DNA of 64,000 nt, from contig NZ_JAQNCY010000001.1 in the NCBI RefSeq assembly GCF_028368855.1, forward strand, positions 558,001-622,000. Reading direction: 5' to 3'. Each line of letters begins with the position of its first letter. Position 1 is the stretch's first letter. The translations under genes were made by a program, and so were the position numbers. Positions 1 through 64,000 of the stretch are shown piece after piece. The stretch is from Leisingera sp. SS27. Its GTDB lineage: Bacteria; Pseudomonadota; Alphaproteobacteria; Rhodobacterales; Rhodobacteraceae. The notes under the pieces are model-generated. The model had not been told where the DNA came from. It saw only the letters and a program-made list of their open reading frames with translations, and searched no databases.

Positions 1-1
1 G

Positions 2-796
2 CTGGGTACCGGCGGGCTTGCGGTGATCGACCCGGGGCCGGCGTCTGACTCGCATCTGGCGGTAATCCTTGCCGCAGTGCAGCCGGGTCAGAAGATCACC
101 CATATCATTGTCACCCACAGCCACCTGGACCATTCACCACTGGCCCGGGGCCTAAGCCACGCCACCGGTGCACCGGTCTATGCCTTTGGCGGCTCTCAGG
201 CTGGACGGAGCGATATCATGACACGCCTGGCAGCAAACGGGCTGGCCGGCGGTGGAGAGGGAATCGACAAGGAGTTCACCCCGGATGTCCCAGTGGAGGA
301 TGGCGAAGTCATCAGCGGAGACGGCTGGGACCTGGAAGTGATCCACACCCCCGGCCACCTGGGCAACCACATCGCGCTGGCGTGGAAAGATGCCTGCTTT
401 ACCGCCGACCACATTATGGGCTGGGCCAGTTCCCTGGTGTCGCCGCCGGATGGCGACCTGACCGACTTCATGGCCTCCTGCCGCCGCCTGCAACAGCGCA
501 ACTGGCGGGTTTTTCACGCAGGCCACGGCGCGCCGGTTTCCGACCCGGCTGCACGGCTTGACTGGCTGATTGCCCACAGGAAGTCACGCGAAACAGCAAT
601 TCTAGGAGCCTTGGCACAGTCCCCGGCGACAGCCCGTGAACTGGCAGAGAAAATCTATACCGAAACCCCGCCTGCCCTGCTGAATGCTGCGGAACGCAAT
701 GTCTTTGCCCATCTTGTGGACCTTACAGGCCGCGGCATGGCGTCTCCTCAGAACGTTCTGTCAGCGTCCTCGGTATTCGAACTTTCGGGAAACTGA
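2..796 (+). CDS. MBL-fold metallo-hydrolase, LACTB2-like (5' end cut by window)
   Basis: The reading frame is open from the first bases of the window, and the sequence before the GTG at 23 (LGTGGLA then VIDPGP) is typical of the family, so the true start lies outside. The protein is a Zn-dependent hydrolase of the metallo-beta-lactamase superfamily. The HSHLDH motif lies at 95-150 bp, followed by the downstream metal ligands in HTPGHLGNH and FTADH. The C-terminal third, ending in a small helical domain rich in Ala and Leu, resembles the winged-helix tail of LACTB2-type proteins, which hydrolyse RNA or thioesters. The substrate cannot be told from sequence. It is followed by a tRNA-Asn gene on the same strand. 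Confidence 0.85.
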   Translation: MGTGGLAVIDPGPASDSHLAVILAAVQPGQKITHIIVTHSHLDHSPLARGLSHATGAPVYAFGGSQAGRSDIMTRLAANGLAGGGEGIDKEFTPDVPVEDGEVISGDGWDLEVIHTPGHLGNHIALAWKDACFTADHIMGWASSLVSPPDGDLTDFMASCRRLQQRNWRVFHAGHGAPVSDPAARLDWLIAHRKSRETAILGALAQSPATARELAEKIYTETPPALLNAAERNVFAHLVDLTGRGMASPQNVLSASSVFELSGN

Positions 797-825
797 ATTT
801 TTTCAAAAAAGTGCACGCCGCCCTC

Positions 826-854
826 TGGACGCCTCATTCCGGGAACGCTATACG
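826..854 (+). promoter_or_regulatory. Probable promoter of the first tRNA-Asn gene
   Basis: TGGACG (826-831) and TATACG (849-854) are 17 bp apart and end 11 bp before the tRNA. The same two hexamers with the same spacing precede the second tRNA-Asn copy, although the spacer has diverged, which supports their being the -35 and -10 boxes. Confidence 0.65.
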
Positions 855-865
855 GCACGAACCGT

Positions 866-940
866 TCCGGCGTAGCTCAGCGGTAGAGCAGTTGACTGTT
901 AATCAATTGGTCGTAGGTTCGATCCCTACCGCCGGAGCCA
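866..940 (+). tRNA. tRNA-Asn (GTT), copy 1
   Basis: A complete 75-nt cloverleaf with encoded CCA. The acceptor stem TCCGGCG pairs with CGCCGGA, the anticodon loop is CTGTTAA (anticodon GTT), and the T-loop is GTTCGATCC. It is identical to the copy at 1920-1994. Confidence 0.97.
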
Positions 941-942
941 TG

Positions 943-979
943 AAAAGCCCTCAAGCCTCAACCGCTTGAGGGCTTTTTT
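943..979 (+). terminator. Intrinsic terminator after tRNA-Asn copy 1
   Basis: Inverted repeat AGCCCTCAAG / CTTGAGGGCT with a 9-nt loop, followed by a T run. This is a standard Rho-independent terminator. Confidence 0.9.
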
Positions 980-1036
980 GCATTTGCAGCCTGCCAGAGC
1001 CGCCGTCCCTGCAGCTACGCGCTTTCCAAGCCCCTT

Positions 1037-1056
1037 ATGTCTATATATATAGGCAT
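1037..1056. promoter_or_regulatory. Palindromic operator-like site upstream of GntR gene
   Basis: A 20-bp near-perfect palindrome, ATGTCTATAT/ATATAGGCAT, with one mismatched pair. It lies 24 bp before the start codon of the GntR/HutC-type gene. Regulators of this subfamily often bind AT-rich palindromes of this size and repress themselves. Autoregulation here is inference. Confidence 0.5.
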
Positions 1057-1079
1057 TAAGAAATTTTATTGGAGGCAGC

Positions 1080-1784
1080 ATGGCCGCACCACGGGCAAAC
1101 ATGAGCTACCGCGATATCAAACAGGTGGTACTGGACCGCATCCACAACAAGATCTGGGCTCCGGACAGCCTGCTGCCCAGTGAAACCGATCTCGCCGAGG
1201 AGTTTTCGAGCACCCGCACGACCGTCAACCGGGCGCTGCGGGAACTGGCCGAGGAAGGCTATCTCGAGCGCAAGCGTAAGGCTGGCACCAGGGTTCTGAA
1301 CTCACCGGTTAGAAAGGCTCAGTTTGCAATTCCGCTGGTCCGTGATGAGATCACGGAGAACGGATCCGAGTACCGATACGCGCTTGTAGAGCGCACCGTC
1401 CTGCCGGCTCCGGCATGGCTCTGTGCCAGAATGGACATCCCGCAGGGCCTGGATGTGCTGCACCTCAGATGCATGCACTATGCCGGCAGCGCGCCGTTTC
1501 AGTATGAGGTGCGCTGGATCGTTCCGGACAGCGTACCTGATGTTCTGGAGGCGGATTTCTCCTGCTCTGGTCCCAACGACTGGCTGGTGCAGAAGGTGCC
1601 CTTCACCAATCTGGAGTTGAGCTTCCTGGCGACCAAGGCCGACCAGAGTGTTGCCGAGTTTCTGGGCGCACAGGCGGGTGACCCGATCTTTACCGCTGAG
1701 CGCATCACTTGGCTGCGGGGCCAGCCCGTGACGCTGGCAAAACTGTTTTTCGCACCGGGCTACAGGATGACGGCCAACCTGTAG
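1080..1784 (+). CDS. GntR-family transcriptional regulator, HutC/UTRA type
   Basis: A 234-residue regulator. Residues 15-75 form the GntR winged helix-turn-helix (LPSETDLAEEF, then TVNRALRELAEEGYLERKRKAGT), and residues 90-230 form a UTRA ligand-binding domain ending with TWLRGQPVTLAKLFF. Length and domain order fit the HutC subfamily, which usually senses a small acid such as urocanate, but no hut gene is adjacent, so the effector is unknown. The ATG follows a good GGAGG site (1071-1075) and a palindromic operator candidate. The gene sits alone between two identical tRNA-Asn genes. Confidence 0.88.
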   Translation: MAAPRANMSYRDIKQVVLDRIHNKIWAPDSLLPSETDLAEEFSSTRTTVNRALRELAEEGYLERKRKAGTRVLNSPVRKAQFAIPLVRDEITENGSEYRYALVERTVLPAPAWLCARMDIPQGLDVLHLRCMHYAGSAPFQYEVRWIVPDSVPDVLEADFSCSGPNDWLVQKVPFTNLELSFLATKADQSVAEFLGAQAGDPIFTAERITWLRGQPVTLAKLFFAPGYRMTANL

Positions 1785-1879
1785 AAGGGGGCAAATCCAC
1801 CTTGCTATCCCTTTCATGCCCGCCTCAAGACCCGCTTATTGTGGAACAAAAAAATTTCCCTCCGCATGAGAATTTCCTC

Positions 1880-1908
1880 TGGACGCAGCAATCCGGAAAT
1901 CCTATACG
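1880..1908 (+). promoter_or_regulatory. Probable promoter of the second tRNA-Asn gene
   Basis: TGGACG (1880-1885) and TATACG (1903-1908) with a 17-bp spacer, the same hexamers and distance to the tRNA as at copy 1. The intervening bases differ, so the boxes appear conserved against drift. Confidence 0.65.
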
Positions 1909-1919
1909 ACGCCTCATGT

Positions 1920-1994
1920 TCCGGCGTAGCTCAGCGGTAGAGCAGTTGACTGTTAATCAATTGGTCGTAGGTTCGATCCCTACCGCCGGAGCCA
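1920..1994 (+). tRNA. tRNA-Asn (GTT), copy 2
   Basis: 75 nt with encoded CCA, identical to copy 1 across the mature tRNA. Anticodon GTT. Confidence 0.97.
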
Positions 1995-2002
1995 AAGAAT
2001 TC

Positions 2003-2040
2003 AAGGGCTTAGCGTTCTCTCGCTAAGCCCTTTTCTTTTT
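2003..2040 (+). terminator. Intrinsic terminator after tRNA-Asn copy 2
   Basis: A perfect 12-bp stem, AAGGGCTTAGCG / CGCTAAGCCCTT, with a 6-nt loop and a T-rich tail. The stem differs from the terminator of copy 1, so the duplication does not extend through the terminator. Confidence 0.9.
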
Positions 2041-2112
2041 GGGCTATTGGCGCGTCCCGGATTGCATGCGCACCGCCAGACGTCCCTGCCTCCGGCGGTG
2101 CTTTGTCCAGAC

Positions 2113-2919
2113 TTAGCTGTTGGGGCGCACCCTGGCAGCGGTCTTGTTGGCAAAGGCCTCCAGCCGTTCGCGCGCTGCAGGCTGAGTGTTCACTACGCCC
2201 GCCACCACTGCCTCGGCATAGGCAGCATCCATACCGGACATGTTGTTCAGATGGCTGATTGCCGAGCAAATCGCATAGTTGGTCAGCGGCAGGTTTTCAG
2301 CGATCTTGTCCGCCAGTTCAAGCGCCTTGTCAAAGCTCGAGCCTTCGGTGATGTATTGCGCCAGTCCCAGATCGACCGCTTCCTGGCCCTGATAAACGCG
2401 GCCGGTCAGAATCATGTCGATCATCCGGTACTTGCCGATCATGTCAGAGACCCGGATGGTGGCACCGCCGCCGGTGAAAATACCGCGCTGGCCCTCTGGA
2501 AGGGCGAAATAAGTGCTCTGGTCAATGACCCGGATATGGGCCGCGCTGGCCAGTTCCAGCCCGCCGCCGACAACCGCGCCCTGCAGAGCAGCGATAACCG
2601 GGACGCCGCCGTATTCCATCTTGTTGAAGGCTTCATGCCAGCGCAAGCACACATGCATGAAATCGTCGGGGCTGCGGTCTGCTTTCCAATGTTCAACCAG
2701 ATCAAGACCAGCGCAGAAATGATCGCCCTTCCCGGCCAGCACCACGGCCTTAACACCGTTGCGGTGGGCGTTGCTGAAGAAGCAGACCAGTTCCTCGATG
2801 GTTGCGGTATCCAGCGCGTTGCGCTTGGTCGGGCGGTTCAGCCGGACAATGCTGACGCCATTGTCCTTCTGTTCAATTTCTAGGTTTTCATAGGATTGCG
2901 CATTTGCCGCTTGGGTCAT
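2113..2919 (-). CDS. dmdD: Crotonase-family hydratase, probable methylthioacryloyl-CoA hydratase DmdD
   Basis: A 268-residue enoyl-CoA hydratase/isomerase fold protein. The oxyanion-hole region (FCAGLDL, then [12 protein letters not shown]) is intact. Glu122 in GGLEL and Glu142 in PEGQ fall one residue from the catalytic Glu121/Glu141 reported for DmdD of Ruegeria pomeroyi. DmdD hydrates and hydrolyses methylthioacryloyl-CoA, the last step of DMSP demethylation, releasing methanethiol. Its partner gene dmdC lies immediately upstream on the same strand, 56 bp away, the arrangement I recall from Ruegeria. I chose the ATG at 2919 over a GTG 30 bp earlier because the GTG has no ribosome-binding site. 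The alternative is a generic short-chain enoyl-CoA hydratase. Confidence 0.72.
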
Positions 2920-2975
2920 GAGTCCGGCCTTTTCTTTGTTTTCCGGCACCGAGACGTGCCGCTGTGATTAGGTGT

Positions 2976-4730
2976 TCAGAGATTGAGTGCGGCATCGCCC
3001 AGGCTGGCGCTGCCTTCGGTGATGCGCAGGTTTTCGGCACCGCACTCCACCAGGATGTGCTGGGCGTAGAAAACTGCGGTTGCAATTTTCCGGGTCATGA
3101 AGCCCGTGTCTTCGCCTTGCTCCAGCTTGGCGCTGGCCGCCAGCATGGACCGGCCCAGCTGCCAGGCAGCTGCCAGATTGCCAGTCAGCATCAGGAACGG
3201 GACACTGCCGCCAAAGGCTGCATTCAGGTCCTTACCTGCGGTGTTCAGCAGCCACTTCAGGCTGGACTCAAACATCTGTCGCGTCTCGCCCAGCCGCTTT
3301 GCCACGGCCTGCGCCTGCGCATTGCCCCCCTGCAACGCCTGCTCGGTCTCCTGTACCATCCCGGCAAAACGGCGGGCAGTTGCACCGCCGTCCCGCAGCA
3401 CCTTGCGGCCCAGCAGGTCATTGGCCTGAATCGCAGTGGTGCCCTCATAGATCGGCAGGATCCGCGCATCACGGTAGAACTGGGCAACACCGGTCTCCTC
3501 AATGAAGCCCATGCCGCCATGCACCTGCACCCCGAGGGAAGTGACCTCCAACGACCGCTCGGTGCAGAATGCCTTGACAAGCGGCACCAGGAATTCGGCC
3601 ATATCCTCAGCCTCAGCGTCACCCTGCTTGGCCAGATCCAGCCAGCCCGCAGTGGCAATCGCCAGCGCCCGGCCGCCTTCGGTCAGCGCCCGCATCCGCA
3701 ACAGCATCCGCTGCACATCCGGGTGGCGGATGATCGGAGCCGCATCTTTGGTGCTGCCATCCACCGGGCGGCTTTGCACGCGCTCCTGCGCGTATTGCAA
3801 TGCATGCTGACAGGCGCGTTCCGACACTGCAACACCCTGCACACCCACGGCAAAGCGGGCGGCGCGCATCATCACGAACATATTCTCCAGCCCGCGGTTT
3901 TCTTCGCCAACCAGAAAACCGGTCGCGCCGTCGTATTCCAGCACCGCGGTCGGGCTTGCGCGGACGCCCAGCTTGTGTTCCAGGCTGACACAGGTGACCG
4001 CGTTGCGGCGGCCCAAGGAGCCGTCCTCCTCGACCAGGAACTTAGGCACAATAAACAGACTCAGCCCCTTGGGGCCGGCCGGAGCACTTGGGGTGCGGGC
4101 CAACACCAGGTGAATGATGTTCTCCGTCAGCCCATGCTCACCATAGGTAATGAATATCTTGGTGCCGGACACCGCATAGGTTCCATCTGCAGCCGGTTCC
4201 GCCTTGCAGCGCACCCGGCCTAGGTCGCTACCCGCCTGCGGCTCAGTCAGGTTCATGGTGCCGGACCACTGGCCGGAAATCATCCGTTCCAGGTACGTCT
4301 GTTTCTGTGCATCAGATCCAGTCAGCAGCAGCGCCTCCACCGCGCCATCGGTCAGCAGCGGACACAGGCCGAAACTCAGATCAGATGCATTCAAAATCTC
4401 AGTCGCAGCCGCTGCTGCCGCCCGCGGCAACCCCATGCCGCCAAACTCCTCCGGGTGCGGCAAGCTTTGCCAGCCCATTTCGGCGAATTGCGCATAGGCC
4501 TGCGTATAGGCCTCAGGCAAAACGGTTTCGCCCCCCTCGAACCGCGCGCCGGTTTCATCCCCAACGCGGGACAACGGCGCAACGATGTCAGAGCAGAAGC
4601 GTCCCAGCGCCTCTAGCGCAGCGCCAACATCTTCCAGTTCGATCCCACCGCCAACAGCGCCTGCTTCCGGCGAGGGTGGCAGGTGCTCAATATTGAACAT
4701 GATTTCGCGAATGGGCGCCTGATAGGTCAT
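2976..4730 (-). CDS. dmdC: Acyl-CoA dehydrogenase, probable 3-methylmercaptopropionyl-CoA dehydrogenase DmdC
   Basis: 584 residues, the long acyl-CoA dehydrogenase form typical of DmdC rather than the usual 380-400 residue enzymes. Visible features are the FAD/substrate motif MNLTEPQAGSDLG, the conserved HGGMGFIEETGV, and YEGTTAIQANDLLGRK, whose Glu (about residue 429) is the expected catalytic base. A C-terminal helical extension of about 150 residues follows. DmdC oxidises MMPA-CoA to methylthioacryloyl-CoA, which DmdD then uses. The start has GGAG eight bases upstream. The neighbouring crotonase and the marine-type organism support the assignment. A long-chain acyl-CoA dehydrogenase of the same subfamily is the alternative. 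Confidence 0.72.
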   Translation of the reverse strand: MTYQAPIREIMFNIEHLPPSPEAGAVGGGIELEDVGAALEALGRFCSDIVAPLSRVGDETGARFEGGETVLPEAYTQAYAQFAEMGWQSLPHPEEFGGMGLPRAAAAAATEILNASDLSFGLCPLLTDGAVEALLLTGSDAQKQTYLERMISGQWSGTMNLTEPQAGSDLGRVRCKAEPAADGTYAVSGTKIFITYGEHGLTENIIHLVLARTPSAPAGPKGLSLFIVPKFLVEEDGSLGRRNAVTCVSLEHKLGVRASPTAVLEYDGATGFLVGEENRGLENMFVMMRAARFAVGVQGVAVSERACQHALQYAQERVQSRPVDGSTKDAAPIIRHPDVQRMLLRMRALTEGGRALAIATAGWLDLAKQGDAEAEDMAEFLVPLVKAFCTERSLEVTSLGVQVHGGMGFIEETGVAQFYRDARILPIYEGTTAIQANDLLGRKVLRDGGATARRFAGMVQETEQALQGGNAQAQAVAKRLGETRQMFESSLKWLLNTAGKDLNAAFGGSVPFLMLTGNLAAAWQLGRSMLAASAKLEQGEDTGFMTRKIATAVFYAQHILVECGAENLRITEGSASLGDAALNL

Positions 4731-4744
4731 TTCCGCAGCTCCGG

Positions 4745-4760
4745 ATTAGTGTTCCCTAAT
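4745..4760. promoter_or_regulatory. Inverted repeat in the dmdC-araC intergenic region
   Basis: ATTAG-N6-CTAAT, 14 bp before the dmdC start and in the divergent region shared with the AraC-type regulator. It could be part of a regulator site. This is inference from position and symmetry only. Confidence 0.3.
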
Positions 4761-4821
4761 GCCAGATACGCGTTGCAAGACGGCCATTCCACGTTCATTA
4801 CAGACATAATGCTTTCAAAAA

Positions 4822-5868
4822 GTGACAACACACCCATACACAATGCAGATCCCGCCGCCAGATTCCTCCAGCCTTGCAACTGTGTCGCCGCAGTTTGCCG
4901 AAGACTGGCTGCGCGCGCTGCGCCAGTGCAGCACGGAAAGCCAACTGCCGTCCTTCCTGCAGCGGGCCGGGCTGCATCTGGCGGAGGGGCAGCTGACGCA
5001 CCGGGTCACACTGGATCAGATCGTGCGGCTCTATCAGATAGCCGCAGTTGAAACCGGGGACGAGATGACAGGCCTGTGGAGCCGTCCGGTCCGGCCCAGA
5101 GCTTTGCAGCACTTGCTGACGTCTGTGCGCGAAGCCAGCACCCTGCCCGCCGCCTTGCACCGGTTCTCCACCTTCTGGAACCTGCTGCTGGACGACTATC
5201 AGGTTGAACTCATTGAGGATGGTGCAAGCACCGTGTTGCAACTGGTGCCGCAGGGCGAGCAGCCCGTGCAGCGGTTCGGCCACATGCTGATCCTGAAATT
5301 GGCGCATGGTCTGCTGTCCTGGCTTGCAGGCTATGAGGTGCCGGTCCGCGCAGTGCAGTTTGCCTTTGAACGTCCCGCTTTTGCCCAGGACTACGCGGTC
5401 ATATTCCCTGCCCCCGTCAGCTTCGGCGTGCACTGTTCCGAGATCGCATTTGAAACCAAGCCTCTTGGCGTGCCCGGCCATCGCAGCAATGCAGAGCTGA
5501 ATGCATTTCTGGCCCGCGCCCCCCGTGATTGGATCTTCACCGGGTTCCGTGAACACACCCAGTCGCTGAAAGTGCGGGAATTTCTGTACCGGAGCAGTTG
5601 GGAAAACTGCCACCTGGCAGATGCCGCGCGGGCACTAAGTGTGACCCCCCGCACGCTGATGCGGCGGCTGGATGCAGAAGACACATCATTTCAAGCCATC
5701 AAGGACGGGTTGCGCCGCGACCTGGCAATCCGCGACCTGCAATCGGGTTTGAAAAGCATCGAGGAAATCTCGCAGGACACCGGGTTTTCCTCTGCCGCCA
5801 ACTTTCACCGGGCGTTTCGCCGCTGGACCGGGGCGCCACCAAGCGCCTACAGATCAGCGGCAGGCTGA
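4822..5868 (+). CDS. AraC-family transcriptional regulator
   Basis: 348 residues. The N-terminal two thirds resemble the AraC-type sensor domain found in OruR/ArgR-like regulators. The last 100 residues carry the paired AraC helix-turn-helix: LADAARALSVTPRTLMRRL, then IEEISQDTGFSSAANFHRAF and the closing RRWTGAPPSAYR. The gene is divergent from dmdCD, with about 90 bp between them, so it is the natural candidate regulator of those genes. The start is uncertain: GTG at 4822 or ATG at 4843, neither with a clear Shine-Dalgarno sequence. Confidence 0.85.
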   Translation: MTTHPYTMQIPPPDSSSLATVSPQFAEDWLRALRQCSTESQLPSFLQRAGLHLAEGQLTHRVTLDQIVRLYQIAAVETGDEMTGLWSRPVRPRALQHLLTSVREASTLPAALHRFSTFWNLLLDDYQVELIEDGASTVLQLVPQGEQPVQRFGHMLILKLAHGLLSWLAGYEVPVRAVQFAFERPAFAQDYAVIFPAPVSFGVHCSEIAFETKPLGVPGHRSNAELNAFLARAPRDWIFTGFREHTQSLKVREFLYRSSWENCHLADAARALSVTPRTLMRRLDAEDTSFQAIKDGLRRDLAIRDLQSGLKSIEEISQDTGFSSAANFHRAFRRWTGAPPSAYRSAAG

Positions 5869-5882
5869 CGGCAGCGGCCCCC

Positions 5883-7112
5883 TCACCCCAGCGCCGCGGG
5901 CAAAGCTGCATAGCCTCGGAAGCGGATCCGCCCGCCCTGCACCCGGTCTGGCAAAATGCGGTAGTCCGGGAACCGGCGCAGCAGACGTTCGATGGCGATC
6001 TTGCCTTCCAGCCGCGCCAGCGTTAGCCCGACGCAGACATGCGGCCCGCCGGCAAAGGCCAGGTGCCGGTTCGGCGTCCGAGTAATGTCAAACTCTTCCG
6101 GGTTCTCAAACACTTCCGGATCGCGGTTCGCGGCGCCGATCACCAAATGCAGGTTGGTTCCCGCAGGCACCTGGATGCCGCCAATCTCCGCCTCCGCTGT
6201 GGTTTCGCGGTTGCCCAGCTGGTTCGGAGAGCGGAACCGCAGCATTTCCTCCACCGCGGACTTGATCAGTTCCGGCTGCGCCAGCAAAAGCTGCCTTTGC
6301 TCCGGGTGATCATTCAGCAACGCCAGCCCGTTGCCGATCAGGTTGGTCGTGGTCTCATGACCTGCATTGAGGATGAAGATGCAATTCTGGATCAGCTCAA
6401 TCTCGCTGAGCGAGCCCTCGGCGCCCTCGCCCCGGATCAGCCGGGTCAACACGTCGGTTTCGAGATCGCCTGGATTGGCACGGCGCCGGGCAATCAGGTT
6501 CTGCAGATAGGTCTTGAACTCCTCCACTGCACGATGCCCTGACGCCAATTGCGCCTCGCTCAGCGCAGGCTCCAGCGCACCAAGGATTGCCAGGGACCAA
6601 TCCCGAAGCGGCGCACGCTCCGCCATTGGAACATCCAGCAGATTGCCGATGATCTGGATCGGGATGGAAGCGGTGAAATCGCCGATCAGATCCACCTGAT
6701 CCCTGCCCGCCATCTCTTCCAGCAGAACATCGACGGTTTCAACCAGCCCCGGCTCCATCTTTGCAATAGCCCGCGGCGTCAGGGCTGACGTCATGATCTT
6801 GCGCACCCTAGTGTGCAGAGGCGGGTCCGAGAACACCAGCGAGGTGGTGTGATGCTCAAATAATGGCGAGCCTTCGCCGTATTTCGGGCCAAAAACACGC
6901 TTCTTGTCCGAAGAGAACAAAGCTATGTCGCGGTAGATCCGGTCAAGATCCGCATGGCGGCAAACCAGCAATGACCCATCCGGCTGCGGCAGCACCGGGG
7001 TCTCGCGCAACAAGGCATCGTAGTAAGGAAAGGGATCCTCGACAAAACCCTCCGGCGGATTTGCCAGATCAAATTCCTTAATATTCGCAGGCACATGCGA
7101 TCCACCGTTCAT
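5883..7112 (-). CDS. Cytochrome P450
   Basis: A 409-residue soluble bacterial P450. The I-helix oxygen-activation motif AGHETTTN is at about 250-257, the K-helix ExxR is in EEMLRFRSP, the AANRDPEVFENPEEFDITR meander region is present, and the haem loop FAGGPHVCVG has the thiolate Cys at about 360. It monooxygenates an unknown small substrate using separate redox partners, and no ferredoxin or reductase gene is adjacent. I chose the ATG at 7112 because it has GGAGG seven bases upstream, while an upstream TTG at 7169 has none. It converges on the araC gene with a 14-bp gap. Confidence 0.92.
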   Translation of the reverse strand: MNGGSHVPANIKEFDLANPPEGFVEDPFPYYDALLRETPVLPQPDGSLLVCRHADLDRIYRDIALFSSDKKRVFGPKYGEGSPLFEHHTTSLVFSDPPLHTRVRKIMTSALTPRAIAKMEPGLVETVDVLLEEMAGRDQVDLIGDFTASIPIQIIGNLLDVPMAERAPLRDWSLAILGALEPALSEAQLASGHRAVEEFKTYLQNLIARRRANPGDLETDVLTRLIRGEGAEGSLSEIELIQNCIFILNAGHETTTNLIGNGLALLNDHPEQRQLLLAQPELIKSAVEEMLRFRSPNQLGNRETTAEAEIGGIQVPAGTNLHLVIGAANRDPEVFENPEEFDITRTPNRHLAFAGGPHVCVGLTLARLEGKIAIERLLRRFPDYRILPDRVQGGRIRFRGYAALPAALG

Positions 7113-7273
7113 CCGCCACCCTCCCTCTTGTTGTCCGGATAGCGTTTCTGCCGCATTTGCGACTGTCAATCACTCAATCCAGCACGGGACCCAGCGTCAG
7201 AACACCGAACTGCAATCTTCAAAGATGCTTGATTTCGCGTGACAACGGTAAGCGCCCCGGGTAGAAACAAACC

Positions 7274-7621
7274 ATGAACACAGCGATTTCCTCTATCCGC
7301 AATCTCGGCCCTGCCTACGAAGAAGCCTGCCACCGCGCGGGTATTGCTTTCGCTGAGGACCTGCGCGCCCTTGGCGCCGATGCAGCCTACGCCCGGCTGT
7401 TGCAAACCGGCACCCGGCCGCATTTCATTGGCTATTACGTGCTGGTCATGGCCCTGCAAGGCCGGTCATGGAATGATTGCAAGGGCAAGGAGAAGGAAGA
7501 GCTCCGCAAACGCTTTGATGCCATCAAGGAAGAAGCGCGGCCTCAGCCTGGTTCCAAATTGCTGGCAGAGCTTGACGCCATTGGTGTGCGTGCAACCCAG
7601 TCAGACCTCGAGACGCTCTGA
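7274..7621 (+). CDS. TfoX/Sxy family protein, C-terminal domain only
   Basis: 115 residues matching the TfoX C-terminal domain: IRNLGPAYEEACHRAGI, a central EDLRALGADAAYARLL and YYVLVMALQGRSWNDC. In gammaproteobacteria TfoX promotes natural competence, but the N-terminal domain is absent here and the role of stand-alone C-domains in this group is not established. The fold is related to helix-hairpin-helix DNA-binding modules. It is divergent from the P450 gene. Confidence 0.75.
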   Translation: MNTAISSIRNLGPAYEEACHRAGIAFAEDLRALGADAAYARLLQTGTRPHFIGYYVLVMALQGRSWNDCKGKEKEELRKRFDAIKEEARPQPGSKLLAELDAIGVRATQSDLETL

Positions 7622-7762
7622 CTCCAGTGCCTGCATTGAAACGGCTGGCTGTTATAGGCCGCTCAGATCCCGGACAAGAAAACTGCCTCCGGAAAATCTG
7701 CAACTATTCCACACTTTCTGCGTTGTGCCCCCAAGAGCTGACACACCAAAGGGAGTTCCGGA

Positions 7763-7933
7763 ATGGACCTGATCCGCATCATCTTCGCTGTCATTTTGCC
7801 GCCGCTGGGCGTTTTCCTGCAGGTGGGTCTGGGTAAGCACTTCTGGCTGAACATCCTGCTCACGCTTCTCGGCTATATCCCCGGCATCGTGCACGCGGTT
7901 TGGATCATCGCACGGACGCCTAGCCATGCCTGA
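7763..7933 (+). CDS. YqaE/Pmp3-family small membrane protein
   Basis: A 56-residue protein with two transmembrane helices separated by a short loop: IIFAVILPPLGVFLQVG and ILLTLLGYIPGIVHAVWII. The PPLGVFLQVG signature and length are diagnostic of the Pmp3/YqaE (UPF0057) family, linked in plants and yeast to membrane potential and salt tolerance. GGGAG lies 8 bases before the ATG. It overlaps the start of the DUF4112 gene by 8 bp, so the two are probably translated together. Confidence 0.85.
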   Translation: MDLIRIIFAVILPPLGVFLQVGLGKHFWLNILLTLLGYIPGIVHAVWIIARTPSHA

Positions 7934-8438
7934 ACTGCCGAGCCATCAGAATAGTGAGCTGGAGAAGCTTGAACGTCTCGCTCAGCGTATGGACCGCGCC
8001 TTCCGTGTTCCGCTGGTTGGGGTACGGGTTGGCTGGGACAGTATTGCGGGCCTGATGCCGGGCATCGGGGACGCGCTTGCCCTGGCCCCCGCCGGCTACA
8101 TTCTCTACCGCGGCTTCCGGATGGGGGCCTCTGCGCCGGTGCTGGCGCGGATGGCGGCCAACATTGGGATCGATACGCTGATAGGCTCGATCCCTCTCGC
8201 CGGTGACTTGTTTGACGTTGCTTGGAAAGCCAACACCCGCAACACCGCCTTGCTGCGCCGCCGTTTCGAGGGAAATGGAAGAAAAGGGGAACCACTGCCT
8301 AAACGCTTGGGCCAGCGAAAGTTTTCCAGCTTAACAGCTCCGCGGGAACTGCGGCTGTCTCCCGCTTGGGCTGGTAACCGAGGCCCGCAGAGGAAACCTA
8401 CGCGGGGCCGGCACCACCCGCTTGGGCGCCCATTGTAG
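7926..8438 (+). CDS. DUF4112 domain-containing protein
   Basis: 170 residues. The first 120 match DUF4112: a conserved amphipathic start, then VGWDSIAGLMPGIGDALALAPAGYI and DTLIGSIPLAGDLFDVAWKANTRN, with two hydrophobic stretches that suggest membrane association. The function is unknown. It overlaps the Pmp3-like gene, so a joint role at the membrane is plausible. The last 50 residues are Arg/Pro-rich and do not look like the family, and may be a read-through of the original 3' end. Confidence 0.75.
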   Translation: MPELPSHQNSELEKLERLAQRMDRAFRVPLVGVRVGWDSIAGLMPGIGDALALAPAGYILYRGFRMGASAPVLARMAANIGIDTLIGSIPLAGDLFDVAWKANTRNTALLRRRFEGNGRKGEPLPKRLGQRKFSSLTAPRELRLSPAWAGNRGPQRKPTRGRHHPLGRPL

Positions 8439-8464
8439 ATAGGAAAACAGGCTGCGTGGATACG

Positions 8465-8494
8465 AAAAAGGCTGCAACCCGCAGGCTGCAGCCT
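8465..8494 (-). terminator. Intrinsic terminator of ndk
   Basis: Read on the minus strand, AGGCTGC and GCAGCCT form a stem followed by TTTTT, starting 25 bp after the ndk stop codon. Confidence 0.8.
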
Positions 8495-8518
8495 CTCTTA
8501 ACCAGTTAAGCCTATTGC

Positions 8519-8941
8519 TTAGCCGACCAGCTCGAGGCCGGAGAAGAAGTAAGCGATTTCCACTGCAGCGGTTTCCGGTGCGTCGGAACCGTGCACGGAG
8601 TTTTCGCCAACCGATTCAGCGAATTCAGCGCGGATGGTGCCGGCCGCGGCGTCTGCCGGATTGGTGGCGCCCATGACTTCGCGGTTCTTGGCGATGGCGT
8701 TTTCGCCTTCCAGAACCTGTGCAACGATCGGCGCGGAGGCCATGAATTCGCACAGCTCGTCGTAGAACGGACGCTCGGCGTGCACCTTGTAGAACTCACC
8801 CGCTTGCGCTTTGGTCAGGTGAATGCGCTTCTGTGCCACGATGCGCAGGCCGGCTTCTTCAAACTTGGCGTTGATTGCGCCGGTCAGGTTGCGGCGGGTT
8901 GCATCGGGCTTGATGATCGAGAAAGTGCGTTCCAGTGCCAT
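8519..8941 (-). CDS. ndk: Nucleoside diphosphate kinase
   Basis: 140 residues, the usual length. It transfers the terminal phosphate between nucleoside tri- and diphosphates through a phosphohistidine. The N-terminal [11 protein letters not shown] and the active-site [10 protein letters not shown], with His117, are intact, as are the Lys11 and Arg residues that bind phosphate. It is a single gene with its own terminator. Confidence 0.97.
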
Positions 8942-9139
8942 GGGGCAGACTCCTGTGCTGAAAAGCCGGACGTCATGCCCGGCCCGTTACGAATTGCCGC
9001 CCCGATAGCATGGCTCTGTGACAGGATAAAGAGGGGATTGCGCAGCTTTGACGCAGCTGCCGTTTCGGGGTTGCACTTATCTGATTTTTTCTGTCAGGTA
9101 CTGCAGCGCGAACAGGGTTGAAACTTGAAACAAGGTTGA

Positions 9140-9418
9140 ATGATGAAACCTGCATTTGCTCTGATCGCCTCCCTTGCAGCAGCCCCGGCGGTTGCCGCTG
9201 AAACTGCCATACCCATGACCTACGGTATATTCGAAACAGCCATCGCCCATACAGATCTGGAAAGCTGCCCGGCGCAGCTTGCCAAACCGGGCACCTTCTG
9301 CCGCGCGACCCTGCGCCATGACGAGATCCACGTCTTTGCCTTCAGCCGCGAAGACGGCAACCCGCTGGTCGGCTTTGCCTCCTATGCCTTCGACGATCTC
9401 GCACAGCATCTGAATTAA
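9140..9418 (+). CDS. Small secreted protein of unknown function
   Basis: 92 residues with a signal peptide at 1-20 (FALIASLAAAPAVAAE). The mature part holds two Cys (LESCPAQL and GTFCRAT) that could form a disulfide, and it ends in a hydrophobic-acidic stretch. I recognise no domain. It starts with a double ATG. Confidence 0.6.
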   Translation: MMKPAFALIASLAAAPAVAAETAIPMTYGIFETAIAHTDLESCPAQLAKPGTFCRATLRHDEIHVFAFSREDGNPLVGFASYAFDDLAQHLN

Positions 9419-9502
9419 CAGCTGCTCATGATGGGGCTGCCAGCCGCCGCCAGCTCCCCTCCCCCATTGACAACACCGCAGCACTGCCGCAGTGCTCGGC
9501 TC

Positions 9503-11350
9503 ATGTTACGTATCAGCGATATCTCCTATGCGGTCGAAGGCCGCCTCCTGTTCGATGGCGCCAGCGCCACGATCCCCACCGGGCACAAAGTCGGGCTGGT
9601 CGGCCGCAACGGCACCGGTAAAACCACGCTGTTCCGGCTGATCCGAAATGAGCTGTCGCTGGAATCCGGCAGCATTTCCCTGCCCAGCCGGGCACGGATC
9701 GGCGGTGTGGCGCAAGAAGCGCCCGCCTCGGATGTGTCGCTGATCGATACTGTTCTGGCAGCGGACGCCGAACGCGCCGAACTGATGGCAGAGGCAGAGA
9801 CCGCACAGGACCCGGGCCGGATTGCGGAAATCCAAACCCGCCTGGCCGACATTGACGCCTGGTCAGCCGAGGCCCGCGCCGCCTCTATCCTCAAAGGACT
9901 GGGGTTCGACTACGACGCCCAGCAGCGTCCCTGCTCCGATTTCTCAGGCGGCTGGAGGATGCGTGTCGCATTGGCATCAGTGCTGTTTTCCCAACCGGAT
10001 CTGCTGCTGCTTGACGAACCGACCAACTATCTCGACCTGGAAGGCGCGCTGTGGCTTGAGGCCTATCTGGTGAAGTACCCGCATACGGTGATCATCATCA
10101 GCCACGACCGCGAACTGCTGAACCGCTCGGTCAATGGCATTCTGCATCTCGAGGACCTGGGCCTGACCTTCTATTCCGGCAACTATGACCAGTTTGCCCG
10201 CCAGCGCGCCGCCAATCGGGCCAATCAGGCGGCCCTGGCCAAGAAACAGGACGCCCGCCGCGCCCACCTGCAGGCCTTTGTGGACCGGTTCAAGGCCAAG
10301 GCCAGCAAGGCAAAACAGGCGCAAAGCCGGGTGAAGATGCTGGAGAAGATGGAAACCATCCGTGCGCCCGAAGACGCCGCGCGTACCGTGTTCACCTTCC
10401 CCGAACCCGAAGAACTGTCGCCGCCGATCATCGCCACCGAGGGCACTTCTGTCGGCTATGACGGCACCACGATCCTCAGCCGTCTGGACCTGCGCATCGA
10501 TCAGGACGACCGCATCGCGCTGCTGGGTAAGAACGGCGAAGGCAAATCCACCCTGTCCAAAATGCTGTCGGGCCGCCTGGATGTGATGACGGGCCGGATG
10601 ACCCAGTCCAGCAAGCTGCGGATCGGTTTTTTTGCCCAGCATCAGGTGGATGAGCTGCACATCGACGAAACGCCACTGCAGCACCTGCAGCGCGAACGCC
10701 CCGACGAAGGCCAGGCGCGGCTGCGCGCCCGGCTGGCCGGATTTGGACTGGGCGCAGATCAGGCCGATACAGCCGTGGGCCGCCTCTCAGGCGGGCAGAA
10801 AGCGCGCCTTTCACTGCTGCTGGCCACCCTGCCCGCGCCGCATCTGCTGATCCTTGACGAGCCGACCAACCACCTGGACATCGAAAGCCGCGAGGCCTTG
10901 GTCGAGGCGCTGACGGCCTATTCCGGCGCGGTCATTCTGGTCAGCCACGACATGCACCTCCTCAGCCTGGTGGCGGACCGCCTGTGGCTGGTGTCCGGCG
11001 GCACGGTGAAACCCTTTGAGGGCGACTTGCCCGCCTACCGCGACCTGCTGCTGACACGCGACAAACCGGCGGGCAAACCCAAGGCAGAGAAGCCCAAGCG
11101 CCCCTCCCGGGACACCATCCTGGCCCTGCGTGCAGAGGTCCGCAAGGGTGAGGCCCGGCTCGAAAAAGTCAGCGAAATGCGGGACAAACTGGCCAAAAAG
11201 CTGGCGGACCCCACGCTCTACGAGGAAGGCCGCAAGGACGAGGCTGTGGTCTGGCAGCGCAAATATGCCGAAGTGATGGAAGCGCAGGACCGTGCCGAGG
11301 ATCTTTGGATGAAGGCGCTGGAAAAACTGGAACAGGCAGAAGCACAATGA
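9503..11350 (+). CDS. ABC-F family ATPase (YheS/EttA-like)
   Basis: About 615 residues with two ABC nucleotide-binding domains in one chain and no membrane segment, the ABC-F layout. Walker A motifs are GRNGTGKTT and GKNGEGKST, signature motifs are FSGGWRM and LSGGQKAR, and Walker B motifs are LLLLDEPTNYLD and LLILDEPTNHLD. A charged interdomain linker (about 235-300) and a Lys/Glu-rich C-terminal coiled coil follow. ABC-F proteins bind the ribosomal E site and act on stalled or initiating ribosomes. The ATG at 9503 begins the conserved LRISDISYAV strand; an in-frame ATG at 9428 would add a non-conserved Pro-rich leader. The stop overlaps marC by 4 bp. A second ABC-F gene (uup) lies at 52.7 kb. 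Confidence 0.92.
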   Translation: MLRISDISYAVEGRLLFDGASATIPTGHKVGLVGRNGTGKTTLFRLIRNELSLESGSISLPSRARIGGVAQEAPASDVSLIDTVLAADAERAELMAEAETAQDPGRIAEIQTRLADIDAWSAEARAASILKGLGFDYDAQQRPCSDFSGGWRMRVALASVLFSQPDLLLLDEPTNYLDLEGALWLEAYLVKYPHTVIIISHDRELLNRSVNGILHLEDLGLTFYSGNYDQFARQRAANRANQAALAKKQDARRAHLQAFVDRFKAKASKAKQAQSRVKMLEKMETIRAPEDAARTVFTFPEPEELSPPIIATEGTSVGYDGTTILSRLDLRIDQDDRIALLGKNGEGKSTLSKMLSGRLDVMTGRMTQSSKLRIGFFAQHQVDELHIDETPLQHLQRERPDEGQARLRARLAGFGLGADQADTAVGRLSGGQKARLSLLLATLPAPHLLILDEPTNHLDIESREALVEALTAYSGAVILVSHDMHLLSLVADRLWLVSGGTVKPFEGDLPAYRDLLLTRDKPAGKPKAEKPKRPSRDTILALRAEVRKGEARLEKVSEMRDKLAKKLADPTLYEEGRKDEAVVWQRKYAEVMEAQDRAEDLWMKALEKLEQAEAQ

Positions 11351-11967
11351 TCGACACGGCATTCCTGATCACATCCTTTGTGACATTGTTCGTGATCGTC
11401 GACCCGATCGGCCTGACACCGGTCTTCATCGCCCTGACGCAGGGCATGTCGTCTTCCCGCCGCCGCTCCATCGCGCTGCGGGCGACCATCACTGCAGCCG
11501 TGCTGCTGGCGATTTTTGCAGGTTTTGGCGAAGCAGTGCTGGGCTTCATCGGTATTTCGATGCCCGCGTTCCGGGTGGCCGGCGGTGTGCTGCTGTTCCT
11601 GACCGCACTGGACATGCTGTTCGAACGCCGCAACAAGCGCCGCGAGGACCGCAGCGAAGAAGATGACTTTGACGACCCATCCGTCTTTCCTCTGGCAATC
11701 CCGCTGATGGCGGGCCCCGGCTCCATCGCCACGGTGATCCTGCTGACAGGCCAGCAGCCCGGCTTTGCAGGCTTTGCCATGGTAATGGGCGTGGTGATTG
11801 CCGTGCTGGCGATCCTCTTGGTAATGTGCCTGTTTTCCGGCCTGTTCGAACGGATGCTGGGCAAGACTGGCATCACTGTAGTCACCCGGCTTCTGGGTAT
11901 GCTGCTGGCAGCTCTGTCGGTGCAGTTCGTGCTGGACGGCCTGCGCGACTTCGGTTTTGCAGGCTAG
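11347..11967 (+). CDS. MarC family integral membrane protein
   Basis: 206 residues with about six membrane helices, including FLITSFVTLFVIVDPIGLTP at the N-terminus, where the DPIG motif is characteristic, and FPLAIPLMAGPGSIATVILL in the middle. MarC proteins (UPF0056) were once linked to multiple antibiotic resistance, but that role was not upheld and the function is unknown. The gene starts inside the stop codon of the ABC-F gene (ATGA), which indicates translational coupling. Confidence 0.9.
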   Translation: MIDTAFLITSFVTLFVIVDPIGLTPVFIALTQGMSSSRRRSIALRATITAAVLLAIFAGFGEAVLGFIGISMPAFRVAGGVLLFLTALDMLFERRNKRREDRSEEDDFDDPSVFPLAIPLMAGPGSIATVILLTGQQPGFAGFAMVMGVVIAVLAILLVMCLFSGLFERMLGKTGITVVTRLLGMLLAALSVQFVLDGLRDFGFAG

Positions 11968-12011
11968 TATAACGTCCCGGCCCGCCTACATAATAAACAG
12001 GAGGTGAGCAC

Positions 12012-12593
12012 ATGGGCGAATATGAAATCGGGCGGTTTATCTATCTGATCATCCTGCTGGTCGCGGTCGGGTCATGGGTCTTTGTCCAGAACCGTCAAAG
12101 CCTCGGCAAGACGATGCAGATGTTTGCCGTCTGGGGCTTCATCTTTCTTGGCGTGATCGCTTCATACGGGCTGTGGGAAGACATCCGCCAAACTGTTCGC
12201 CCGCAGCAAAGTGTCGCCATCGACGCGGGCCGGGTCGAGGTGCCGCGCGCACCGGACGGCCACTATTATCTGACCTTGGACGTGAACGGCGTCCCGGTCG
12301 AATTCCTCGTCGACACCGGCGCCAGTCAGGTTGTGCTGAATGAACGTGACGCCCAAAGCGCAGGCATCGACACCGCCAGCCTTGCCTACCTCGGCCGCGC
12401 CAGCACCGCCAATGGCGAGGTGCGGACAGCCTCTGTCTGGGTGGATGAGATCTCGCTGGGCGGCATCTCGGACAAGAACCTGCGCGTGTGGGTCAATCAG
12501 GGAGAGCTGGAACAATCCCTGCTGGGGATGGGCTACTTGCAGCGCTGGTCCAGCATCGAAATCCGCAACGGCGCGTTGTTACTTACACGCTGA
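12012..12593 (+). CDS. Retropepsin-like aspartic protease, TIGR02281 family
   Basis: 193 residues. Two N-terminal hydrophobic segments (FIYLIILLVAVGSWVFV, then MFAVWGFIFLGVIASYGLW) anchor the protein. The periplasmic part carries the single catalytic motif FLVDTGASQVVL at about 98-108, as in dimeric retroviral-type proteases. AGGAGGTG precedes the ATG. The substrate is unknown. Related alphaproteobacterial membrane-bound proteases are thought to act in periplasmic protein processing. Confidence 0.82.
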   Translation: MGEYEIGRFIYLIILLVAVGSWVFVQNRQSLGKTMQMFAVWGFIFLGVIASYGLWEDIRQTVRPQQSVAIDAGRVEVPRAPDGHYYLTLDVNGVPVEFLVDTGASQVVLNERDAQSAGIDTASLAYLGRASTANGEVRTASVWVDEISLGGISDKNLRVWVNQGELEQSLLGMGYLQRWSSIEIRNGALLLTR

Positions 12594-12627
12594 CGGCCGC
12601 AAACGCGCAACTTCGGCCTGCAATGTA

Positions 12628-12641
12628 TTGAGGCGGATCAA
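12628..12641 (+). promoter_or_regulatory. FNR/FnrL-type box upstream of the globin gene
   Basis: TTGAG-N4-ATCAA matches the FnrL consensus TTGAT-N4-ATCAA at 9 of 10 positions and also fits the looser TTG-N8-CAA of NnrR/Dnr. A -10-like TTAGAT lies at 12663-12668. A start point about 7 bases later puts the box centre near -41, the class II activator position. Confidence 0.6.
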
Positions 12642-12708
12642 AGTTCTGCGCCCGCTTGCCCCTTAGATTGGAACTCAATCAACCCAACAAAGAGAGGAGC
12701 AAGCCGCC

Positions 12709-13125
12709 GTGACCGATGACGAACTGAAACAACTTCAGCAAAGCTACAGCAAGCTGAAAGAGGAAACCGGCAAGTCGCCCTCATATTTCTATGACTCGCT
12801 GTTCCGTCATGCGCCTGAATTGCGCCAGCTGTTCCGCGAGGATCTGGAAGGCCAGGGAATGAAGTTCATGACCACACTGGGCGTGATTGTTGCCAGACTG
12901 AATGATGAAAGCGCCGTGGCCCCGCAATTTCAACAGCTCGGCAAGACTCATGCGTCTCTTGGCGTCCTGACAGAACACTTCGCCCCGATGGAAGAAGCCC
13001 TGATCGACACCCTGCGCCACGCGCTCGGAAAGGAGATGACCCTGGAGCTGGAGGCGCTGTGGCGCACGGCCTTCAAGGAGATTTCCCTCAAGATGATCGA
13101 ACGCGGCGGCATTCAAGGCCACTGA
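12709..13125 (+). CDS. Single-domain globin (flavohaemoglobin-like haem domain)
   Basis: 138 residues spanning one globin fold with no reductase domain. The proximal haem ligand is probably His81 in KTHASLGV, which fits the GxxHxxxGV pattern of Vitreoscilla-type and flavohaemoglobin globins. Such proteins bind O2 or NO. It starts with GTG after an AGAGAGGAGC-type ribosome-binding region. An FNR-like box centred 74 bp upstream suggests induction under low oxygen or by NO. Confidence 0.82.
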   Translation: MTDDELKQLQQSYSKLKEETGKSPSYFYDSLFRHAPELRQLFREDLEGQGMKFMTTLGVIVARLNDESAVAPQFQQLGKTHASLGVLTEHFAPMEEALIDTLRHALGKEMTLELEALWRTAFKEISLKMIERGGIQGH

Positions 13126-13146
13126 AACGGTCTCTTGGCAGCAGCG

Positions 13147-13698
13147 TCAGCTGTTGCCGGGTTCAGCCGTAATGAATCCTTTGACGGGATAAACCCGGCC
13201 GAACGCGCCCGGATAGCTTTCCAGCCGGACCGCAGACCAATCGTTCTTTTCCGACACGTCAATCACCGCCATGCCGAGCGAGATCTTGTTGCGGTGCCAG
13301 TTGGCGTGGTTGACCCGGATCCTTCGCGCATCCTCGACTTTTGAAACCACAGCAACATGCCCCAGCGGGTTGGAGCGGGTGGCACTGAAGGCCATCACGG
13401 CACCCAGTTCCGGCTCTTTGCTGCGGCTGTACTGACCCGTGGCCTGCCCCCACCAGGTCTTGGCATTTCCGAAAATTTCGATCCCGCTGGCGTTGCGGGC
13501 AAAGGGCACACACCAGACACGGCGGCCTTTGGACTGCAAATACTGAACTTCCTGAACGGCATACTCCAGCCGCGCAGCCTCGGCCTCTGCCCGGCTGACG
13601 GATCCGTTCTGAACATCACCGCAATTGGCCAGGAAAAGCAGGCCGACGCCGGCAATAGGAAGCATCCGCAGCCGCTTGACCGCACGTACGAAATTCAT
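13147..13698 (-). CDS. CHAP-domain lipoprotein (putative cell-wall amidase/peptidase)
   Basis: 183 residues from the ATG at 13698, which is preceded by a G-rich ribosome-binding site. A signal peptide ends in the lipobox LLFLANC (Cys about 26), so the protein is lipid-anchored. The CHAP domain follows: the nucleophile Cys in GRRVWCVPFARN, the His in PLGHVAVVSKV, and the motif RVNHANWHRN. CHAP enzymes cleave peptidoglycan peptides. An in-frame extension to 13851 lacks the features of a signal peptide and is rejected. Confidence 0.82.
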   Translation of the reverse strand: MNFVRAVKRLRMLPIAGVGLLFLANCGDVQNGSVSRAEAEAARLEYAVQEVQYLQSKGRRVWCVPFARNASGIEIFGNAKTWWGQATGQYSRSKEPELGAVMAFSATRSNPLGHVAVVSKVEDARRIRVNHANWHRNKISLGMAVIDVSEKNDWSAVRLESYPGAFGRVYPVKGFITAEPGNS

Positions 13699-13863
13699 CT
13701 GTCCCCCCAGTGTCCTGGTCGTTTTCCCGGTTGACCGGGATTTGTGCTGGAAGGGATAAAGGCCAAGTGACGAAAAATCGAGTAATTGTTGCCCTTGTGA
13801 AACAAATCTAATGGGGCATCGGCAAATTTTTGCCAACACCAGGTGCCGCAACCGTAGATCCGC

Positions 13864-14322
13864 CTATTTTTCGGCCTTCTTTTCCCAGCGACCGCTTTCC
13901 TCGGACCAGTACTGGGCGGAACAGCCCTCATCCGTCAGGGCCTTCCACTGGGTGCGCGCATGCTGCACGGCCTCGGGATCGGTGCCGTCAAACAGGATAC
14001 AGACCCGGCTCATCGCCTGCACTTCTTCGGCACTGACAGCGGCGCCATCCACCGCCATCACGCACTCCGGATTGTTGGCCGCCTCAGGGCCCGCCGTCAG
14101 CAGGATGGGCTGCAGCGCGTCATGGGGGCCGCCCGCAAGGCCATGAGCCCGGAAACTCTCTTCCGGCCCCTGCCACAGGCGGTCATCCAGCCAGGCCATA
14201 CGCTCCGGATCGCGCCCGCGCACCGCAATGCGCCAGCCCGCCCCGCGCGCCTTGTCCAGAAGGACCGGCAGGGTCTCCTCCAGCGGCCTTTGCGTCAGAT
14301 GATAGAAATAGGCGGCTCCCAT
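13864..14322 (-). CDS. holC: DNA polymerase III subunit chi
   Basis: 152 residues with the HolC pattern: AAYFYHLTQRPLEETLP at the start, ARGAGWRIAVR, DDRLWQGPEESFRAHG, and a C-terminal VCILFDGTDPEAV. Chi links the clamp loader (through psi) to single-stranded DNA-binding protein. It begins 6 bp after the pepA stop, an arrangement usual in alphaproteobacteria. Confidence 0.9.
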   Translation of the reverse strand: MGAAYFYHLTQRPLEETLPVLLDKARGAGWRIAVRGRDPERMAWLDDRLWQGPEESFRAHGLAGGPHDALQPILLTAGPEAANNPECVMAVDGAAVSAEEVQAMSRVCILFDGTDPEAVQHARTQWKALTDEGCSAQYWSEESGRWEKKAEK

Positions 14323-14328
14323 AACGGC

Positions 14329-15804
14329 CTATTCCGCCTCGAACTTGTCCGCGACCAGCCGGTTCAGCGCCATCACGCCCCAGCCGGTGGCACCTTTGGG
14401 CGCATAGTCCGTGTCCTTGCTGACCGATGCCACGCCGGCGATATCCAGATGGATCCAGGGCACATCGTCCTTGATGAACCGCTGCAGAAACTGCGCCGCA
14501 GTAATGGAGCCCGCAGGGCGGCCGCCAACGTTCTTCATGTCGGCAATGCGGGACTTAAGCTGTTCATCATAGGCCTTGCCCAGCGGCATCCGCCAAGCGC
14601 CCTCGTCCTCAGACTTGGCAGCCTTCAGGAAGGCATTGCACAGGTCATCATCATTGGAGAAGACACCGGCGTTTTCATGCCCCAGCCCGATGATAATCGC
14701 GCCGGTGAGGGTTGCCAAATCGATCACACCTGCGGGCTTGAACCGCTCCTGCGCGTACCACAGGACATCACACAGCACCAAGCGCCCCTCGGCGTCGGTG
14801 TTGATGATTTCGACGGTGTCGCCCTTCATGGACTTCACCACATCGCCAGGACGGGTGGCGTTGCCAGAGGGCATGTTCTCCACCAAGCCAACCAAGCCAA
14901 CCACATTTGCCTTGGCCTTGCGCAGCGCCAGCGCGCGCATGGCGCCTGCCACGACACCGGCGCCGCCCATGTCCATGGTCATCTCTTCCATGCCTGCCGC
15001 GGGCTTCAGGGAAATACCGCCGGTATCAAACACCACGCCCTTGCCGACCAGCGCCAGCGGTGCTGCATCCTTGGCGCCGCCCTTCCACTGCATCACCGCC
15101 ACCTTGGAGGGGCTCTCGGACCCCTGCCCGACACTCAGCAGCGTGCGCATGCCTAGCTTTTCGAGATCCGTCTCTTCCAGGATCTCAACCTCCAGGCCAA
15201 TGCCCTTCATTTCTTCGATGCGGCGGGCGAATTCAGTGGTGGTGAGGACATTTGCAGGCTCATTGACCAGATCACGCGTCATATGTACGCCCTCGGCCAC
15301 CGCCAGCAGCGGCGCACAAGCGGCCTCAAGCTCAGCCGGTGACTTGGAGGCGACGACAACCTCTCCCTCCGGCTTGTTGCCTTTGGGAGACTTGTGGTTA
15401 TCAAAAGCATAGTCCCGAAGCGCCATACCCAAAGTCAGATCCGCAGCCTTGTTCATGCTGCCAGCCATAACGGTCAGCCGCTTGCCTGCAGCCCCCTTCA
15501 CCAGCTTGGCCCCCGCCTGCCGCGCCTCCACCGGAGACAGCTTGCGGGGCAGCACCAGAACATCCAGCGCCTCAACCTGCATGCCTGCTGGCCAGCCCAG
15601 GGAAATCACATCGCCTGCCTTCGCCTTCTTGAACCCTTCCGAGTCGATCAGCCGGGCAATTGCCCCCTTGGACATCCGGTTGGCGCTGCGCGCAGCTTGG
15701 TCCATGCTGCCGTCCGGCGTCACCATGACCGCGACCCGGCCAGTCATCTCTGCTATCGCCTTGGGGTCGTAGTCGACGAAACGGATCGGGGTAAGGCTGC
15801 TCAT
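14329..15804 (-). CDS. pepA: Leucyl aminopeptidase (M17 family)
   Basis: 491 residues. The M17 signature NTDAEGRLVLCD is present, with LVGKGVVFDTGGISLKPA holding the metal-binding Lys and Asp and MDMGGAGVVAGAMRAL following. It removes N-terminal residues from peptides using two metal ions in a hexamer. In some bacteria PepA is also a DNA-binding protein for recombination and regulation; that role cannot be judged here. It is divergent from the lpt operon, with 201 bp between the starts. Confidence 0.96.
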   Translation of the reverse strand: MSSLTPIRFVDYDPKAIAEMTGRVAVMVTPDGSMDQAARSANRMSKGAIARLIDSEGFKKAKAGDVISLGWPAGMQVEALDVLVLPRKLSPVEARQAGAKLVKGAAGKRLTVMAGSMNKAADLTLGMALRDYAFDNHKSPKGNKPEGEVVVASKSPAELEAACAPLLAVAEGVHMTRDLVNEPANVLTTTEFARRIEEMKGIGLEVEILEETDLEKLGMRTLLSVGQGSESPSKVAVMQWKGGAKDAAPLALVGKGVVFDTGGISLKPAAGMEEMTMDMGGAGVVAGAMRALALRKAKANVVGLVGLVENMPSGNATRPGDVVKSMKGDTVEIINTDAEGRLVLCDVLWYAQERFKPAGVIDLATLTGAIIIGLGHENAGVFSNDDDLCNAFLKAAKSEDEGAWRMPLGKAYDEQLKSRIADMKNVGGRPAGSITAAQFLQRFIKDDVPWIHLDIAGVASVSKDTDYAPKGATGWGVMALNRLVADKFEAE

Positions 15805-16005
15805 TCTTGCGCGCTCCTGCTGAAAATCTCTTGGTTCTTGGCACCAGAGGTATCCTGCAGAGCGGCAGTTGGAAAGACCCGGCGGCGCAGGCCGGCACCT
15901 GCGGTCAGCCGCCGATTGACGGGCGGGACGAGAATGCAGTTTTCCCCGCCAATCAAATCCACTAAGGTCCGCAAAAATAACAATGGCAAGATCTGGGGGG
16001 ATCGG

Positions 16006-17133
16006 GTGTCACGCTACGACAGATATGTGCTGTCACAGTATCTGCTCTTCTTCGGCTTCTTTGCCCTGATTCTGGTGGCCGTGTTCTGGGTCAACCGGGC
16101 CGTTGTCCTGTTTGACACGCTGATCGGCAACGGACAGTCCGCGCTCGTGTTTCTGGAATTCACCGCGCTCACCCTTCCGAACCTGATCCGCATGGTGCTG
16201 CCGATTGCCGCTTTCGGCGCTGCAGTCTGGGTGACCAACCGGCTGAACAGCGAAAGCGAGCTGACCGTCCTGCGCGCCACCGGAACCAGTCCCTGGCAAA
16301 TGGCCCGCCCGGCGCTGGTATTCGGCCTTATCACCGCACTGATGATGTCGGCGCTGACGCACTATCTGCTGCCTGCCTCGATCAATCAGCTGGAACTGCG
16401 GGAAAGCGAAGTATCGCGAAACATCACCGCCAAACTGCTGAGCGAAGGCGACTTTCTGCACCCTGCTGATGGTGTCACGTTCTATATCCGGCAGATTGAA
16501 CCGGACGGGACCCTTCAGGACGTTTTCCTTTCAGACCGCCGCGACCCGGAAGTCACAGTCACATATACCGGTAACCGCGCGTTTCTCGTGCGGGACGGCG
16601 AAAGCGCGCACCTGATCATGGTGGAAGGCATGGCGCAGCGGCTCGAGAACAAGTCGCAACGGCTTTCGACAACTTTCTTCACTGATTTTTCGTATGATAT
16701 CAGTTCTCTGGCCCGCCAAGCTGAGAACCCGGCCCGCAACATTCGCGCAATTCCCAGCTTGGAGCTGATGACCCGCACTGCGGCCGTCACTCAAAGCGAC
16801 GGTTACTCCGCCGGCGCCCAGGCCGAAGAGCTGCACCTGCGCTTTGCCCGCGCACTGGTCTGCATTGCGGTGACGCTGATTGGATTCTCCGCATTGATGC
16901 TGGGCACATTTTCGCGTTTTGGCGTCTGGCGGCAGGCGATGCTGGCTTTTGTTATCCTGATCTTTGTTGAAGGCCTGCGCGGCGTGGTGTCCGAACCCGT
17001 TCTTCAGAACCCCGATCTATGGCCGCTGATCTACTTGCCCACCCTGCTGGGCTTGGCGGTGGCACTGGTCTTTCTGATCCTCTCCGCCCGCCCCAAACGG
17101 ATTCGGGCACTGGCACCGGAGACCCCGGCATGA
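16006..17133 (+). CDS. lptF: LPS export ABC transporter permease LptF
   Basis: 375 residues of the YjgP/YjgQ family. Three helices precede and three follow a periplasmic beta-jellyroll region (about 130-265), and the N-terminal coupling stretch SRYDRYVLSQYLLFFGFF is typical. With LptG and the ATPase LptB it extracts LPS from the inner membrane. The GTG at 16006 follows a GGGGGG site by five bases. The frame remains open upstream, but that part runs antisense to pepA and is not family-like. The stop overlaps lptG (ATGA). Confidence 0.94.
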   Translation: MSRYDRYVLSQYLLFFGFFALILVAVFWVNRAVVLFDTLIGNGQSALVFLEFTALTLPNLIRMVLPIAAFGAAVWVTNRLNSESELTVLRATGTSPWQMARPALVFGLITALMMSALTHYLLPASINQLELRESEVSRNITAKLLSEGDFLHPADGVTFYIRQIEPDGTLQDVFLSDRRDPEVTVTYTGNRAFLVRDGESAHLIMVEGMAQRLENKSQRLSTTFFTDFSYDISSLARQAENPARNIRAIPSLELMTRTAAVTQSDGYSAGAQAEELHLRFARALVCIAVTLIGFSALMLGTFSRFGVWRQAMLAFVILIFVEGLRGVVSEPVLQNPDLWPLIYLPTLLGLAVALVFLILSARPKRIRALAPETPA

Positions 17134-18233
17134 AACTGGACCTCTACTATGCGCGCCGTTTCACGCAATGGTTTCTGGTGATTGTTGCTGTCCTGATGAC
17201 CTTGGTGGTGCTGATTGATCTGAACGAGCAGATCCGCCGGTTCGAATCCGTTGACCTTAGCCTGGGACAGCTCGTTGGCCTGACCCTGCTGAACATTCCT
17301 GCAGCACTCAGTGAGTTCCTGCCGCTGATCATGATCCTGTCAACCATCGTGCTGTTTGTTGGCCTTGCCCGCAGCAGCGAGCTGGTGGTGACCCGTGCCA
17401 TCGGCCGGTCTGGCATTCGGGCACTGGCCGCCCCGGTACTGGTGGCCGCAGCAATCGGCGGCCTGGCCGTTACCATGCTCAATCCCATCGCAGCCGCCAC
17501 TGCCAACCGCTACCAGGACCTCGCAGAGACCTATCACAACGGCGGCCCCTCGGCCTTGTCGCTGAGCGGAGAGGGATTGTGGCTGCGCCAGGGCGGCGCC
17601 CGCGGCCAGTCGGTCATTCACGCCAAGGGTTACAGCGGCGATGCCGCTGAAATCACCCTGATTGATGTTTCGATTCATGCCTACACCAATGCGGGCGGCC
17701 CGGTGCGCCGCATAACCGCTGAAACGGCCAGGCTTGACGGCAGCCATTGGGTCCTGACCAACGCTAAGGCCTGGCCGCTGACAGCCGGTATCAACCCCGA
17801 AACCGGAGCGGCCCGGCATGAAGAGCTGCGCCTGCCAACCACACTGACCACAGACCGTATCCGCGGCACACTCGGTACCGCCAGCGGCATCTCGATCTAT
17901 GACCTGCCCTCCACAATCCGCGAACTTTCAGCCGCCGGTTTTACCACCAAACGCTACGAAGTCCGGCTGCAAGCGGAACTGGCCCGCCCCCTGTTTCTGA
18001 TAGCCATGGTTCTGGTCGGTGCATCCTTCACCATGCGGCACGCCCGCTTTGGCGGCACCGGACTGGCGGTGATGATGGCGGTACTGCTGGGATTCGGGCT
18101 TTATTTCATCCGCAATTTCGCGCAAATCCTCGGCGAGAACGGGCAAATTCCGGTGGCGCTGGCCGCCTGGGCGCCGCCCGCTGCCGCGATACTTTTGACT
18201 TTGGGACTGCTACTCCATGCCGAAGACGGGTAA
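17130..18233 (+). CDS. lptG: LPS export ABC transporter permease LptG
   Basis: 367 residues with the same six-helix plus jellyroll layout as LptF. The start LDLYYARRFTQWFLVIV and the central PLIMILSTIVLFVGLARSSELVVTRAIG are characteristic. It is the partner permease of LptF. The gene starts within the lptF stop codon and overlaps lptD by 17 bp, indicating coupled translation. Confidence 0.94.
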   Translation: MKLDLYYARRFTQWFLVIVAVLMTLVVLIDLNEQIRRFESVDLSLGQLVGLTLLNIPAALSEFLPLIMILSTIVLFVGLARSSELVVTRAIGRSGIRALAAPVLVAAAIGGLAVTMLNPIAAATANRYQDLAETYHNGGPSALSLSGEGLWLRQGGARGQSVIHAKGYSGDAAEITLIDVSIHAYTNAGGPVRRITAETARLDGSHWVLTNAKAWPLTAGINPETGAARHEELRLPTTLTTDRIRGTLGTASGISIYDLPSTIRELSAAGFTTKRYEVRLQAELARPLFLIAMVLVGASFTMRHARFGGTGLAVMMAVLLGFGLYFIRNFAQILGENGQIPVALAAWAPPAAAILLTLGLLLHAEDG

Positions 18234-20406
18234 ATTGCGCCGGGCGCTGCTTCTTTCCGCCGTGCTGCCCTGGCTGGCTCTGTCTGCTCCTGCCTCTCAG
18301 GCTCAGACTGCCGCGGCCCAAGATCCGGCCCAGCCTGCAATGCTTGTCGCTGATCAGGTGTTCATCACCCCGGACCGGACACTCGTGGCAGAAGGCAATG
18401 TAGAAGCTTTCCAAGGCGATATCCGCCTGCGCGCGCAAAAGATCACCTTTGATCAAGGCACCGGCACCCTGCAGATCGAAGGCCCGATCCGCATCGATCA
18501 GAACGGTGATATCACCATTCTGGCCAACGCCGCGGAAATGGACAGCAGCCTGCGCAACGGACTGCTGGACGGAGCCCGCATGGTATTGCAGCAGCAGCTT
18601 CAGCTTGCCTCGCTGCAGATGACACGGGTCAGCGGCCGCTATACCCAGCTTTACAAGACAGCAGTTTCCTCCTGTCACGTCTGCGAAGACGGGCGCCCGC
18701 CTCTCTGGCAGATCCGTGCTGAGCGCGTCACCCACGATCAGCAGGAACGCCAACTGTATTTTGAGAACGCCCAGCTCCGGGTACTGGATGTCCCGGTATT
18801 CTATTTCCCGGCGTTCCGCCTGCCGGATCCCTCATTGGAGCGGACCAGCGGCTTTCTGATTCCGTCCGTGCGCTCGACTTCGAACCTCGGCACCGGGGTC
18901 AAGGTGCCCTATTTCTTCACCCTTGGCCCGCACAAGGATCTGACGATCGCGCCCTACGTCTCTTCCAGTACCCGGACGCTGGACCTGCGCTACCGGCAGG
19001 CTTTCCGGCGCGGCCGGATCGAATTCAACGGCGCCTATACCCGTGACGATCTGTTCCCGGATCAGGACCGCGGTTACATCTTCGGAAATGGCCAGTTCGA
19101 ATTGCCGCGGGATTACCGTCTCACGTTTGACGCAAAGGTGGTTTCGGACGATGCCTACTTAGCGGACTACGGCCTGCCTGACCTGGACCGGCTGCGGTCC
19201 AGACTGGAGCTTTCCCGGGTCCGCCGCGACAGCCTGCTGCGCACGTCGCTGACCCACTATAAAACGCTCCGCTCAGACGAAGACCCCGATGAAATCCCAT
19301 CAGGCATCGCCGAAGCGCTCTTTCAGAAGCGCTTTTTTCCCGGCATCGCCGGCGGTGAAGTCCGGCTTACGCTTCAAGGCAACGGGCGTTACCGCCGCTC
19401 AACTAACCGGGGGGACGGCCTGAGCGAGGATTCTGCCACCGGCCGGGACATCGTCCGGCTGACGGCCGACCTCAGTTGGCTCCGCACCTGGAGGTTTGGC
19501 TACGGGATCCTCGCAGAAGCGGAAATAGGCGCAGCGGCTGACGCCTCCAGGGCGTATGACGATGCCTTTTTCACCGACGAAGTCACCCGCCTGACGCCCC
19601 GTGGCGCTTTGACCTTCCGCTTGCCGATGACCCGTCGCGAGACCAATGGCGCAACCCAGTATCTGGAGCCGATCCTGCAATTGGGATGGCGCGACGAAGG
19701 CAGCGGCAATGTGGTCAGTGAGGAGAGCCGGTTCGTCGAGTTCGATCAGGGCAATCTTTTGTCGCTGTCCCGTTTCCCTGCAACCGATGCCCGCGAGGAC
19801 GGGTTTACACTGGTCTATGGCGCCAATTGGGCGCGCTACTCCCCCCAAGGCTGGCAGGCCTACGCAACTATCGGCCAAGTGCTGCGCAGTGAAGACGACA
19901 CCCGCTTCACCAAGAGCTCGGGGCTAAGCGGTACTTCCTCAGACCTTCTGCTGGCCGGCCAAATCAAGTTTGGCGACGGGCTGGCGATCTCCACTCGCGG
20001 CCTGCTGAACGGCTCGCTGAACTTCTCAAAGGCCGAGGTCCGCGGTGAATGGCACACGGACCGTTCCAGCCTATCCGGCACGTATCTGTGGCTTGGCACC
20101 GATCCTGTCGAGGAACGGACCGAGGAAAGTTCGGAAATTTGGGTTGACGGGCGCTACGACATCAATCCCAGCTGGTCTGCCAGCGCCCGGCTGCGCTACG
20201 ACATTTCCGGCGCCCGTGCCACCAGGGCCGGTCTGGGTCTGGCTTACCAGAACGAATGCGTAACGGTCGACCTTTCGGTCAACCGCCGCTATACCTCAAC
20301 AACAAGTGTTGAGCCGACAACGGATTTCGGCTTTACCATCTCCCTCAGCGGTTTTTCCGTAAAGAGCGGCAACAAACAGTACAGGCGGTCATGCAGCAAG
20401 ACGTGA
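18217..20406 (+). CDS. lptD: LPS-assembly outer-membrane protein LptD
   Basis: 729 residues. A signal peptide (1-30, ending SQAQ) is followed by an OstA/LptA-like domain (about 40-145), then the LptD beta-barrel. The conserved Cys pair Cys153/Cys156 (SSCHVC) and two late cysteines (about 681 and 726) can form the inter-domain disulfides needed for LptD maturation. It inserts LPS into the outer leaflet together with LptE. The C-terminus after the last strand carries a short basic Cys-containing tail (QYRRSCSKT). It overlaps surA by 16 bp. Confidence 0.95.
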   Translation: MPKTGKLRRALLLSAVLPWLALSAPASQAQTAAAQDPAQPAMLVADQVFITPDRTLVAEGNVEAFQGDIRLRAQKITFDQGTGTLQIEGPIRIDQNGDITILANAAEMDSSLRNGLLDGARMVLQQQLQLASLQMTRVSGRYTQLYKTAVSSCHVCEDGRPPLWQIRAERVTHDQQERQLYFENAQLRVLDVPVFYFPAFRLPDPSLERTSGFLIPSVRSTSNLGTGVKVPYFFTLGPHKDLTIAPYVSSSTRTLDLRYRQAFRRGRIEFNGAYTRDDLFPDQDRGYIFGNGQFELPRDYRLTFDAKVVSDDAYLADYGLPDLDRLRSRLELSRVRRDSLLRTSLTHYKTLRSDEDPDEIPSGIAEALFQKRFFPGIAGGEVRLTLQGNGRYRRSTNRGDGLSEDSATGRDIVRLTADLSWLRTWRFGYGILAEAEIGAAADASRAYDDAFFTDEVTRLTPRGALTFRLPMTRRETNGATQYLEPILQLGWRDEGSGNVVSEESRFVEFDQGNLLSLSRFPATDAREDGFTLVYGANWARYSPQGWQAYATIGQVLRSEDDTRFTKSSGLSGTSSDLLLAGQIKFGDGLAISTRGLLNGSLNFSKAEVRGEWHTDRSSLSGTYLWLGTDPVEERTEESSEIWVDGRYDINPSWSASARLRYDISGARATRAGLGLAYQNECVTVDLSVNRRYTSTTSVEPTTDFGFTISLSGFSVKSGNKQYRRSCSKT

Positions 20407-21650
20407 AATCCCGGTTCCCGGCTCCCTTCCTTTCCCGTGCCCTCAAGTCCGCAACCGCGCTGGCGCTGGCGGCAGGTCTTTCCCTGACCGCCCTGCCGGC
20501 CGGGGCACAGAATCTTTTTGCGCCCGCGATTACGGTAAATGACGAGGTCATCACCCGGTATGAGCTGGAACAGCGCGCCCGCTTCCAGGCGGCGCTGAGG
20601 GTTCCGGGCGACCCGCTGGATACCGCGCGCGAGGAGCTGATCAATGACCGGCTCAAATTGCAAGTGCTGCAACAGGCCGGCATTGAACTGTCCGATGAGG
20701 ATATTTCTGCCGGCATGGAAGAAATGGCGGGCCGCGCCAACCTGTCGCTGAACGAATTCCTGACTGCCCTCCAACAGCAGGGGGTCGCTCCGCAGACTCT
20801 GCGCGATTTCACCAGGGTCGGTCTGGGCTGGCGCGAATACACGCGCGTCCGTTTTCTGGCCCAGGCACGCCCGACCCAGGAAGAAATTGACCGGGCTATG
20901 GGGTCCGCAGGCACAGGCAGCGTCCAGGTGCTGCTGAGCGAATTCATTGTGCCTATCAATGACCAGAATGCAGCTCAGGTAGAAGAGCTGATTGAACAAG
21001 TTTCCCGGCTCAAGGGCTATGACAGCTTTTCCGCCGCAGCGGCGCAGTACTCGGCTGCGGCCAGCCGCAATGAAGGCGGCCGCCTGCCCTGGATGCCACT
21101 GACCAAACTGCCGCCCCAGTTGCAGGAAATCGCACTGGCACTGAAGCCGGGTGAAATCTCCGAACCGCTGCCGCTGCAAAACGCCGTGGCACTGTTCCAG
21201 ATGCGCGGCGTGCGCGAGGTTGAAGGCGCTGCACCGCGTTACACCGCGATCGAATACGCAACCTACTTCGTTCCCGGCGGGCGCACACCTGAAGGACTGG
21301 CAGCAGCACAGAAAGTTGTGAACAGCGTCGACACCTGCGAGGACTTCTACGGCCTCGCTCAAGGTCAGGACCCGTCGGTGCTGGACATCCAAAGCCTGCC
21401 GCCTGCTGACATTCCCCGCGACATCGCATTGGAACTGGCCAAGCTCGACCCCACTGAGACTTCCACTGCGCTGACCCGCAACAACGGCCAGACGCTTATG
21501 GTTCTTATGCTCTGCGGCCGCACCGCCGACCTCGGTGAAGGCGCCAACCGCGAAACCGTGGCCAATGCGCTGGTGGCGCAGCGGATGACATCGCTGACGG
21601 ACAGCTTTCTCGAACAACTGCGCGCCGACGCCCGGATCGACATCAAATGA
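20391..21650 (+). CDS. surA: Periplasmic chaperone/peptidylprolyl isomerase SurA
   Basis: 419 residues. The N-terminal signal peptide (about 1-39) ends at PAGAQ. The SurA N-domain follows, with DEVITRYELEQRARF and the RLKLQVLQQAGIELSDEDI helix. A parvulin-like domain (about 170-285) has FSAAAAQYS and GEISEPLPLQNAVALFQM. It helps outer-membrane proteins fold in the periplasm. Its place directly after lptD fits, since LptD is a known SurA client. The stop overlaps pdxA (ATGA). Confidence 0.9.
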   Translation: MQQDVKSRFPAPFLSRALKSATALALAAGLSLTALPAGAQNLFAPAITVNDEVITRYELEQRARFQAALRVPGDPLDTAREELINDRLKLQVLQQAGIELSDEDISAGMEEMAGRANLSLNEFLTALQQQGVAPQTLRDFTRVGLGWREYTRVRFLAQARPTQEEIDRAMGSAGTGSVQVLLSEFIVPINDQNAAQVEELIEQVSRLKGYDSFSAAAAQYSAAASRNEGGRLPWMPLTKLPPQLQEIALALKPGEISEPLPLQNAVALFQMRGVREVEGAAPRYTAIEYATYFVPGGRTPEGLAAAQKVVNSVDTCEDFYGLAQGQDPSVLDIQSLPPADIPRDIALELAKLDPTETSTALTRNNGQTLMVLMLCGRTADLGEGANRETVANALVAQRMTSLTDSFLEQLRADARIDIK

Positions 21651-22618
21651 CCCTTTCCGGGCCCATTGCCCTTAGCTGCGGAGAACCAGCAGGCATCGGC
21701 CCGGAAATCGCCGTCAAGGCTTGGGAAGCACTGCGGGGCGACTGCCCGTTCTTCTGGATCGGCGACCCCAGGCATTTACCTTCAGGCACGCCGGTCTGCA
21801 GGATTTCCACCCCTGCTGAGGCGGCCCCGGCCTGCGTGGGCGGCTTTCCTGTCCTGCCGCTTGCCTTCGGCGGCAATGCTGTCAAGGGAACGGCCGATCC
21901 GGCCAATGCCGCTGGCGTGATCCAATCTATTGAGACCGCTGTAAAGCTGGTCCAGGCAGGTGAGGCCTCCGCCGTCTGCACTGCCCCTATTCACAAAAAG
22001 GCATTGATCGACGGCGCAGGTTTTGCCTATCCCGGCCATACCGAATTTCTCGCCGCGCTGGCGGGCCGGGACCGGGTTGTTATGATGCTGGCCAGCGAGC
22101 AGCTGCGGGTGGTGCCCGCCACCATCCACATCGCCCTGTCGGACGTGCCTGCCGCGCTGACACCGGAAGGCTTGCGCGAAACCATAGAAATCACCGCCGC
22201 CGGCCTGCGAAGCCAGTTCGGCATTGCTGCACCGCGCATCGCTGTCGCGGGCCTTAACCCGCACGCAGGCGAAGGCGGCGCCATGGGCCGGGAAGAACTC
22301 GACTGGATCAATGCATTGGTCTCGCAAATGCAGAGTGAAGGCCTGAATGTCACCGGCCCGCACCCGGCTGACACGATGTTCCACGCCGCCGCCCGCGCCC
22401 GCTATGATGCCGCGGTCTGCATGTACCACGACCAGGCACTGATCCCGATCAAAACGCTGGATTTCGACAGGGGCGTAAATGTGACTCTGGGCCTGCCGTT
22501 CATCCGCACCTCTCCCGATCACGGCACTGCCTTCGACATCGCGGGGACCGGTCAGGCCAACCCCTCCAGCCTGATCGAGGCACTCAAGCTGGCGCAGGCC
22601 ATGGCCGCCAGCTCTTGA
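21647..22618 (+). CDS. pdxA: 4-hydroxythreonine-4-phosphate dehydrogenase
   Basis: 323 residues. PdxA motifs are SCGEPAGIGPEIAVKAW at the start, the metal-binding His in YPGHTEFLA and AARARYDAAVCMYHDQ, and LNPHAGEGGAMG. The enzyme oxidises 4-phosphohydroxy-L-threonine with NAD to the substrate that PdxJ condenses. pdxJ lies two genes downstream, so both halves of the ring-forming step of the DXP-dependent PLP route are in one cluster. Confidence 0.95.
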   Translation: MTLSGPIALSCGEPAGIGPEIAVKAWEALRGDCPFFWIGDPRHLPSGTPVCRISTPAEAAPACVGGFPVLPLAFGGNAVKGTADPANAAGVIQSIETAVKLVQAGEASAVCTAPIHKKALIDGAGFAYPGHTEFLAALAGRDRVVMMLASEQLRVVPATIHIALSDVPAALTPEGLRETIEITAAGLRSQFGIAAPRIAVAGLNPHAGEGGAMGREELDWINALVSQMQSEGLNVTGPHPADTMFHAAARARYDAAVCMYHDQALIPIKTLDFDRGVNVTLGLPFIRTSPDHGTAFDIAGTGQANPSSLIEALKLAQAMAASS

Positions 22619-22620
22619 TT

Positions 22621-22645
22621 CTTCCTCTTGCCGGAAATATCCCCG
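22621..22645 (-). repeat. Short dispersed 3'-end repeat (pdxA copy)
   Basis: Directly after the pdxA stop. Read on the minus strand it contains GGGGATATTTCCGG. Related sequences occur at 32231, 43943 and 54548, each next to a gene end. Confidence 0.5.
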
Positions 22646-22702
22646 CCGAAGGCATGAAAACTCCGGCGCACCGCCCGCGTCACGTCCTGAGGTCCAGATG
22701 AC

Positions 22703-23545
22703 ATGAGCGCTATCGATAGCCTTCCCCCTCTGCGCGAAGTGATCGCGACGCATCAGCTGTCGGCACGCAAGTCGCTGGGCCAGAACTTTCTGCTCGACCT
22801 CAACCTCACTGCCAAGATCGCACGGCAAGCCGGAGATCTGACCGGCTGCGACGTGCTGGAAATCGGCCCCGGCCCTGGCGGCCTGACCCGCGGTTTGCTG
22901 GCCGAGGGCGCCCGCCGCGTTCTGGCTGTGGAGAAGGACAGCCGCTGCCTGCCCGCGCTGCAGGAGATCGCAGACGCCTATCCAGGCCGGTTTGAGGTGA
23001 TCAACGGCGACGCTCTCGAAATCGATCCGCTGGCACACCTCACCCCGCCGATCCGCATTGCCGCCAACCTGCCCTACAACGTCGGCACCGAGCTTCTGGT
23101 GCGCTGGCTGACGCCCAAGGACTGGCCGCCGTTCTGGCAGAGCCTCACCCTGATGTTCCAGCGCGAGGTGGCAGAGCGCATCGTTGCCCAGCCCGGCTCC
23201 AAGGCCTATGGCCGCCTGGCAATCCTGGCGCAGTGGCGGGCGGATGCGCGCATCGTGCTGTCGCTGCCGCCCGGAGCCTTCACCCCGCCGCCCAAGGTCT
23301 CCAGCGCCGTGGTGCACCTGGACGCCTTGCCGGAACCGCGGTTCGAGGCCGACGCCGCAGTGCTGTCTCGCGTCGTGGCCGCCGCTTTCAACCAGCGCCG
23401 CAAAATGCTGCGTGCCTCGCTCAAGGGCATCTCTCCAGATATCGAGGCGCAGCTGACCGCGGCTGGCATCCCGCCCACCGAGCGCGCCGAACAAGTGAGC
23501 CTGGAGGCCTTCTGCGCTCTTGCGCGTGAAGTCGCCAAGGCCTGA
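22703..23545 (+). CDS. rsmA: 16S rRNA (adenine(1518)-N6/adenine(1519)-N6)-dimethyltransferase
   Basis: 280 residues of the KsgA/Dim1 family: [10 protein letters not shown], the SAM-binding [15 protein letters not shown] (about 55-68), [10 protein letters not shown] and the catalytic [11 protein letters not shown]. It dimethylates two adjacent adenines in helix 45 of 16S rRNA late in 30S assembly. Also known as ksgA. The order pdxA-rsmA is also seen in enterobacteria. Confidence 0.96.
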
Positions 23546-23582
23546 CCCTCCTTTCCCGACAATACCGGAGCCTGTTCATCAG

Positions 23583-24362
23583 ATGACCCAAGCCGTTACT
23601 GCGCGCCCGACCCTTTTGTCCGTGAATGTCAACGCAGTTGCCTACCTGCGTAACCGGCGCGACGTGCCTTGGCCGAACCTGATCGACATTTCCCGTGCAA
23701 TCCTGCAGGCCGGCGCCCACGGTATCACCGTGCACCCGCGCCCGGATGAACGCCACATCCGCTTTTCCGACCTGCCTGCCCTGTCCCGCCTGATTGCCGA
23801 GGAGTTCCCCAAGGCCGAGTTCAACATCGAGGGCTACCCGACCCGCCATTTCATCGACCTTGTGCTGGAGAACAAGCCGCATCAGGTGACACTGGTGCCG
23901 GACACGCCGGAGCAGTCCACCTCAGATCACGGCTGGGATTTTGCCGCCGATGGCGAGATGCTCCTGCCCATCGCTGAGGAGTTCAAGGCGGCCGGCATAC
24001 GGGTCTCTTACTTCGTGGACGCCAATCCGAACGACCCGGTAATGGCGTTGCAAGCTGGTGCCGACCGGATCGAATTCTACACCGGCCCCTATGCTGACCA
24101 GACAGATCCTGATGCCACCGCGCGCGAATTGGACATGCTTCGGCAAACGGCAGATGCAGCCCGCGCACTGGGCACTGAGGGCAACAGCCTGATGATGAAT
24201 GCAGGCCATGACCTGACCGTCGAAAACCTGCCCGGTCTGCGCCAGGCGATCCCCGATCTGGCCGAAGTCTCCATTGGCCATGGCCTGACCGCAGATGCCC
24301 TGATGCTCGGCTTTCCCGAAGCCGTGCGCCGCTATCTGCGGGTTCTGGGGCACGACACCTGA
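23583..24362 (+). CDS. pdxJ: Pyridoxine 5'-phosphate synthase
   Basis: 259 residues, a TIM barrel. [15 protein letters not shown] at the start and [17 protein letters not shown] carry the conserved phosphate and catalytic residues; the Glu in EFNIEGYPT and the glycine-rich [10 protein letters not shown] near the end complete the site. It condenses deoxyxylulose phosphate with 3-amino-2-oxopropyl phosphate. The start is the ATG at 23583, where similarity begins; the frame upstream overlaps rsmA. Confidence 0.94.
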
Positions 24363-24388
24363 ACGCAACGTTAGCGGTTCTCCAAAAG

Positions 24389-24421
24389 AAAACCCCCGAA
24401 GCTGTCAGCTTCGGGGGTTTT
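24389..24421. terminator. Bidirectional terminator between pdxJ and the DUF4167 gene
   Basis: A long GC-rich inverted repeat (AAAACCCCCGAAGCTG / CAGCTTCGGGGGTTTT) with A and T tails on both sides, lying between convergent genes. Confidence 0.92.
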
Positions 24422-24440
24422 GATTGTCTGTCTGCTGCCT

Positions 24441-25118
24441 TTATTCGGCAGCTTCCGCCGGGCCATCCTCGGCCTTCGGCTTCGGCTTGGCGCGCGGGCG
24501 GCTAGGTTTCTTCGGTGCCGGGGCTTCACCACCCTCGCCCGCGGTCTCGCCACCGTCAGCCTTGGCTGCAGGCTTGCGGGCACGGGGCTTGCGCGCCGGG
24601 GCTTTCTTCGGGGCTGCTTCTTCTCCCCCCTCAGCCGGAGCGGCACTCTGGCTCTCCGGGGTCTCGACCAGACCGCTGTCCTGCCCGTTGCCATTGTCAC
24701 CGCGCGGGTCAATCACTTCAGGCTGCGGCGCACTTGCCGGGTCGCTCTCAGCAGCCGCAGAAACCGCGGCCTCGCGCTCCTGGCGCTCCAGCCGTTCAGC
24801 CCGCTCGCGGTCACGCTCCGCCTGGCGTTCGCGGTTCTGGCGCTCCTGCTCCTCGCGGCGCGCCTCGATCTCGCGCTGCGCCTCGTTCAGCATCCGCAGG
24901 TAATGCTCTGCGTGCTGCTGGAAATTCTCGGCCGCAACCCGGTCATTGCTCAGCTGCGCATCGCGGGCCAGCTGGTTGTACTTGTCGATGATCTGCTGCG
25001 GGGTTCCGCGCACCTTGCCTTCGGGACCGGAGCTGTCGAACACCCGGTTGACCACATTGGCGCCATTCGGGCGATTCCGGTTCGACTTGGAGCGGGAACG
25101 TGATTTGGACGATCTCAT
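24441..25118 (-). CDS. DUF4167 domain-containing protein
   Basis: 225 residues. The N-terminal 75 residues match DUF4167: a basic SRSRSKSNRNRPN lead, NRVFDSSGPEGKVRGTP and AENFQQHAEHYLRML. Residues 80-120 form an Arg/Glu coiled coil, and the rest is an Ala/Pro/Lys-rich low-complexity tail. Many alphaproteobacteria have this protein next to prfA-prmC, as here. The function is unknown. The basic head and charged helix suggest nucleic-acid or ribosome contact, which is inference. Confidence 0.85.
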   Translation of the reverse strand: MRSSKSRSRSKSNRNRPNGANVVNRVFDSSGPEGKVRGTPQQIIDKYNQLARDAQLSNDRVAAENFQQHAEHYLRMLNEAQREIEARREEQERQNRERQAERDRERAERLERQEREAAVSAAAESDPASAPQPEVIDPRGDNGNGQDSGLVETPESQSAAPAEGGEEAAPKKAPARKPRARKPAAKADGGETAGEGGEAPAPKKPSRPRAKPKPKAEDGPAEAAE

Positions 25119-25332
25119 ATGCCTATCATAAGCCTTGAGTTAATGCGCCGTTGACCCTGTGCAGCGCGCCTCAGCGCCGGATCGTTAGCTTTTTTGGGCT
25201 TGATGCCGCGGGAATGCTTGAAAAGCGTTCACCTCTATACGGCTCATCTTGAGTAACCATGTTCCGGGAGCGCAGACAAGGGGGCCAAAAGGTTTTTCTG
25301 TGTTTTTTCACCCGAATCTGCGGATTACCGCG

Positions 25333-26190
25333 TTAAAATCCGCGATTTGAGGGGGAATGCGCCCGCACCACCCGGTCACGCCCGTCCAGGTCCGGCAGCA
25401 CCGCGATGCCGCTGAAGCCCGCCGTTTCCAGCAGCGCGCTGACCGCCCGGCTCTGGGTCGGACCGATTTCCAACAGCACCCGCCCGCCCGGTGCAAGATG
25501 TGCGGCGGCCTGTGCGGCGATCTGACGGTAGGCACCCAGGCCATCGCCGCCATCGGTCAGCGCAATGCCCGGCTCATGCCCCCGCACCTCTGCCGACAGC
25601 CCGTCCATCTCATCCAGCGCGATATAGGGCGGGTTCGACACGATCAGGTCGAACTGCCCCTCGATCTTTTCAAACCAATCCGATTGCTGAATGTCGGCGC
25701 GCGCCTCCACCCTGTGCAGCACCGCATTGGCACTGGCCTGCAGGCAGGCTGCCTCGCTGATATCGACGCCCAGACCGGTGGCCTCCTGCCGCTCTGCCAG
25801 CAGTGTCACCAGAATGCAGCCGGAGCCGACGCCCAGATCCAGCACCCGCGCGTAAGGCTCCGCCAGTGCCGCTTCAATCAGGATCTCGGTCTCAGGCCGC
25901 GGATCCAGCACATCGCGCGAGACCTTAAACCGGCGCCCGTAAAACTCCCGCTCGCCGATCAGATGCGACACCGGCACCCGAACGGCCCGCAGGGAAATCA
26001 GCTGCTCATAGCGTTCGGCGATTTCCGGTGCCAGCTCCTCAGGCGCGATCAGAGTAACCCGGCTGGCCTCGATGCGCGCGGCATGGGCCAGCAGCACCCG
26101 CGCATCCCGGGCCGGATCCTGTACCCCGGCGGCCCGCAGCTTGGCTGTCGCTGCCGCCATTGCCTTTGCCGCGGTCTCTGCCATGGTCAC
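25333..26190 (-). CDS. prmC: Release factor glutamine methyltransferase
   Basis: 285 residues of the HemK/PrmC family: an N-terminal helical bundle, the SAM loop [16 protein letters not shown] (about 116-131) and the catalytic SNPPY (185-189). It methylates the Gln of the GGQ motif of release factors, and its substrate gene prfA lies immediately upstream. The GTG start overlaps the prfA stop (GTGA); an ATG six bases later is the alternative start. Confidence 0.93.
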
Positions 26191-27242
26191 TGCCCCATCT
26201 CGGCCAGAAGCCGCGCCTGATTGTCCGCGGTCAGCGCGTCGATGATCTCCTCCAGGTCGCCGCCCATCACCTGGTCCAGCTTATAAAGCGTCAGGTTGAT
26301 ACGGTGGTCCGTCATCCGCCCCTGCGGAAAGTTGTAGGTCCGGATGCGCTCTGAGCGGTCCCCCGAGCCCACTTGGCTTGCACGGTCCGCTGACCGCTCG
26401 CTGTCAATCCGCTGCCGCTCCAGATCATACAGCCGCGTCTTCAGCACCTGCATCGCGATTTCGCGGTTGCGGTGCTGGGACTTCTCCGACGAGGTGACGA
26501 TCAGCCCGGTCGGCAGGTGAGTGATCCGCACGGCGGAGTCGGTGGTATTCACGTGCTGCCCGCCGGCGCCCGACGCGCGCATGGTGTCGATACGGATGTC
26601 ATTCGCATCGATATGGATATCCACATCCTCTGCCTCCGGCAGCACAGCAACGGTGGCTGCTGAGGTATGGATGCGCCCGCCGCTTTCCGTTGCAGGCACC
26701 CGCTGCACCCGGTGCACACCGGATTCATATTTCATCCGGGCAAAGACATTTTCACCCTTGATATGGGCGACCACTTCCTTGATGCCGCCCAGCTCGGTCG
26801 CCTGCTCCTCGATGATGTCGAACTTCCAGCCCTGCCCCTCGGCATAGCGCTGGTACATGCGCAGCAGATCACCGGCAAAGAGCGCCGCTTCGTCACCGCC
26901 GGTGCCAGGCCGGATTTCCAGCATCGCCGGGCGGCTGTCCACCGCATCCTTGGGCAGCAGCGCCAGCTGCAGCGCGTGCTCGGCTTCCGGGATCGCCGCC
27001 TTCAGCGCCGGGATCTCCTCCGCGGCCAGATCCTTCATGTCCGGGTCCGCCAGCATCGCTTGCGCCTCTTCCAGATCGCTTTGCAGCTTGCGGTAGGCCG
27101 TCACCTGCTCCGCGACCGGACGCAGGTCAGAGTATTCCTTGGCCAGCGCGGCAATATCCCCGCCCCCGGCACCATCCGCCATTGCGGCTTCAAGATACTG
27201 AAACCGCTGCAGGATCTGTTCCAGCCGTTCTTCGGGAACCAT
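26187..27242 (-). CDS. prfA: Peptide chain release factor 1
   Basis: 351 residues. The GGQ motif is at 227-229 (GAGGQHVN), and the codon-recognition tripeptide is PAT at 183-185 ([10 protein letters not shown]), the RF1 type for UAA and UAG. The N-terminal helical domain and the C-terminal [20 protein letters not shown] are intact. It forms a coupled pair with prmC. Confidence 0.97.
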
Positions 27243-27302
27243 GGGCGCGCCTATTGTTGTTCATGTTTTGGCCAAATGACCCCCATGTGATATGCTAGAG
27301 CC

Positions 27303-27602
27303 ATGCGACATGCCAGAGCCCTTATTGCCACAATCCTCCTCACCCTGCCCGGCCTGGGGCTGGCGGATGTGAAGGGGCCCGGCGGCAAGACCATCGACTG
27401 CTACTGCACAGACAAATCCGGCTCCCGCGTGGAACTGGGTGAGCTGCGCTGCCTGCAGGTGGACGGGCGCATGTTCATGGCGCAATGCCAGATGTCCCTG
27501 AACGTGCCGATGTGGCGCGAGGTGCAAAGCAGCTGCCTGTCGGCGTCGCTGGGGGATGTGCGCAGTTCTTCAGCAGCTCCACCAGAGCTCCCGAAGATTT
27601 AA
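27303..27602 (+). CDS. Small Cys-rich secreted protein
   Basis: 99 residues with a signal peptide (1-21, LIATILLTLPGLGLAD). The mature part has five Cys (CYC, RCLQ, AQCQM, SSCLS), suggesting disulfides in the periplasm. It is divergent from prfA. I recognise no family. Confidence 0.55.
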   Translation: MRHARALIATILLTLPGLGLADVKGPGGKTIDCYCTDKSGSRVELGELRCLQVDGRMFMAQCQMSLNVPMWREVQSSCLSASLGDVRSSSAAPPELPKI

Positions 27603-27812
27603 ACCGCAGCCGCAGCCGCTGGGGTGCAATCTCTGCCGCACAGTGAAAGCACCTTTGCCGCGCGCAGCTGTGCCGGCATTCTCTCGTCCACGGGGCCTGC
27701 AACCGCGCTTGAAGCAGCAAGGCTGCCTATGACGGGATTGAAGGGCGAAGACCAGTATCCGTGCCTTTGCCTTGCGCGCGCTGCCCTTCCCCCCCAATTG
27801 ACACCAGCCCGA
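27603..27812. other. Intergenic region without recognised content
   Basis: About 210 bp between two convergent small genes for exported proteins. Short frames here are not protein-like. I see no clear terminator. Confidence 0.4.
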
Positions 27813-28238
27813 TCAATCCACAAAAGGAGTGGAACCGTCCCACCCTGAACTGTTGCCTGCCGGCGTCACCACCGGCGCCGCCGGGGCTGGCTTCGGAGTG
27901 GCAGGGGCGGTCGGGGCGGCCACAACATAGTTCTGACCTGCGTCTGCGGCAGACACGCTATATTCTCCGGATGCGCAAGCGCCTGAAAAAATCTTGTAGT
28001 CAGGGGCAGTTGGCAAAACTCTGACACTGAAGCCTGAAACAGGACCGCCGCCGCATATCTGATTGACGGCATAGGTGTTGATATCCTGTACCGTCCAGCC
28101 TGAACCCGCACTTCCGCTGAAACGGCCATTCCCGTCGTTGTCGAATTGCAGCTCATTGCTTGCAGGTACTCCACCGCAGGCAGCAAACAGCGCGCAACAA
28201 GCAAGAGACAGCACAGGCTTCGGAAATCCAGGGGTCAT
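27813..28238 (-). CDS. Small putative lipoprotein
   Basis: 141 residues from the ATG at 28238, which has GGAG eight bases upstream. The lipobox-like LFAACGG ends the signal peptide. The mature part has a short Cys-bearing domain (QICGGGPVSGF, SGACASGEY) and a Pro/Ala tail ending DGSTPFVD. No known domain. Similar small lipoproteins are common in this group, and the surface role is unknown. Confidence 0.6.
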   Translation of the reverse strand: MTPGFPKPVLSLACCALFAACGGVPASNELQFDNDGNGRFSGSAGSGWTVQDINTYAVNQICGGGPVSGFSVRVLPTAPDYKIFSGACASGEYSVSAADAGQNYVVAAPTAPATPKPAPAAPVVTPAGNSSGWDGSTPFVD

Positions 28239-28334
28239 GAAATGTTCTCCATATTCAAGTCGGCACTGATGCTCAGCGCCTAAAAATCTTTTCTGAACAA
28301 GGCTCTGCAAACCACAATCAACAATCACAGAACC

Positions 28335-28454
28335 GGGTCAAGGGTGGCACAGCCACCGCGCGCCAGCACGGCTTACCCTTGATGCGGCATCAGCAAACAC
28401 ACTCGAATTGGTTTCTTCAGGGGCAGCCCTGCCCCTGAAGCTCTTCTCAGCAAA
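28335..28454 (+). repeat. 120-bp structured intergenic element, copy A
   Basis: Begins with GGGTCAAGGG, which pairs with CCCTTGAT around an inner hairpin GGTGGC/GCCACC. It continues with ACACACTCGAATTGG and a perfect 11-bp hairpin CTTCAGGGGCA-gccc-TGCCCCTGAAG, and ends TTCTCAGCAAA. The same layout and exact length occur at 41934 and 49579, and in a longer form at 51674. It lies 3' of the DUF1499 gene. Confidence 0.75.
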
Positions 28455-28488
28455 CCCCAAGGCTCTTCCGCCGAAGGCGGATGAGCCT

Positions 28489-28519
28489 GCGCCGCGCTTT
28501 GCGCGGCGCCCGGCCCAAC
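28489..28519 (+). repeat. Hairpin module 3 of the mosaic element (copy A)
   Basis: GCGCCGCGC-ttt-GCGCGGCGC followed by CCGGCCCAAC. Related hairpin-plus-GGCCCAA sequences lie next to the other three element copies, at 42112, 51861 and, inverted, 49513. Confidence 0.5.
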
Positions 28520-28567
28520 TGTAAGAGGCTTTTTGCAAAAAGGCCGAGTACAGGCGGGAGCCGCCGC

Positions 28568-28996
28568 CTACTCTCCGGCAGAAACAGCCGTCGGAGCCAC
28601 TTCCATTTCCGCGAGCCAGGTGTTTATCCGTTCTTTGTTGGCGCCGAGGTCAGACCGGCCGAACCGCAGGCGCGCGTAAACTTTCAGCAGATCGCCGTCC
28701 TGCGCCGCGGTGGTGTAGTCGGGAAAGCCCAGAACCTGGGTGCGGGTGATATAGGTCACCATGCCGTCGTCTGGCCCGCCCGCCAGCACGCTGGTGCGCG
28801 GCGCGTGGCTGGCGATGCGGTGGAACCGCTCCAGCCCGTCCGGCCCGGTCCGGACCACCCGGAACACGCCGCCGCGGAACTCCTTGTCCTCGCTCAGCTC
28901 CGGCTGGGTGTTCCAGTCCAGCGGATCGCTCGGCGCCAGCCGGACAAACCCCAGCCCGGCGATAATCGCGGCCAGCAACAGCCAGCCCAGCAGCAT
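28568..28996 (-). CDS. DUF1499 domain-containing protein
   Basis: 142 residues from the ATG at 28996, which has GAGG six bases upstream. One N-terminal membrane helix (MLLGWLLLAAIIAGLGFV) anchors a DUF1499 domain containing DPLDWNTQPEL and, near the end, VYARLRFGRSDLGANKERINTWL. The function is unknown. The frame remains open upstream into the agmatinase gene, but that portion is a shadow. Confidence 0.78.
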   Translation of the reverse strand: MLLGWLLLAAIIAGLGFVRLAPSDPLDWNTQPELSEDKEFRGGVFRVVRTGPDGLERFHRIASHAPRTSVLAGGPDDGMVTYITRTQVLGFPDYTTAAQDGDLLKVYARLRFGRSDLGANKERINTWLAEMEVAPTAVSAGE

Positions 28997-29081
28997 CAGC
29001 CGCCTCAATGCGGTTTCAAGGTCACCTCTTGCCTCCTCCTCACGCGGCCCTCCCCCGGCCTTCCGCTTGAGGCCGGACCGC

Positions 29082-30029
29082 TTATCTCGTTGCCACGCCC
29101 GGCAGCACGCACAACAGCTCATAGAGCAGGTTGGCGCCCACCAGGGCAGTGTTGCCCGACGGGTCATAAGGCGGCGACACCTCCACAAGGTCGCAGCCCA
29201 CGATGTTGACCCCCTTCAGGGACCGGATCAGTTCCAGCGCCTGCGGCGTCGTCAGCCCGCCGATTTCCGGCGTGCCGGTGCCCGGCGCATAGGCCGGGTC
29301 AAGACTATCGATATCATAGGTCACATAGACCGGCCTATTGCCGATATCGCGGCGAATTTCCGCACCCATCTGGTGCAGCGAGCGGTTCCACAATTCCTGC
29401 GCCGGGAAGTGCTGGAACCCCCAGCCCTGCGCCTCGGAAAAATCGGTGGCGGCATAGCCGGTGCCGCGGATGCCGATCTGGTAGGTCTTGTCCGGGACGA
29501 TCAGCCCTTCCTCATAGGCGCGGCGGAAGACAGTGCCATGGGTCTCGCGCTCGCCGAACATCTCGTCGTTCACATCCGCATGGGCATCCACATGCACCAG
29601 AGCCACGGGGCCGTATTTCTTGGCAATGGCGCGCAGGATCGGCAGGGTGATCGAATGATCGCCGCCCATCGCCACCGGGATCACCCCGCCGGACAGGATC
29701 GCGTCATAGCTGTCTTCAATAATACGGAGTGATTCCGGCAGCGAAAACGTGTTGATCGCCAGATCGCCGATATCGGCAATGTTCAGGCTGTCAAACGGCG
29801 CCGCCCCGGTTGCCATGTTGTAGGGCCGCAGCATCGCGCTCTCGGCGCGGATCTGCTTGGGGCCGAAACGGGTGCCCGACCGCCAAGAGGTGCCAATATC
29901 CATCGGAACACCCAGCACTGCCACATCCAATCCATCCAGCGAAGTCGCCTGCGGCAGCCGCATGAAAGTGTTCGGCCCGGAAAACCGTGCCAGGTCATTG
30001 CCGCTGATAGGTTGATTGAAGTCGGTCAT
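29082..30029 (-). CDS. speB: Agmatinase-family ureohydrolase
   Basis: 315 residues. All Mn-binding motifs of the arginase/agmatinase family are present: MGGDHSITLP, VHVDAHADVNDE, and YDIDSLDPAYAPGTGTPE. The enzyme hydrolyses a guanidino compound to urea and an amine. Agmatine is the default substrate, but guanidinobutyrate or guanidinopropionate hydrolases share these motifs, so substrate is less certain than fold. An M20 amidohydrolase gene is upstream on the same strand, 139 bp away. Confidence 0.82.
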   Translation of the reverse strand: MTDFNQPISGNDLARFSGPNTFMRLPQATSLDGLDVAVLGVPMDIGTSWRSGTRFGPKQIRAESAMLRPYNMATGAAPFDSLNIADIGDLAINTFSLPESLRIIEDSYDAILSGGVIPVAMGGDHSITLPILRAIAKKYGPVALVHVDAHADVNDEMFGERETHGTVFRRAYEEGLIVPDKTYQIGIRGTGYAATDFSEAQGWGFQHFPAQELWNRSLHQMGAEIRRDIGNRPVYVTYDIDSLDPAYAPGTGTPEIGGLTTPQALELIRSLKGVNIVGCDLVEVSPPYDPSGNTALVGANLLYELLCVLPGVATR

Positions 30030-30168
30030 AGTCTCTCACGTTCCAGCAAAGAATACGGCAGAAGCGCGCCGCCTCTTGTCCGGCAATAACACCTGCACCG
30101 CTGGTGTCAAAGACCGCAGACAGCCGCTGCTGCACCGGCCCCGCAGACTGGTGCAGACACGCCGCGTT

Positions 30169-31335
30169 TCAGCTGTTCAGCGGCTGCGCGCGTTCCACCA
30201 GCCGGGCAAAGAACGACGCCCCCACCGGTGCAATTGCGTCATTAAAATCATACTTCGGATGATGCAGCCCTGCGCTATCACCTTGCCCCAGGAACAGATA
30301 GGAACCGGGCCGTGCCTGCAGCATATAGGCAAAATCCTCTGCCCCCATCTCGCGTCCGCCGTCAGCCTCCACATTCGCATCGCCGGAAATCTCCTTGGCA
30401 ACGTCCACCGCAAAGGTGGTCTTTTCGGCGTCGTTGAACGTGGCCGGATAGCCGATCTCATAGTCCAGCTCTGCCTCAACGCCGTAACTCGCCGCCTGCC
30501 CGGCAACGATTTCCTTCATCCGCCGCATCACCATCTTCTGCACATCGGGGTTAAACGTGCGCACGGTGCCGTTGATATAGGCAGTGTCCGGGATCACGTT
30601 GTCGACGGTCCCGGTGTGGATCTGGGTGACCGATACCACCAGATCCTCCAGCGTGTGATGGTTACGGCTGACGATGGTCTGGATCGCTTGCGCCATGCCG
30701 CAGGCCGCCATCACAGGGTCACGGGTTTCATGCGGCATTGCGCCATGGCCGCCCTTGCCCTGGATGTGGATGTGGAAGGTATCAACCGCAGCCATCAGTG
30801 CGCCCGGTGTCGTCAGAAAATGACCCTCCGGCAGGCCGGGCGCATTGTGCAGCGCATAGACCTCGCTGATCCCGAACCGCTCCATGATGCCTTCCTCCAC
30901 CATGATGCGTGCGCCGCCGATCGCCTCCTCGGCGGGCTGGAAGATCAGCGCAACGCGTCCCTTGAAGTTGCGCGTCTCAGCCAGGTATTTTGCCGCCCCC
31001 AGCAGCATCGTTGTATGGCCGTCATGGCCGCAGGCATGCATGTTGCCCGCATGGCCGGAGGCATAGTCCACCCCGGTTTCCTCAGGGATCGGCAGCGCGT
31101 CCATATCGGCGCGCAACCCGATGGTCGGGCCCTCACCCTGCCCGTTGATAATCGCCACCATACCCGTCTGCGCGATGCCCTCATGCAGTTCATCCACGCC
31201 AAACTCCCGCAGCCGCTCCGCCACAAATGCGGCAGTCTTGGGCAGGTCCAGCGCCAGCTCCGGGATCTGGTGCAGATGCCGCCGCCAGGCCTTCATCTCC
31301 TCGGCGTAATCGGCAATACGGTTCACAACGGGCAT
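30169..31335 (-). CDS. M20-family amidohydrolase (hippurate hydrolase/aminoacylase-like)
   Basis: 388 residues. Metal and catalytic motifs are LRADMDALPIPEETG, HACGHDGHTTMLLGAA and FQPAEEAIGGA, with GKGGHGAMPHETRDP in the dimerisation domain. Such enzymes cleave N-acyl amino acids. AGGAG lies nine bases before the ATG at 31335. The 5' end is close to divergent mazG (63 bp), so they share a promoter region. Confidence 0.88.
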   Translation of the reverse strand: MPVVNRIADYAEEMKAWRRHLHQIPELALDLPKTAAFVAERLREFGVDELHEGIAQTGMVAIINGQGEGPTIGLRADMDALPIPEETGVDYASGHAGNMHACGHDGHTTMLLGAAKYLAETRNFKGRVALIFQPAEEAIGGARIMVEEGIMERFGISEVYALHNAPGLPEGHFLTTPGALMAAVDTFHIHIQGKGGHGAMPHETRDPVMAACGMAQAIQTIVSRNHHTLEDLVVSVTQIHTGTVDNVIPDTAYINGTVRTFNPDVQKMVMRRMKEIVAGQAASYGVEAELDYEIGYPATFNDAEKTTFAVDVAKEISGDANVEADGGREMGAEDFAYMLQARPGSYLFLGQGDSAGLHHPKYDFNDAIAPVGASFFARLVERAQPLNS

Positions 31336-31398
31336 CGGGGTGGACTCCTGCTCCAGACTCGGGATGATGCATCTGACACCGGAAAAAGAGCAGCCGCA

Positions 31399-32214
31399 AT
31401 GCAAGAAACAGACCTGATCCACGACCAGTCCGCCGGCATCGAGCGCCTCCTGGAAATCATGGCGCGCCTGCGCAATCCCCAAGCCGGCTGCCCCTGGGAC
31501 ATCGAACAGGATTTCGCCACCATCGCCCCCTACACCATTGAAGAGGCGTATGAAGTTGCCGACGCCATCGAGCGCGAGGCCTGGCAGGAACTGAAGGGCG
31601 AACTGGGCGACCTGCTGTTCCAATCCGTCTTCCATGCACAGATGGCAGAAGAAGCCGGGCATTTCACCTTTCAGGACGTGGTGCGGACCATGTCGGACAA
31701 GATGGTCTCCCGTCATCCGCATGTGTTCGGCGATGAGTCCCGCGAGAAATCCGCCGAACAGCAGACGCAGGATTGGGAGGCAATCAAGGCGGCAGAACGC
31801 GCAGGCAAGGAACAGAAGGGTACGCTGGACGGTGTGGCGGTTGGACTGCCCGCGCTCCTGCGCGCTTACAAACTCCAGAAACGCGCGGCCCGCGTCGGTT
31901 TTGATTGGCCGTCAGCCGACAATGTCATCGCCAAGATCACCGAGGAATGCGCCGAGCTGGTCGAGGCTCGCGACACCCTCACCCACGCGGAAGTCGAAGA
32001 GGAATTCGGCGACCTCCTGTTTGTGATGGCCAACCTGGGCCGCCACCTGGGGGTTGAGCCGGAAGCCGCCCTGCGCGCCGCCAACGCCAAGTTCACCCGC
32101 CGCTTCGAAGGCGTCGAAGCCAAGCTCGCCGCGCGCGGCAAACGCCCCGAAGACAGCGATCTGGCGGAAATGGATGCGCTCTGGGATGAAGTGAAGTCAG
32201 ACGAGCGCGCCTGA
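31399..32214 (+). CDS. mazG: Nucleoside triphosphate pyrophosphohydrolase MazG
   Basis: 271 residues with two tandem MazG domains. The first includes PQAGCPWDIEQDFATI and EEAYEVADAIE with an EXXE metal site; the second includes ITEECAELVEA and EEEFGDLLFVMANLGRHL. It hydrolyses non-canonical NTPs to monophosphates. The ATG at 31399 gives the family length; the frame upstream is antisense to the M20 gene. Confidence 0.94.
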   Translation: MQETDLIHDQSAGIERLLEIMARLRNPQAGCPWDIEQDFATIAPYTIEEAYEVADAIEREAWQELKGELGDLLFQSVFHAQMAEEAGHFTFQDVVRTMSDKMVSRHPHVFGDESREKSAEQQTQDWEAIKAAERAGKEQKGTLDGVAVGLPALLRAYKLQKRAARVGFDWPSADNVIAKITEECAELVEARDTLTHAEVEEEFGDLLFVMANLGRHLGVEPEAALRAANAKFTRRFEGVEAKLAARGKRPEDSDLAEMDALWDEVKSDERA

Positions 32215-32230
32215 ACGCGCCCTGTCCCTT

Positions 32231-32256
32231 CTTCTTTGCCTGAATACTCAAATCCC
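32231..32256 (-). repeat. Short dispersed 3'-end repeat (mazG copy)
   Basis: Read on the minus strand it contains TGAGTATTCAGGCAAAGAAG, 16 bp after the mazG stop. Related to copies at 22621, 43943 and 54548. Confidence 0.45.
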
Positions 32257-32274
32257 GGCGGCGCAGCCGCCGGG
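32254..32274. terminator. GC-rich hairpin between convergent mazG and the RGS-like gene
   Basis: A perfect 9-bp stem, CCCGGCGGC-gca-GCCGCCGGG, without a T run. It is probably a transcription end or RNA-stabilising hairpin. Confidence 0.5.
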
Positions 32275-32291
32275 CCTCAGGCGCGGCTGGA

Positions 32292-32846
32292 TCAGACCAG
32301 GTTGGCCTTCTTCAACGAAGACGAAATTGCCTTGTAGTCTTCCAGGATCTTTTCCTTCTTCGCCAGCTCTTTCCACAGCTTTTCGGCGGTCTTCTTGTCG
32401 TCGACGGCGACATTCACCATCACTTCCTTCAGCTTCTTCACATCGGTGATGCCCAAGAGCTTGGCCGCCTTCTTGGGGTCCCCCATCGCGTTTTCGGCCA
32501 CGTATTTCTTGTATTCATCGCCGCCGGTGAATCCCATCACATCCTTGTTCAGCATCTTCACGACCTCTTCCTTGCCGGTCGCGATGATTTTCTTCCAGTC
32601 GCCGCTCTTGAAATCGCCCTTATCGGCCAGCGCTTTGGCAGCCAGATGAGTCTTGGAGGTGATGTTGACCGGCTCCTTGCCTTTCTTCTGGTCCATGTAA
32701 CGGGTCCAGAGCGATTCCGGGTTGCCTTTGTTCTGGGTGAACATGAACTCATTCAGGCAGTACCGCCGCTTGCAATAATCCATATAAGCGGCGGTCATTT
32801 TCTTGTCTTTCAGGATATCGCCAACAACTTTGGGCTCTTTGGGCAT
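32292..32846 (-). CDS. RGS-like domain protein (putative), Lys-rich
   Basis: 184 residues, soluble, with no signal peptide and unusually rich in Lys (about one in six). I see a three-block resemblance to the regulator-of-G-protein-signalling fold: residues 8-36 (KDKKMTAAYMDYCKRRYCLN then EFMF, compare the AAFxxFLxxEYSEENIxFW pattern), 45-62 (SLWTRYM with PVNI), and 84-116 (EEVVKMLNKDVMGF then DEYKKYV, compare IFxLMEKDSYxRFLxSxxY). The order and spacing fit a whole RGS domain of about 110 residues. In eukaryotes RGS domains speed GTP hydrolysis by G-alpha; a partner in this bacterium is unknown. The remaining 65 residues are helical and charged. Whether the fold holds is inference from pattern only. 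Confidence 0.5.
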   Translation of the reverse strand: MPKEPKVVGDILKDKKMTAAYMDYCKRRYCLNEFMFTQNKGNPESLWTRYMDQKKGKEPVNITSKTHLAAKALADKGDFKSGDWKKIIATGKEEVVKMLNKDVMGFTGGDEYKKYVAENAMGDPKKAAKLLGITDVKKLKEVMVNVAVDDKKTAEKLWKELAKKEKILEDYKAISSSLKKANLV

Positions 32847-33112
32847 GTCTCACTTTCCCCATGCAAATCAATGTGTTTCCGGCTGAACAAAGCCGTACCA
32901 ATAAGGCCCGGAATCGGGCTGAGCAATCACTGGCGGCGTCTGCGGGCCATCCCGCCCGTGACGCTGCGTCAGGCAACTATAGAAAGCAAACGCGGGGGCG
33001 GCAAACTTCCGTCGCAGAAAATCTCCGGAAATTTGCAAAGGTTCGCGCCCTGCCGGTTCAATCCCGGTTCGGCAGCGCGTAGTCTCACAGCTCACGACCA
33101 GCGGAGACCGCC

Positions 33113-34054
33113 ATGAGCGCCAGAAAAATCATCATCGATACCGATCCCGGCCAGGACGATGCCGTCGCCATCCTGCTGGCGCTGGCCAGTCCGGAAGACC
33201 TCGACCTGCTTGGCGTCACTTGCGTGGCGGGCAATGTCCCTCTGGAGCTGACCAGCAAGAACGCCCGCATCGTCTGCGAGGCTGCAGGCAGGACGGATGT
33301 GCCGGTATATGCAGGCAGCGCGGCGCCGCTTGCCCGTCCGCTGATCACCGCCGAACATGTGCATGGCCAGACCGGCCTGGACGGACCGGACCTGTGGGAG
33401 CCCGCAATGCCTCTGGCTGACGGGCATGGCGTCGATTTCATCATCGACACACTGCGCAGCCATGAACCCGGCACTGTCTCTCTCTGCACGCTTGGTCCGC
33501 TCACCAATATCGCTGCCGCCTTGAGCACAGCCCCGGACATCATCCCCCGGGTTCAGGAAATCGTAATGATGGGCGGTGCCTACTTCGAGGTTGGCAACAT
33601 CACCCCGGCAGCGGAATTCAACATCTATGTCGATCCGGAGGCCGCGGAAAGTGTGTTCAAATCCGGCGTGCCGGTCACAGTGATGCCGCTCGATGTGACG
33701 CATAAAGTGCTGGCCACCAAGCCGCGCGTCGAAGCAATCCGCGCCCTCGATACCCGCGTCGGGCATTTCACCGCCGAAATGCTCGACTTTTTCGAGCGCT
33801 TTGATGTGGAGAAATACGGCTCAGAAGGCGGTCCGCTGCACGACCCCTGCGTCATTGCCTGGCTGCTCAAGCCGGAGCTGTTTTCCGGCCGCCATGTGAA
33901 TGTCGAGATCGAAACCGCTTCTGAGCTCACCCTTGGCATGACTGTCGCCGACTGGTGGGGCGTCACCAACCGCAAACCCAATGCCCTGTTCATAGGCGAT
34001 GCCGACGCGGACGGCTTCTTCACCCTTCTGACCGAAAGGCTCGCCCGCCTATGA
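33113..34054 (+). CDS. Nucleoside hydrolase (IUNH family)
   Basis: 313 residues. The Ca-binding DTDPGQDDAVAILLAL at the start is diagnostic; LCTLGPLTNIAAAL, VMMGGAYFEVGNITPAAEFN and HDPCVIAWLL complete the active site. It splits ribonucleosides into base and ribose. The His in LHDPC is the probable base-protonating residue. It is coupled to a GNAT gene through an ATGA overlap. Substrate preference (pyrimidine or purine) is not clear. Confidence 0.92.
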   Translation: MSARKIIIDTDPGQDDAVAILLALASPEDLDLLGVTCVAGNVPLELTSKNARIVCEAAGRTDVPVYAGSAAPLARPLITAEHVHGQTGLDGPDLWEPAMPLADGHGVDFIIDTLRSHEPGTVSLCTLGPLTNIAAALSTAPDIIPRVQEIVMMGGAYFEVGNITPAAEFNIYVDPEAAESVFKSGVPVTVMPLDVTHKVLATKPRVEAIRALDTRVGHFTAEMLDFFERFDVEKYGSEGGPLHDPCVIAWLLKPELFSGRHVNVEIETASELTLGMTVADWWGVTNRKPNALFIGDADADGFFTLLTERLARL

Positions 34055-34500
34055 GCGCCGCCCTGCATCTCGCCAAGCTCGAACATATGGAAACCGTTCT
34101 GGCGCTGGTGGCCGCTTTTCATGCCGAATCCGGCCTGGACAGCAGCGACGAGCACCGCCGCGCAGGCATTGAGCCTTTGCTGAACGGCCACCCTTACGGT
34201 GCCGTCTACCTGATCGGCCCCACCCGTGCGCCGATCGGCTATATTGTCATCACCTTCGGCTGGTCGGTGGAATTCGGCGGCATGGACGGTTTTGTCGATG
34301 AACTCTACATCCGCCCCGCCGTGCGCGGCCGCGGCATTGCTACCGAAGTGCTGACCGAACTGCCGAAAACTCTTGCAACCGCTGGCATGCGGGCCCTTCA
34401 TCTGGAGGTCGACCGCGAAAACGAAACCGCACAGCGGCTTTATCTACGCACCCGCTTCCAGCCGCGCAAAAACTACATTCTGATGACCAAACAGCTCTGA
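34051..34500 (+). CDS. GNAT family N-acetyltransferase
   Basis: 149 residues. The acetyl-CoA binding motif A is in VDELYIRPAVRGRGIATEVL, and motif B in ALHLEVDRENETAQRLYLRT. Substrate unknown. The start is within the stop codon of the nucleoside hydrolase, so the two are coupled. Confidence 0.86.
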   Translation: MSAALHLAKLEHMETVLALVAAFHAESGLDSSDEHRRAGIEPLLNGHPYGAVYLIGPTRAPIGYIVITFGWSVEFGGMDGFVDELYIRPAVRGRGIATEVLTELPKTLATAGMRALHLEVDRENETAQRLYLRTRFQPRKNYILMTKQL

Positions 34501-34772
34501 CACGGCTGCGCCACAGGCAGTTTGATGAACAAAATACGGCCCGGAAGCCACCCGGCTTCCAGGCCTGAGATCGAACTGAAATGCGGCACTTCACGGCGGG
34601 CTCTTCCACCCCTCCCCGGCAAAAGCCCGCCGCTGTGCGCCCCCCTCCGGCAGAATTGCGCTGCTGTGATGACTGCGCGCATTTATAAGGAACCATCCTG
34701 CCGGGACCGGCGTTACAGTCCCGTCTGCGGCCCGCAATACAGCCGCACCGGACCTGAAAATGGAGATATCAA

Positions 34773-35048
34773 ATGACTTTCCGCTGGATCCCTGCTCTCG
34801 CAAGTTCCGCCGTACTGGGCCTTGGCGCCTGTACCAACCTGACCCCGGAACAGCGCACCGTTGCCGGTGTGGCAGGCGGCGCCGCAGCTGGCCTGATCGC
34901 CGCTGACGCGCTCAAGGCTGACGACGACTGGCGGCTTATCGCGGCGCTTGGCGGCGCTGCCGCCGGAACCCTGGTCGCCCAGAACAACCAGTCAAATCAG
35001 TGCGCCTATTCCCGCGGTGACGGCACCTATTACACCGCAGCCTGCTAA
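34773..35048 (+). CDS. Glycine-zipper lipoprotein
   Basis: 91 residues. A signal peptide with lipobox LGLGAC (Cys about 20) is followed by two glycine-rich hydrophobic stretches, VAGGAAAGLIAADAL and AALGGAAAGTLVAQ, in the manner of glycine-zipper (SlyB/17 kDa-like) lipoproteins, and a Cys-containing C-terminus. Likely outer-membrane associated. Confidence 0.75.
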   Translation: MTFRWIPALASSAVLGLGACTNLTPEQRTVAGVAGGAAAGLIAADALKADDDWRLIAALGGAAAGTLVAQNNQSNQCAYSRGDGTYYTAAC

Positions 35049-35056
35049 TGATTTTT

Positions 35057-35092
35057 GATCTGGCGCCCTCCCCCCGGACAGGGCGCCAGATC
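35057..35092. terminator. Intrinsic terminator after the glycine-zipper lipoprotein gene
   Basis: A perfect 13-bp stem GATCTGGCGCCCT / AGGGCGCCAGATC with a 10-nt loop and a short T tail. It can also serve the convergent small lipoprotein gene. Confidence 0.85.
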
Positions 35093-35129
35093 TTTGGCTG
35101 CAGCCCGTGTTCAGGCCGCAGCCCTGGTA

Positions 35130-35282
35130 TCAGCGTATTTCCCCGCCAAGGTTCAGCCGCTGGACCGGATCATCCGGTGACGCGGCCTGACCGCTGAACG
35201 GGTACATCCCCGGACCGCTGCACCCTAAAAGGGTTGAAAGAACTGCACAGATTGCCACTGTGCGCAACATCCGCATCTGCAT
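35130..35282 (-). CDS. Very small lipoprotein
   Basis: 50 residues from the ATG at 35282. The signal peptide MLRTVAICAVLSTLLGC ends in a canonical lipobox, leaving about 29 mature residues (SGPGMYPFSGQAASPDD then a short tail). An AGGGGA site lies upstream. No known family. It converges on the glycine-zipper lipoprotein gene. Confidence 0.55.
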   Translation of the reverse strand: MQMRMLRTVAICAVLSTLLGCSGPGMYPFSGQAASPDDPVQRLNLGGEIR

Positions 35283-35395
35283 GGCCTGTTCCCCTTTCCC
35301 GCAGCACCTTTGCACCGCGTAGGAACACGCTACCATGACGTCATTGTGAGCGTCTGTGATCCGGGCCACACATGCCGTTTCCGGCAGGTATACTG

Positions 35396-35848
35396 TCAGA
35401 TGAACCTGTAATCCCGGAAACTTGCCGCCTCGCCCAGCTTTACGCCGTCCGGTCCCAGCAGCGGCCATATTACCGCCCCGCGGATCTCAAACCGCCGCCC
35501 AGAGGCGCTGATCCTGACGCCGGCACAATCCCCGATGAAGCCTTTGGCCCGCATCTCGGCAAACATCATATCCCGTTGCTCCCGGTGCGCAGGCTCTGCC
35601 GTCAGCCGCGACGGCATCGCGGTCAACTGTTCCCAGCCCATCTCCCACAATGCCTGCGCCGCCAGGTTTCCATAAGTCAAAACCGGGTCGGCGGCGGTGT
35701 TGTGCGACAGCACCGGAAACGGCGCATGATAGAGCGCTTCGGCATCTGCGCCCTCCAGAAGCGGCCGGCCAACTACCTGCAAATAGGAGCGCAGCAGCAG
35801 CTCCGCATGGCCGCATTGAAAGCTATTGTCCGTACCAGGTACCTGCAT
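35396..35848 (-). CDS. MEKHLA domain-containing protein
   Basis: 150 residues corresponding to a stand-alone MEKHLA domain, a PAS-related sensory fold: HAELLLRSYLQVVGRPLL, a central YGNLAAQALWEMGWEQLTAM and GVRISASGRRFEIRGAVIW. In plants this domain ends HD-ZIP III transcription factors; in bacteria it occurs alone and its ligand is unknown. Confidence 0.75.
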   Translation of the reverse strand: MQVPGTDNSFQCGHAELLLRSYLQVVGRPLLEGADAEALYHAPFPVLSHNTAADPVLTYGNLAAQALWEMGWEQLTAMPSRLTAEPAHREQRDMMFAEMRAKGFIGDCAGVRISASGRRFEIRGAVIWPLLGPDGVKLGEAASFRDYRFI

Positions 35849-35973
35849 TTCAGCCTCTCAAGAATTCTCCCAGCAGCCTTATCTCTACTTCTCCAGATCC
35901 GCCACTTATCCAACCAGCATGCTCCCCTTCCAGAGCTGGAAGAGTTAGTGGCTAAAGCAGAGCTAATGCACTC

Positions 35974-36582
35974 CTACGCTTTTCGAGAAGTGCCGCTGCG
36001 CGCTTCCAGCACCAGAAGAACACCCAGGTTCGTCACCAAACCCGCAGCAGATGCAGCAGTGAAACTCTGCTCAAACGGGACCGACATCATTTGGTCAGCC
36101 AGTTCGATATAAATCCGCGCGGTAGACACCGTCATGCCTAGAGCGAAAGCCAGCCGCATCGCACGCAGATGCAAAACGAAGCGTCGGCACCGCGCCAAAT
36201 TGTATGCACACGCCATTGCGGCCATCATGCTGATGCATATCGCAAAAGTTACGGCCTGGGTCAAAACCCCGCCAAGCGCCGGGAAAACCAGCACCATATA
36301 CATGACGCTAAGGCATGAGGTCACACCGCAAAGAATGAACAAACGGCCCAATGTCCGGTGCACCGCTGGCAAACGCCTGCGAACTCCAGAGGAGAATTGC
36401 AGCGGTCCAATCAGGAAAAAGAAGATGCCCGGAATTAGGTGAAGAGCGGAGGCCAACGGATGATCGGCATAACGCTGATCCAGAGACGGCAGCCTGTCGT
36501 GGTTCATGGACAGGAAGATCAAACGGTCAACACTGTCCTTCAGGACCGGCAAGCTCAAAAGATAGAGAAAAACAGTTTTCAA
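35974..36582 (-). CDS. DUF2306-family membrane protein
   Basis: 202 residues with about six hydrophobic segments. ALHLIPGIFFFLIGPLQFS and LPAVHRTLGRLFILCG, with its conserved HRxxGR, point to the DUF2306 family of unknown function. This stretch, including 130 bp downstream, looks poorer in G+C than its surroundings, so the gene may have been acquired. Confidence 0.6.
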   Translation of the reverse strand: MKTVFLYLLSLPVLKDSVDRLIFLSMNHDRLPSLDQRYADHPLASALHLIPGIFFFLIGPLQFSSGVRRRLPAVHRTLGRLFILCGVTSCLSVMYMVLVFPALGGVLTQAVTFAICISMMAAMACAYNLARCRRFVLHLRAMRLAFALGMTVSTARIYIELADQMMSVPFEQSFTAASAAGLVTNLGVLLVLEARSGTSRKA

Positions 36583-36610
36583 ATCGGCACATCTGAATGA
36601 ATCCTGGGAG

Positions 36611-36638
36611 GAAAAGCCCCGCCGGAATGGCGGGGCTT
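36611..36638 (-). terminator. Intrinsic terminator of eno
   Basis: On the minus strand AAGCCCCGCC-N5-GGCGGGGCTT is followed by TTCC, 8 bp after the enolase stop. Confidence 0.85.
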
Positions 36639-36645
36639 CGCAATC

Positions 36646-37968
<1,323 letters not shown>

Positions 37969-38002
37969 TCATACCAGCCGCTGCAGGAAAGTAAACCGGG
38001 AT

Positions 38003-38016
38003 CGTTATCGCTAACA
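38003..38016. promoter_or_regulatory. LacI-type operator upstream of eno, site 1
   Basis: CGTTATCGCTAACA, a palindrome that fits TGTTANCGNTAACA at all but one position. It resembles the site I recall for CceR, the central-carbon regulator of Rhodobacter. A second copy lies 29 bp away. Confidence 0.5.
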
Positions 38017-38031
38017 CACATAAAAGCGGCA

Positions 38032-38045
38032 GGTTAGGGCTAACA
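38032..38045. promoter_or_regulatory. LacI-type operator upstream of eno, site 2
   Basis: GGTTAGGGCTAACA, the same half-sites (GTTA / TAAC) as site 1 with a different centre. Two sites on nearly the same helix face suggest cooperative binding. Confidence 0.45.
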
Positions 38046-38093
38046 AGACGCTGTTTGCGCCAACAGGACAGAGGATTTCCGCCAGCCGGGACG

Positions 38094-38987
38094 TCAGGCC
38101 GCAGCAGCCGCCGCCCGGCGGGCCCGCCGTGCCAGCCGCTGCTCGCGCACAAAGGTGTAAAGACCCGATCCGATGATCAGCGCAGCACCCGTCAGCGTCA
38201 GCGTATCGGGACGCTCGCCAAAGACCAGCACGCCCGCCAGGATGGAGAACAGCAGCCGGGTATAGCGGAACGGCGTCACCGCAGAGGCATCCCCCACCCG
38301 CATTGCGGTGACGATGCCGTAATATCCCAAGACCCCGAACAGAACGCCGCCTGCCATCATCAGGTATTCGTTCTGCTCCATCATCTGCGCCTCGCCAGGG
38401 GTAAAGGCCAAGAGCAGCAGGCCTGCCGGAATGACCGCCAGGAACGCCTGGAAGCTGACAATGGTGGATGGCACCGCACTGTCCATCACCCGGGTCATCA
38501 GATCCCGCGTGGCCACCCCCAGCACCGCAATCACCACTAGCAATGCCGCAGGCTCGAAGCTGTCCAGCCCCGGCCGGATGATCAGCAGCACACCCGCAAA
38601 GCCAACGCAGATCGCCAGCCAGCGCCGCCAGCCGACCTGTTCCCCCAGAAACAGCGCAGCCCCCATGGTGATCACCAGCGGCGTTGCCTGAAACACGGCT
38701 GCCACAACCGAGATGTCGACCAGCGCCAGCGCCGAGGCAAAGCCCATTGCCGACACCGCCTCTGTCCCTGCACGCAGTACGGGGCGCAGCCGCCAGGACC
38801 GCGGCGCAAACAGGTTGTGTCCCTGCATCTTGGCCATCACCGCAAAGACCAGCCCGCTGCCAACACCAAGGCAGATCAGGATCTGGCCGACGGGCAAGGT
38901 ACCGGACAGCTGCTTGATGAACATGTCTTCAAGCGTGAAGAACGCCATTGAAGCGATGACCAGAAGAATGCCGTGCAGGTTGTTCAT
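38094..38987 (-). CDS. DMT-superfamily (EamA) transporter
   Basis: 297 residues with ten predicted membrane helices and two EamA repeats: ILLVIASMAFFTLEDMFIKQ opens the first, and the second includes VATRDLMTRVMDSAVPS. A basic/Ala tail closes the protein. The substrate is unknown; relatives export metabolites or amino acids. The start at 38987 removes a non-conserved leader. Confidence 0.85.
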   Translation of the reverse strand: MNNLHGILLVIASMAFFTLEDMFIKQLSGTLPVGQILICLGVGSGLVFAVMAKMQGHNLFAPRSWRLRPVLRAGTEAVSAMGFASALALVDISVVAAVFQATPLVITMGAALFLGEQVGWRRWLAICVGFAGVLLIIRPGLDSFEPAALLVVIAVLGVATRDLMTRVMDSAVPSTIVSFQAFLAVIPAGLLLLAFTPGEAQMMEQNEYLMMAGGVLFGVLGYYGIVTAMRVGDASAVTPFRYTRLLFSILAGVLVFGERPDTLTLTGAALIIGSGLYTFVREQRLARRARRAAAAAA

Positions 38988-39246
38988 GTTCGCGCGTCCC
39001 GTAATGCAGACCAGCAGCACGCCAGGCCATCCGGGCAAAAAACATCAGCGCCCCGGCGCGGGCAACTCCGTTTCCGACCCCCTACCATGACAAGTCGTTA
39101 CGGTGACCATCAAGACTTATGATATATGTTAAGGAATGGCGGCTCCCGGATTCAGCCGCGGCAGGCTGGCAGCGCACCGGTTTTTCGCCGCACCGCACCG
39201 CTTATTGCACCGCTTTCCGTTTCCATATCCAGCAGGAGACACCCTG

Positions 39247-39810
39247 ATGCCAGACTTCGACCCGCTGAATTCACTGATCAAAACCGCCAAGGACGCCGAA
39301 AAGGCAATCGACGAACTTGGCAAATCCGCCGTGGATGAAATCAGGGCAGCCATGCATGATGCCAACAAGGCGGAAAACAAGAGCTATCCCATCGCCTATG
39401 AGCACATGAAACGCTCCATTGATGGCAAGGGAAACATCAGCCACGGGGTGAAATCAAAAATCTCGCAAGCCATCCTGAACAGCGCGGAACTGCGCAAGAT
39501 TGCTGGCAAGCACAAGAAGCCGGTCAAGCTGAAGAATGAGACGATCTTCTTCGTCAAGAACCGCGACCTGGCCAGAACACTGTATCAGGCGTCCCTCTCC
39601 GGCAATCTGACCCCCAAGGGCAAGACGTTCGAATTCGATGGAACTGTGAACGATGTCTATGACTTCCGCTGGGACTGGGTCCCCAAGAAGAAAACAGTCA
39701 GAGGGTTCAAGCTGCGCTACGCAGGCAATGCCGCTTATCTGGCCCAGCAAATGAAACTGATGAAGTCCTACAAGATCACGGTGCAGATCAAAGGCGAAGC
39801 CAAGCTGTAG
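39247..39810 (+). CDS. Protein of unknown function, Lys-rich
   Basis: 187 residues, soluble, no signal peptide. An acidic-basic helical N-terminus (IKTAKDAEKAIDELGKSA) is followed by a Lys-rich middle (KIAGKHKKPVKLKNETIFF) and a C-terminal part with aromatic residues (VYDFRWDWVPKKKTVRG) that looks beta-rich. AGGAG precedes the ATG. I recognise no family. High Lys content sets it apart from the Arg-rich neighbours, and its AT-rich promoter region (around 39110) hints at transfer. Confidence 0.6.
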   Translation: MPDFDPLNSLIKTAKDAEKAIDELGKSAVDEIRAAMHDANKAENKSYPIAYEHMKRSIDGKGNISHGVKSKISQAILNSAELRKIAGKHKKPVKLKNETIFFVKNRDLARTLYQASLSGNLTPKGKTFEFDGTVNDVYDFRWDWVPKKKTVRGFKLRYAGNAAYLAQQMKLMKSYKITVQIKGEAKL

Positions 39811-39832
39811 CGTGGCCAGTTCTCCGGCAGCT

Positions 39833-40246
39833 TCAGGCCTTCTTGGCCGGCACCCCGTAAAGCTCCAGCTTATGCCCGCGCAGCTCATAGCCCAGCTTGC
39901 GGGCGATCCGCTCCTGCAGTTCCTCGATTTCCGGGTCGCAGAACTCGATCACCTCGCCGGTGTTCATGTCGATCAGGTGGTCATGATGCTCGCGTTCAGC
40001 ATCCTCATACCGCGCCCGCCCGTCGCCGAACTCCAGCCGTTCCAGAATCCCCGCCTCCTCGAACAGCTTCACCGTGCGGTACACTGTGGCGATGGAAATC
40101 CCCGCGTCCATCGCGCTGGCCCGTGTGTACAGCTCCTCGACATCCGGATGATCATCGCTGTCCTGCAGCACCTGGGCAATCACCCGGCGCTGGCCGGTCA
40201 TGCGCAGCCCCTTGGCCTCGCAGCGGGCGATAATCGTCTTTCGCAT
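39833..40246 (-). CDS. fur: Fur-family metalloregulator (Fur/Mur)
   Basis: 137 residues. The winged helix includes GLRMTGQRRVIAQVL, ISIATVYRTVKLFEEAGIL and FGDGRARYE; the metal-binding stretch is EREHHDHLI with the following Glu and Cys. The sequence is of the Fur/Mur type rather than Irr. In many Rhodobacterales this orthologue responds to manganese (Mur), so the sensed metal is not settled here. Confidence 0.87.
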   Translation of the reverse strand: MRKTIIARCEAKGLRMTGQRRVIAQVLQDSDDHPDVEELYTRASAMDAGISIATVYRTVKLFEEAGILERLEFGDGRARYEDAEREHHDHLIDMNTGEVIEFCDPEIEELQERIARKLGYELRGHKLELYGVPAKKA

Positions 40247-40592
40247 CTCTTCCTCGCGGTTTTCTGACCTTCCTCTTTAACGGATGCATTCTGCGGCGAA
40301 AACAGGCTTTTCACCCGTATCAAAGCTTGACAAACACCTTATCCACAGCCATTTGGCGCACAGGCATCCCTCCCTGCCGCGTGAGCAGAGGCCATGAGAC
40401 CGGACGCGCATCCAGCGCATGACCATATTCCGGGGTCTAGTGATATGCCGCCATTCCCAAGATCACGCGTGGGGATTGCAGAGGCCAGCGGCCTGGCATC
40501 CGGCCAGCGTACGTCTGAGGTCCCTGCCCCACCCCATCCGCGGCTCTGATCCGCGGCACCGGCCTGTGCATATTGCCTGGCCGCACAAGGAT
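40247..40592 (+). promoter_or_regulatory. Long leader between fur/mur and the DEAD helicase gene
   Basis: 346 bp without a gene. A TTGACA at 40327-40332 could be a -35 box for the helicase, giving a leader of over 200 nt. It contains a hairpin CCGCGG-N7-CCGCGG (40538-40556). Long structured leaders are common for cold-induced helicase genes; regulation here is inference. Confidence 0.4.
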
Positions 40593-41915
40593 ATGAATGT
40601 GACTGAATTTTCAACCATGGGGCTGCCCGAAAAGCTCCTGAACCGCCTCAAGGACATGGGTCTCAATGACCCCACCCCGATCCAGGCCCGCGCCATTCCG
40701 CATGCGCTGAACGGCAAGGACGTGCTTGGCCTGGCGCAGACCGGCACCGGCAAGACCGCCGCCTTCGGCGTGCCACTGGTGGCGCGGATGCTGGAATACG
40801 GCCGCAAGCCCGCGGCGATGACCGTGCGCGGCCTGGTGCTGGCGCCGACCCGCGAGCTGGCCAACCAGATCGCCGACACGCTGAAGGGCCTGACCGAGGG
40901 CACCCCGATGAAAGTGGGCCTGGTGGTGGGCGGTGTTTCCATCAACCCGCAGATCGCCCGCATCGCCAAGGGCACCGACATCCTGGTCGCCACCCCGGGC
41001 CGCCTGATCGACATCCTCGACCGCGGCGCGCTGGACCTTGGCTCCTGCGACTTCCTGGTGCTCGATGAGGCCGACCAGATGCTGGACCTGGGCTTCATCC
41101 ACACCCTGCGCAAGATCGCCGCACTGATCCCGGCGGAACGCCAGACCATGCTGTTCTCGGCCACCATGCCCAAACAGATGAACGAGATCGCCAACTCCTA
41201 CCTGCAAAGCCCGGTCCGGATTGAGGTCTCGCCCCCGGGCAAGGCCGCCGACAAGATCACCCAGTCGGTGCATTTCATCGCCAAGGCCGCCAAACTGGAC
41301 CTGCTGAAGGAACTGCTGAACGAACACAAGGATGAGCGCACCCTGGTGTTCGGCCGCACCAAATGGGGCATGGAAAAGCTGATGAAGACGCTGGACAAGG
41401 CGGGCTTTTCGGCCGCTGCGATCCACGGCAACAAATCCCAGGGCCAGCGCGAGCGCGCTTTGGCCGCCTTCAAGGCAGGCGAGATCAAGGTGCTGGTTGC
41501 TACCGATGTCGCCGCCCGCGGTCTTGATATCCCGGACGTGAAATACGTCTACAACTTCGAGCTGCCGAATGTGCCGGACGCTTATGTCCACCGCATCGGC
41601 CGCACCGCGCGCGCAGGCAAGGACGGCCAGGCGGTTGCCTTCTGCGCCCCGGATGAGATGGAAGAACTGAAGGCGATCCAGAAGGTGATGAAACTCACCA
41701 TCCCTGTGGCCTCCGGCCGCCCCTGGGAAGCGATGCCTGATCCGGCGGCCCCCGCAGGCAAACCGGGCGGCCGTCCCGGCGGGCGACGCGGCGGCGGAAA
41801 ACCCGGCGGCCCGCGCCGCCGCGGCGGTGGCGGCGGCAACAGCGGGCAGGGAAAACCGCAGGGCGGCAAGCCCGGCAACGCCCAGCGCCGCAGCCAGAAA
41901 CAGCGCGCGCGCTAA
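40593..41915 (+). CDS. DEAD-box ATP-dependent RNA helicase
   Basis: 440 residues. Motifs in order: PTPIQARAIP (Q), AQTGTGKT (I), PTRELA (Ia), TPGRL (Ib), VLDEADQML (II), SATMP (III), VATDVAARGLDI (V) and HRIGRTARAG (VI). The last 65 residues are a Gly/Arg-rich tail typical of RhlE/CsdA relatives, which remodel ribosomal and mRNA structures, often in the cold. The frame stays open upstream, but similarity begins at the ATG at 40593. Confidence 0.93.
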   Translation: MNVTEFSTMGLPEKLLNRLKDMGLNDPTPIQARAIPHALNGKDVLGLAQTGTGKTAAFGVPLVARMLEYGRKPAAMTVRGLVLAPTRELANQIADTLKGLTEGTPMKVGLVVGGVSINPQIARIAKGTDILVATPGRLIDILDRGALDLGSCDFLVLDEADQMLDLGFIHTLRKIAALIPAERQTMLFSATMPKQMNEIANSYLQSPVRIEVSPPGKAADKITQSVHFIAKAAKLDLLKELLNEHKDERTLVFGRTKWGMEKLMKTLDKAGFSAAAIHGNKSQGQRERALAAFKAGEIKVLVATDVAARGLDIPDVKYVYNFELPNVPDAYVHRIGRTARAGKDGQAVAFCAPDEMEELKAIQKVMKLTIPVASGRPWEAMPDPAAPAGKPGGRPGGRRGGGKPGGPRRRGGGGGNSGQGKPQGGKPGNAQRRSQKQRAR

Positions 41916-41933
41916 GCGCTCTCCGCCAGCGCC

Positions 41934-42053
41934 GGGTCAAGGGTCCCGCAGGGACCGCGCGTCACGCGCGGCGTGCCCTTGACGCGGCGCTGGCGGATCA
42001 CACACTTGAATTGGCGCCTAAGGGCAAACCTGCCCTTAGGCGCCTCTCAGCAA
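41934..42053 (+). repeat. 120-bp structured intergenic element, copy B
   Basis: Outer stem GTCAAGGG/CCCTTGAC encloses two hairpins (GGTCCC/GGGACC and CGCGCG-type). Then come ACACTTGAATTGG and a perfect 14-bp hairpin GGCGCCTAAGGGCA-aacc-TGCCCTTAGGCGCC, and the end TCTCAGCAA. It lies 18 bp after the helicase stop. Confidence 0.75.
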
Positions 42054-42066
42054 TGAGTATCGATCA

Positions 42067-42112
42067 GGAAACTGTCCGGGGGACAGTTTCAGTTGCGAAC
42101 GGGCGAAGCCCC
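42067..42112 (+). repeat. Hairpin module 2 of the mosaic element (copy B)
   Basis: GAAACTGTCC-ggg-GGACAGTTTC followed by TTGCGAACGGGCGAAGCCC. The same module, with compensating stem changes, is inside copy D at 51698. Confidence 0.6.
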
Positions 42113-42145
42113 GCTGCGCTGCGCAGCAGCGCCACGCCCAAGCCT
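42112..42145 (+). repeat. Hairpin module 3 of the mosaic element (copy B)
   Basis: A GC-rich hairpin (CGCTGCGC and its complement) followed by ACGCCCAAGCC. The weakest of the four module 3 copies. Confidence 0.35.
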
Positions 42146-42185
42146 GACGGCAACCTGCCGGAAAAGGCGCGGGAGCGCTCCCGCC

Positions 42186-42890
42186 TCACACCGCCCGCAA
42201 GTCCGCCCAGACCGGCAAATGGTCAGAGGCGATATGCGCCGGCCGCTTGCCATGCACCCCATGCGCCACCGCCGTCAGCCGCTGGCAATGGGCAATCCGG
42301 TCCAGCGCTCCAAGGGGCCGCATCGCCGGAAAGCTGGCCCGCGGCGGCAGGAACTTCAGCGCCGGGGCGATATGTTCCAGCACCGCTCCGCGCGACCATT
42401 CGTTGAAATCCCCAGCCAGAATAACTGCAGCGTCATCGTGTTTGGCAGCCCTTGCGAGCGCATGCATCTGCTCGCGCCGCGCCCGGCCTGTCAGCCCCAG
42501 ATGCGCACCAATCACCCGCACCGGCCCCAAGCCAGTGTCCAGTTCCACCCAAACCGCGCCGCGCGGCTCCAGCCCCGGCAGCGCAATATGACCCTTGCCC
42601 CGCAACTCAACACCGTTGCGGTACAAAACCGCGTTGCCATGCCAGCCGAGCGACCCCGCACCGCCCAGGTCCGCCGCCTGCCAGCCGGTTTCCTCCACCA
42701 GAAAATGCGGCAGTGCAGCCGGGCGCGGCGGCAGGCGCTTGTCCGCCTCCTGCAGTACGGCCACATCGGCCCTGATCCCGTCCAGCACCTGCAAGATACG
42801 CTCCGGCCGCCGGCGCAGGTCCAACCCGATGCATTTCTGAATATTGTAAGTGGCAATCCGCAGCGTATCAGGCCGTTTGATTGTCGGCAT
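42186..42890 (-). CDS. Endonuclease/exonuclease/phosphatase family protein
   Basis: 234 residues of the EEP (DNase I-like) fold: RIATYNIQKCIGLD, AVLQEADKR with the metal-binding Glu, VIGAHLGLTGRARREQ, ILAGDFNEW and the terminal SDHLPVWADL. Members are phosphodiesterases or phosphatases acting on nucleic acids or lipids; the substrate is not evident. A G-rich ribosome-binding site precedes the ATG at 42890. Confidence 0.85.
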   Translation of the reverse strand: MPTIKRPDTLRIATYNIQKCIGLDLRRRPERILQVLDGIRADVAVLQEADKRLPPRPAALPHFLVEETGWQAADLGGAGSLGWHGNAVLYRNGVELRGKGHIALPGLEPRGAVWVELDTGLGPVRVIGAHLGLTGRARREQMHALARAAKHDDAAVILAGDFNEWSRGAVLEHIAPALKFLPPRASFPAMRPLGALDRIAHCQRLTAVAHGVHGKRPAHIASDHLPVWADLRAV

Positions 42891-43012
42891 CCGCCCCCCT
42901 TTCGATGTCCCGATCTTGCGCAAAACCCGTGCCGCCGTACAGCCCCGATCCATCCGCCAGCGCCGCCGGGTTCCGCTTGACTTGACGCGCCTGCCCGCCT
43001 CCAGTGGCCGCC

Positions 43013-43891
43013 ATGACAGAAAAACGCCCCATCGATACCTCCGGTGCCGCGCTGCTGACCGGCTTTGCCCTTCTCCTCGCCTTCAACCAGGTGGTGATCA
43101 AGGTGACCGGCGGCGGCTTTGGCCCGGTGTTCCAGGCAGGTTTGCGCTCAGCCATCGGCCTCCTGGTGCTGGCGGTCTGGATCGCCCTCCGCCGCCCGCG
43201 GCTCGGCCCGCTGCCCCGCGGCGCCGCGCTTTGGGGCGTGGTTGCAGGCCTCCTGTTCTGCTTTGAATTCATCTGCCTGTTCATCGCACTGGATGTGACC
43301 TCCGTCTCGCGCGCGTCGATCATCTTCTACTCGATGCCGGTCTGGCTGGCGCTGGCCGCGCATCTGCTGCTGCCCGGCGAACAGCTGACCCGGGTGCGCA
43401 GCCTGGGCCTGGTGCTGGCGATGGGCGGGGTGGCACTGGCGGTTCTGGACCGCGGCGGCGGCACCGCCAGCCTGGCGGGTGATCTGCTGGCACTGGGGGC
43501 CACTTTCGGCTGGGCCGGCATCGCGCTGTGCCTGCGCATCACGCCGCTTGCGGCAGTGCCGCCGGTCACCCAGCTGGTGTTCCAGCTGGCGGTTTCCGCC
43601 GTGCTGCTGACGGCTGCCGCGCCGCTGTTCGGCCCGCTGATCCGAGCCTTGGAACCCCTGCACCTCTGGGGGCTGGCCTTCCAGGGCATCTGCATCGCCA
43701 GCCTTGGCTATCTCCTGTGGTTCCAGCTGATCAAGATCTACCGCGCCAGTTCGGTGGCCTCTTTCAGCTTTCTGTCGCCAGTGCTGGCAGTGCTCATGGG
43801 CTGGGCGCTGCTGGATGAGGTGATCGGCCCGCAGGTTTGGGCCGCCCTGGCGCTGGTTGCCGCCGGAGTGTTCCTGATCAACCGGAAATGA
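43013..43891 (+). CDS. DMT-superfamily (EamA) transporter
   Basis: 292 residues with ten predicted helices in two EamA repeats; FALLLAFNQVVIKVTGGGFG begins the first, and SSVASFSFLSPVLAVLMGWA marks the second. Substrate unknown. A GTG nine bases upstream is an alternative start. Divergent from the EEP gene. Confidence 0.87.
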   Translation: MTEKRPIDTSGAALLTGFALLLAFNQVVIKVTGGGFGPVFQAGLRSAIGLLVLAVWIALRRPRLGPLPRGAALWGVVAGLLFCFEFICLFIALDVTSVSRASIIFYSMPVWLALAAHLLLPGEQLTRVRSLGLVLAMGGVALAVLDRGGGTASLAGDLLALGATFGWAGIALCLRITPLAAVPPVTQLVFQLAVSAVLLTAAAPLFGPLIRALEPLHLWGLAFQGICIASLGYLLWFQLIKIYRASSVASFSFLSPVLAVLMGWALLDEVIGPQVWAALALVAAGVFLINRK

Positions 43892-43901
43892 TGCGGCAAT
43901 A

Positions 43902-43938
43902 AGGGGGCTGCCTGCCCCCTCTTGAGCCTTCGGCTCAA
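43902..43938. terminator. Double hairpin between convergent EamA transporter and selO
   Basis: AGGGGGC-N5-GCCCCCT followed at once by TTGAGCC-ttc-GGCTCAA, which can end transcription from both sides. Confidence 0.75.
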
Positions 43939-43942
43939 TTCA

Positions 43943-43974
43943 CCCCTGGGGATATTTCAGGCCAGATGAACAAG
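43943..43974 (+). repeat. Short dispersed 3'-end repeat (selO copy)
   Basis: Contains GGGGATATTTCAGGCCAGAT, directly after the selO stop codon. Related copies are at 22621, 32231 and 54548. Confidence 0.5.
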
Positions 43975-43977
43975 GGA

Positions 43978-45396
43978 TCAGGTGCCGCAGAAGGTCGCCG
44001 GCACCACTTCCTCCGGCAGCGGCGGGCGCTGCAAGTCAGTATGTTCCGGCTGATCCTCATAAGGGTTGGACAGCACAGCGTTCAACTGGTGGAACAGCGC
44101 ATAGTCGCCTGCCACCGCACCGGCAATCATCTCCTCGATCCGGTGGTTGCGCGGAATGAAAGCAGGGTTCGCCGCACGCATGACCGCCTGCGGGTCCGGT
44201 TCCCCTTCCAGCCGCGCCTGCCAGTCCGGCTTCCAGGCATCAAAGGCCGCCGGATCAGTGAACTGGTCCCGCGCCTTGCCTTCACCCAGGGCACGGAAGG
44301 TATTGGTGAAATCGCTCTGGTTCTCTGCCATCCGCCCCAGCAGGGCAGTAACCAGCTCCAAATCACTCTCCTGTTCTGAAGTGATCCCCAGTTTTGCGCG
44401 GAACCGCCGCAGCCAGGCCGCCTCGGTCAGCGCGGGCATCGCATGCACGATTTCCGTTGCCGCCTCGACACCTTCCTGCGGGTCCTTCATCTGCTGGATC
44501 AGCGCAGTCGCCAGCTGTGCCAGGTTCCAGACCGCAATCGTAGGCTGGTTGGCATAGGCATAGCGCCGCCCCCGGTCGATCGAGGAAAACACGGTGTGCG
44601 GGTGATAGACATCCATGAAGGCGCAAGGCCCGTAATCAATGGTTTCGCCGGAGATCGCGGAATTGTCGGTATTCATCACACCGTGAATGAACCCCACGGA
44701 CATCCAGGCGGCTATCAGCTCCGCCTGCGCATCGCGCACGGCCCGCAGCAGGCCCATCGGGCCTTCCGCCTCTGGGCAGTGACGGGCAATGGCATAGTCC
44801 GTCAGCTGCTGCAGGCTGGCCTTGTCACCGCGCGCGGCAAACACCTGGAAGGTGCCCACCCGCAGATGGCTCGCCGCCACCCGCGTCAGCACCGCGCCAG
44901 GCAAGCCCCCTTCGCGCCATACGGTCTCACCCGTCTCTACCGCCGCCAGCGCGCGGGTGGTCGGGATGCCCAGGCTGTGCATCGCCTCGCTCACCACATA
45001 TTCGCGCAGTACTGGCCCCAGCCAGGCCCGCCCGTCGCCATTGCGCGAATACGGCGTCCGGCCAGAGCCCTTCAGCTGAATATCACGGCGCCTGCCGTCC
45101 GTTCCCACCACTTCGCCCAGCAGGATCGCGCGCCCGTCGCCCAGCTGCGGATTATAGGTGCCGAACTGATGCCCGGAATAAAGCTGCGCCAGCGGATCAG
45201 CCCCCTCAGGCACCTGATTGCCGCCGAACACCGCCGCCATCTCCCCGGCCTCGCCGGGTGTGATCCCCATGATCCGCGCCAGATCCTCGTTAAAGGCCGC
45301 CAGCCGCGGCGCCTTTACCGCCTGCGGCGGCAGTTTGGAGTAGAACTGCCCCGGCAGGGCAGCATAGGTGTTGTCAAAGGGGATCGTGAATGTCAT
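43978..45396 (-). CDS. selO: Protein adenylyltransferase SelO
   Basis: 472 residues of the SelO/YdiU (UPF0061) pseudokinase family. [14 protein letters not shown] opens the protein; [59 protein letters not shown] (in part) and NWRNHRI-like RNHRIEEMI near the end are conserved. SelO transfers AMP to Ser, Thr or Tyr of target proteins and is linked to redox stress. The C-terminus ends FCGT, holding the conserved late Cys that is selenocysteine in eukaryotes. Confidence 0.9.
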
Positions 45397-45453
45397 GGCC
45401 CAAACATATGACTGGAATAGAGATTTACCAGCACCAAAGCGGAGGCAGCATCA

Positions 45454-45873
45454 ATGGACGCAGACCGGATCATCGAACACCTGGGACTGCAGCAGCATCC
45501 GGAGGGCGGCTGGTACAAGGAAACCTGGCGTGCGGAAAATGAAGGCCGCCCCACAGGCACCTGTATTTACTTCCTTTTAAAGGCAGGCGAGGCCAGCCAC
45601 TGGCACCGGGTCGATGCCGCCGAGATCTGGCTCTACCACGCCGGCGCACCGCTGGTGCTGTCGCTGGCGGCGACCGATGAGGGCCCGGCTCAGGACCACC
45701 TGCTCACCCCGGAATTGACCCGGGGCGCGCCGCAGCTGATTGTGCCCAAGGGCCACTGGCAGGCCGCCCGCAGCACCGGAGACTACACGCTGGTCAGTTG
45801 CACGGTGTCGCCGGGGTTCGAGTTTGAGGGGTTTGAACTGGCTGCTCCAGGCTTCGACATCCCGCACGGCTGA
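45454..45873 (+). CDS. Cupin, DUF985 family
   Basis: 139 residues. HPEGGWYKETWRA and ASHWHRVDAAEIWLYHAG contain the conserved His/Glu of the cupin metal site; KGHWQAARSTGDYTLVSCTV and PGFEFEGFELA follow. The catalytic role of DUF985 proteins is unknown. Divergent from selO. Confidence 0.85.
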   Translation: MDADRIIEHLGLQQHPEGGWYKETWRAENEGRPTGTCIYFLLKAGEASHWHRVDAAEIWLYHAGAPLVLSLAATDEGPAQDHLLTPELTRGAPQLIVPKGHWQAARSTGDYTLVSCTVSPGFEFEGFELAAPGFDIPHG

Positions 45874-45916
45874 CCCGCCCTTGCAGCGAATCATCGGACT
45901 GGACGAGACTGTCCGT

Positions 45917-46819
45917 ATGTCTGCCGAACCGGAACATACGCGCCTTATCAAATCGCTGCCGCCGGACACCAAGGCAGCCTTGACCGCCCGTTCCAACGCC
46001 GCTGGCCTGCGGCATCTGGCACTTTATCTGGCTGTTCTCGGCGCCTGCACCGCAGGCATTGCGCTGCAAGTGCCGCTCTGGCCGCTACTGATGCTGCCGC
46101 AAGGCATACTGCTGGTCTTTCTCTTCACCCTCAGCCACGAATGCACCCACCAAACCCCTTTCCGCAGCAAGTGGCTGAACGAGGCTGCGGGCCATTTCTG
46201 CGCCCTTGCCATCGCGCTGCCCTTCACATGGTTCCGCTATTTCCACCTGGCGCATCACAAATACACCAATGACCCCGAACGCGACCCGGAGCTGGAACAT
46301 GGCGGACGGCCTGAAACCTTCAGCCAATGGTTCCTGTATCTGAGCGGCTGGGGCTACTGGCGCGGCATGGCAGAGACCATCTGGCGCAACGCCTTCGGCA
46401 CCATCGATTCTCCATACCTGCCGGAACGCCGCCACGCGGACATGCGGATGGAGGCCCGGCTGCTGCTGGCACTTTACGCCGCCGCGCTGCCGACCTTGCT
46501 GATGTCGCCCCTGGTTCTGTGGCTCTGGATCGTGCCGCTTCTGATCGGCCAGCCGTTCCTGCGGGCCTACTTACTGGCGGAGCACGGCCTCTGTCCCCCG
46601 GTCGCGAATATGCTGGAAAACTCCCGCACCACCTTCACCAGCCGGCTGGTACGATTTCTGGCCTGGAACATGCCTTATCACGCCGAGCATCACGCCTTTC
46701 CGAACGTGCCTTTCCACCGGCTTCCCGCATTCCACACCATGACCCAAGCACATCTCAAGTCGACGTCAGACGGGTACGGGGAGTTCACGGCGGACTACCT
46801 CCGCCAGCTCTCCCGCTGA
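45917..46819 (+). CDS. Fatty acid desaturase family protein
   Basis: 300 residues with four or more membrane helices and the three His boxes of membrane di-iron desaturases: HECTH, HLAHH and HAEHH (about residue 256). Substrate unknown; fatty-acyl lipids, carotenoids and other hydroxylase/desaturase substrates are all possible. It starts 43 bp after the cupin gene and may be co-transcribed. Confidence 0.85.
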   Translation: MSAEPEHTRLIKSLPPDTKAALTARSNAAGLRHLALYLAVLGACTAGIALQVPLWPLLMLPQGILLVFLFTLSHECTHQTPFRSKWLNEAAGHFCALAIALPFTWFRYFHLAHHKYTNDPERDPELEHGGRPETFSQWFLYLSGWGYWRGMAETIWRNAFGTIDSPYLPERRHADMRMEARLLLALYAAALPTLLMSPLVLWLWIVPLLIGQPFLRAYLLAEHGLCPPVANMLENSRTTFTSRLVRFLAWNMPYHAEHHAFPNVPFHRLPAFHTMTQAHLKSTSDGYGEFTADYLRQLSR

Positions 46820-46838
46820 TCCGCCGCCAGAGGCCGCA

Positions 46839-46883
46839 CAAATTTCTTCGAAGAAATTTGCCAAGAAACTTCGAAGTTTCTTG
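46839..46883. terminator. Two adjacent 22-bp perfect palindromes (bidirectional terminator?)
   Basis: 46839-46860 and 46862-46883 are each perfect 22-bp palindromes centred on TTCGAA, one base apart, between the convergent desaturase and anmK genes. Each can form a hairpin on either strand. Confidence 0.6.
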
Positions 46884-46900
46884 TCCGCCCGGTCACAACC

Positions 46901-48010
46901 TCACACCCCCGGCACACTCACCACGCCGCCGCCCACGCAAGCGCGCACCCCAGTGGTCCCAGGCGCTGATGTCGGCATCCCGCGCGCCACCCGCACCGCC
47001 AGATGGGCAAAGGCCTGCGCCTCCAGCATGTCGCCGTCCAGCCCTGCGTCCTCCACCGGCTTTACCGGACAATCGAGCGACACACGCAGCATCTCCATCA
47101 GCACCGGGTTGTGCCGCCCGCCGCCGGTGACCAGCACCATCTCCGGCGGCTCGGGGCAATGCTCCATGCCCTGCGCCACGGCGGCGGCGCACATGGCTAT
47201 CAGGGTGGCCGCAGCATCCGCGTCGCTCAGCTCATTGACCAGTTCAACCATCTCAGCAAAATCGTTCCTGTCCAGCGACTTGGGCGGCATTCTTGAAAAA
47301 TAGGGTTCGGCCAGGAACAGCTCCAGCGCACCGGTTTCAACGGTGCCGGACCGCGCCACCTTGCCGTCCGCGTCCCAGGGAATGCCCAAACGCTCCTGCA
47401 CCAGATCATTGACAGGCGCATTGGCCGGGCCGGTGTCAAAGGCCAACAGCGCTCCTGGCTCCTCCGGCCTGTCAAACCGCGGATCCACATAAGTCAGGTT
47501 GCCAACCCCGCCCAGGTTCAGGAAACACAAGGGTTTCTCAGCGCCGATGTATTTGGCGCAGGCAAAGTGAAAGAACGGCGCCAGCGGCGCGCCCTCGCCG
47601 CCCATCGCTACATCGTCCGTGCGGAAATCCCAGACCACCGGCTTGCCCAGCTTTTCGGCCAATGCAGCACCGTCGCCGACCTGCAGCGTGCCCTGCAGCC
47701 GCGGCGCATGGGCCAGCGTCTGGCCGTGAAAGCCGATGATTTCCACTTCGCCGAACTCCGCCAGCGCCGCCGCATGGGCCGCATCGCAGACCGCTGCCGC
47801 GGCCTCAACCTCCGGCCCCGCCCACTTGCCAAGGCCCGCCCGCAGCACCCGGCGCTCCTCCGCCGAATACTCGCGGTAGCTGCTCTCGCCGAACCCGTGA
47901 ATGCGCGCGCCGTCGGTCACCACCACCGCCGCATCCACCCCGTCCAGCGAGGTGCCGCTCATCGCACCCAGCGCCCTGACCGCACCCGTTTTTGCAATGG
48001 CCCTGCTCAT
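46901..48010 (-). CDS. anmK: Anhydro-N-acetylmuramic acid kinase
   Basis: 369 residues. [18 protein letters not shown] is the ATP/substrate loop; [40 protein letters not shown] and [14 protein letters not shown] complete the AnmK pattern. It hydrolyses and phosphorylates anhMurNAc to MurNAc-6-P during peptidoglycan recycling. The ATG at 48010 gives the usual length. Divergent from tyrS (143 bp). Confidence 0.92.
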
Positions 48011-48153
48011 GGCCTGCCCCCATCCTTCAGGATCCGGGCCGTACCGCCCGTTGCAGGGGATACTACAGCGCATATTTTGCCGGGAAAACAGGTTCCAACC
48101 GGCGTCAATGCGATTTATAGGGCATGGTGCAAAACCATAGACCGAGGCATGTT

Positions 48154-49410
48154 ATGACCTACACACCGAAATCGGATTTCGTCGCAGTCATGATGGAACG
48201 CGGGTTCCTCGCGGACTGCACCGATTATCAGGGCCTGGACGACGCCCTGCTGCAAGGTGTGCGCCCGGCCTATATCGGCTTTGACGCCACAGCGAAATCG
48301 CTGCACGTCGGCTCGCTTATCCAGATCATGATGCTGCGCTGGTTCCAGAAGACCGGCCACCAGCCGATCACCCTGATGGGCGGCGGCACCACCAAGGTGG
48401 GCGACCCCTCTTTCCGCGCAGATGAGCGCCCGCTGCTGACCGAATCCCAGATCGACGACAATATCGCGGGCATCAAGAAGGTGTTCTCGGCCTATATCGA
48501 CTACGACAGCGACGCGCCGAACAAGGCGCTGATGCTGAACAACGCCGAATGGCTGGACGGGCTGAACTACCTGGAATTCCTGCGCGACATCGGCCGCCAT
48601 TTCTCGGTGAACCGGATGCTGTCGTTCGAGAGCGTCAAGTCCCGCCTCGACCGCGAGCAGTCCCTGTCATTCCTCGAATTCAACTACATGATCCTGCAGG
48701 CCTATGACTTCATGGAGCTGAACCGCCGCTACGGCTGCATCCTGCAGATGGGCGGCTCGGACCAATGGGGCAATATCGTCAACGGCATCGACCTGACGCG
48801 CCGCACCATCGAGCATGAGGTCTATGGCCTCACCTCGCCGCTCTTGACCACCTCGGACGGCAAGAAGATGGGCAAGTCGCAGGACGGTGCGGTCTGGCTC
48901 AACGCCGAAATGCGTTCCCCATATGAGTTCTGGCAGTTCTGGCGCAATACCACCGATGCTGACGTCGGCCGCTTCCTCAAGCTCTACACCGAACTGCCGG
49001 TGGAGGAATGCGAGCGCATCGGCGCCCTGCAAGGCTCTGAGATCAACGAGGGCAAGGTGATCCTCGCCAATGAGGTGACCAAGCTTCTCCATGGTGCCGA
49101 GTCCGCGGCGGCTGCCGAGGCCACCGCCCGCGAGGTATTCGAGAAAGGCGGCGTGGGCGATGACCTGCCCACCCTGTCGCTGACGCCTGCCGATCTCGGC
49201 GACGGCATTTCGATCGTTCAGCTGATCGTGAAATCCGGCCTCGCCAAATCCGGCAAGGACGCCAAGCGGCTGATCAGTGAAAACGGCGCCCGGATCGACG
49301 ACCAGCCGCTGACCGATGCCGGCCTGATGATCGACGCAGGCGCACTGTCCTCGCCGATCAAGCTGAGCGCCGGCAAAAAGCGCCACGCGCTGGTGCGGCT
49401 GGACGGCTGA
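48154..49410 (+). CDS. tyrS: Tyrosyl-tRNA synthetase
   Basis: 418 residues, class I synthetase. The HIGH-type motif is HVGS at 51-54 in AKSLHVGSL, the KMSKS-type motif is KKMGKS, and [17 protein letters not shown] binds tyrosine. A C-terminal S4 domain follows ([20 protein letters not shown]). GAGG lies six bases before the chosen ATG; an ATG 30 bases upstream is less likely. Confidence 0.96.
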
Positions 49411-49429
49411 ACCTTCTGACATAAAACCG

Positions 49430-49459
49430 AAAAAGGGAGCCGCCGCGCTCCCTTTTTTG
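49430..49459 (+). terminator. Intrinsic terminator of tyrS
   Basis: AAAGGGAGC-cgccgc-GCTCCCTTT with a run of six T after the stem, 20 bp after the stop. Confidence 0.92.
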
Positions 49460-49512
49460 TTGCCCGCAGATGCTCCCGCCCGTTCCAGCCCCTTCAAAGA
49501 CGGGTCCTCACG

Positions 49513-49539
49513 GTTGGGCCGGGCGCCGCTGCGCGGCGC
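49513..49539 (-). repeat. Hairpin module 3 of the mosaic element (inverted, near copy C)
   Basis: On the minus strand GCGCCGC-gca-GCGGCGC is followed by CCGGCCCAAC, sharing a 17-base identity with the module near copy A. It is inverted relative to the core element. Confidence 0.5.
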
Positions 49540-49578
49540 GCCAGCACATCCCCGTAACGCCCCACTCAGGCCAGCCCC

Positions 49579-49698
49579 GGGTCAAGGGCCGCCCAAGCGG
49601 CCGTGCGCAGCACGGGTCCCCCTTGAGGCGGGGATGGCCGGGATACACTGAAACAGGCGCCTTAAGGGCAAACCTGCCCTTAGGCGCCTCTCAGCAAA
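49579..49698 (+). repeat. 120-bp structured intergenic element, copy C
   Basis: Outer stem TCAAGGG/CCCTTGA encloses GGCCGC/GCGGCC and CGTGC/GCACG hairpins. It ends with GGCGCCTTAAGGGCA-aacc-TGCCCTTAGGCGCC (one bulged T) and TCTCAGCAAA. Same length and plan as copies A and B. Confidence 0.75.
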
Positions 49699-49708
49699 TC
49701 ATCCTGCC

Positions 49709-49846
49709 TCAGAAAAACAGCGCCTCCACCAGGGTCAGCACCAGAAAAACCGGCACCGACAGGCCGATGGCGATCAGCAGCGCTGCCGCCTTGGTCATCC
49801 GCGGGGCAGCAGCCGTCCGCCCCATGATCCGTTTTGCTTTTCTCAT
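49709..49846 (-). CDS. Small single-helix membrane protein (putative)
   Basis: 45 residues: a basic start (MRKAKRIMGRTAAAPR) and one membrane helix (KAAALLIAIGLSVPVFLVLT then LVEALFF). The composition is that of a real small membrane protein, but the ribosome-binding site is weak. Divergent from the acetyltransferase gene. Confidence 0.4.
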   Translation of the reverse strand: MRKAKRIMGRTAAAPRMTKAAALLIAIGLSVPVFLVLTLVEALFF

Positions 49847-49892
49847 ACTCAAAATTAACCATGATTTAGGTTTCCAGCGCGTTAATGGCCCC

Positions 49893-50810
49893 ATGTTCGA
49901 CAGCGCCTCCGATCCCGAATTGCCAGCAGCCGCAACCGCCCGCCCCCAGCCCCGTGCCCTCCAGCAAGCGCCGGAATTTGCCCGCGCGTTGATGGCCTGC
50001 GGCCAGGAGCCGCTGACGCTGGAGGGTACTTTGGTGCTGCGCCGCCGCTTCCCCGGCGGACTGCGGCTGGCAATGGTAAACCGGGCAGATCTGACTGATC
50101 CCACGCCCCTGCTGGCAGCCCTGCGCGCAGGCGGCTTTGCCCGGACGCCGCTGATCCTGTCGCCCGAGTCCCCGGCCCCGCACCTTGCACGCCTCGGCGC
50201 CGTGCCGCTGGCCACACCCGCCCATGCCGCGCTCTGGGATCTGACAGGCGAGCCGGACCAGCGCCGCGCAGCCCTGCACCAGAAATGGCGCAACCGGCTT
50301 AAACACGGTGAGGCGCAAAACCTCCGCCTCGCCCGCCAGAACCTGCCCCATGACGTGCGCCACTGGCTGTTTCGGGCCGACGCGGCACAGCAAACCCGGC
50401 GCGGATACCGCAGCTGGCCCATCGGCCTCACTCTCGCCTATGCACGCGAAAACAAGGGGCAGGCAAAATTGTTCCAGGCGTTTGAAGGCAAGGAGCCGAT
50501 TGCAGCCATCCTGATCCTCACCCACGGCAGCACCGCCACCTACCACATCGCCCACACCACCGCCCGCGGCAAGCAGCTCAGCGCCCACCCGCTTTTGCTG
50601 TGGGAGGCCGCGAACTGGCTCGCTGCCAAGGGCATCTGCCGCCTCGACCTCGGTCTCATCAATTCCGAGGACGCCGCGGGCCTTGCCCGCTTCAAGCTCG
50701 GCACCGGCGCAAGGCTCCATCGGCTGGGCGGCACCTGGGGCCTCTGGCCGCCGCTGGGCCGCCTGCTGCAACCGCTGTCGTTGCTCGACCGCCGCCTGAT
50801 GGGCGCGTAA
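49893..50810 (+). CDS. GNAT/FemAB-like acyltransferase
   Basis: 305 residues. The C-terminal half has the BioF2/FemAB-like acetyltransferase pattern: QKWRNRLKHGEAQNL, GKEPIAAILILTHGSTATYH and RGKQLSAHPLLLWEAANWLA, then RLDLGLINSEDAAGLARFKLG. Relatives transfer acyl or aminoacyl groups onto cell-surface compounds. The substrate is unknown. Confidence 0.75.
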   Translation: MFDSASDPELPAAATARPQPRALQQAPEFARALMACGQEPLTLEGTLVLRRRFPGGLRLAMVNRADLTDPTPLLAALRAGGFARTPLILSPESPAPHLARLGAVPLATPAHAALWDLTGEPDQRRAALHQKWRNRLKHGEAQNLRLARQNLPHDVRHWLFRADAAQQTRRGYRSWPIGLTLAYARENKGQAKLFQAFEGKEPIAAILILTHGSTATYHIAHTTARGKQLSAHPLLLWEAANWLAAKGICRLDLGLINSEDAAGLARFKLGTGARLHRLGGTWGLWPPLGRLLQPLSLLDRRLMGA

Positions 50811-50861
50811 CCCCCCGCGACGCCCCGTCCCGCTGGACAGATGCCCGGCCCCTCCATTATA

Positions 50862-50875
50862 TGAACACACGTTCA
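50862..50875. promoter_or_regulatory. Palindromic operator-like site upstream of the SDR gene
   Basis: TGAAC-ACAC-GTTCA, a palindrome 23 bp before the start codon. It is in the position of a TetR-type operator. No regulator gene is adjacent. Confidence 0.4.
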
Positions 50876-50898
50876 GATAACCGGGAGGAGCCCCGCTC

Positions 50899-51654
50899 AT
50901 GAAACTTGCAGACACCGCAGCCGTTGTAACCGGCGGCGCCTCCGGCCTGGGTGAGGCCACCGCGCGCTACTTCGCCGAACAAGGCGCCCAGGTCACCATC
51001 CTCGACCGCGACGCCGAGCGCGGCACCCAGGTGGCCGAGGAAATCGGCGGGTACTTCGCCCAGACAGATGTCACCAGCGAAGAGTCGGTCTCTGCCGCCA
51101 TCGCCCATGCGGTGGAAATGATGGGCAAGATCACCGCCTGCGTGAATTGTGCCGGCATTGCCACCGGCGCCAAGACCGTGGGCAAGGACGGTGCGCATCC
51201 GCTGGATGCCTACAAGCGCACAATCGACATCAACCTTGTCGGCACCTTCAACGTCGCCCGCCTCGCCGCTGTCGAGATTGCCAAGAACACCCCCGACGCG
51301 GACAACGCCCGCGGCGTGATCATCAACACCGCCTCCATTGCGGCCTTTGACGGCCAAAAAGGCCAGGCTGCCTATGCCGCCTCCAAAGGCGGGGTTGCCG
51401 GCATGTGCCTGCCAATGGCGCGGGATCTCGCGTCCTTGGGCATCCGGGTGATGACCATCGCACCCGGCATCTTCATGACCCCGATGCTGGCCGGCCTGCC
51501 GGAAGAGGTGCAGCAGCAGCTGGCCGCCGACGTTCCCAACCCCGCCCGCCTGGGCGACCCGCGCGAATTCGGCCGTCTCGCCGGTTTCATCACCGAAATG
51601 GGCTACCTCAACGGCGAGGTCATCCGCATCGACGGCGCCCTGCGCATGCGCTGA
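50899..51654 (+). CDS. SDR oxidoreductase, 3-hydroxyacyl-CoA dehydrogenase type II-like
   Basis: 251 residues. The NAD site is [24 protein letters not shown] and the catalytic Ser, Tyr and Lys in NTASIAAF and AYAASKGGV are present. The pattern ([12 protein letters not shown], and a C-terminal [12 protein letters not shown]) is that of HSD10-type dehydrogenases used in branched-chain or fatty-acid oxidation. GGGAGG precedes the ATG. Confidence 0.88.
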
Positions 51655-51673
51655 TGCCCCTTCCGTTGCGGGC

Positions 51674-51852
51674 GGGTCAAGGGGTGAGCAAGCTCCCTGG
51701 AAACGCTCCGGGGGAGCGTTTCGCTTGCGAACGGGCGGAGCCCAAAGCGGCGGCGCTTGACCCGTTCACCCTTGAGAGGCGGCCTCAACAAGAAACACAC
51801 TCGTGATGGCGTCTTGAGGGGCACTCCTGCCCCTCAAGCGCTTCTCAGCAAA
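51674..51852 (+). repeat. Structured intergenic element, copy D (179 bp, with inserted module)
   Basis: The same borders as the 120-bp copies: GGGTCAAGGG at the start, CCCTTGA then AACACACTCGTGATGG, the hairpin CTTGAGGGGCA-ctcc-TGCCCCTCAAG and the end TTCTCAGCAAA. It is 59 bp longer because module 2 lies inside the outer stem. The gap between the SDR and O-acetyltransferase genes (340 bp) holds little else. Confidence 0.7.
51698..51743 (+). repeat. Hairpin module 2 of the mosaic element (inside copy D)
   Basis: GAAACGCTCC-ggg-GGAGCGTTTC followed by TTGCGAACGGGCGGAGCCC. The stem differs from copy B by paired changes that keep all ten base pairs. Confidence 0.6.
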
Positions 51853-51860
51853 GTCCCTTC

Positions 51861-51887
51861 GCACCGCGCCAGCGGTGCCTGGCCCAA
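51861..51887 (+). repeat. Hairpin module 3 of the mosaic element (copy D)
   Basis: GCACCGC-gcca-GCGGTGC followed by CTGGCCCAA, again with compensating changes compared with the module near copies A and C. Confidence 0.45.
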
Positions 51888-51994
51888 GGCCGCACAAAGG
51901 CGCGTTGGCGCAGCCAAGGCACCTGCGGACGCGGGAGCACCACGCCGATTGACAATCCGTTCACCCCGCCCTTCACTCCTGTCAGGAGGCCCGG

Positions 51995-52549
51995 ATGAGC
52001 AAAACCGAACGGCAGAAAATGCAGGATGGCGACTGGTACCGTTGCCAGGACAGCGAACTGGGGGCGTTGCAGCACAAGGCCCGGGTTGCCGTGCATCAGC
52101 ACAACACCGCAGCGCCCGATCCGGGAGCCCAGCTCAGCCCGCCGCTGGCCAGCCTCTTTGCCGCCCACGGTGAAAACTGCCTGATCGAGGCGCCCTTCCA
52201 CTGCGCCTACGGCATCAACATCCGCCTGGGCCGCAACGTCTACATGAACGCAGGCTGCACCATTCTGGACACTGCCCCTGTCAGCATCGGCGATGGCACC
52301 ATGCTGGGGCCGTATGTGCAGATCTACTGCGCCCAGCACCACAAAGACAAAGACTTACGGGCGAAGGGCCTGGAAATCGCCCATCCCGTCACGCTCGGCG
52401 CAAACGTCTGGATCGGCGGCGGCGCGATCATCCTGCCAGGCGTTACAATCGGCGACGGCGCCATTGTCGGCGCAGGCGCCGTGGTGACCAAAGACGTCGC
52501 TGCCGGCGAAACCGTGACAGGCAATCCCGCCCGCTCCCGGCAGAGATAG
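51995..52549 (+). CDS. Sugar O-acetyltransferase (Maa/NodL-like)
   Basis: 184 residues of the left-handed beta-helix hexapeptide-repeat fold. An N-terminal Mac domain (TERQKMQDGDWYRCQDSELG) precedes the repeats; YGINIRLGRNVYMNAGCTIL, the catalytic His in IYCAQHHKD, and NVWIGGGAIILPGVTIGDGA are typical of maltose/galactoside acetyltransferases. The acceptor sugar is unknown. AGGAGG lies seven bases before the ATG. Confidence 0.9.
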   Translation: MSKTERQKMQDGDWYRCQDSELGALQHKARVAVHQHNTAAPDPGAQLSPPLASLFAAHGENCLIEAPFHCAYGINIRLGRNVYMNAGCTILDTAPVSIGDGTMLGPYVQIYCAQHHKDKDLRAKGLEIAHPVTLGANVWIGGGAIILPGVTIGDGAIVGAGAVVTKDVAAGETVTGNPARSRQR

Positions 52550-52631
52550 CGAAAAGGTAAAGCTTGCGCCCGCAACCTTCACCCTCAGTTCATCTTTCTT
52601 GATAGTTTACAAAGTTTTACGACAGCATCTT

Positions 52632-52677
52632 TGACCAAATGTTTCGCGCGCGAAACATTTGGTCAGGCGTCCTGACC
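52632..52677. terminator. 34-bp perfect palindrome overlapping a second hairpin
   Basis: 52632-52665 is a perfect 34-bp palindrome centred on GCGCGC. Its last bases also start GGTCAGG-cgt-CCTGACC (52661-52677). It lies between convergent genes, so a bidirectional terminator is the simplest reading. Confidence 0.6.
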
Positions 52678-52694
52678 TAACTGAAGAACCAGCC

Positions 52695-54503
52695 TCACCC
52701 CCCCGCCTTCTCCTCCAGTTCCAGCCATTCCTCTTCGGCGGCGGACAGCTTTTCCTGCCGCTCCACCAGCGCCTCGGTGGCCTTCTTGAACTTCACTGGC
52801 TCGCGGGTGAACAGCTCCGGATCGCTCATCAGCTCCTGCAGCTTGCCGATCTCCGCCTCCAGCCGTTCAATCTCAGCCGGCAGCGCCTCAAGCCGGTGCT
52901 TCTCCTTGAAGCTGAGGCCGTCCTTGGGCTGGCTTTCCTGCTTGGGCCTTGCCTTGGCAGGCTTCGCCTTCTCCGGCTTCTCAGCACCCTCCAGCGGGCC
53001 CCGCTGCGCGATGTAGTCGCTCCAGCCGCCAGCATAGGCGGTGGCCTTGCCGTTGCCTTCCATTGCAATGGTGGCGGTCGCCACCCGGTCCAGGAAATCC
53101 CGGTCGTGGCTGACCAGCAGCACCGTGCCGTCGTAATTGTCCAAGAGCTCCTGCAGCAGGTCCAGCGTCTCCACATCCAGATCGTTGGTCGGCTCATCCA
53201 AAACCAGCAGGTTCGAGGACCGCGCCATCAGCCGCGCCAAGAGCAGCCGCGCTTTCTCGCCGCCCGACAGCGACCGCACCGGCGCCCGCGCCTGCCGCTC
53301 GTCGAACAGGAATTCCTTGAGGTAGCCCACTACATGCTTGGGCTGGCCGCGCACCATCACCTGATCCGCCTTGCCGGAAATGCCCAGCAGCGGGTCCGCG
53401 GTCAGATTCTCCCACAGGGTCGAATCGCCGTCCAGCTGGTCGCGGGTCTGGTCGAACAGGGCAAGTTCCAGATTTGTACCCAGCTGCACCTTGCCTGCAT
53501 CCGGGTCTTCCATTCCCAACAGCATCTTCAGCAGCGTTGTCTTGCCTGCGCCATTCGGGCCGACAAAAGCCACCCGGTCGCCGCGCTGTACCTTCAGCGA
53601 GAAGTCCCTGACGATCTGCTTGCCGCCAAACGCCTTGCTCAGGCCTTCAGCCTCGATCACCTTGCGGCCTGACTTCGGCCCGGCCTCCAGCGCCATCTCG
53701 GCCGCGCCTTGCCGCTTGATCTGACCTGCGCGTTCCGCCTTCAGATCCTGCAAGGCCCTGACCCGCCCCATGTTGCGCTTGCGCCGGGCCGAGATGCCTT
53801 CCACCGCCCAGCGGCTTTCGGCTTTGATCAGCCGATTCAGCTTATGGCGCTGCATGTCCTCGTCATCCCAGACCTTGTCGCGCCAGGCTTCGAAATGCTC
53901 AAACCCCCTCTCCTGGCGGCGCACCTCGCCGCGGTCCACCCACAGAGTGGCGCGGGTCAAGACGCGCAGGAACGCCCGGTCGTGGGAGATCAGCACAAAA
54001 CCCGCACGGGTGCTCTTGAGTTCGTTCTCCAGCCAGGTGATCGCCTCGATATCCAGATGGTTCGTGGGCTCGTCCAGCAGCATCAGGTCCGGCGCCTCGG
54101 CCATCAGCTTGGCCAGGGCTGCGCGGCGGCGCTCACCGCCGGAGGCGGTCTCCACCGGGCGCGCCGGGTCGAACTTCAGCCCTTCGCCCGCGCGTTCCAC
54201 CTTGTACATTTCGCCGGGGTCCAGCGCGCTGGCGGCAAAATCGCCAAGCGTTGCAAAACCCTCCATCTTCGGGTCCTGCTCCATGTAGCCGACCGACTTG
54301 CCCGGCGGCACCACGATGTCGCCCTGATCGGCTTCAACAATCCCCGCCATCACCTTCATCAGGGTGGATTTTCCGGAGCCGTTGCGGCCCACCAGCGCCA
54401 CCCGGTCACCGGGCTGCACCACCAGATCAAGACCTGAAAAAACCGGATCGCCCCCGAAGGTCAGGGAAATGCCGGACATCTGCAAAAGAGGAATACGTGC
54501 CAT
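52695..54503 (-). CDS. uup: ABC-F family ATPase Uup
   Basis: 602 residues with two ABC domains: Walker A GRNGSGKST and GPNGAGKTT, signatures ASGGERRR and LSGGEKARL, Walker B LMLLDEPTNHLD and LLVLDEPTNDLD. The C-terminal 90 residues form the Lys/Glu coiled coil characteristic of Uup, which binds DNA and ribosomes. In E. coli, Uup affects transposon excision and ribosome function. It is a clear paralogue of the ABC-F gene at 9.5 kb, but of another subfamily. Confidence 0.92.
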   Translation of the reverse strand: MARIPLLQMSGISLTFGGDPVFSGLDLVVQPGDRVALVGRNGSGKSTLMKVMAGIVEADQGDIVVPPGKSVGYMEQDPKMEGFATLGDFAASALDPGEMYKVERAGEGLKFDPARPVETASGGERRRAALAKLMAEAPDLMLLDEPTNHLDIEAITWLENELKSTRAGFVLISHDRAFLRVLTRATLWVDRGEVRRQERGFEHFEAWRDKVWDDEDMQRHKLNRLIKAESRWAVEGISARRKRNMGRVRALQDLKAERAGQIKRQGAAEMALEAGPKSGRKVIEAEGLSKAFGGKQIVRDFSLKVQRGDRVAFVGPNGAGKTTLLKMLLGMEDPDAGKVQLGTNLELALFDQTRDQLDGDSTLWENLTADPLLGISGKADQVMVRGQPKHVVGYLKEFLFDERQARAPVRSLSGGEKARLLLARLMARSSNLLVLDEPTNDLDVETLDLLQELLDNYDGTVLLVSHDRDFLDRVATATIAMEGNGKATAYAGGWSDYIAQRGPLEGAEKPEKAKPAKARPKQESQPKDGLSFKEKHRLEALPAEIERLEAEIGKLQELMSDPELFTREPVKFKKATEALVERQEKLSAAEEEWLELEEKAGG

Positions 54504-54547
54504 GCCAGCCAGCTACCCCGGCGGCAAAATCGCGTCAACGCTCCCCG

Positions 54548-54575
54548 TTCATCTTTCCTGAAATACTCAGTCCCC
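54548..54575 (-). repeat. Short dispersed 3'-end repeat (olsB copy)
   Basis: On the minus strand GGGGACTGAGTATTTCAGGA, then AAGATGAA. It includes the stop codon of the OlsB-like gene, so the repeat overlaps the end of the coding region. Confidence 0.45.
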
Positions 54576-55313
54576 GCTGGCCACAGCCCGCAGCAGCCGC
54601 TTGCGGACGTCAGGAATGGCGCCGGTCTCCAGCCCGGTGAACACATGCAGCGTTTTCATCTGCCGGTCCACCACCGCATGGTCGCTGACCCAGCCGCCCA
54701 TCAGCAGGTATGTGCGCAACAAGGGCGGCATTTTCTGAAGGGCCTTCTTAGTTTCCGCCTCCCGCAGCGGTTCCGCGCCAAAACGCACCACCTCGGGCGC
54801 TTTGATGCCCGGCCGCCACTGCGCCGGCGCCAGATGCCGCTGCTGCAACAGCGCCAACGCCTCCGTGTAAGGTGCAGCAGAAGTGCCCGCAAAGGACGAG
54901 CAGCCAAACAGCATCTGCACGTCCTGCCCATCCACCAGGCGCGTCATCGCCCCCCAGGCGACACGCAAAATATCTGCATCCTGCCGTTTCCTGTGAATGC
55001 AGAAGCGGCCCAGTTCGGCCATCCGCCCCTCAAAAGCCTGCAAGGCGGTCAGATCATAAAACTGTGCTGAATAGCTCCGCGCCAGCTCCGCGCCACTGTC
55101 CAGCAGCAGCAGCCGGAAGCAGCAGACCAGTGCGCCGCCGGGCTGCTCCTCCACCAGAACATGGCAGCATTCGCTGTCAAAAGCATCGCTGTCTGTGCAC
55201 CCGGAGCGGAAACACTGGGCCCGCAGGGCCTGCGCCGCGGCCACATCCGCTGCACTTGCAGCCAGCCGGGCGCGATAGCGCCCCCTGCTCAGTAGCATGT
55301 CAGGTTCCGCCAT
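54567..55313 (-). CDS. OlsB-like L-ornithine N-alpha-acyltransferase
   Basis: 248 residues of the acyl-ACP-dependent GNAT-like family: ALRAQCFRSG, DSECCHVLVEE, RSYSAQFYDLTAL, the conserved AELGRFCIHRKRQDADILR, and LFGCSSFAGTSAAPY. OlsB acylates ornithine with a 3-hydroxyacyl chain, the first step to ornithine lipids, which replace phospholipids in phosphate-poor sea water. No OlsA acyltransferase gene is in view. A homologue acting on another amino acid (such as glutamine) is possible. Confidence 0.8.
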   Translation of the reverse strand: MAEPDMLLSRGRYRARLAASAADVAAAQALRAQCFRSGCTDSDAFDSECCHVLVEEQPGGALVCCFRLLLLDSGAELARSYSAQFYDLTALQAFEGRMAELGRFCIHRKRQDADILRVAWGAMTRLVDGQDVQMLFGCSSFAGTSAAPYTEALALLQQRHLAPAQWRPGIKAPEVVRFGAEPLREAETKKALQKMPPLLRTYLLMGGWVSDHAVVDRQMKTLHVFTGLETGAIPDVRKRLLRAVASGD

Positions 55314-55379
55314 GGCAGCGGCCTCCAGCTTTCCAGCTCAGACCTTAGCATATGCGCAGTGACAGAGCAGGAAGCAGTC

Positions 55380-55853
55380 CTATTCGTTGTTCAGCAGCTG
55401 ACCGGGGGCGAAATTGCCCAGGTTGCCCAACAGCTGGCGCAGGAATGTGTTGTCCTGAACGCCGGAGCTGGTCACGCGGCGCTCCAGGGGCACCACCTTG
55501 CCGTCTTCCAGGCTGTAACGCTCGATCGCCTGCACCACGCCGGATGTGTCAAAGCTGATCGCCACCAGGTCGCGCGCCACCGGCTCCGGCGCCTTGGCAC
55601 CGTAGTGGCGGAACCGGGTGGCCACGTAGTAGTAGCCGCTTTCGTTGAGCACGCCGGTTGAGGATGGAATGCCGATGGTCTCGGCCACCGAATCCCGGGT
55701 GTCGACACCCGGCACCACCTCTGCCAGCAGTTCCGGCGCCGGCACATAGCCGTGCTTGCGGTAGACCGAAGTACAGGCCGCCAGGGCCAGCCCCGCTGCC
55801 GCAAATACCGCCCCGCGCAAAACCGCCTTGAAGTGAAATGCCTTTGCAACCAT
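55380..55853 (-). CDS. bamE: Outer-membrane protein assembly factor BamE
   Basis: 157 residues with a lipoprotein signal ending LALAAC (Cys about 27). The SmpA/OmlA domain follows: YRKHGYVPAPELLAEVVPGV, TRDSVAETIGIPS and GYYYVATRFRHYG, in the longer alphaproteobacterial form. It is a lipoprotein subunit of the BAM complex. Divergent from yceD. Confidence 0.87.
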   Translation of the reverse strand: MVAKAFHFKAVLRGAVFAAAGLALAACTSVYRKHGYVPAPELLAEVVPGVDTRDSVAETIGIPSSTGVLNESGYYYVATRFRHYGAKAPEPVARDLVAISFDTSGVVQAIERYSLEDGKVVPLERRVTSSGVQDNTFLRQLLGNLGNFAPGQLLNNE

Positions 55854-55954
55854 GACTGCCCCCCAGCCTGCCGCCATCACCGGCGGCTTGAATACGTCTT
55901 TTAACCCGATTACCTAATGACCGCCTCCGGTTCAAGAAACGAAAGTCCCCGAAT

Positions 55955-56491
55955 ATGTCTGACAGCACCGCTTTGCGGGTCGCGGACCTGCCGCAGAACA
56001 CCCCGACCGCCTTTGAAATCATCCCGGACAAGGCCGCCCTGGCCGCGCTGGCGGCGGAACTGGGGGTGAACGCCTTGCGCAAACTGCGCTTCAGCGGCGC
56101 GATCAATGCGATGGGCAAGAAGGACTGGAAACTGTCAGGCCGGCTGGGGGCAACCGTTGTGCAGGACTGCGTGGTCACGCTGGAGCCGGTGACCACAAGG
56201 GTCGAGGAAGCGGTGGAAATCACCTATCTGGCCCGCATCGAAACCCCGGAAGGCGCCGAGGTTGAAATGCCCGAGGATGACAGCATTGAACCGCTGGGCA
56301 GCCACATCGACCCTGCTGCGGTGATGGCAGAGGCGCTGGCGCTGCACATTCCCGCCTACCCGCGCAAAGACGGCGCCGAACTGGGAGAGGCGGTCTATGC
56401 CGAGGACGGCGTGCAGCCGATGCGCGACGAGGACACCCGGCCGTTCGCAGGCCTTGCGGCGCTGCGCGGCCAGCTGAAAGATGAGGACTGA
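55955..56491 (+). CDS. yceD: YceD family protein (DUF177), 23S rRNA accumulation protein
   Basis: 178 residues. AINAMGKKDWKLSGRLGATV and QDCVVTLEPVTTRVEE with the conserved Cys, and a late DPAAVMAEALALHIPAYPRK mark DUF177. In E. coli YceD, encoded next to rpmF, affects 23S rRNA levels, and here it likewise precedes rpmF. Confidence 0.88.
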   Translation: MSDSTALRVADLPQNTPTAFEIIPDKAALAALAAELGVNALRKLRFSGAINAMGKKDWKLSGRLGATVVQDCVVTLEPVTTRVEEAVEITYLARIETPEGAEVEMPEDDSIEPLGSHIDPAAVMAEALALHIPAYPRKDGAELGEAVYAEDGVQPMRDEDTRPFAGLAALRGQLKDED

Positions 56492-56610
56492 GCGCAGATT
56501 TTTTGCAGCGCAGAAAATCATCTCTGGCGCCGCACCGCCGGCTGCCTTAAAAAACAGCTTGCGCCAGCGAAGATTCGCAGTATTTTCGCGCGCTCATCGG
56601 AATTTTTGGT

Positions 56611-56639
56611 TGGACAATGCTTGGGCAGACGCCTAAACG
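56611..56639 (+). promoter_or_regulatory. Candidate promoter of rpmF-plsX-fabH
   Basis: TGGACA (56611-56616) and TAAACG (56634-56639) with a 17-bp spacer, in the 224-bp gap between yceD and rpmF. A -35 box like that of the tRNA-Asn promoters. The -10 match is weak. Confidence 0.35.
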
Positions 56640-56715
56640 CACGTCAGACTGATCGAACAGAATGCAATCGCGCCGCGGGGATGGCCCCAAGGCCCAAACA
56701 GACAAAGGTTGAGAC

Positions 56716-56922
56716 ATGGCCGTCCAACAGAACAAAGTATCCAAATCGCGCCGCAACAACCGCCGCGCGCACGATGCACTGGTTGCTGCGAACCCGAACG
56801 AATGCGGCAACTGCGGCGAGCTGAAGCGCCCGCACCACGTATGCCCCTCCTGCGGCCACTACGACGACAAGGAAATCGTCGCAGCTGCAGACGAGATCGA
56901 GATCGATGAGGACGCGGCGTAA
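56716..56922 (+). CDS. rpmF: 50S ribosomal protein L32
   Basis: 68 residues. [20 protein letters not shown] is the conserved basic start; [20 protein letters not shown] keeps four Cys as a zinc ribbon. The acidic tail EIEIDEDAA is typical for this group. Confidence 0.97.
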
Positions 56923-56959
56923 GCCACGGACAGGATCCTGATGCCAGGCAGGCTTTCGC

Positions 56960-58072
56960 ATGACGGGTAAACCCGATCAAAATCAGGCAAAAGCCGGCCG
57001 CATCACTATTTCTGTTGACGCCATGGGCGGAGACGCCGGCCCTGCTGTTGTAGTGGCCGGCATTGCCATGTCTGCGGAAAAGAATCCGGATATCGGGTTC
57101 ATCCTGCATGGGCCTGCCGAACAGCTGGAACCTCTGGTTGCCAAAAAGCGCGAACTCAAGGGCCGCGTTGAGATTCGCGATGCCCGCGATGTGGTCACCA
57201 TGGAGGACAAGCCCTCCCAGGTGATGCGCAACGGCAAGGGCACCTCGATGTGGTCGGCCCTGGACGCGGTCAAGAACGGCGAGGCTTCGGGCGCGGTCTC
57301 CTGCGGCAACACCGGCGCGCTGATGGCGCTCTCGATGCTGCGGCTGCGCAAGCTGCCGGGCGTCAACAGGCCCGCCATTGCAATCCTGTGGCCCTCGCTG
57401 AACCCGCAAGGTTTCAACGTGATGCTGGATGTCGGCGCCGACGTGAAGGCGGATGCCGAGGATCTGCTGCAATACGCCCTGATGGGAACTTCCTATGTGC
57501 GCAACTCGATGGACATCATCCGCCCCCGCGTGGGCCTGTTGAATGTCGGCACCGAGGAGCACAAGGGCCGCGCCGAGCTGAAAGAGGCCTTTGGGCTGAT
57601 TACAGAACAGGCGGAACAGGCGCACTACGAGTTTGTCGGCTTTGTCGAAGGCAGCGATATTCCCGGTGATGTGGCCGATGTGATCGTGACCGACGGCTTT
57701 ACCGGGAATGTGGCGATCAAGACCGGCGAAGGCACCGCCAGCCTGATGCGCACCGCATTGGGGGAGGCGTTTGCTTACTCCTTCCTGTCAAAGATTGCCG
57801 CGGTGCTGGCGATGACCTCCCTGAAACGGCTGTCCAAACGGATGGACCCGCGCCGCGTCAACGGCGGCGTGTTCCTGGGCCTCAACGGCACCGTGGTGAA
57901 ATCCCACGGCGGCGCCGATGCCACGGGCGTCTCCGCTGCGGTCAAACTGGCCTTCCGGCTGGCACAGCACGGATTCGCCGAAAAGCTGGCCGCGCGGGTT
58001 GCATCTGCCGGTTTGCATACCCAAGATAATACTGCCCCCCGCGAATTGCGGGCGGCCACCGAAAAAGACTGA
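56960..58072 (+). CDS. plsX: Phosphate acyltransferase PlsX
   Basis: 370 residues. ISVDAMGGDAGPAVVVAG opens the fold; SCGNTGALMALSM, LLNVGTEEHKG and VTDGFTGNVAIKTGEG are conserved. It makes acyl-phosphate from acyl-ACP for PlsY, the start of phospholipid synthesis. Positioned between rpmF and fabH as in most proteobacteria. Confidence 0.96.
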   Translation: MTGKPDQNQAKAGRITISVDAMGGDAGPAVVVAGIAMSAEKNPDIGFILHGPAEQLEPLVAKKRELKGRVEIRDARDVVTMEDKPSQVMRNGKGTSMWSALDAVKNGEASGAVSCGNTGALMALSMLRLRKLPGVNRPAIAILWPSLNPQGFNVMLDVGADVKADAEDLLQYALMGTSYVRNSMDIIRPRVGLLNVGTEEHKGRAELKEAFGLITEQAEQAHYEFVGFVEGSDIPGDVADVIVTDGFTGNVAIKTGEGTASLMRTALGEAFAYSFLSKIAAVLAMTSLKRLSKRMDPRRVNGGVFLGLNGTVVKSHGGADATGVSAAVKLAFRLAQHGFAEKLAARVASAGLHTQDNTAPRELRAATEKD

Positions 58073-58090
58073 AAATAGGCAGGCAGACGG

Positions 58091-59062
58091 ATGACGCGAC
58101 GCGCGGTAGTTGTTGGCACAGGACACTATCTCCCCCAACGGGTGGTTGAAAACGCGGAATTCGAAGCCACGCTGGACACAACGGACGAATGGATCCGCAG
58201 CCGTTCCGGCATCGAACGCCGCCATTTTGCCGCTGAGGGAGAGACCACATCGGATATGGCCGCCAAGGCAGCGGAACGCGCTTTGGCGGATGCGGGCCTG
58301 ACCGCAAATGATGTGGATGCCATTGTTGTGGCCACCTCAACCCCGGATCTCACCTTCCCCTCTGCCGCCACCATGGTGCAGTCCAAGCTGGGCATGACCA
58401 GGGGTTTTGCCTTTGACGTGCAGGCGGTCTGCGCGGGCTTTGTCTATGCACTGTCCAACGCCAGCGCCCTGATTGCGTCGGGCCAGGCGTCCCGCGTGAT
58501 GGTGATCGGCGCGGAAACCTTCAGCCGGATCATGGATTGGACCGACCGCTCCACCTGCGTGCTTTTCGGCGATGGCGCCGGCGCGCTGCTGCTGGAGGCA
58601 CAGGAGCAGCCCGGCACCAATTCCGACCGCGGCATCCTGGCGACCGACCTCAACTCCGACGGCCGCTACAAGGATTTGCTTTACGTCGACGGCGGGGTGT
58701 CCACCCATACCACCGGCCACCTGAGGATGCAGGGCAACCAGGTATTCCGCCATGCGGTCGAGAAACTCGCCTCCACCGCCAATACGGCGCTGGACCGCGC
58801 GGGTCTGTCTGCGGCTGATGTCGACTGGATCGTTCCGCATCAGGCCAATATCCGCATTATCCAGGGCACGGCCAAGAAAATGGGCCTCAGCATGGACAAC
58901 GTGGTGGTAACTGTGCAGGATCACGGCAATACCTCCGCCGCCTCCATTCCGCTGGCCCTTTCGGTCGGCAAGGACCGCGGCCAGATCAAGGAAGGCGATC
59001 TGATCGTGACTGAGGCCATTGGCGGCGGCCTGGCCTGGGGAGCTGTTGTGCTGCGCTGGTAA
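58091..59062 (+). CDS. fabH: 3-oxoacyl-[acyl-carrier-protein] synthase III
   Basis: 323 residues. The catalytic triad is Cys114 in VQAVCAGFVYA, His in VPHQANIRI and Asn in DHGNTSAASIP. It starts fatty-acid synthesis by condensing acetyl-CoA with malonyl-ACP. 18 bp after plsX. Confidence 0.97.
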   Translation: MTRRAVVVGTGHYLPQRVVENAEFEATLDTTDEWIRSRSGIERRHFAAEGETTSDMAAKAAERALADAGLTANDVDAIVVATSTPDLTFPSAATMVQSKLGMTRGFAFDVQAVCAGFVYALSNASALIASGQASRVMVIGAETFSRIMDWTDRSTCVLFGDGAGALLLEAQEQPGTNSDRGILATDLNSDGRYKDLLYVDGGVSTHTTGHLRMQGNQVFRHAVEKLASTANTALDRAGLSAADVDWIVPHQANIRIIQGTAKKMGLSMDNVVVTVQDHGNTSAASIPLALSVGKDRGQIKEGDLIVTEAIGGGLAWGAVVLRW

Positions 59063-59111
59063 CGGCGCGGTCAGATTCTCCGCCCGAATTCCCCCGCGCA
59101 ATTCATTGATA

Positions 59112-59141
59112 TTGACAGGGAAATTCCCTCCGCCCTATGCT
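59112..59141 (+). promoter_or_regulatory. Promoter of ihfA
   Basis: A consensus TTGACA (59112-59117) and TATGCT (59136-59141), 18 bp apart, 22 bp before the ATG. ihfA can therefore be transcribed apart from fabH. Confidence 0.65.
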
Positions 59142-59163
59142 TTGGCAAACAACGGGGATTGGT

Positions 59164-59466
59164 ATGGGCGAAAAAACACTGACACGAATGGATTTGAGTG
59201 AAGCCGTTTTCCGGGAAGTCGGCCTGTCGCGCAACGAGAGCGCGCAGCTGGTGGAAAGCATGCTGCAGCATATGTCGGATGCCCTGGTGCGCGGTGAACA
59301 GGTTAAGATTTCCTCGTTCGGCACCTTCAGCGTAAGGGACAAGTCGGCCCGCGTCGGGCGCAACCCGAAGACGGGCGAAGAAGTGCCGATCCAGCCGCGC
59401 CGCGTGCTGACCTTCCGGCCCTCCCACCTGATGAAAGACCGCGTGGCAGACGGCAACCGTAAGTAA
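59164..59466 (+). CDS. ihfA: Integration host factor subunit alpha
   Basis: 100 residues of the HU/IHF family: [40 protein letters not shown] and the DNA-intercalating arm [19 protein letters not shown] with its Pro. Pairs with IhfB, encoded elsewhere, to bend DNA. The start at 59164 fits the family. Confidence 0.95.
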
Positions 59467-59482
59467 CGGGACCTATTAAGTC

Positions 59483-61648
59483 ATGTCGAAATCACCGGAC
59501 GCCTTCCGCACCATCAGCGAAGTTGCGGAATGGCTGGACGTGCAGGCGCATGTTCTGCGCTTCTGGGAGAGCAAGTTCACCCAGGTCAAACCTGTAAAGC
59601 GCGCCGGCGGGCGGCGCTATTACCGGCCTGCGGACATGCAGCTGTTGGGCGGCATCAGGAAACTGCTGCACGTTGACGGATTGTCGATCAAAGAAGTGCA
59701 GGCGCTTTTGCGCGAGCAGGGTGTGGCCCATGTCGCCAGCCTGTCGCACCCCCTGGACGGCGAAGAAGAGCCGGCCGTTGAAGCGGCAGCGCCCGCGGAC
59801 AAGCTGGGTGATGACTGGCAGCAGTCGCTGGAGATGAGCGCGGAGGCTTCGGCCGGGGGCAGCACGGAGGACAGCAATGTTGTCGGCTTCCCGCAGGCTG
59901 GAGCAGACGATGGACCGCCCGCGCCCCCGGCAGCATCCCCCGCCGCACCAAGACCCGAAGCCGCAGCTGCGCCGCAAATGCAGATGGACCTGGCACCACC
60001 CGCCGCAAGCGAAAGCCCCGCGCCGTCCGAAGATGCGCCTGCCGCCGCCGCAACGGCGTACACGGCCCCTTCGGCAGATCCCGCCTCAGCCGCGGGCGAG
60101 CCAGCCGGACTGGCCAAGGATCAGGCAGAAGATGCGGCACCATCTGAGGATCAGGCGGTTGAGGATCAGCCGGTATCCGCGCAGCAGGCCTTCGGTTCCG
60201 AACCGGCGCTGCGGCCGGAAGCAGAGGACACAGAACCGTCCGCTGCAGATTCCACAATGCTGGATCAGGAACCGGAACCCATTGAAGCAAGCCCGCTGCA
60301 AGACGGTGCCGATACGCAGGAACAAGTTGCCGGCCCCGCCCCCGGACAGCCGCAGCAGCTTTTTGCGGATGGCGCCGGCACAGAACCGGAAACCGCCGCA
60401 TCTCTGATGGAAGACGTCCTGGAGCCTGCTTTCGCGCCTGAGGCAGCTGACAGGACAGAGGAACCGCAGGCGGAGTTTTCCGGGATGCCCGGCGCTGCGG
60501 AGGATGTATCTGCGCCCGTGCCGGAAACAGCTGAACCCGTTGAAGACACCTTGGAAACCGTGCCGGAACCTGCAGCGGAGCCTGCGGCGTCTGCTCCGCC
60601 CTCCCCGCTGGCGGATATCGCCCCGCTGACAGGCCAGGAGCACTTGCCCGAACCCGATTCAGGCGCCGGAACCGCAGCTGCGGAGGAACCAGACCTTGCC
60701 GCCGCCGGGCTGCCGCTGGAAGAGGAAAATCTTGAAACTGCCCCGGAAACGGCAGCAGAGGCAGCCCCCGTAACACCGCCAGCGCCGCTGGAAGAAGTCG
60801 CGCCGCTGACCGGCCAGGAACATCTCTCCGCGCCGGATGCTGCGGCGGCTGCGGGAACCGAAGCGCCTGAGAAGGACCTGACCGGCGCTGAGGCTCCTGC
60901 GGACGCCGGACCGATTCTGTCTGCGGACGCACAGGCGCCTGAGCCCGAACCCGCTGCCGCACCGGCGGAGTTTGGCGCGGACCACAGCGCAGCAGTTGCA
61001 GAACCCGCGGCGGAAGACGTGCCTCCCGCGGCAGACGCTGACTTGGCGGAGCCTGGCCGGGAGGTGCTGCCGGACCAGGAACCGGAACAGGACACGCTGG
61101 TTCCCGCCGCAGGGATGCAGCCAGAGGAACCGATGGATTTTGCCTTTGCCGCCGAAGATCCGGTGCAGACAGCGCCTGAGCCGGAAGAAGACATTCTGTC
61201 CGATTCCGCCGCAGCCTTCCCGCCGCATGATCTTGATGAGGCCGCCCGCCAGGTGGATGCGCTTGAATTTTCCAGCGGTTTCAATGGCGGCGGTGAAAGC
61301 GGCATCGAAGAAACGGACCAGCCTGAAGCCGAACCTGAAGCCGAACCTACGGCGGAACCTGATGCCCTGCGGGAGCCTGATACCCTGCCGGAGCCTGATG
61401 TCCAATCGGAGCCTGCGCCTGAGGAAATTTCAGCAGAGGCTGCAGAACCAGCGCCGGTGCCTGCCGTGGAGGATGCTCCCGAAGAGCCGGCAGAAATTCC
61501 CGGTGAAGAGCCGACGGCAGCCCCTGCCCCGCTGCAGCCCGGCGTTCTGGCGCTGCTGGCCGAAGCCCGCAGCCTGCCGCCGCAGTCTCTGGCGGCGATT
61601 GCTGCCTGCACCGAAGAATTGCGCGCGCTTATTCAAAACAGGCCCTGA
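59483..61648 (+). CDS. MerR-family regulator with very long acidic tail
   Basis: 721 residues. The first 75 are a MerR-type winged helix-turn-helix: [40 protein letters not shown] and [19 protein letters not shown]. Almost all the rest, about 590 residues, is an Ala/Pro/Glu-rich disordered region with few basic residues, containing an imperfect tandem repeat of 60 residues (about 357-416 and 417-476), each holding APLTGQEHL. The last 40 residues are again ordered ([20 protein letters not shown], then [12 protein letters not shown]) and look conserved. Neighbours place it with ihfA, as usual in alphaproteobacteria, where the protein is typically far shorter (from memory). Targets unknown. Confidence 0.85.
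60551..60880 (+). repeat. Tandem 180-bp repeat inside the MerR-family gene
   Basis: Two diverged copies with a 180-bp period. At protein level both begin LETxPExAAE, continue PPxPL then APLTGQEHL and end near DL. In-frame duplication of this unit would lengthen the tail without breaking the frame. Confidence 0.7.
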
Positions 61649-61823
61649 GGCCCGCGCACCGGAATTCGGCACGAATTCCGGGCCGTTTCCCGTGCCGGGA
61701 AACGGCCCCGGCCCATGGCCGCTCCGGTAACTGCTTTGCCCTGCTGAAATTCTTTGCGGGGCTGGAAAAAATCTTGCCGCCCCCTCTTGCCCCTGCCGCG
61801 AAAACGGTTAGAAGGCTTTGCAA

Positions 61824-61900
61824 CGGGCTATGGCGCAGCCTGGTAGCGCGTCCGTCTGGGGGACGGAAGGTCGCAGGTTCGAGTCCTGCTAGCCCGACCA
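61824..61900 (+). tRNA. tRNA-Pro (GGG)
   Basis: A 77-nt cloverleaf with encoded CCA. Acceptor CGGGCTA pairs with TAGCCCG, anticodon stem TCCGT/ACGGA, loop CTGGGGG (anticodon GGG). TTGCCC (61787) and TTAGAA (61808) are a possible promoter. Confidence 0.96.
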
Positions 61901-61905
61901 TATGA

Positions 61906-61939
61906 AAAACGCCCGGGTGTTCACGCACCCGGGCGTTTT
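61906..61939 (+). terminator. Intrinsic terminator after tRNA-Pro
   Basis: A perfect 14-bp stem AAAACGCCCGGGTG-ttcacg-CACCCGGGCGTTTT ending in a T run. Confidence 0.93.
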
Positions 61940-62026
61940 CACATCCGGAACCAGCTTTGCCGATTGCGCATGGCGCCCGGATGGGACAGCATCGCCGCAA
62001 AGCCGGCGCGCGGAGGGGGACAGGAC

Positions 62027-63106
62027 ATGACAGGCGTATTGCCCAGCCAAACCATTGAAATGATGCTGGAACGCGGAGAAATCACCGTCAGCACACCGCT
62101 GGTGGAAGGCCAGGTGCAACCTGCCAGCCTCGACCTGCGTCTCGGCAGCGTGGCCTACCGGGTGCGAGCGTCTTTTCTGGCGGGCCAGAACCGCAGCGTT
62201 TCCGACCGGCTGACAGAATTCGAGATGCACAGGATCGACCTGAGCAACGGCGCGGTTCTGGAAAAAGGCTGCGTCTATGTGGTGCCGCTGATGGAAGGGC
62301 TGGCGCTGCCGCAGGATGTTTCTGCCGTCGCCAATGCCAAAAGCTCCACCGGGCGGCTGGACCTTCTGACCCGCACGATCACCGACGGCGGCGAGGAGTT
62401 TGACCGTATCAAGCCCGGATACACCGGCCCGCTTTATGCCGAGATTTGCCCCCGCTCCTTCTCTGTGCTGGTACGCCCCGGCATGCGTCTGAACCAGATC
62501 CGTTTCCGCACCGGCCAGGCTGTGCTGTCGGACGCCGAACTGAAGATGCTGCACGCAGGCTCTCCGCTGGTGGATGGCGAGGCGGTGATCGAGGACGGCC
62601 TTGGCTTCTCCGTCGATCTGAAGCTGCCGGGCACCGATCTGGTCGGCTACCGCGCCAAGCCGCACACCGGCGTCATCGACCTGGACCGGATCGGCGAATA
62701 CGACCCGCAGGAATACTGGGAAGAGGTGCGCACCAAGGATGGCCGCATCATCCTGGACCCCGGCGCGTTCTACATTCTGGTCAGCCGCGAGGCGGTGCAT
62801 ATCCCGCCCGCCTATGCGGCGGAGATGGCCCCCTATCTGGCAATGGTCGGTGAATTCCGGGTGCATTACGCCGGTTTCTTCGATCCCGGCTTCGGCCATG
62901 ACGCCGCCGGCGGCACCGGCTCGCGCGGGGTGCTGGAAGTGCGCTGCCACGAGGCACCCTTTGTGCTGGAGCACGGCCAAGTGGTCGGCCGCCTGGTCTA
63001 TGAGAGGATGGCCGAGGTGCCGGAACAGCTTTATGGCGCGGGCATTGCCTCCAACTACCAAGGCCAGGGTCTGAAGCTGTCGAAGCATTTCAAGACGCCG
63101 GAGTAA
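62027..63106 (+). CDS. dcd: 2'-deoxycytidine 5'-triphosphate deaminase, long form
   Basis: 359 residues, nearly twice the length of the classic enzyme. Two dUTPase-like halves are visible: the first has QPASLDLRLGSVAYRVR, AVANAKSSTGRLDLLTRTIT and PLYAEICPRSFSVLVRPG; the second has VIDLDRIGEYDPQEYW, FYILVSREAVHIPPAYAAEM and GFGHDAAGGTGSRGVLEVR. This long form is usual in alphaproteobacteria. It converts dCTP to dUTP for dTMP synthesis. The ATG at 62027 was chosen because similarity begins there. Confidence 0.9.
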   Translation: MTGVLPSQTIEMMLERGEITVSTPLVEGQVQPASLDLRLGSVAYRVRASFLAGQNRSVSDRLTEFEMHRIDLSNGAVLEKGCVYVVPLMEGLALPQDVSAVANAKSSTGRLDLLTRTITDGGEEFDRIKPGYTGPLYAEICPRSFSVLVRPGMRLNQIRFRTGQAVLSDAELKMLHAGSPLVDGEAVIEDGLGFSVDLKLPGTDLVGYRAKPHTGVIDLDRIGEYDPQEYWEEVRTKDGRIILDPGAFYILVSREAVHIPPAYAAEMAPYLAMVGEFRVHYAGFFDPGFGHDAAGGTGSRGVLEVRCHEAPFVLEHGQVVGRLVYERMAEVPEQLYGAGIASNYQGQGLKLSKHFKTPE

Positions 63107-63172
63107 CCATCTGCAGCTAAGGGCTGCGCCCGGCCTTCGGCCAGACGGAAGATCCGTCACTTCACCGCGCCC

Positions 63173-63706
63173 TCAACGCTTGATATACAGTTCCTCCTCC
63201 AGTTCCGCGCTGACGCCGGCCTGCACAGTGCGCTCCAGATGCGTGGAAAGCGTCATATAGGTGCGGGTGCCGCGCACCCCTTCTACGTCGTAGATGCGGG
63301 CCAAGAGCCCCTCCAGCGCATGCGGCGAGGCCACCCGCACCTTGAGGATCAGGCAGGTGTCGCCGGTGGCAGTGTGGATTTCCTCCACTTCCGGCCAGGC
63401 TTCCAGCGACATGAGTTCCGCCGTCTTGCCCCAGCCGACCGTGTCCACATGGATGAAGGCCAGCATCGGCTTGCCTACCGCCGGCCCGTCCAGCTGCGCC
63501 ACCGTCGCCCGGATCGCGCCGGAAGCTCTGAGCCGTTTTACCCGCTCATGCACCGCGGGCGCCGACAGACCCGCCACCTGCCCGATGGCAGCATAGGACA
63601 AAGTCGCATCGACGCTCAGCGCGCCTAATATCTTTCGGTCCAACGCGTCCAGAGCACGGGAGGACCCGCCGTTTCTCCGAACCTCATCTGTTTTTTCCCT
63701 GACCAT
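63173..63706 (-). CDS. Lrp/AsnC-family transcriptional regulator
   Basis: 177 residues. The winged helix (LDALDRKILGALSVDATLSY, then LSAPAVHERVKRLRASGAI) is followed by an AsnC/RAM effector domain with MLAFIHVD, ATGDTCLILKV and GTRTYMTLSTHLERT. It starts at the ATG at 63706, which has a GAAGGG site; an ATG 27 bases upstream lacks one. It is divergent from an MFS transporter gene (71 bp), a pairing that often means the regulator controls the transporter. Confidence 0.88.
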   Translation of the reverse strand: MVREKTDEVRRNGGSSRALDALDRKILGALSVDATLSYAAIGQVAGLSAPAVHERVKRLRASGAIRATVAQLDGPAVGKPMLAFIHVDTVGWGKTAELMSLEAWPEVEEIHTATGDTCLILKVRVASPHALEGLLARIYDVEGVRGTRTYMTLSTHLERTVQAGVSAELEEELYIKR

Positions 63707-63777
63707 TTTCGCCCGCCCTTCACAGAACACCATTCAGCACTTAGCAAAGATACCTGAACATTCTTCAAGGTAAACCC

Positions 63778-64000
63778 ATGCGAACCCCGATTCTGATCCT
63801 GATGAGTGCAATTGGCGTGATTGGTGCCAACTCGCTGCTGCTGTCGCCAGTGGTCACGGCCGTCAGCCAAACCCTGAATGCCACCACCGCAGAGGTGATG
63901 CTGGCCGCCAGCACCTATGGGCTTGGGGTCGCCGCTGCAGCCTTGCTGCTGGCACCGCTGGGGGACCGGATCGGCGCCGGGCGGCTGATGCGCGCGGCAC
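63778..64000 (+). CDS. MFS transporter (3' end cut by window)
   Basis: The first 74 residues only. One membrane helix (ILILMSAIGVIGANSLLLS) leads into SPVVTAVSQTLNATTAEVML, a second helix, and the MFS loop motif GDRIGAGRLMR. AAGG lies upstream of the ATG. The remainder is outside the window. Confidence 0.82.
   Translation, partial: MRTPILILMSAIGVIGANSLLLSPVVTAVSQTLNATTAEVMLAASTYGLGVAAAALLLAPLGDRIGAGRLMRAA

Follow-up and report, generated by a model that had tools for sequence, protein, structure and literature searches.

Intergenic repeats of roughly 120 bases in marine roseobacters, an apparently undescribed family with a covarying fold and replication-linked orientation

Repeats scattered through bacterial genomes tend to be taken for mobile debris or RNA signals. 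The ssDNA promoters (Frpo) consist of folded DNA that has promoter-like parts and depends on a particular strand, and loops of the C(GNA)G type are very stable in DNA. Such promoters are named in an excerpt of PMC11541004, REPs are defined in an excerpt of PMC8266576 as palindromes of 20-50 nt that follow a GTAG-type tetranucleotide, and IS200/IS605 elements use the lagging template according to an excerpt of PMC6006769. We describe here an apparently hitherto undescribed family of marine-roseobacter DNA repeats of roughly 120 bases, with members in a window of 64,000 nucleotides (the whole stretch of DNA that was analyzed) of Leisingera sp. SS27; no description of the element was found in the open PMC papers searched. 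The sequence-only reading of this window had recognized no named family, and no Rfam RNA family matches: the Rfam search of the window returned three tRNAs only, and the best hit to the stretch around copy B scored 13.6 bits, where the cut-off is 45.

Four copies lie on the plus strand where the sequence-only reading had placed them, copy A at 28324..28454 (113.1 bits), copy B at 41923..42053 (137.9 bits, the top-scoring match in the genome), copy C at 49568..49698 (123.5 bits) and copy D at 51663..51852 (66.4 bits), the last being longer because a second repeat is nested inside its inner hairpins. As that reading had also seen, they share a common plan, in which a P0/P1 branched stem encloses two small hairpins and is followed by a linker, a P3 hairpin with a 4-nt loop and the tag CTCAGCAA. 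The outer stem P0 had been overlooked, since its 5' arm lies before GGGTCAAGGG, which starts at 28335, 41934, 49579 and 51674 in copies A, B, C and D, respectively. Counted without that arm, the 120 bp given earlier for three copies holds for copy B, while copies A and C measure 119 bp to the last base of CTCAGCAA and 120 bp with the next A. In copy B, the P0 5' arm CCGCCAGCGCC (41923..41933) pairs with 41986-41996, and the P1 5' arm TCAAGGG (41937..41943) pairs with CCCTTGA at 41976-41982. Within P1 are the inner hairpins HP1, TCCC-GCA-GGGA (41944..41954), and HP2, CCGCGCG-TCA-CGCGCGG (41955..41971); the linker (41997..42012), with the family consensus nACACTnGA ahead of P3, leads to P3, GGCGCCTAAGGGCA-AACC-TGCCCTTAGGCGCC (42013..42044), and the tag occupies 42046..42053, all on the plus strand. 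Folding z-scores were −2.7, −5.0 and −4.4 for copies A, B and C.

The four copies had been described as lying at gene ends, which holds for B, C and D, each after a plus-strand gene, but not for A. Copy B is immediately 3' of a DEAD-box helicase gene and ahead of a convergent Exo_endo_phos gene; copy C is 168 nt downstream of a class I (W/Y) tRNA-synthetase gene (48124-49410, plus strand), with a terminator-like stretch, judged by eye, between the two; and copy D is downstream of a short-chain dehydrogenase gene (50899-51654, plus strand). Copy A is antisense to both of its flanking genes, the nearest called genes being on the minus strand and 1092 and 113 nt off, one of them the DUF1499 gene at 28568-29188.

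The stems of the copies change in pairs, as first described from the window, and a covariance model run on this genome and its relatives found 16 strong copies here and many in relatives, with covariation above the shuffle background. Two-sided changes occur in 35 of 39 pairs, a level that none of 500 shuffles reached, and the covariation score was 0.457, whereas shuffles gave 0.120 and slid pairings never exceeded 0.092. The pairs of P0 covary in the family alignment, which also covers the helices HP2 and P3; the TCAA/TTGA pairs of P1 are almost invariant. Among HP1 loops, 47 of 128 fit C(GNA)G. In the tag, where TCAGC served as the profile anchor of the conservation count, the preceding TC is conserved at 89-90% and the following AAA at 68-81% (126/164 distinct copies). 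Orthologous copies show 71 two-sided changes against 16 expected if the sides changed independently, and they too differ by covariation, including the copy between betB and betA (11 loci). The proposal that selection acts on structure rather than sequence is thus strongly supported, and covariation within orthologs implies a putative function in place, unlike a plain relic, a point that counts against the DNA-repeat explanation given below. Chance likeness of the four copies is excluded by the fold z-scores, the model matches in the genome and its relatives, and the covariation; four unrelated terminators are ruled out by the same matches and covariation and by the terminator scan, in which the stretch around copy B had no site and the stretch around copy C had none that falls on the element.

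Each of the 13 genus genomes examined carried 12-22 copies of the element, which measures about 120-135 bp across the family. It occupies mainly convergent or tandem intergenic gaps. Ten Leisingera plasmid records carry single copies, and one genome of another genus (G035) holds 19 near-identical copies of 121-122 bp, some of them past terminator-like stretches (by eye), which points to recent spread. At least 110 stretches matched a pattern of P3 plus tag; among the 110 listed, 106 carried the element model, full or partial, at 40 bits or more and over spans of at most 221 bp, two of the listed stretches (L162 and L106) being weak and two (L088 and L101) giving no model match. A longer, gene-carrying version was looked for among these listed stretches, and none is long enough for a transposase gene. 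One pattern match fell in viral contigs, yet the covariance model detects no element there.

The orientation of the element nearly always tracks replication, not genes. KOPS have a polarity that was checked here against dnaA positions; by KOPS, 65 of 71 decided copies (74 examined, 3 ties) are in the lagging sense, as are 60 of 74 by GC skew and, with dnaA taken as the origin, 53 of 58 copies on six chromosomes, the copies being related by descent so that p-values overstate their independence. In G035, all 16 decided copies (20 examined, 4 ties) are in the lagging sense by KOPS, and 18 of 20 by skew. As controls, genes in the element loci lay on the same strand in 550 cases and the opposite strand in 498, and a GCCCAA-type hairpin repeat away from elements was leading in 28 cases and lagging in 26. 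Near elements this repeat is also polarized (34 lagging, 12 leading), which counts against the DNA-repeat explanation given below. Copies in G002, G003 and G010 at first hinted at an origin-free zone, which positions relative to dnaA in G007 and G010 did not bear out. A fork trap limited to the ter half was rejected, as dnaA lies about 126 kb from copies in G007 and about 310 kb from copies in G010.

Paired mutations that keep the hairpins, together with the near-uniform orientation to replication, suggest a DNA element that spread or is used as ssDNA at the replication fork, not an ordinary RNA signal. The explanation we prefer, at a probability of about one half, is that these are non-autonomous, REP/IS200-like intergenic DNA repeats of about 120-135 bp that spread as ssDNA on the lagging-strand template and were then kept by selection on the folded DNA. 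During fork passage the lagging template would expose the reverse complement of the element, in the order conserved 5' GCTGAG, P3 hairpin, linker and branched hairpin (P0/P1 with HP1 and HP2). An enzyme recognizing folded ssDNA may then have moved or copied the exposed strand to gene ends elsewhere that were themselves single-stranded, and such single-strand insertion would yield one orientation per replication arm; resident copies would persist if the folded DNA were useful to the host. A replication-polar DNA site that serves the host in restart, loading or arrest, its orientation being selected and not a result of insertion, would also fit the polarity seen on both arms of the chromosome, the conservation of structure and position between species, and the presence in all genus genomes examined. 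We consider this unlikely, given the patchy occurrence in the bacterial family (25 of 149 sampled genomes, 17 of these 25 with one or two matches), the near-identical burst in G035, four copies within 24 kb in the window, the single plasmid copies and the failure of the ter-half pattern first suspected.

A REP- or IS200/IS605-derived miniature element mobilized by a Y1 (RAYT/TnpA) transposase, since lost in most hosts, appears quite unlikely to us. It would fit the lagging-template use of IS200/IS605 elements and, in the exposed sense, the conserved GCTGAG ahead of a hairpin on its 5' side, which resembles the guide placed 5' in REPs (PMC8266576); in G035, the genome with the burst, two of three Y1 loci (L302 and L303) have an element copy beside the IS200 end in the same arrangement, and that IS200 end is upstream of 3 of 20 scored copies. 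Yet the element has no GTAG-type guide and is 120 bp with a branched domain rather than 20-50 nt, and the IS200 of G035 has its own, different end hairpins even though it adjoins some copies. At L302 it interrupts a terminator-like module, found ahead of 14 of the 20 copies in G035, and may simply target that module (both by eye). A family search found Y1_Tnp in 6 of 21 genus genomes, the other 15 including that of the window, and, among six genomes from other genera that bear the element, did not find it in three (G024, G070 and G038). Element-free sites were deletions, remnants or diverged flanks that resemble decay as much as non-insertion, and none was a clean empty site showing a target signature; this and the Y1 absence in most hosts tested also count against the DNA-repeat explanation that we prefer.

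A 3'-end RNA element, as the sequence-only reading had implied, fares poorly. A cis-acting 3' UTR RNA for mRNA stability or Rho-linked termination, folding past the stop codon of the upstream gene, would fit the strong structural covariation and the gene context: of 71 copies flanked on each side by called genes, 59 follow a gene on their own strand, many at 13-30 nt past the stop codon, and tandem gaps contain 21 same-sense versus 7 antisense copies, orthologs being counted repeatedly. However, 38 of those 59 are in convergent gaps, where either orientation scores alike; at 11 loci the bet copy runs antisense to the operon around it, as copy A does to its neighbors; the terminator scan left the element without a site around copies B and C; and the replication polarity stays unexplained. 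After P3 comes TCTCAGCAA or similar, not the T run of an intrinsic terminator. In structured RNA, G-U should be much commoner than A-C in covarying stems, whereas here the excess is only 1.2- to 1.8-fold: one-sided changes between orthologs gave 34.3 G-U and 28.8 A-C, and the alignments 126:86 and 139:79. The control of 18 tRNAs gave 25:0, a contrast that favors the DNA reading, but these tRNAs come from a finder that demands pairing, and that caveat counts against it. That G-U does outnumber A-C is also counted against the DNA-repeat explanation. Since the G-U excess is weak and copies lie antisense to genes or past terminators, the fold is conserved more probably as DNA than as RNA, and we regard the 3' UTR reading as improbable.

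The spacing from TTGA to an nACACT-like hexamer is mostly 15-16 nt (55 of 97 copies with such a hexamer), and 46 of 143 copies have no such hexamer. A consensus promoter scan found none in the stretches around copies B and C, and an internal sigma-70 promoter was rejected on that scan, surviving only within the idea of a chromosomal single-strand control site, where RNA polymerase or a primase/restart protein would start on the exposed template. The duplex TTGA in P1, the single-stranded nACACTnGA beside it and the P3 duplex some 6-7 nt further would resemble an opened promoter or priming site. We hold this to be highly improbable; if true, it would explain why structure and replication orientation are both kept.

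Three features meet in this family: strong compensatory change between species at positions that stay fixed, a polarity with respect to replication that is near-absolute, and what looks like recent amplification in one genome; most hosts tested have no Y1 transposase. The family lends itself to a natural test of whether selection acts on DNA hairpins at the fork in chromosomes, and gives a handle on a possible ssDNA-processing enzyme or replication-coupled function in roseobacters.

Compared to known systems, the element differs from Tus/Ter-like sites in that its copies are not confined near the terminus (G007 and G010), and from the Frpo promoters, which are likewise folded DNA with promoter-like parts, in being chromosomal and dispersed, with no consensus promoter around copies B and C. 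It resembles enterobacterial RU repeats (103-168 bp) in size, intergenic dispersal and MITE-like character, but belongs to a different host group. With IS200/IS605 non-autonomous elements of the IS608 and ISDra2 type it shares ssDNA hairpins and lagging-template orientation, its sole partner candidate being the IS200 that adjoins some G035 copies and has ends unlike those of the element. Like REP/BIME/REPIN sequences with TnpAREP (RAYT), it forms short multi-copy intergenic palindromes with a conserved motif 5' of a hairpin and mosaic neighbors; unlike them, it has a three-part fold of 120-135 bp, the motif GCTGAG (reverse sense) by P3 in place of a GTAG-type guide, no tnpAREP (Y1) gene in most hosts tested, the genome of the window included, 12-22 copies, one orientation per replication arm, and paired changes in place between species.

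The four copies of the element that a sequence-only reading had placed at 28335-28454 (A), 41934-42053 (B), 49579-49698 (C) and 51674-51852 (D) were confirmed on the + strand of the window, and their alignment bore out a common plan of GGGTCAAGGG, inner hairpins, CCCTTGA, a linker, a hairpin with a 4-nt loop (P3) and the tag CTCAGCAA. The length of exactly 120 bp given for three of them was correct for B, while A and C are 119 bp long with the last base of the tag taken as the end. The reading had overlooked an outer stem, P0; its 5' arm directly precedes GGGTCAAGGG. No named family had been recognized, in agreement with our finding that three tRNAs were the sole Rfam matches reaching the cut-off in the window; a permissive Rfam search of the B stretch gave a single match, PhotoRC-I, at 13.6 bits vs the cut-off of 45. 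A third repeat, GGAAACNNTCCGGGGGANNGTTTC followed by TTGCGAACGGGCGnAGCCC, occurs as a nested unit within copy D (51699-51743) and again just 3' of copy B (42067-42111).

A pattern of P3 foot plus tag matched the window's genome 12 times (11 forward, 1 reverse) and its reversed control not once. The plan was present in nine of these matches, and the same nine, without the remaining three, were recovered by a covariance model. The sequence-only reading had proposed such a model search of the genome and its relatives; the first model, built from seven copies, yielded 21 matches at E <= 1 in the window's genome, 16 of them at E < 1e-6, and 12-22 matches in each of the 13 Leisingera genomes examined, and found the element absent from all eight genomes of other families examined. 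Under strict filters, 23 of 149 Rhodobacteraceae genomes matched this model and 25 matched a second one built from 85 diverse copies. Three of 190 alphaproteobacterial genomes matched, namely the window's own, a second with 68 bits and a third with a partial match of 42 bits. Organisms named among the pattern matches listed were Leisingera, Phaeobacter, Pseudophaeobacter, Roseobacter, Shimia, Sulfitobacter and Roseivivax, and the ten plasmid records carrying a copy were every one Leisingera. Leisingera-type copies are also held by the JAHVJD01 records (L136, L094, L092, L128) under the name Nocardioides marinus DP1N28-1; two of the contigs have the same lengths as contigs of the Leisingera genome G008, so this name looks wrong. 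One IMG/VR contig of 64.6 kb contains the P3-plus-tag pattern (L353:1969-1995), and the full element model had no match on it. The repeat family is real and, from a search of the open PMC literature, apparently undescribed.

The proposal that selection acts on structure was upheld, as covariation in the 85 copies was far above that of shuffles and slid pairings. Standard pairs filled 91.6% of paired cells vs 71.6% in shuffles, two-sided changes occurred at 35 of 39 pairs vs 24.4, and none of 500 shuffles attained the observed value on any covariation measure; a 76-row alignment gave the same result. Some lean toward pairing is expected because the alignments were fitted to the model; slid pairings were nevertheless far lower (32-47% paired). 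The best conserved sequences were the internal loop between P0 and P1 together with the foot of P1 (GGTCAA ... TTGA), the linker nACACTnGA (A 94%, T 91%, G 89%) and the tag. A profile taking in 129 and 126 of 164 distinct copies used GGTCAAG and TCAGC as anchors, whose letters are therefore fixed by choice in it. Past the AAA of the tag conservation drops sharply, and on the 5' side there is merely a weak bias over P0.

The pairing was also retained at fixed sites. Among 25 ortholog groups (101 copies) defined by flank matching, pair changes on both sides amounted to 71 per-group units and single-sided changes to 103; independent change of the two sides would give 16 and 213, respectively. One orthologous copy lies antisense to its operon between betB and betA (betaine-aldehyde dehydrogenase and choline dehydrogenase by NCBIfam names) in 11 loci (L204:10043-10176, L062:6021-6155, L113:2263-2403 and eight others), in hosts that include Roseibaca, Roseivivax, Pelagimonas and Leisingera. 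The flanks of L159 and L165 match this site and both have a copy; by eye, the P0 arms vary among the bet loci yet keep their pairing. The 5' end of the copy is 16-22 nt from betA in nine of the 11 loci (65 and 79 nt in the other two), and it may also influence betA expression. At two other sites, compared within Leisingera, the element scored at least 66 bits in 14 of 21 loci and at least 47 bits in 14 of 20, respectively, the remaining loci being weak, partial or without the element.

An RNA fold is expected to accept G-U and reject A-C pairs. Between orthologs the counts were 34.3 G-U vs 28.8 A-C, and in the alignments, a few weak rows included, 126:86 and 139:79; 18 tRNAs from the same loci gave 25:0 among 392 pairs, with a finder that itself demands pairing. 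Because G-U does exceed A-C, some room is left for RNA, and folded DNA is favored by these counts, by the antisense position of the bet copy, by copy A and by the polarity relative to replication. Of 128 loops of the inner hairpin HP1, 47 had the form C(GNA)G, a loop type that is exceptionally stable as DNA.

The window + strand has a GC skew of -0.07 and one KOPS motif vs 19 on the opposite strand, which places its elements in the lagging sense. In 20-kb stretches around 74 copies from Leisingera and three other genera, KOPS gave 65 lagging, 6 leading and 3 undecided, and GC skew 60 lagging vs 14 leading; two of the six leading exceptions were matches below 43 bits and one was on a plasmid with KOPS of 8 vs 7. 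On six chromosomes, with the origin set at dnaA and the terminus assumed at the antipode, 53 of 58 copies agreed with the lagging sense (p ~3e-11, p-values here overstating independence since copies are related by descent). G035, a genome of another genus with a burst of copies, is a separate instance of the polarity, lagging in 16 of 16 KOPS-decided copies (20 examined) and in 18 of 20 by skew. Gene strand does not account for the orientation, 550 genes lying on the strand of the element and 498 on the opposite one.

A separate hairpin repeat, a stem followed by GCCCAA, is found at about 28489-28519, 42108-42143 and 51859-51889 in the window and at many Leisingera loci. Where it lies apart from elements, it shows no polarity with respect to replication (28 leading, 26 lagging); within 250 nt of them the counts were 12 leading and 34 lagging. 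It follows 35 of 52 Leisingera elements within 200 nt 3' in the same sense, and with its GC-rich hairpin and GCCCAA it was counted 106 times in element-centred loci totalling 864 kb.

Gene context from a crude caller based on codon use placed 71 of the 74 copies in 38 convergent, 21 tandem same-sense, 7 tandem antisense and 5 divergent gaps. These counts are approximate, because some gene predictions run into copies, wrong reading frames being at least part of the cause. The distance from a preceding stop codon to the start of the copy is 13-30 nt in many cases. Of 20 copies in G035, 14 are preceded by a terminator-like module (GCCTCCGGCGGG...), and its 12-mer GCCTCCGGCGGG occurs 24 times in the G035 loci, 10 times with no copy after it (KOPS-decided: 6 leading, 1 lagging). 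The module is found at gene ends (L279-L304) with the element present or absent, and an IS200-type element adjoins both module and repeat at more than one locus.

The burst in G035 comprises 19 copies of 121-122 bp, near-identical across the element and at distinct sites. By eye, L287 and L292 show little upstream likeness to the other copies before CGATTCGG of P0, and L292, L293 and L297 diverge directly after the TCA of the tag. Differences among the near-identical copies (L279-L297) cluster, also by eye, in the linker before P3 and just upstream of P0. The Y1 transposase (IS200/IS605, RAYT type) was not found in 15 of 21 Leisingera genomes, including the window's, nor in G024, G070 and G038, three of six element-bearing genomes of other genera. 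IS200-type pieces occur at three G035 loci, a copy stands beside the IS200 end in the same arrangement in two of these (L302 and L303), and 3 of 20 scored copies have the same IS200 end upstream. This adjacency may reflect target preference, because the end hairpins of the IS200 are unlike those of the element and in L302 it splits the module that precedes most copies; its transposase could still have a role in element mobility in G035. Overall, the reading we favor is a repeat of the single-strand DNA type that is kept because of the fold of its DNA, with a putative enzyme and a putative role in place. Known single-strand elements are described as using the lagging template (PMC6006769), and REPs as 20-50 nt long with a tetranucleotide in front, mostly GTAG (PMC8266576). 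The element resembles such elements in polarity and layout but lacks the features tested for membership of the REPs.
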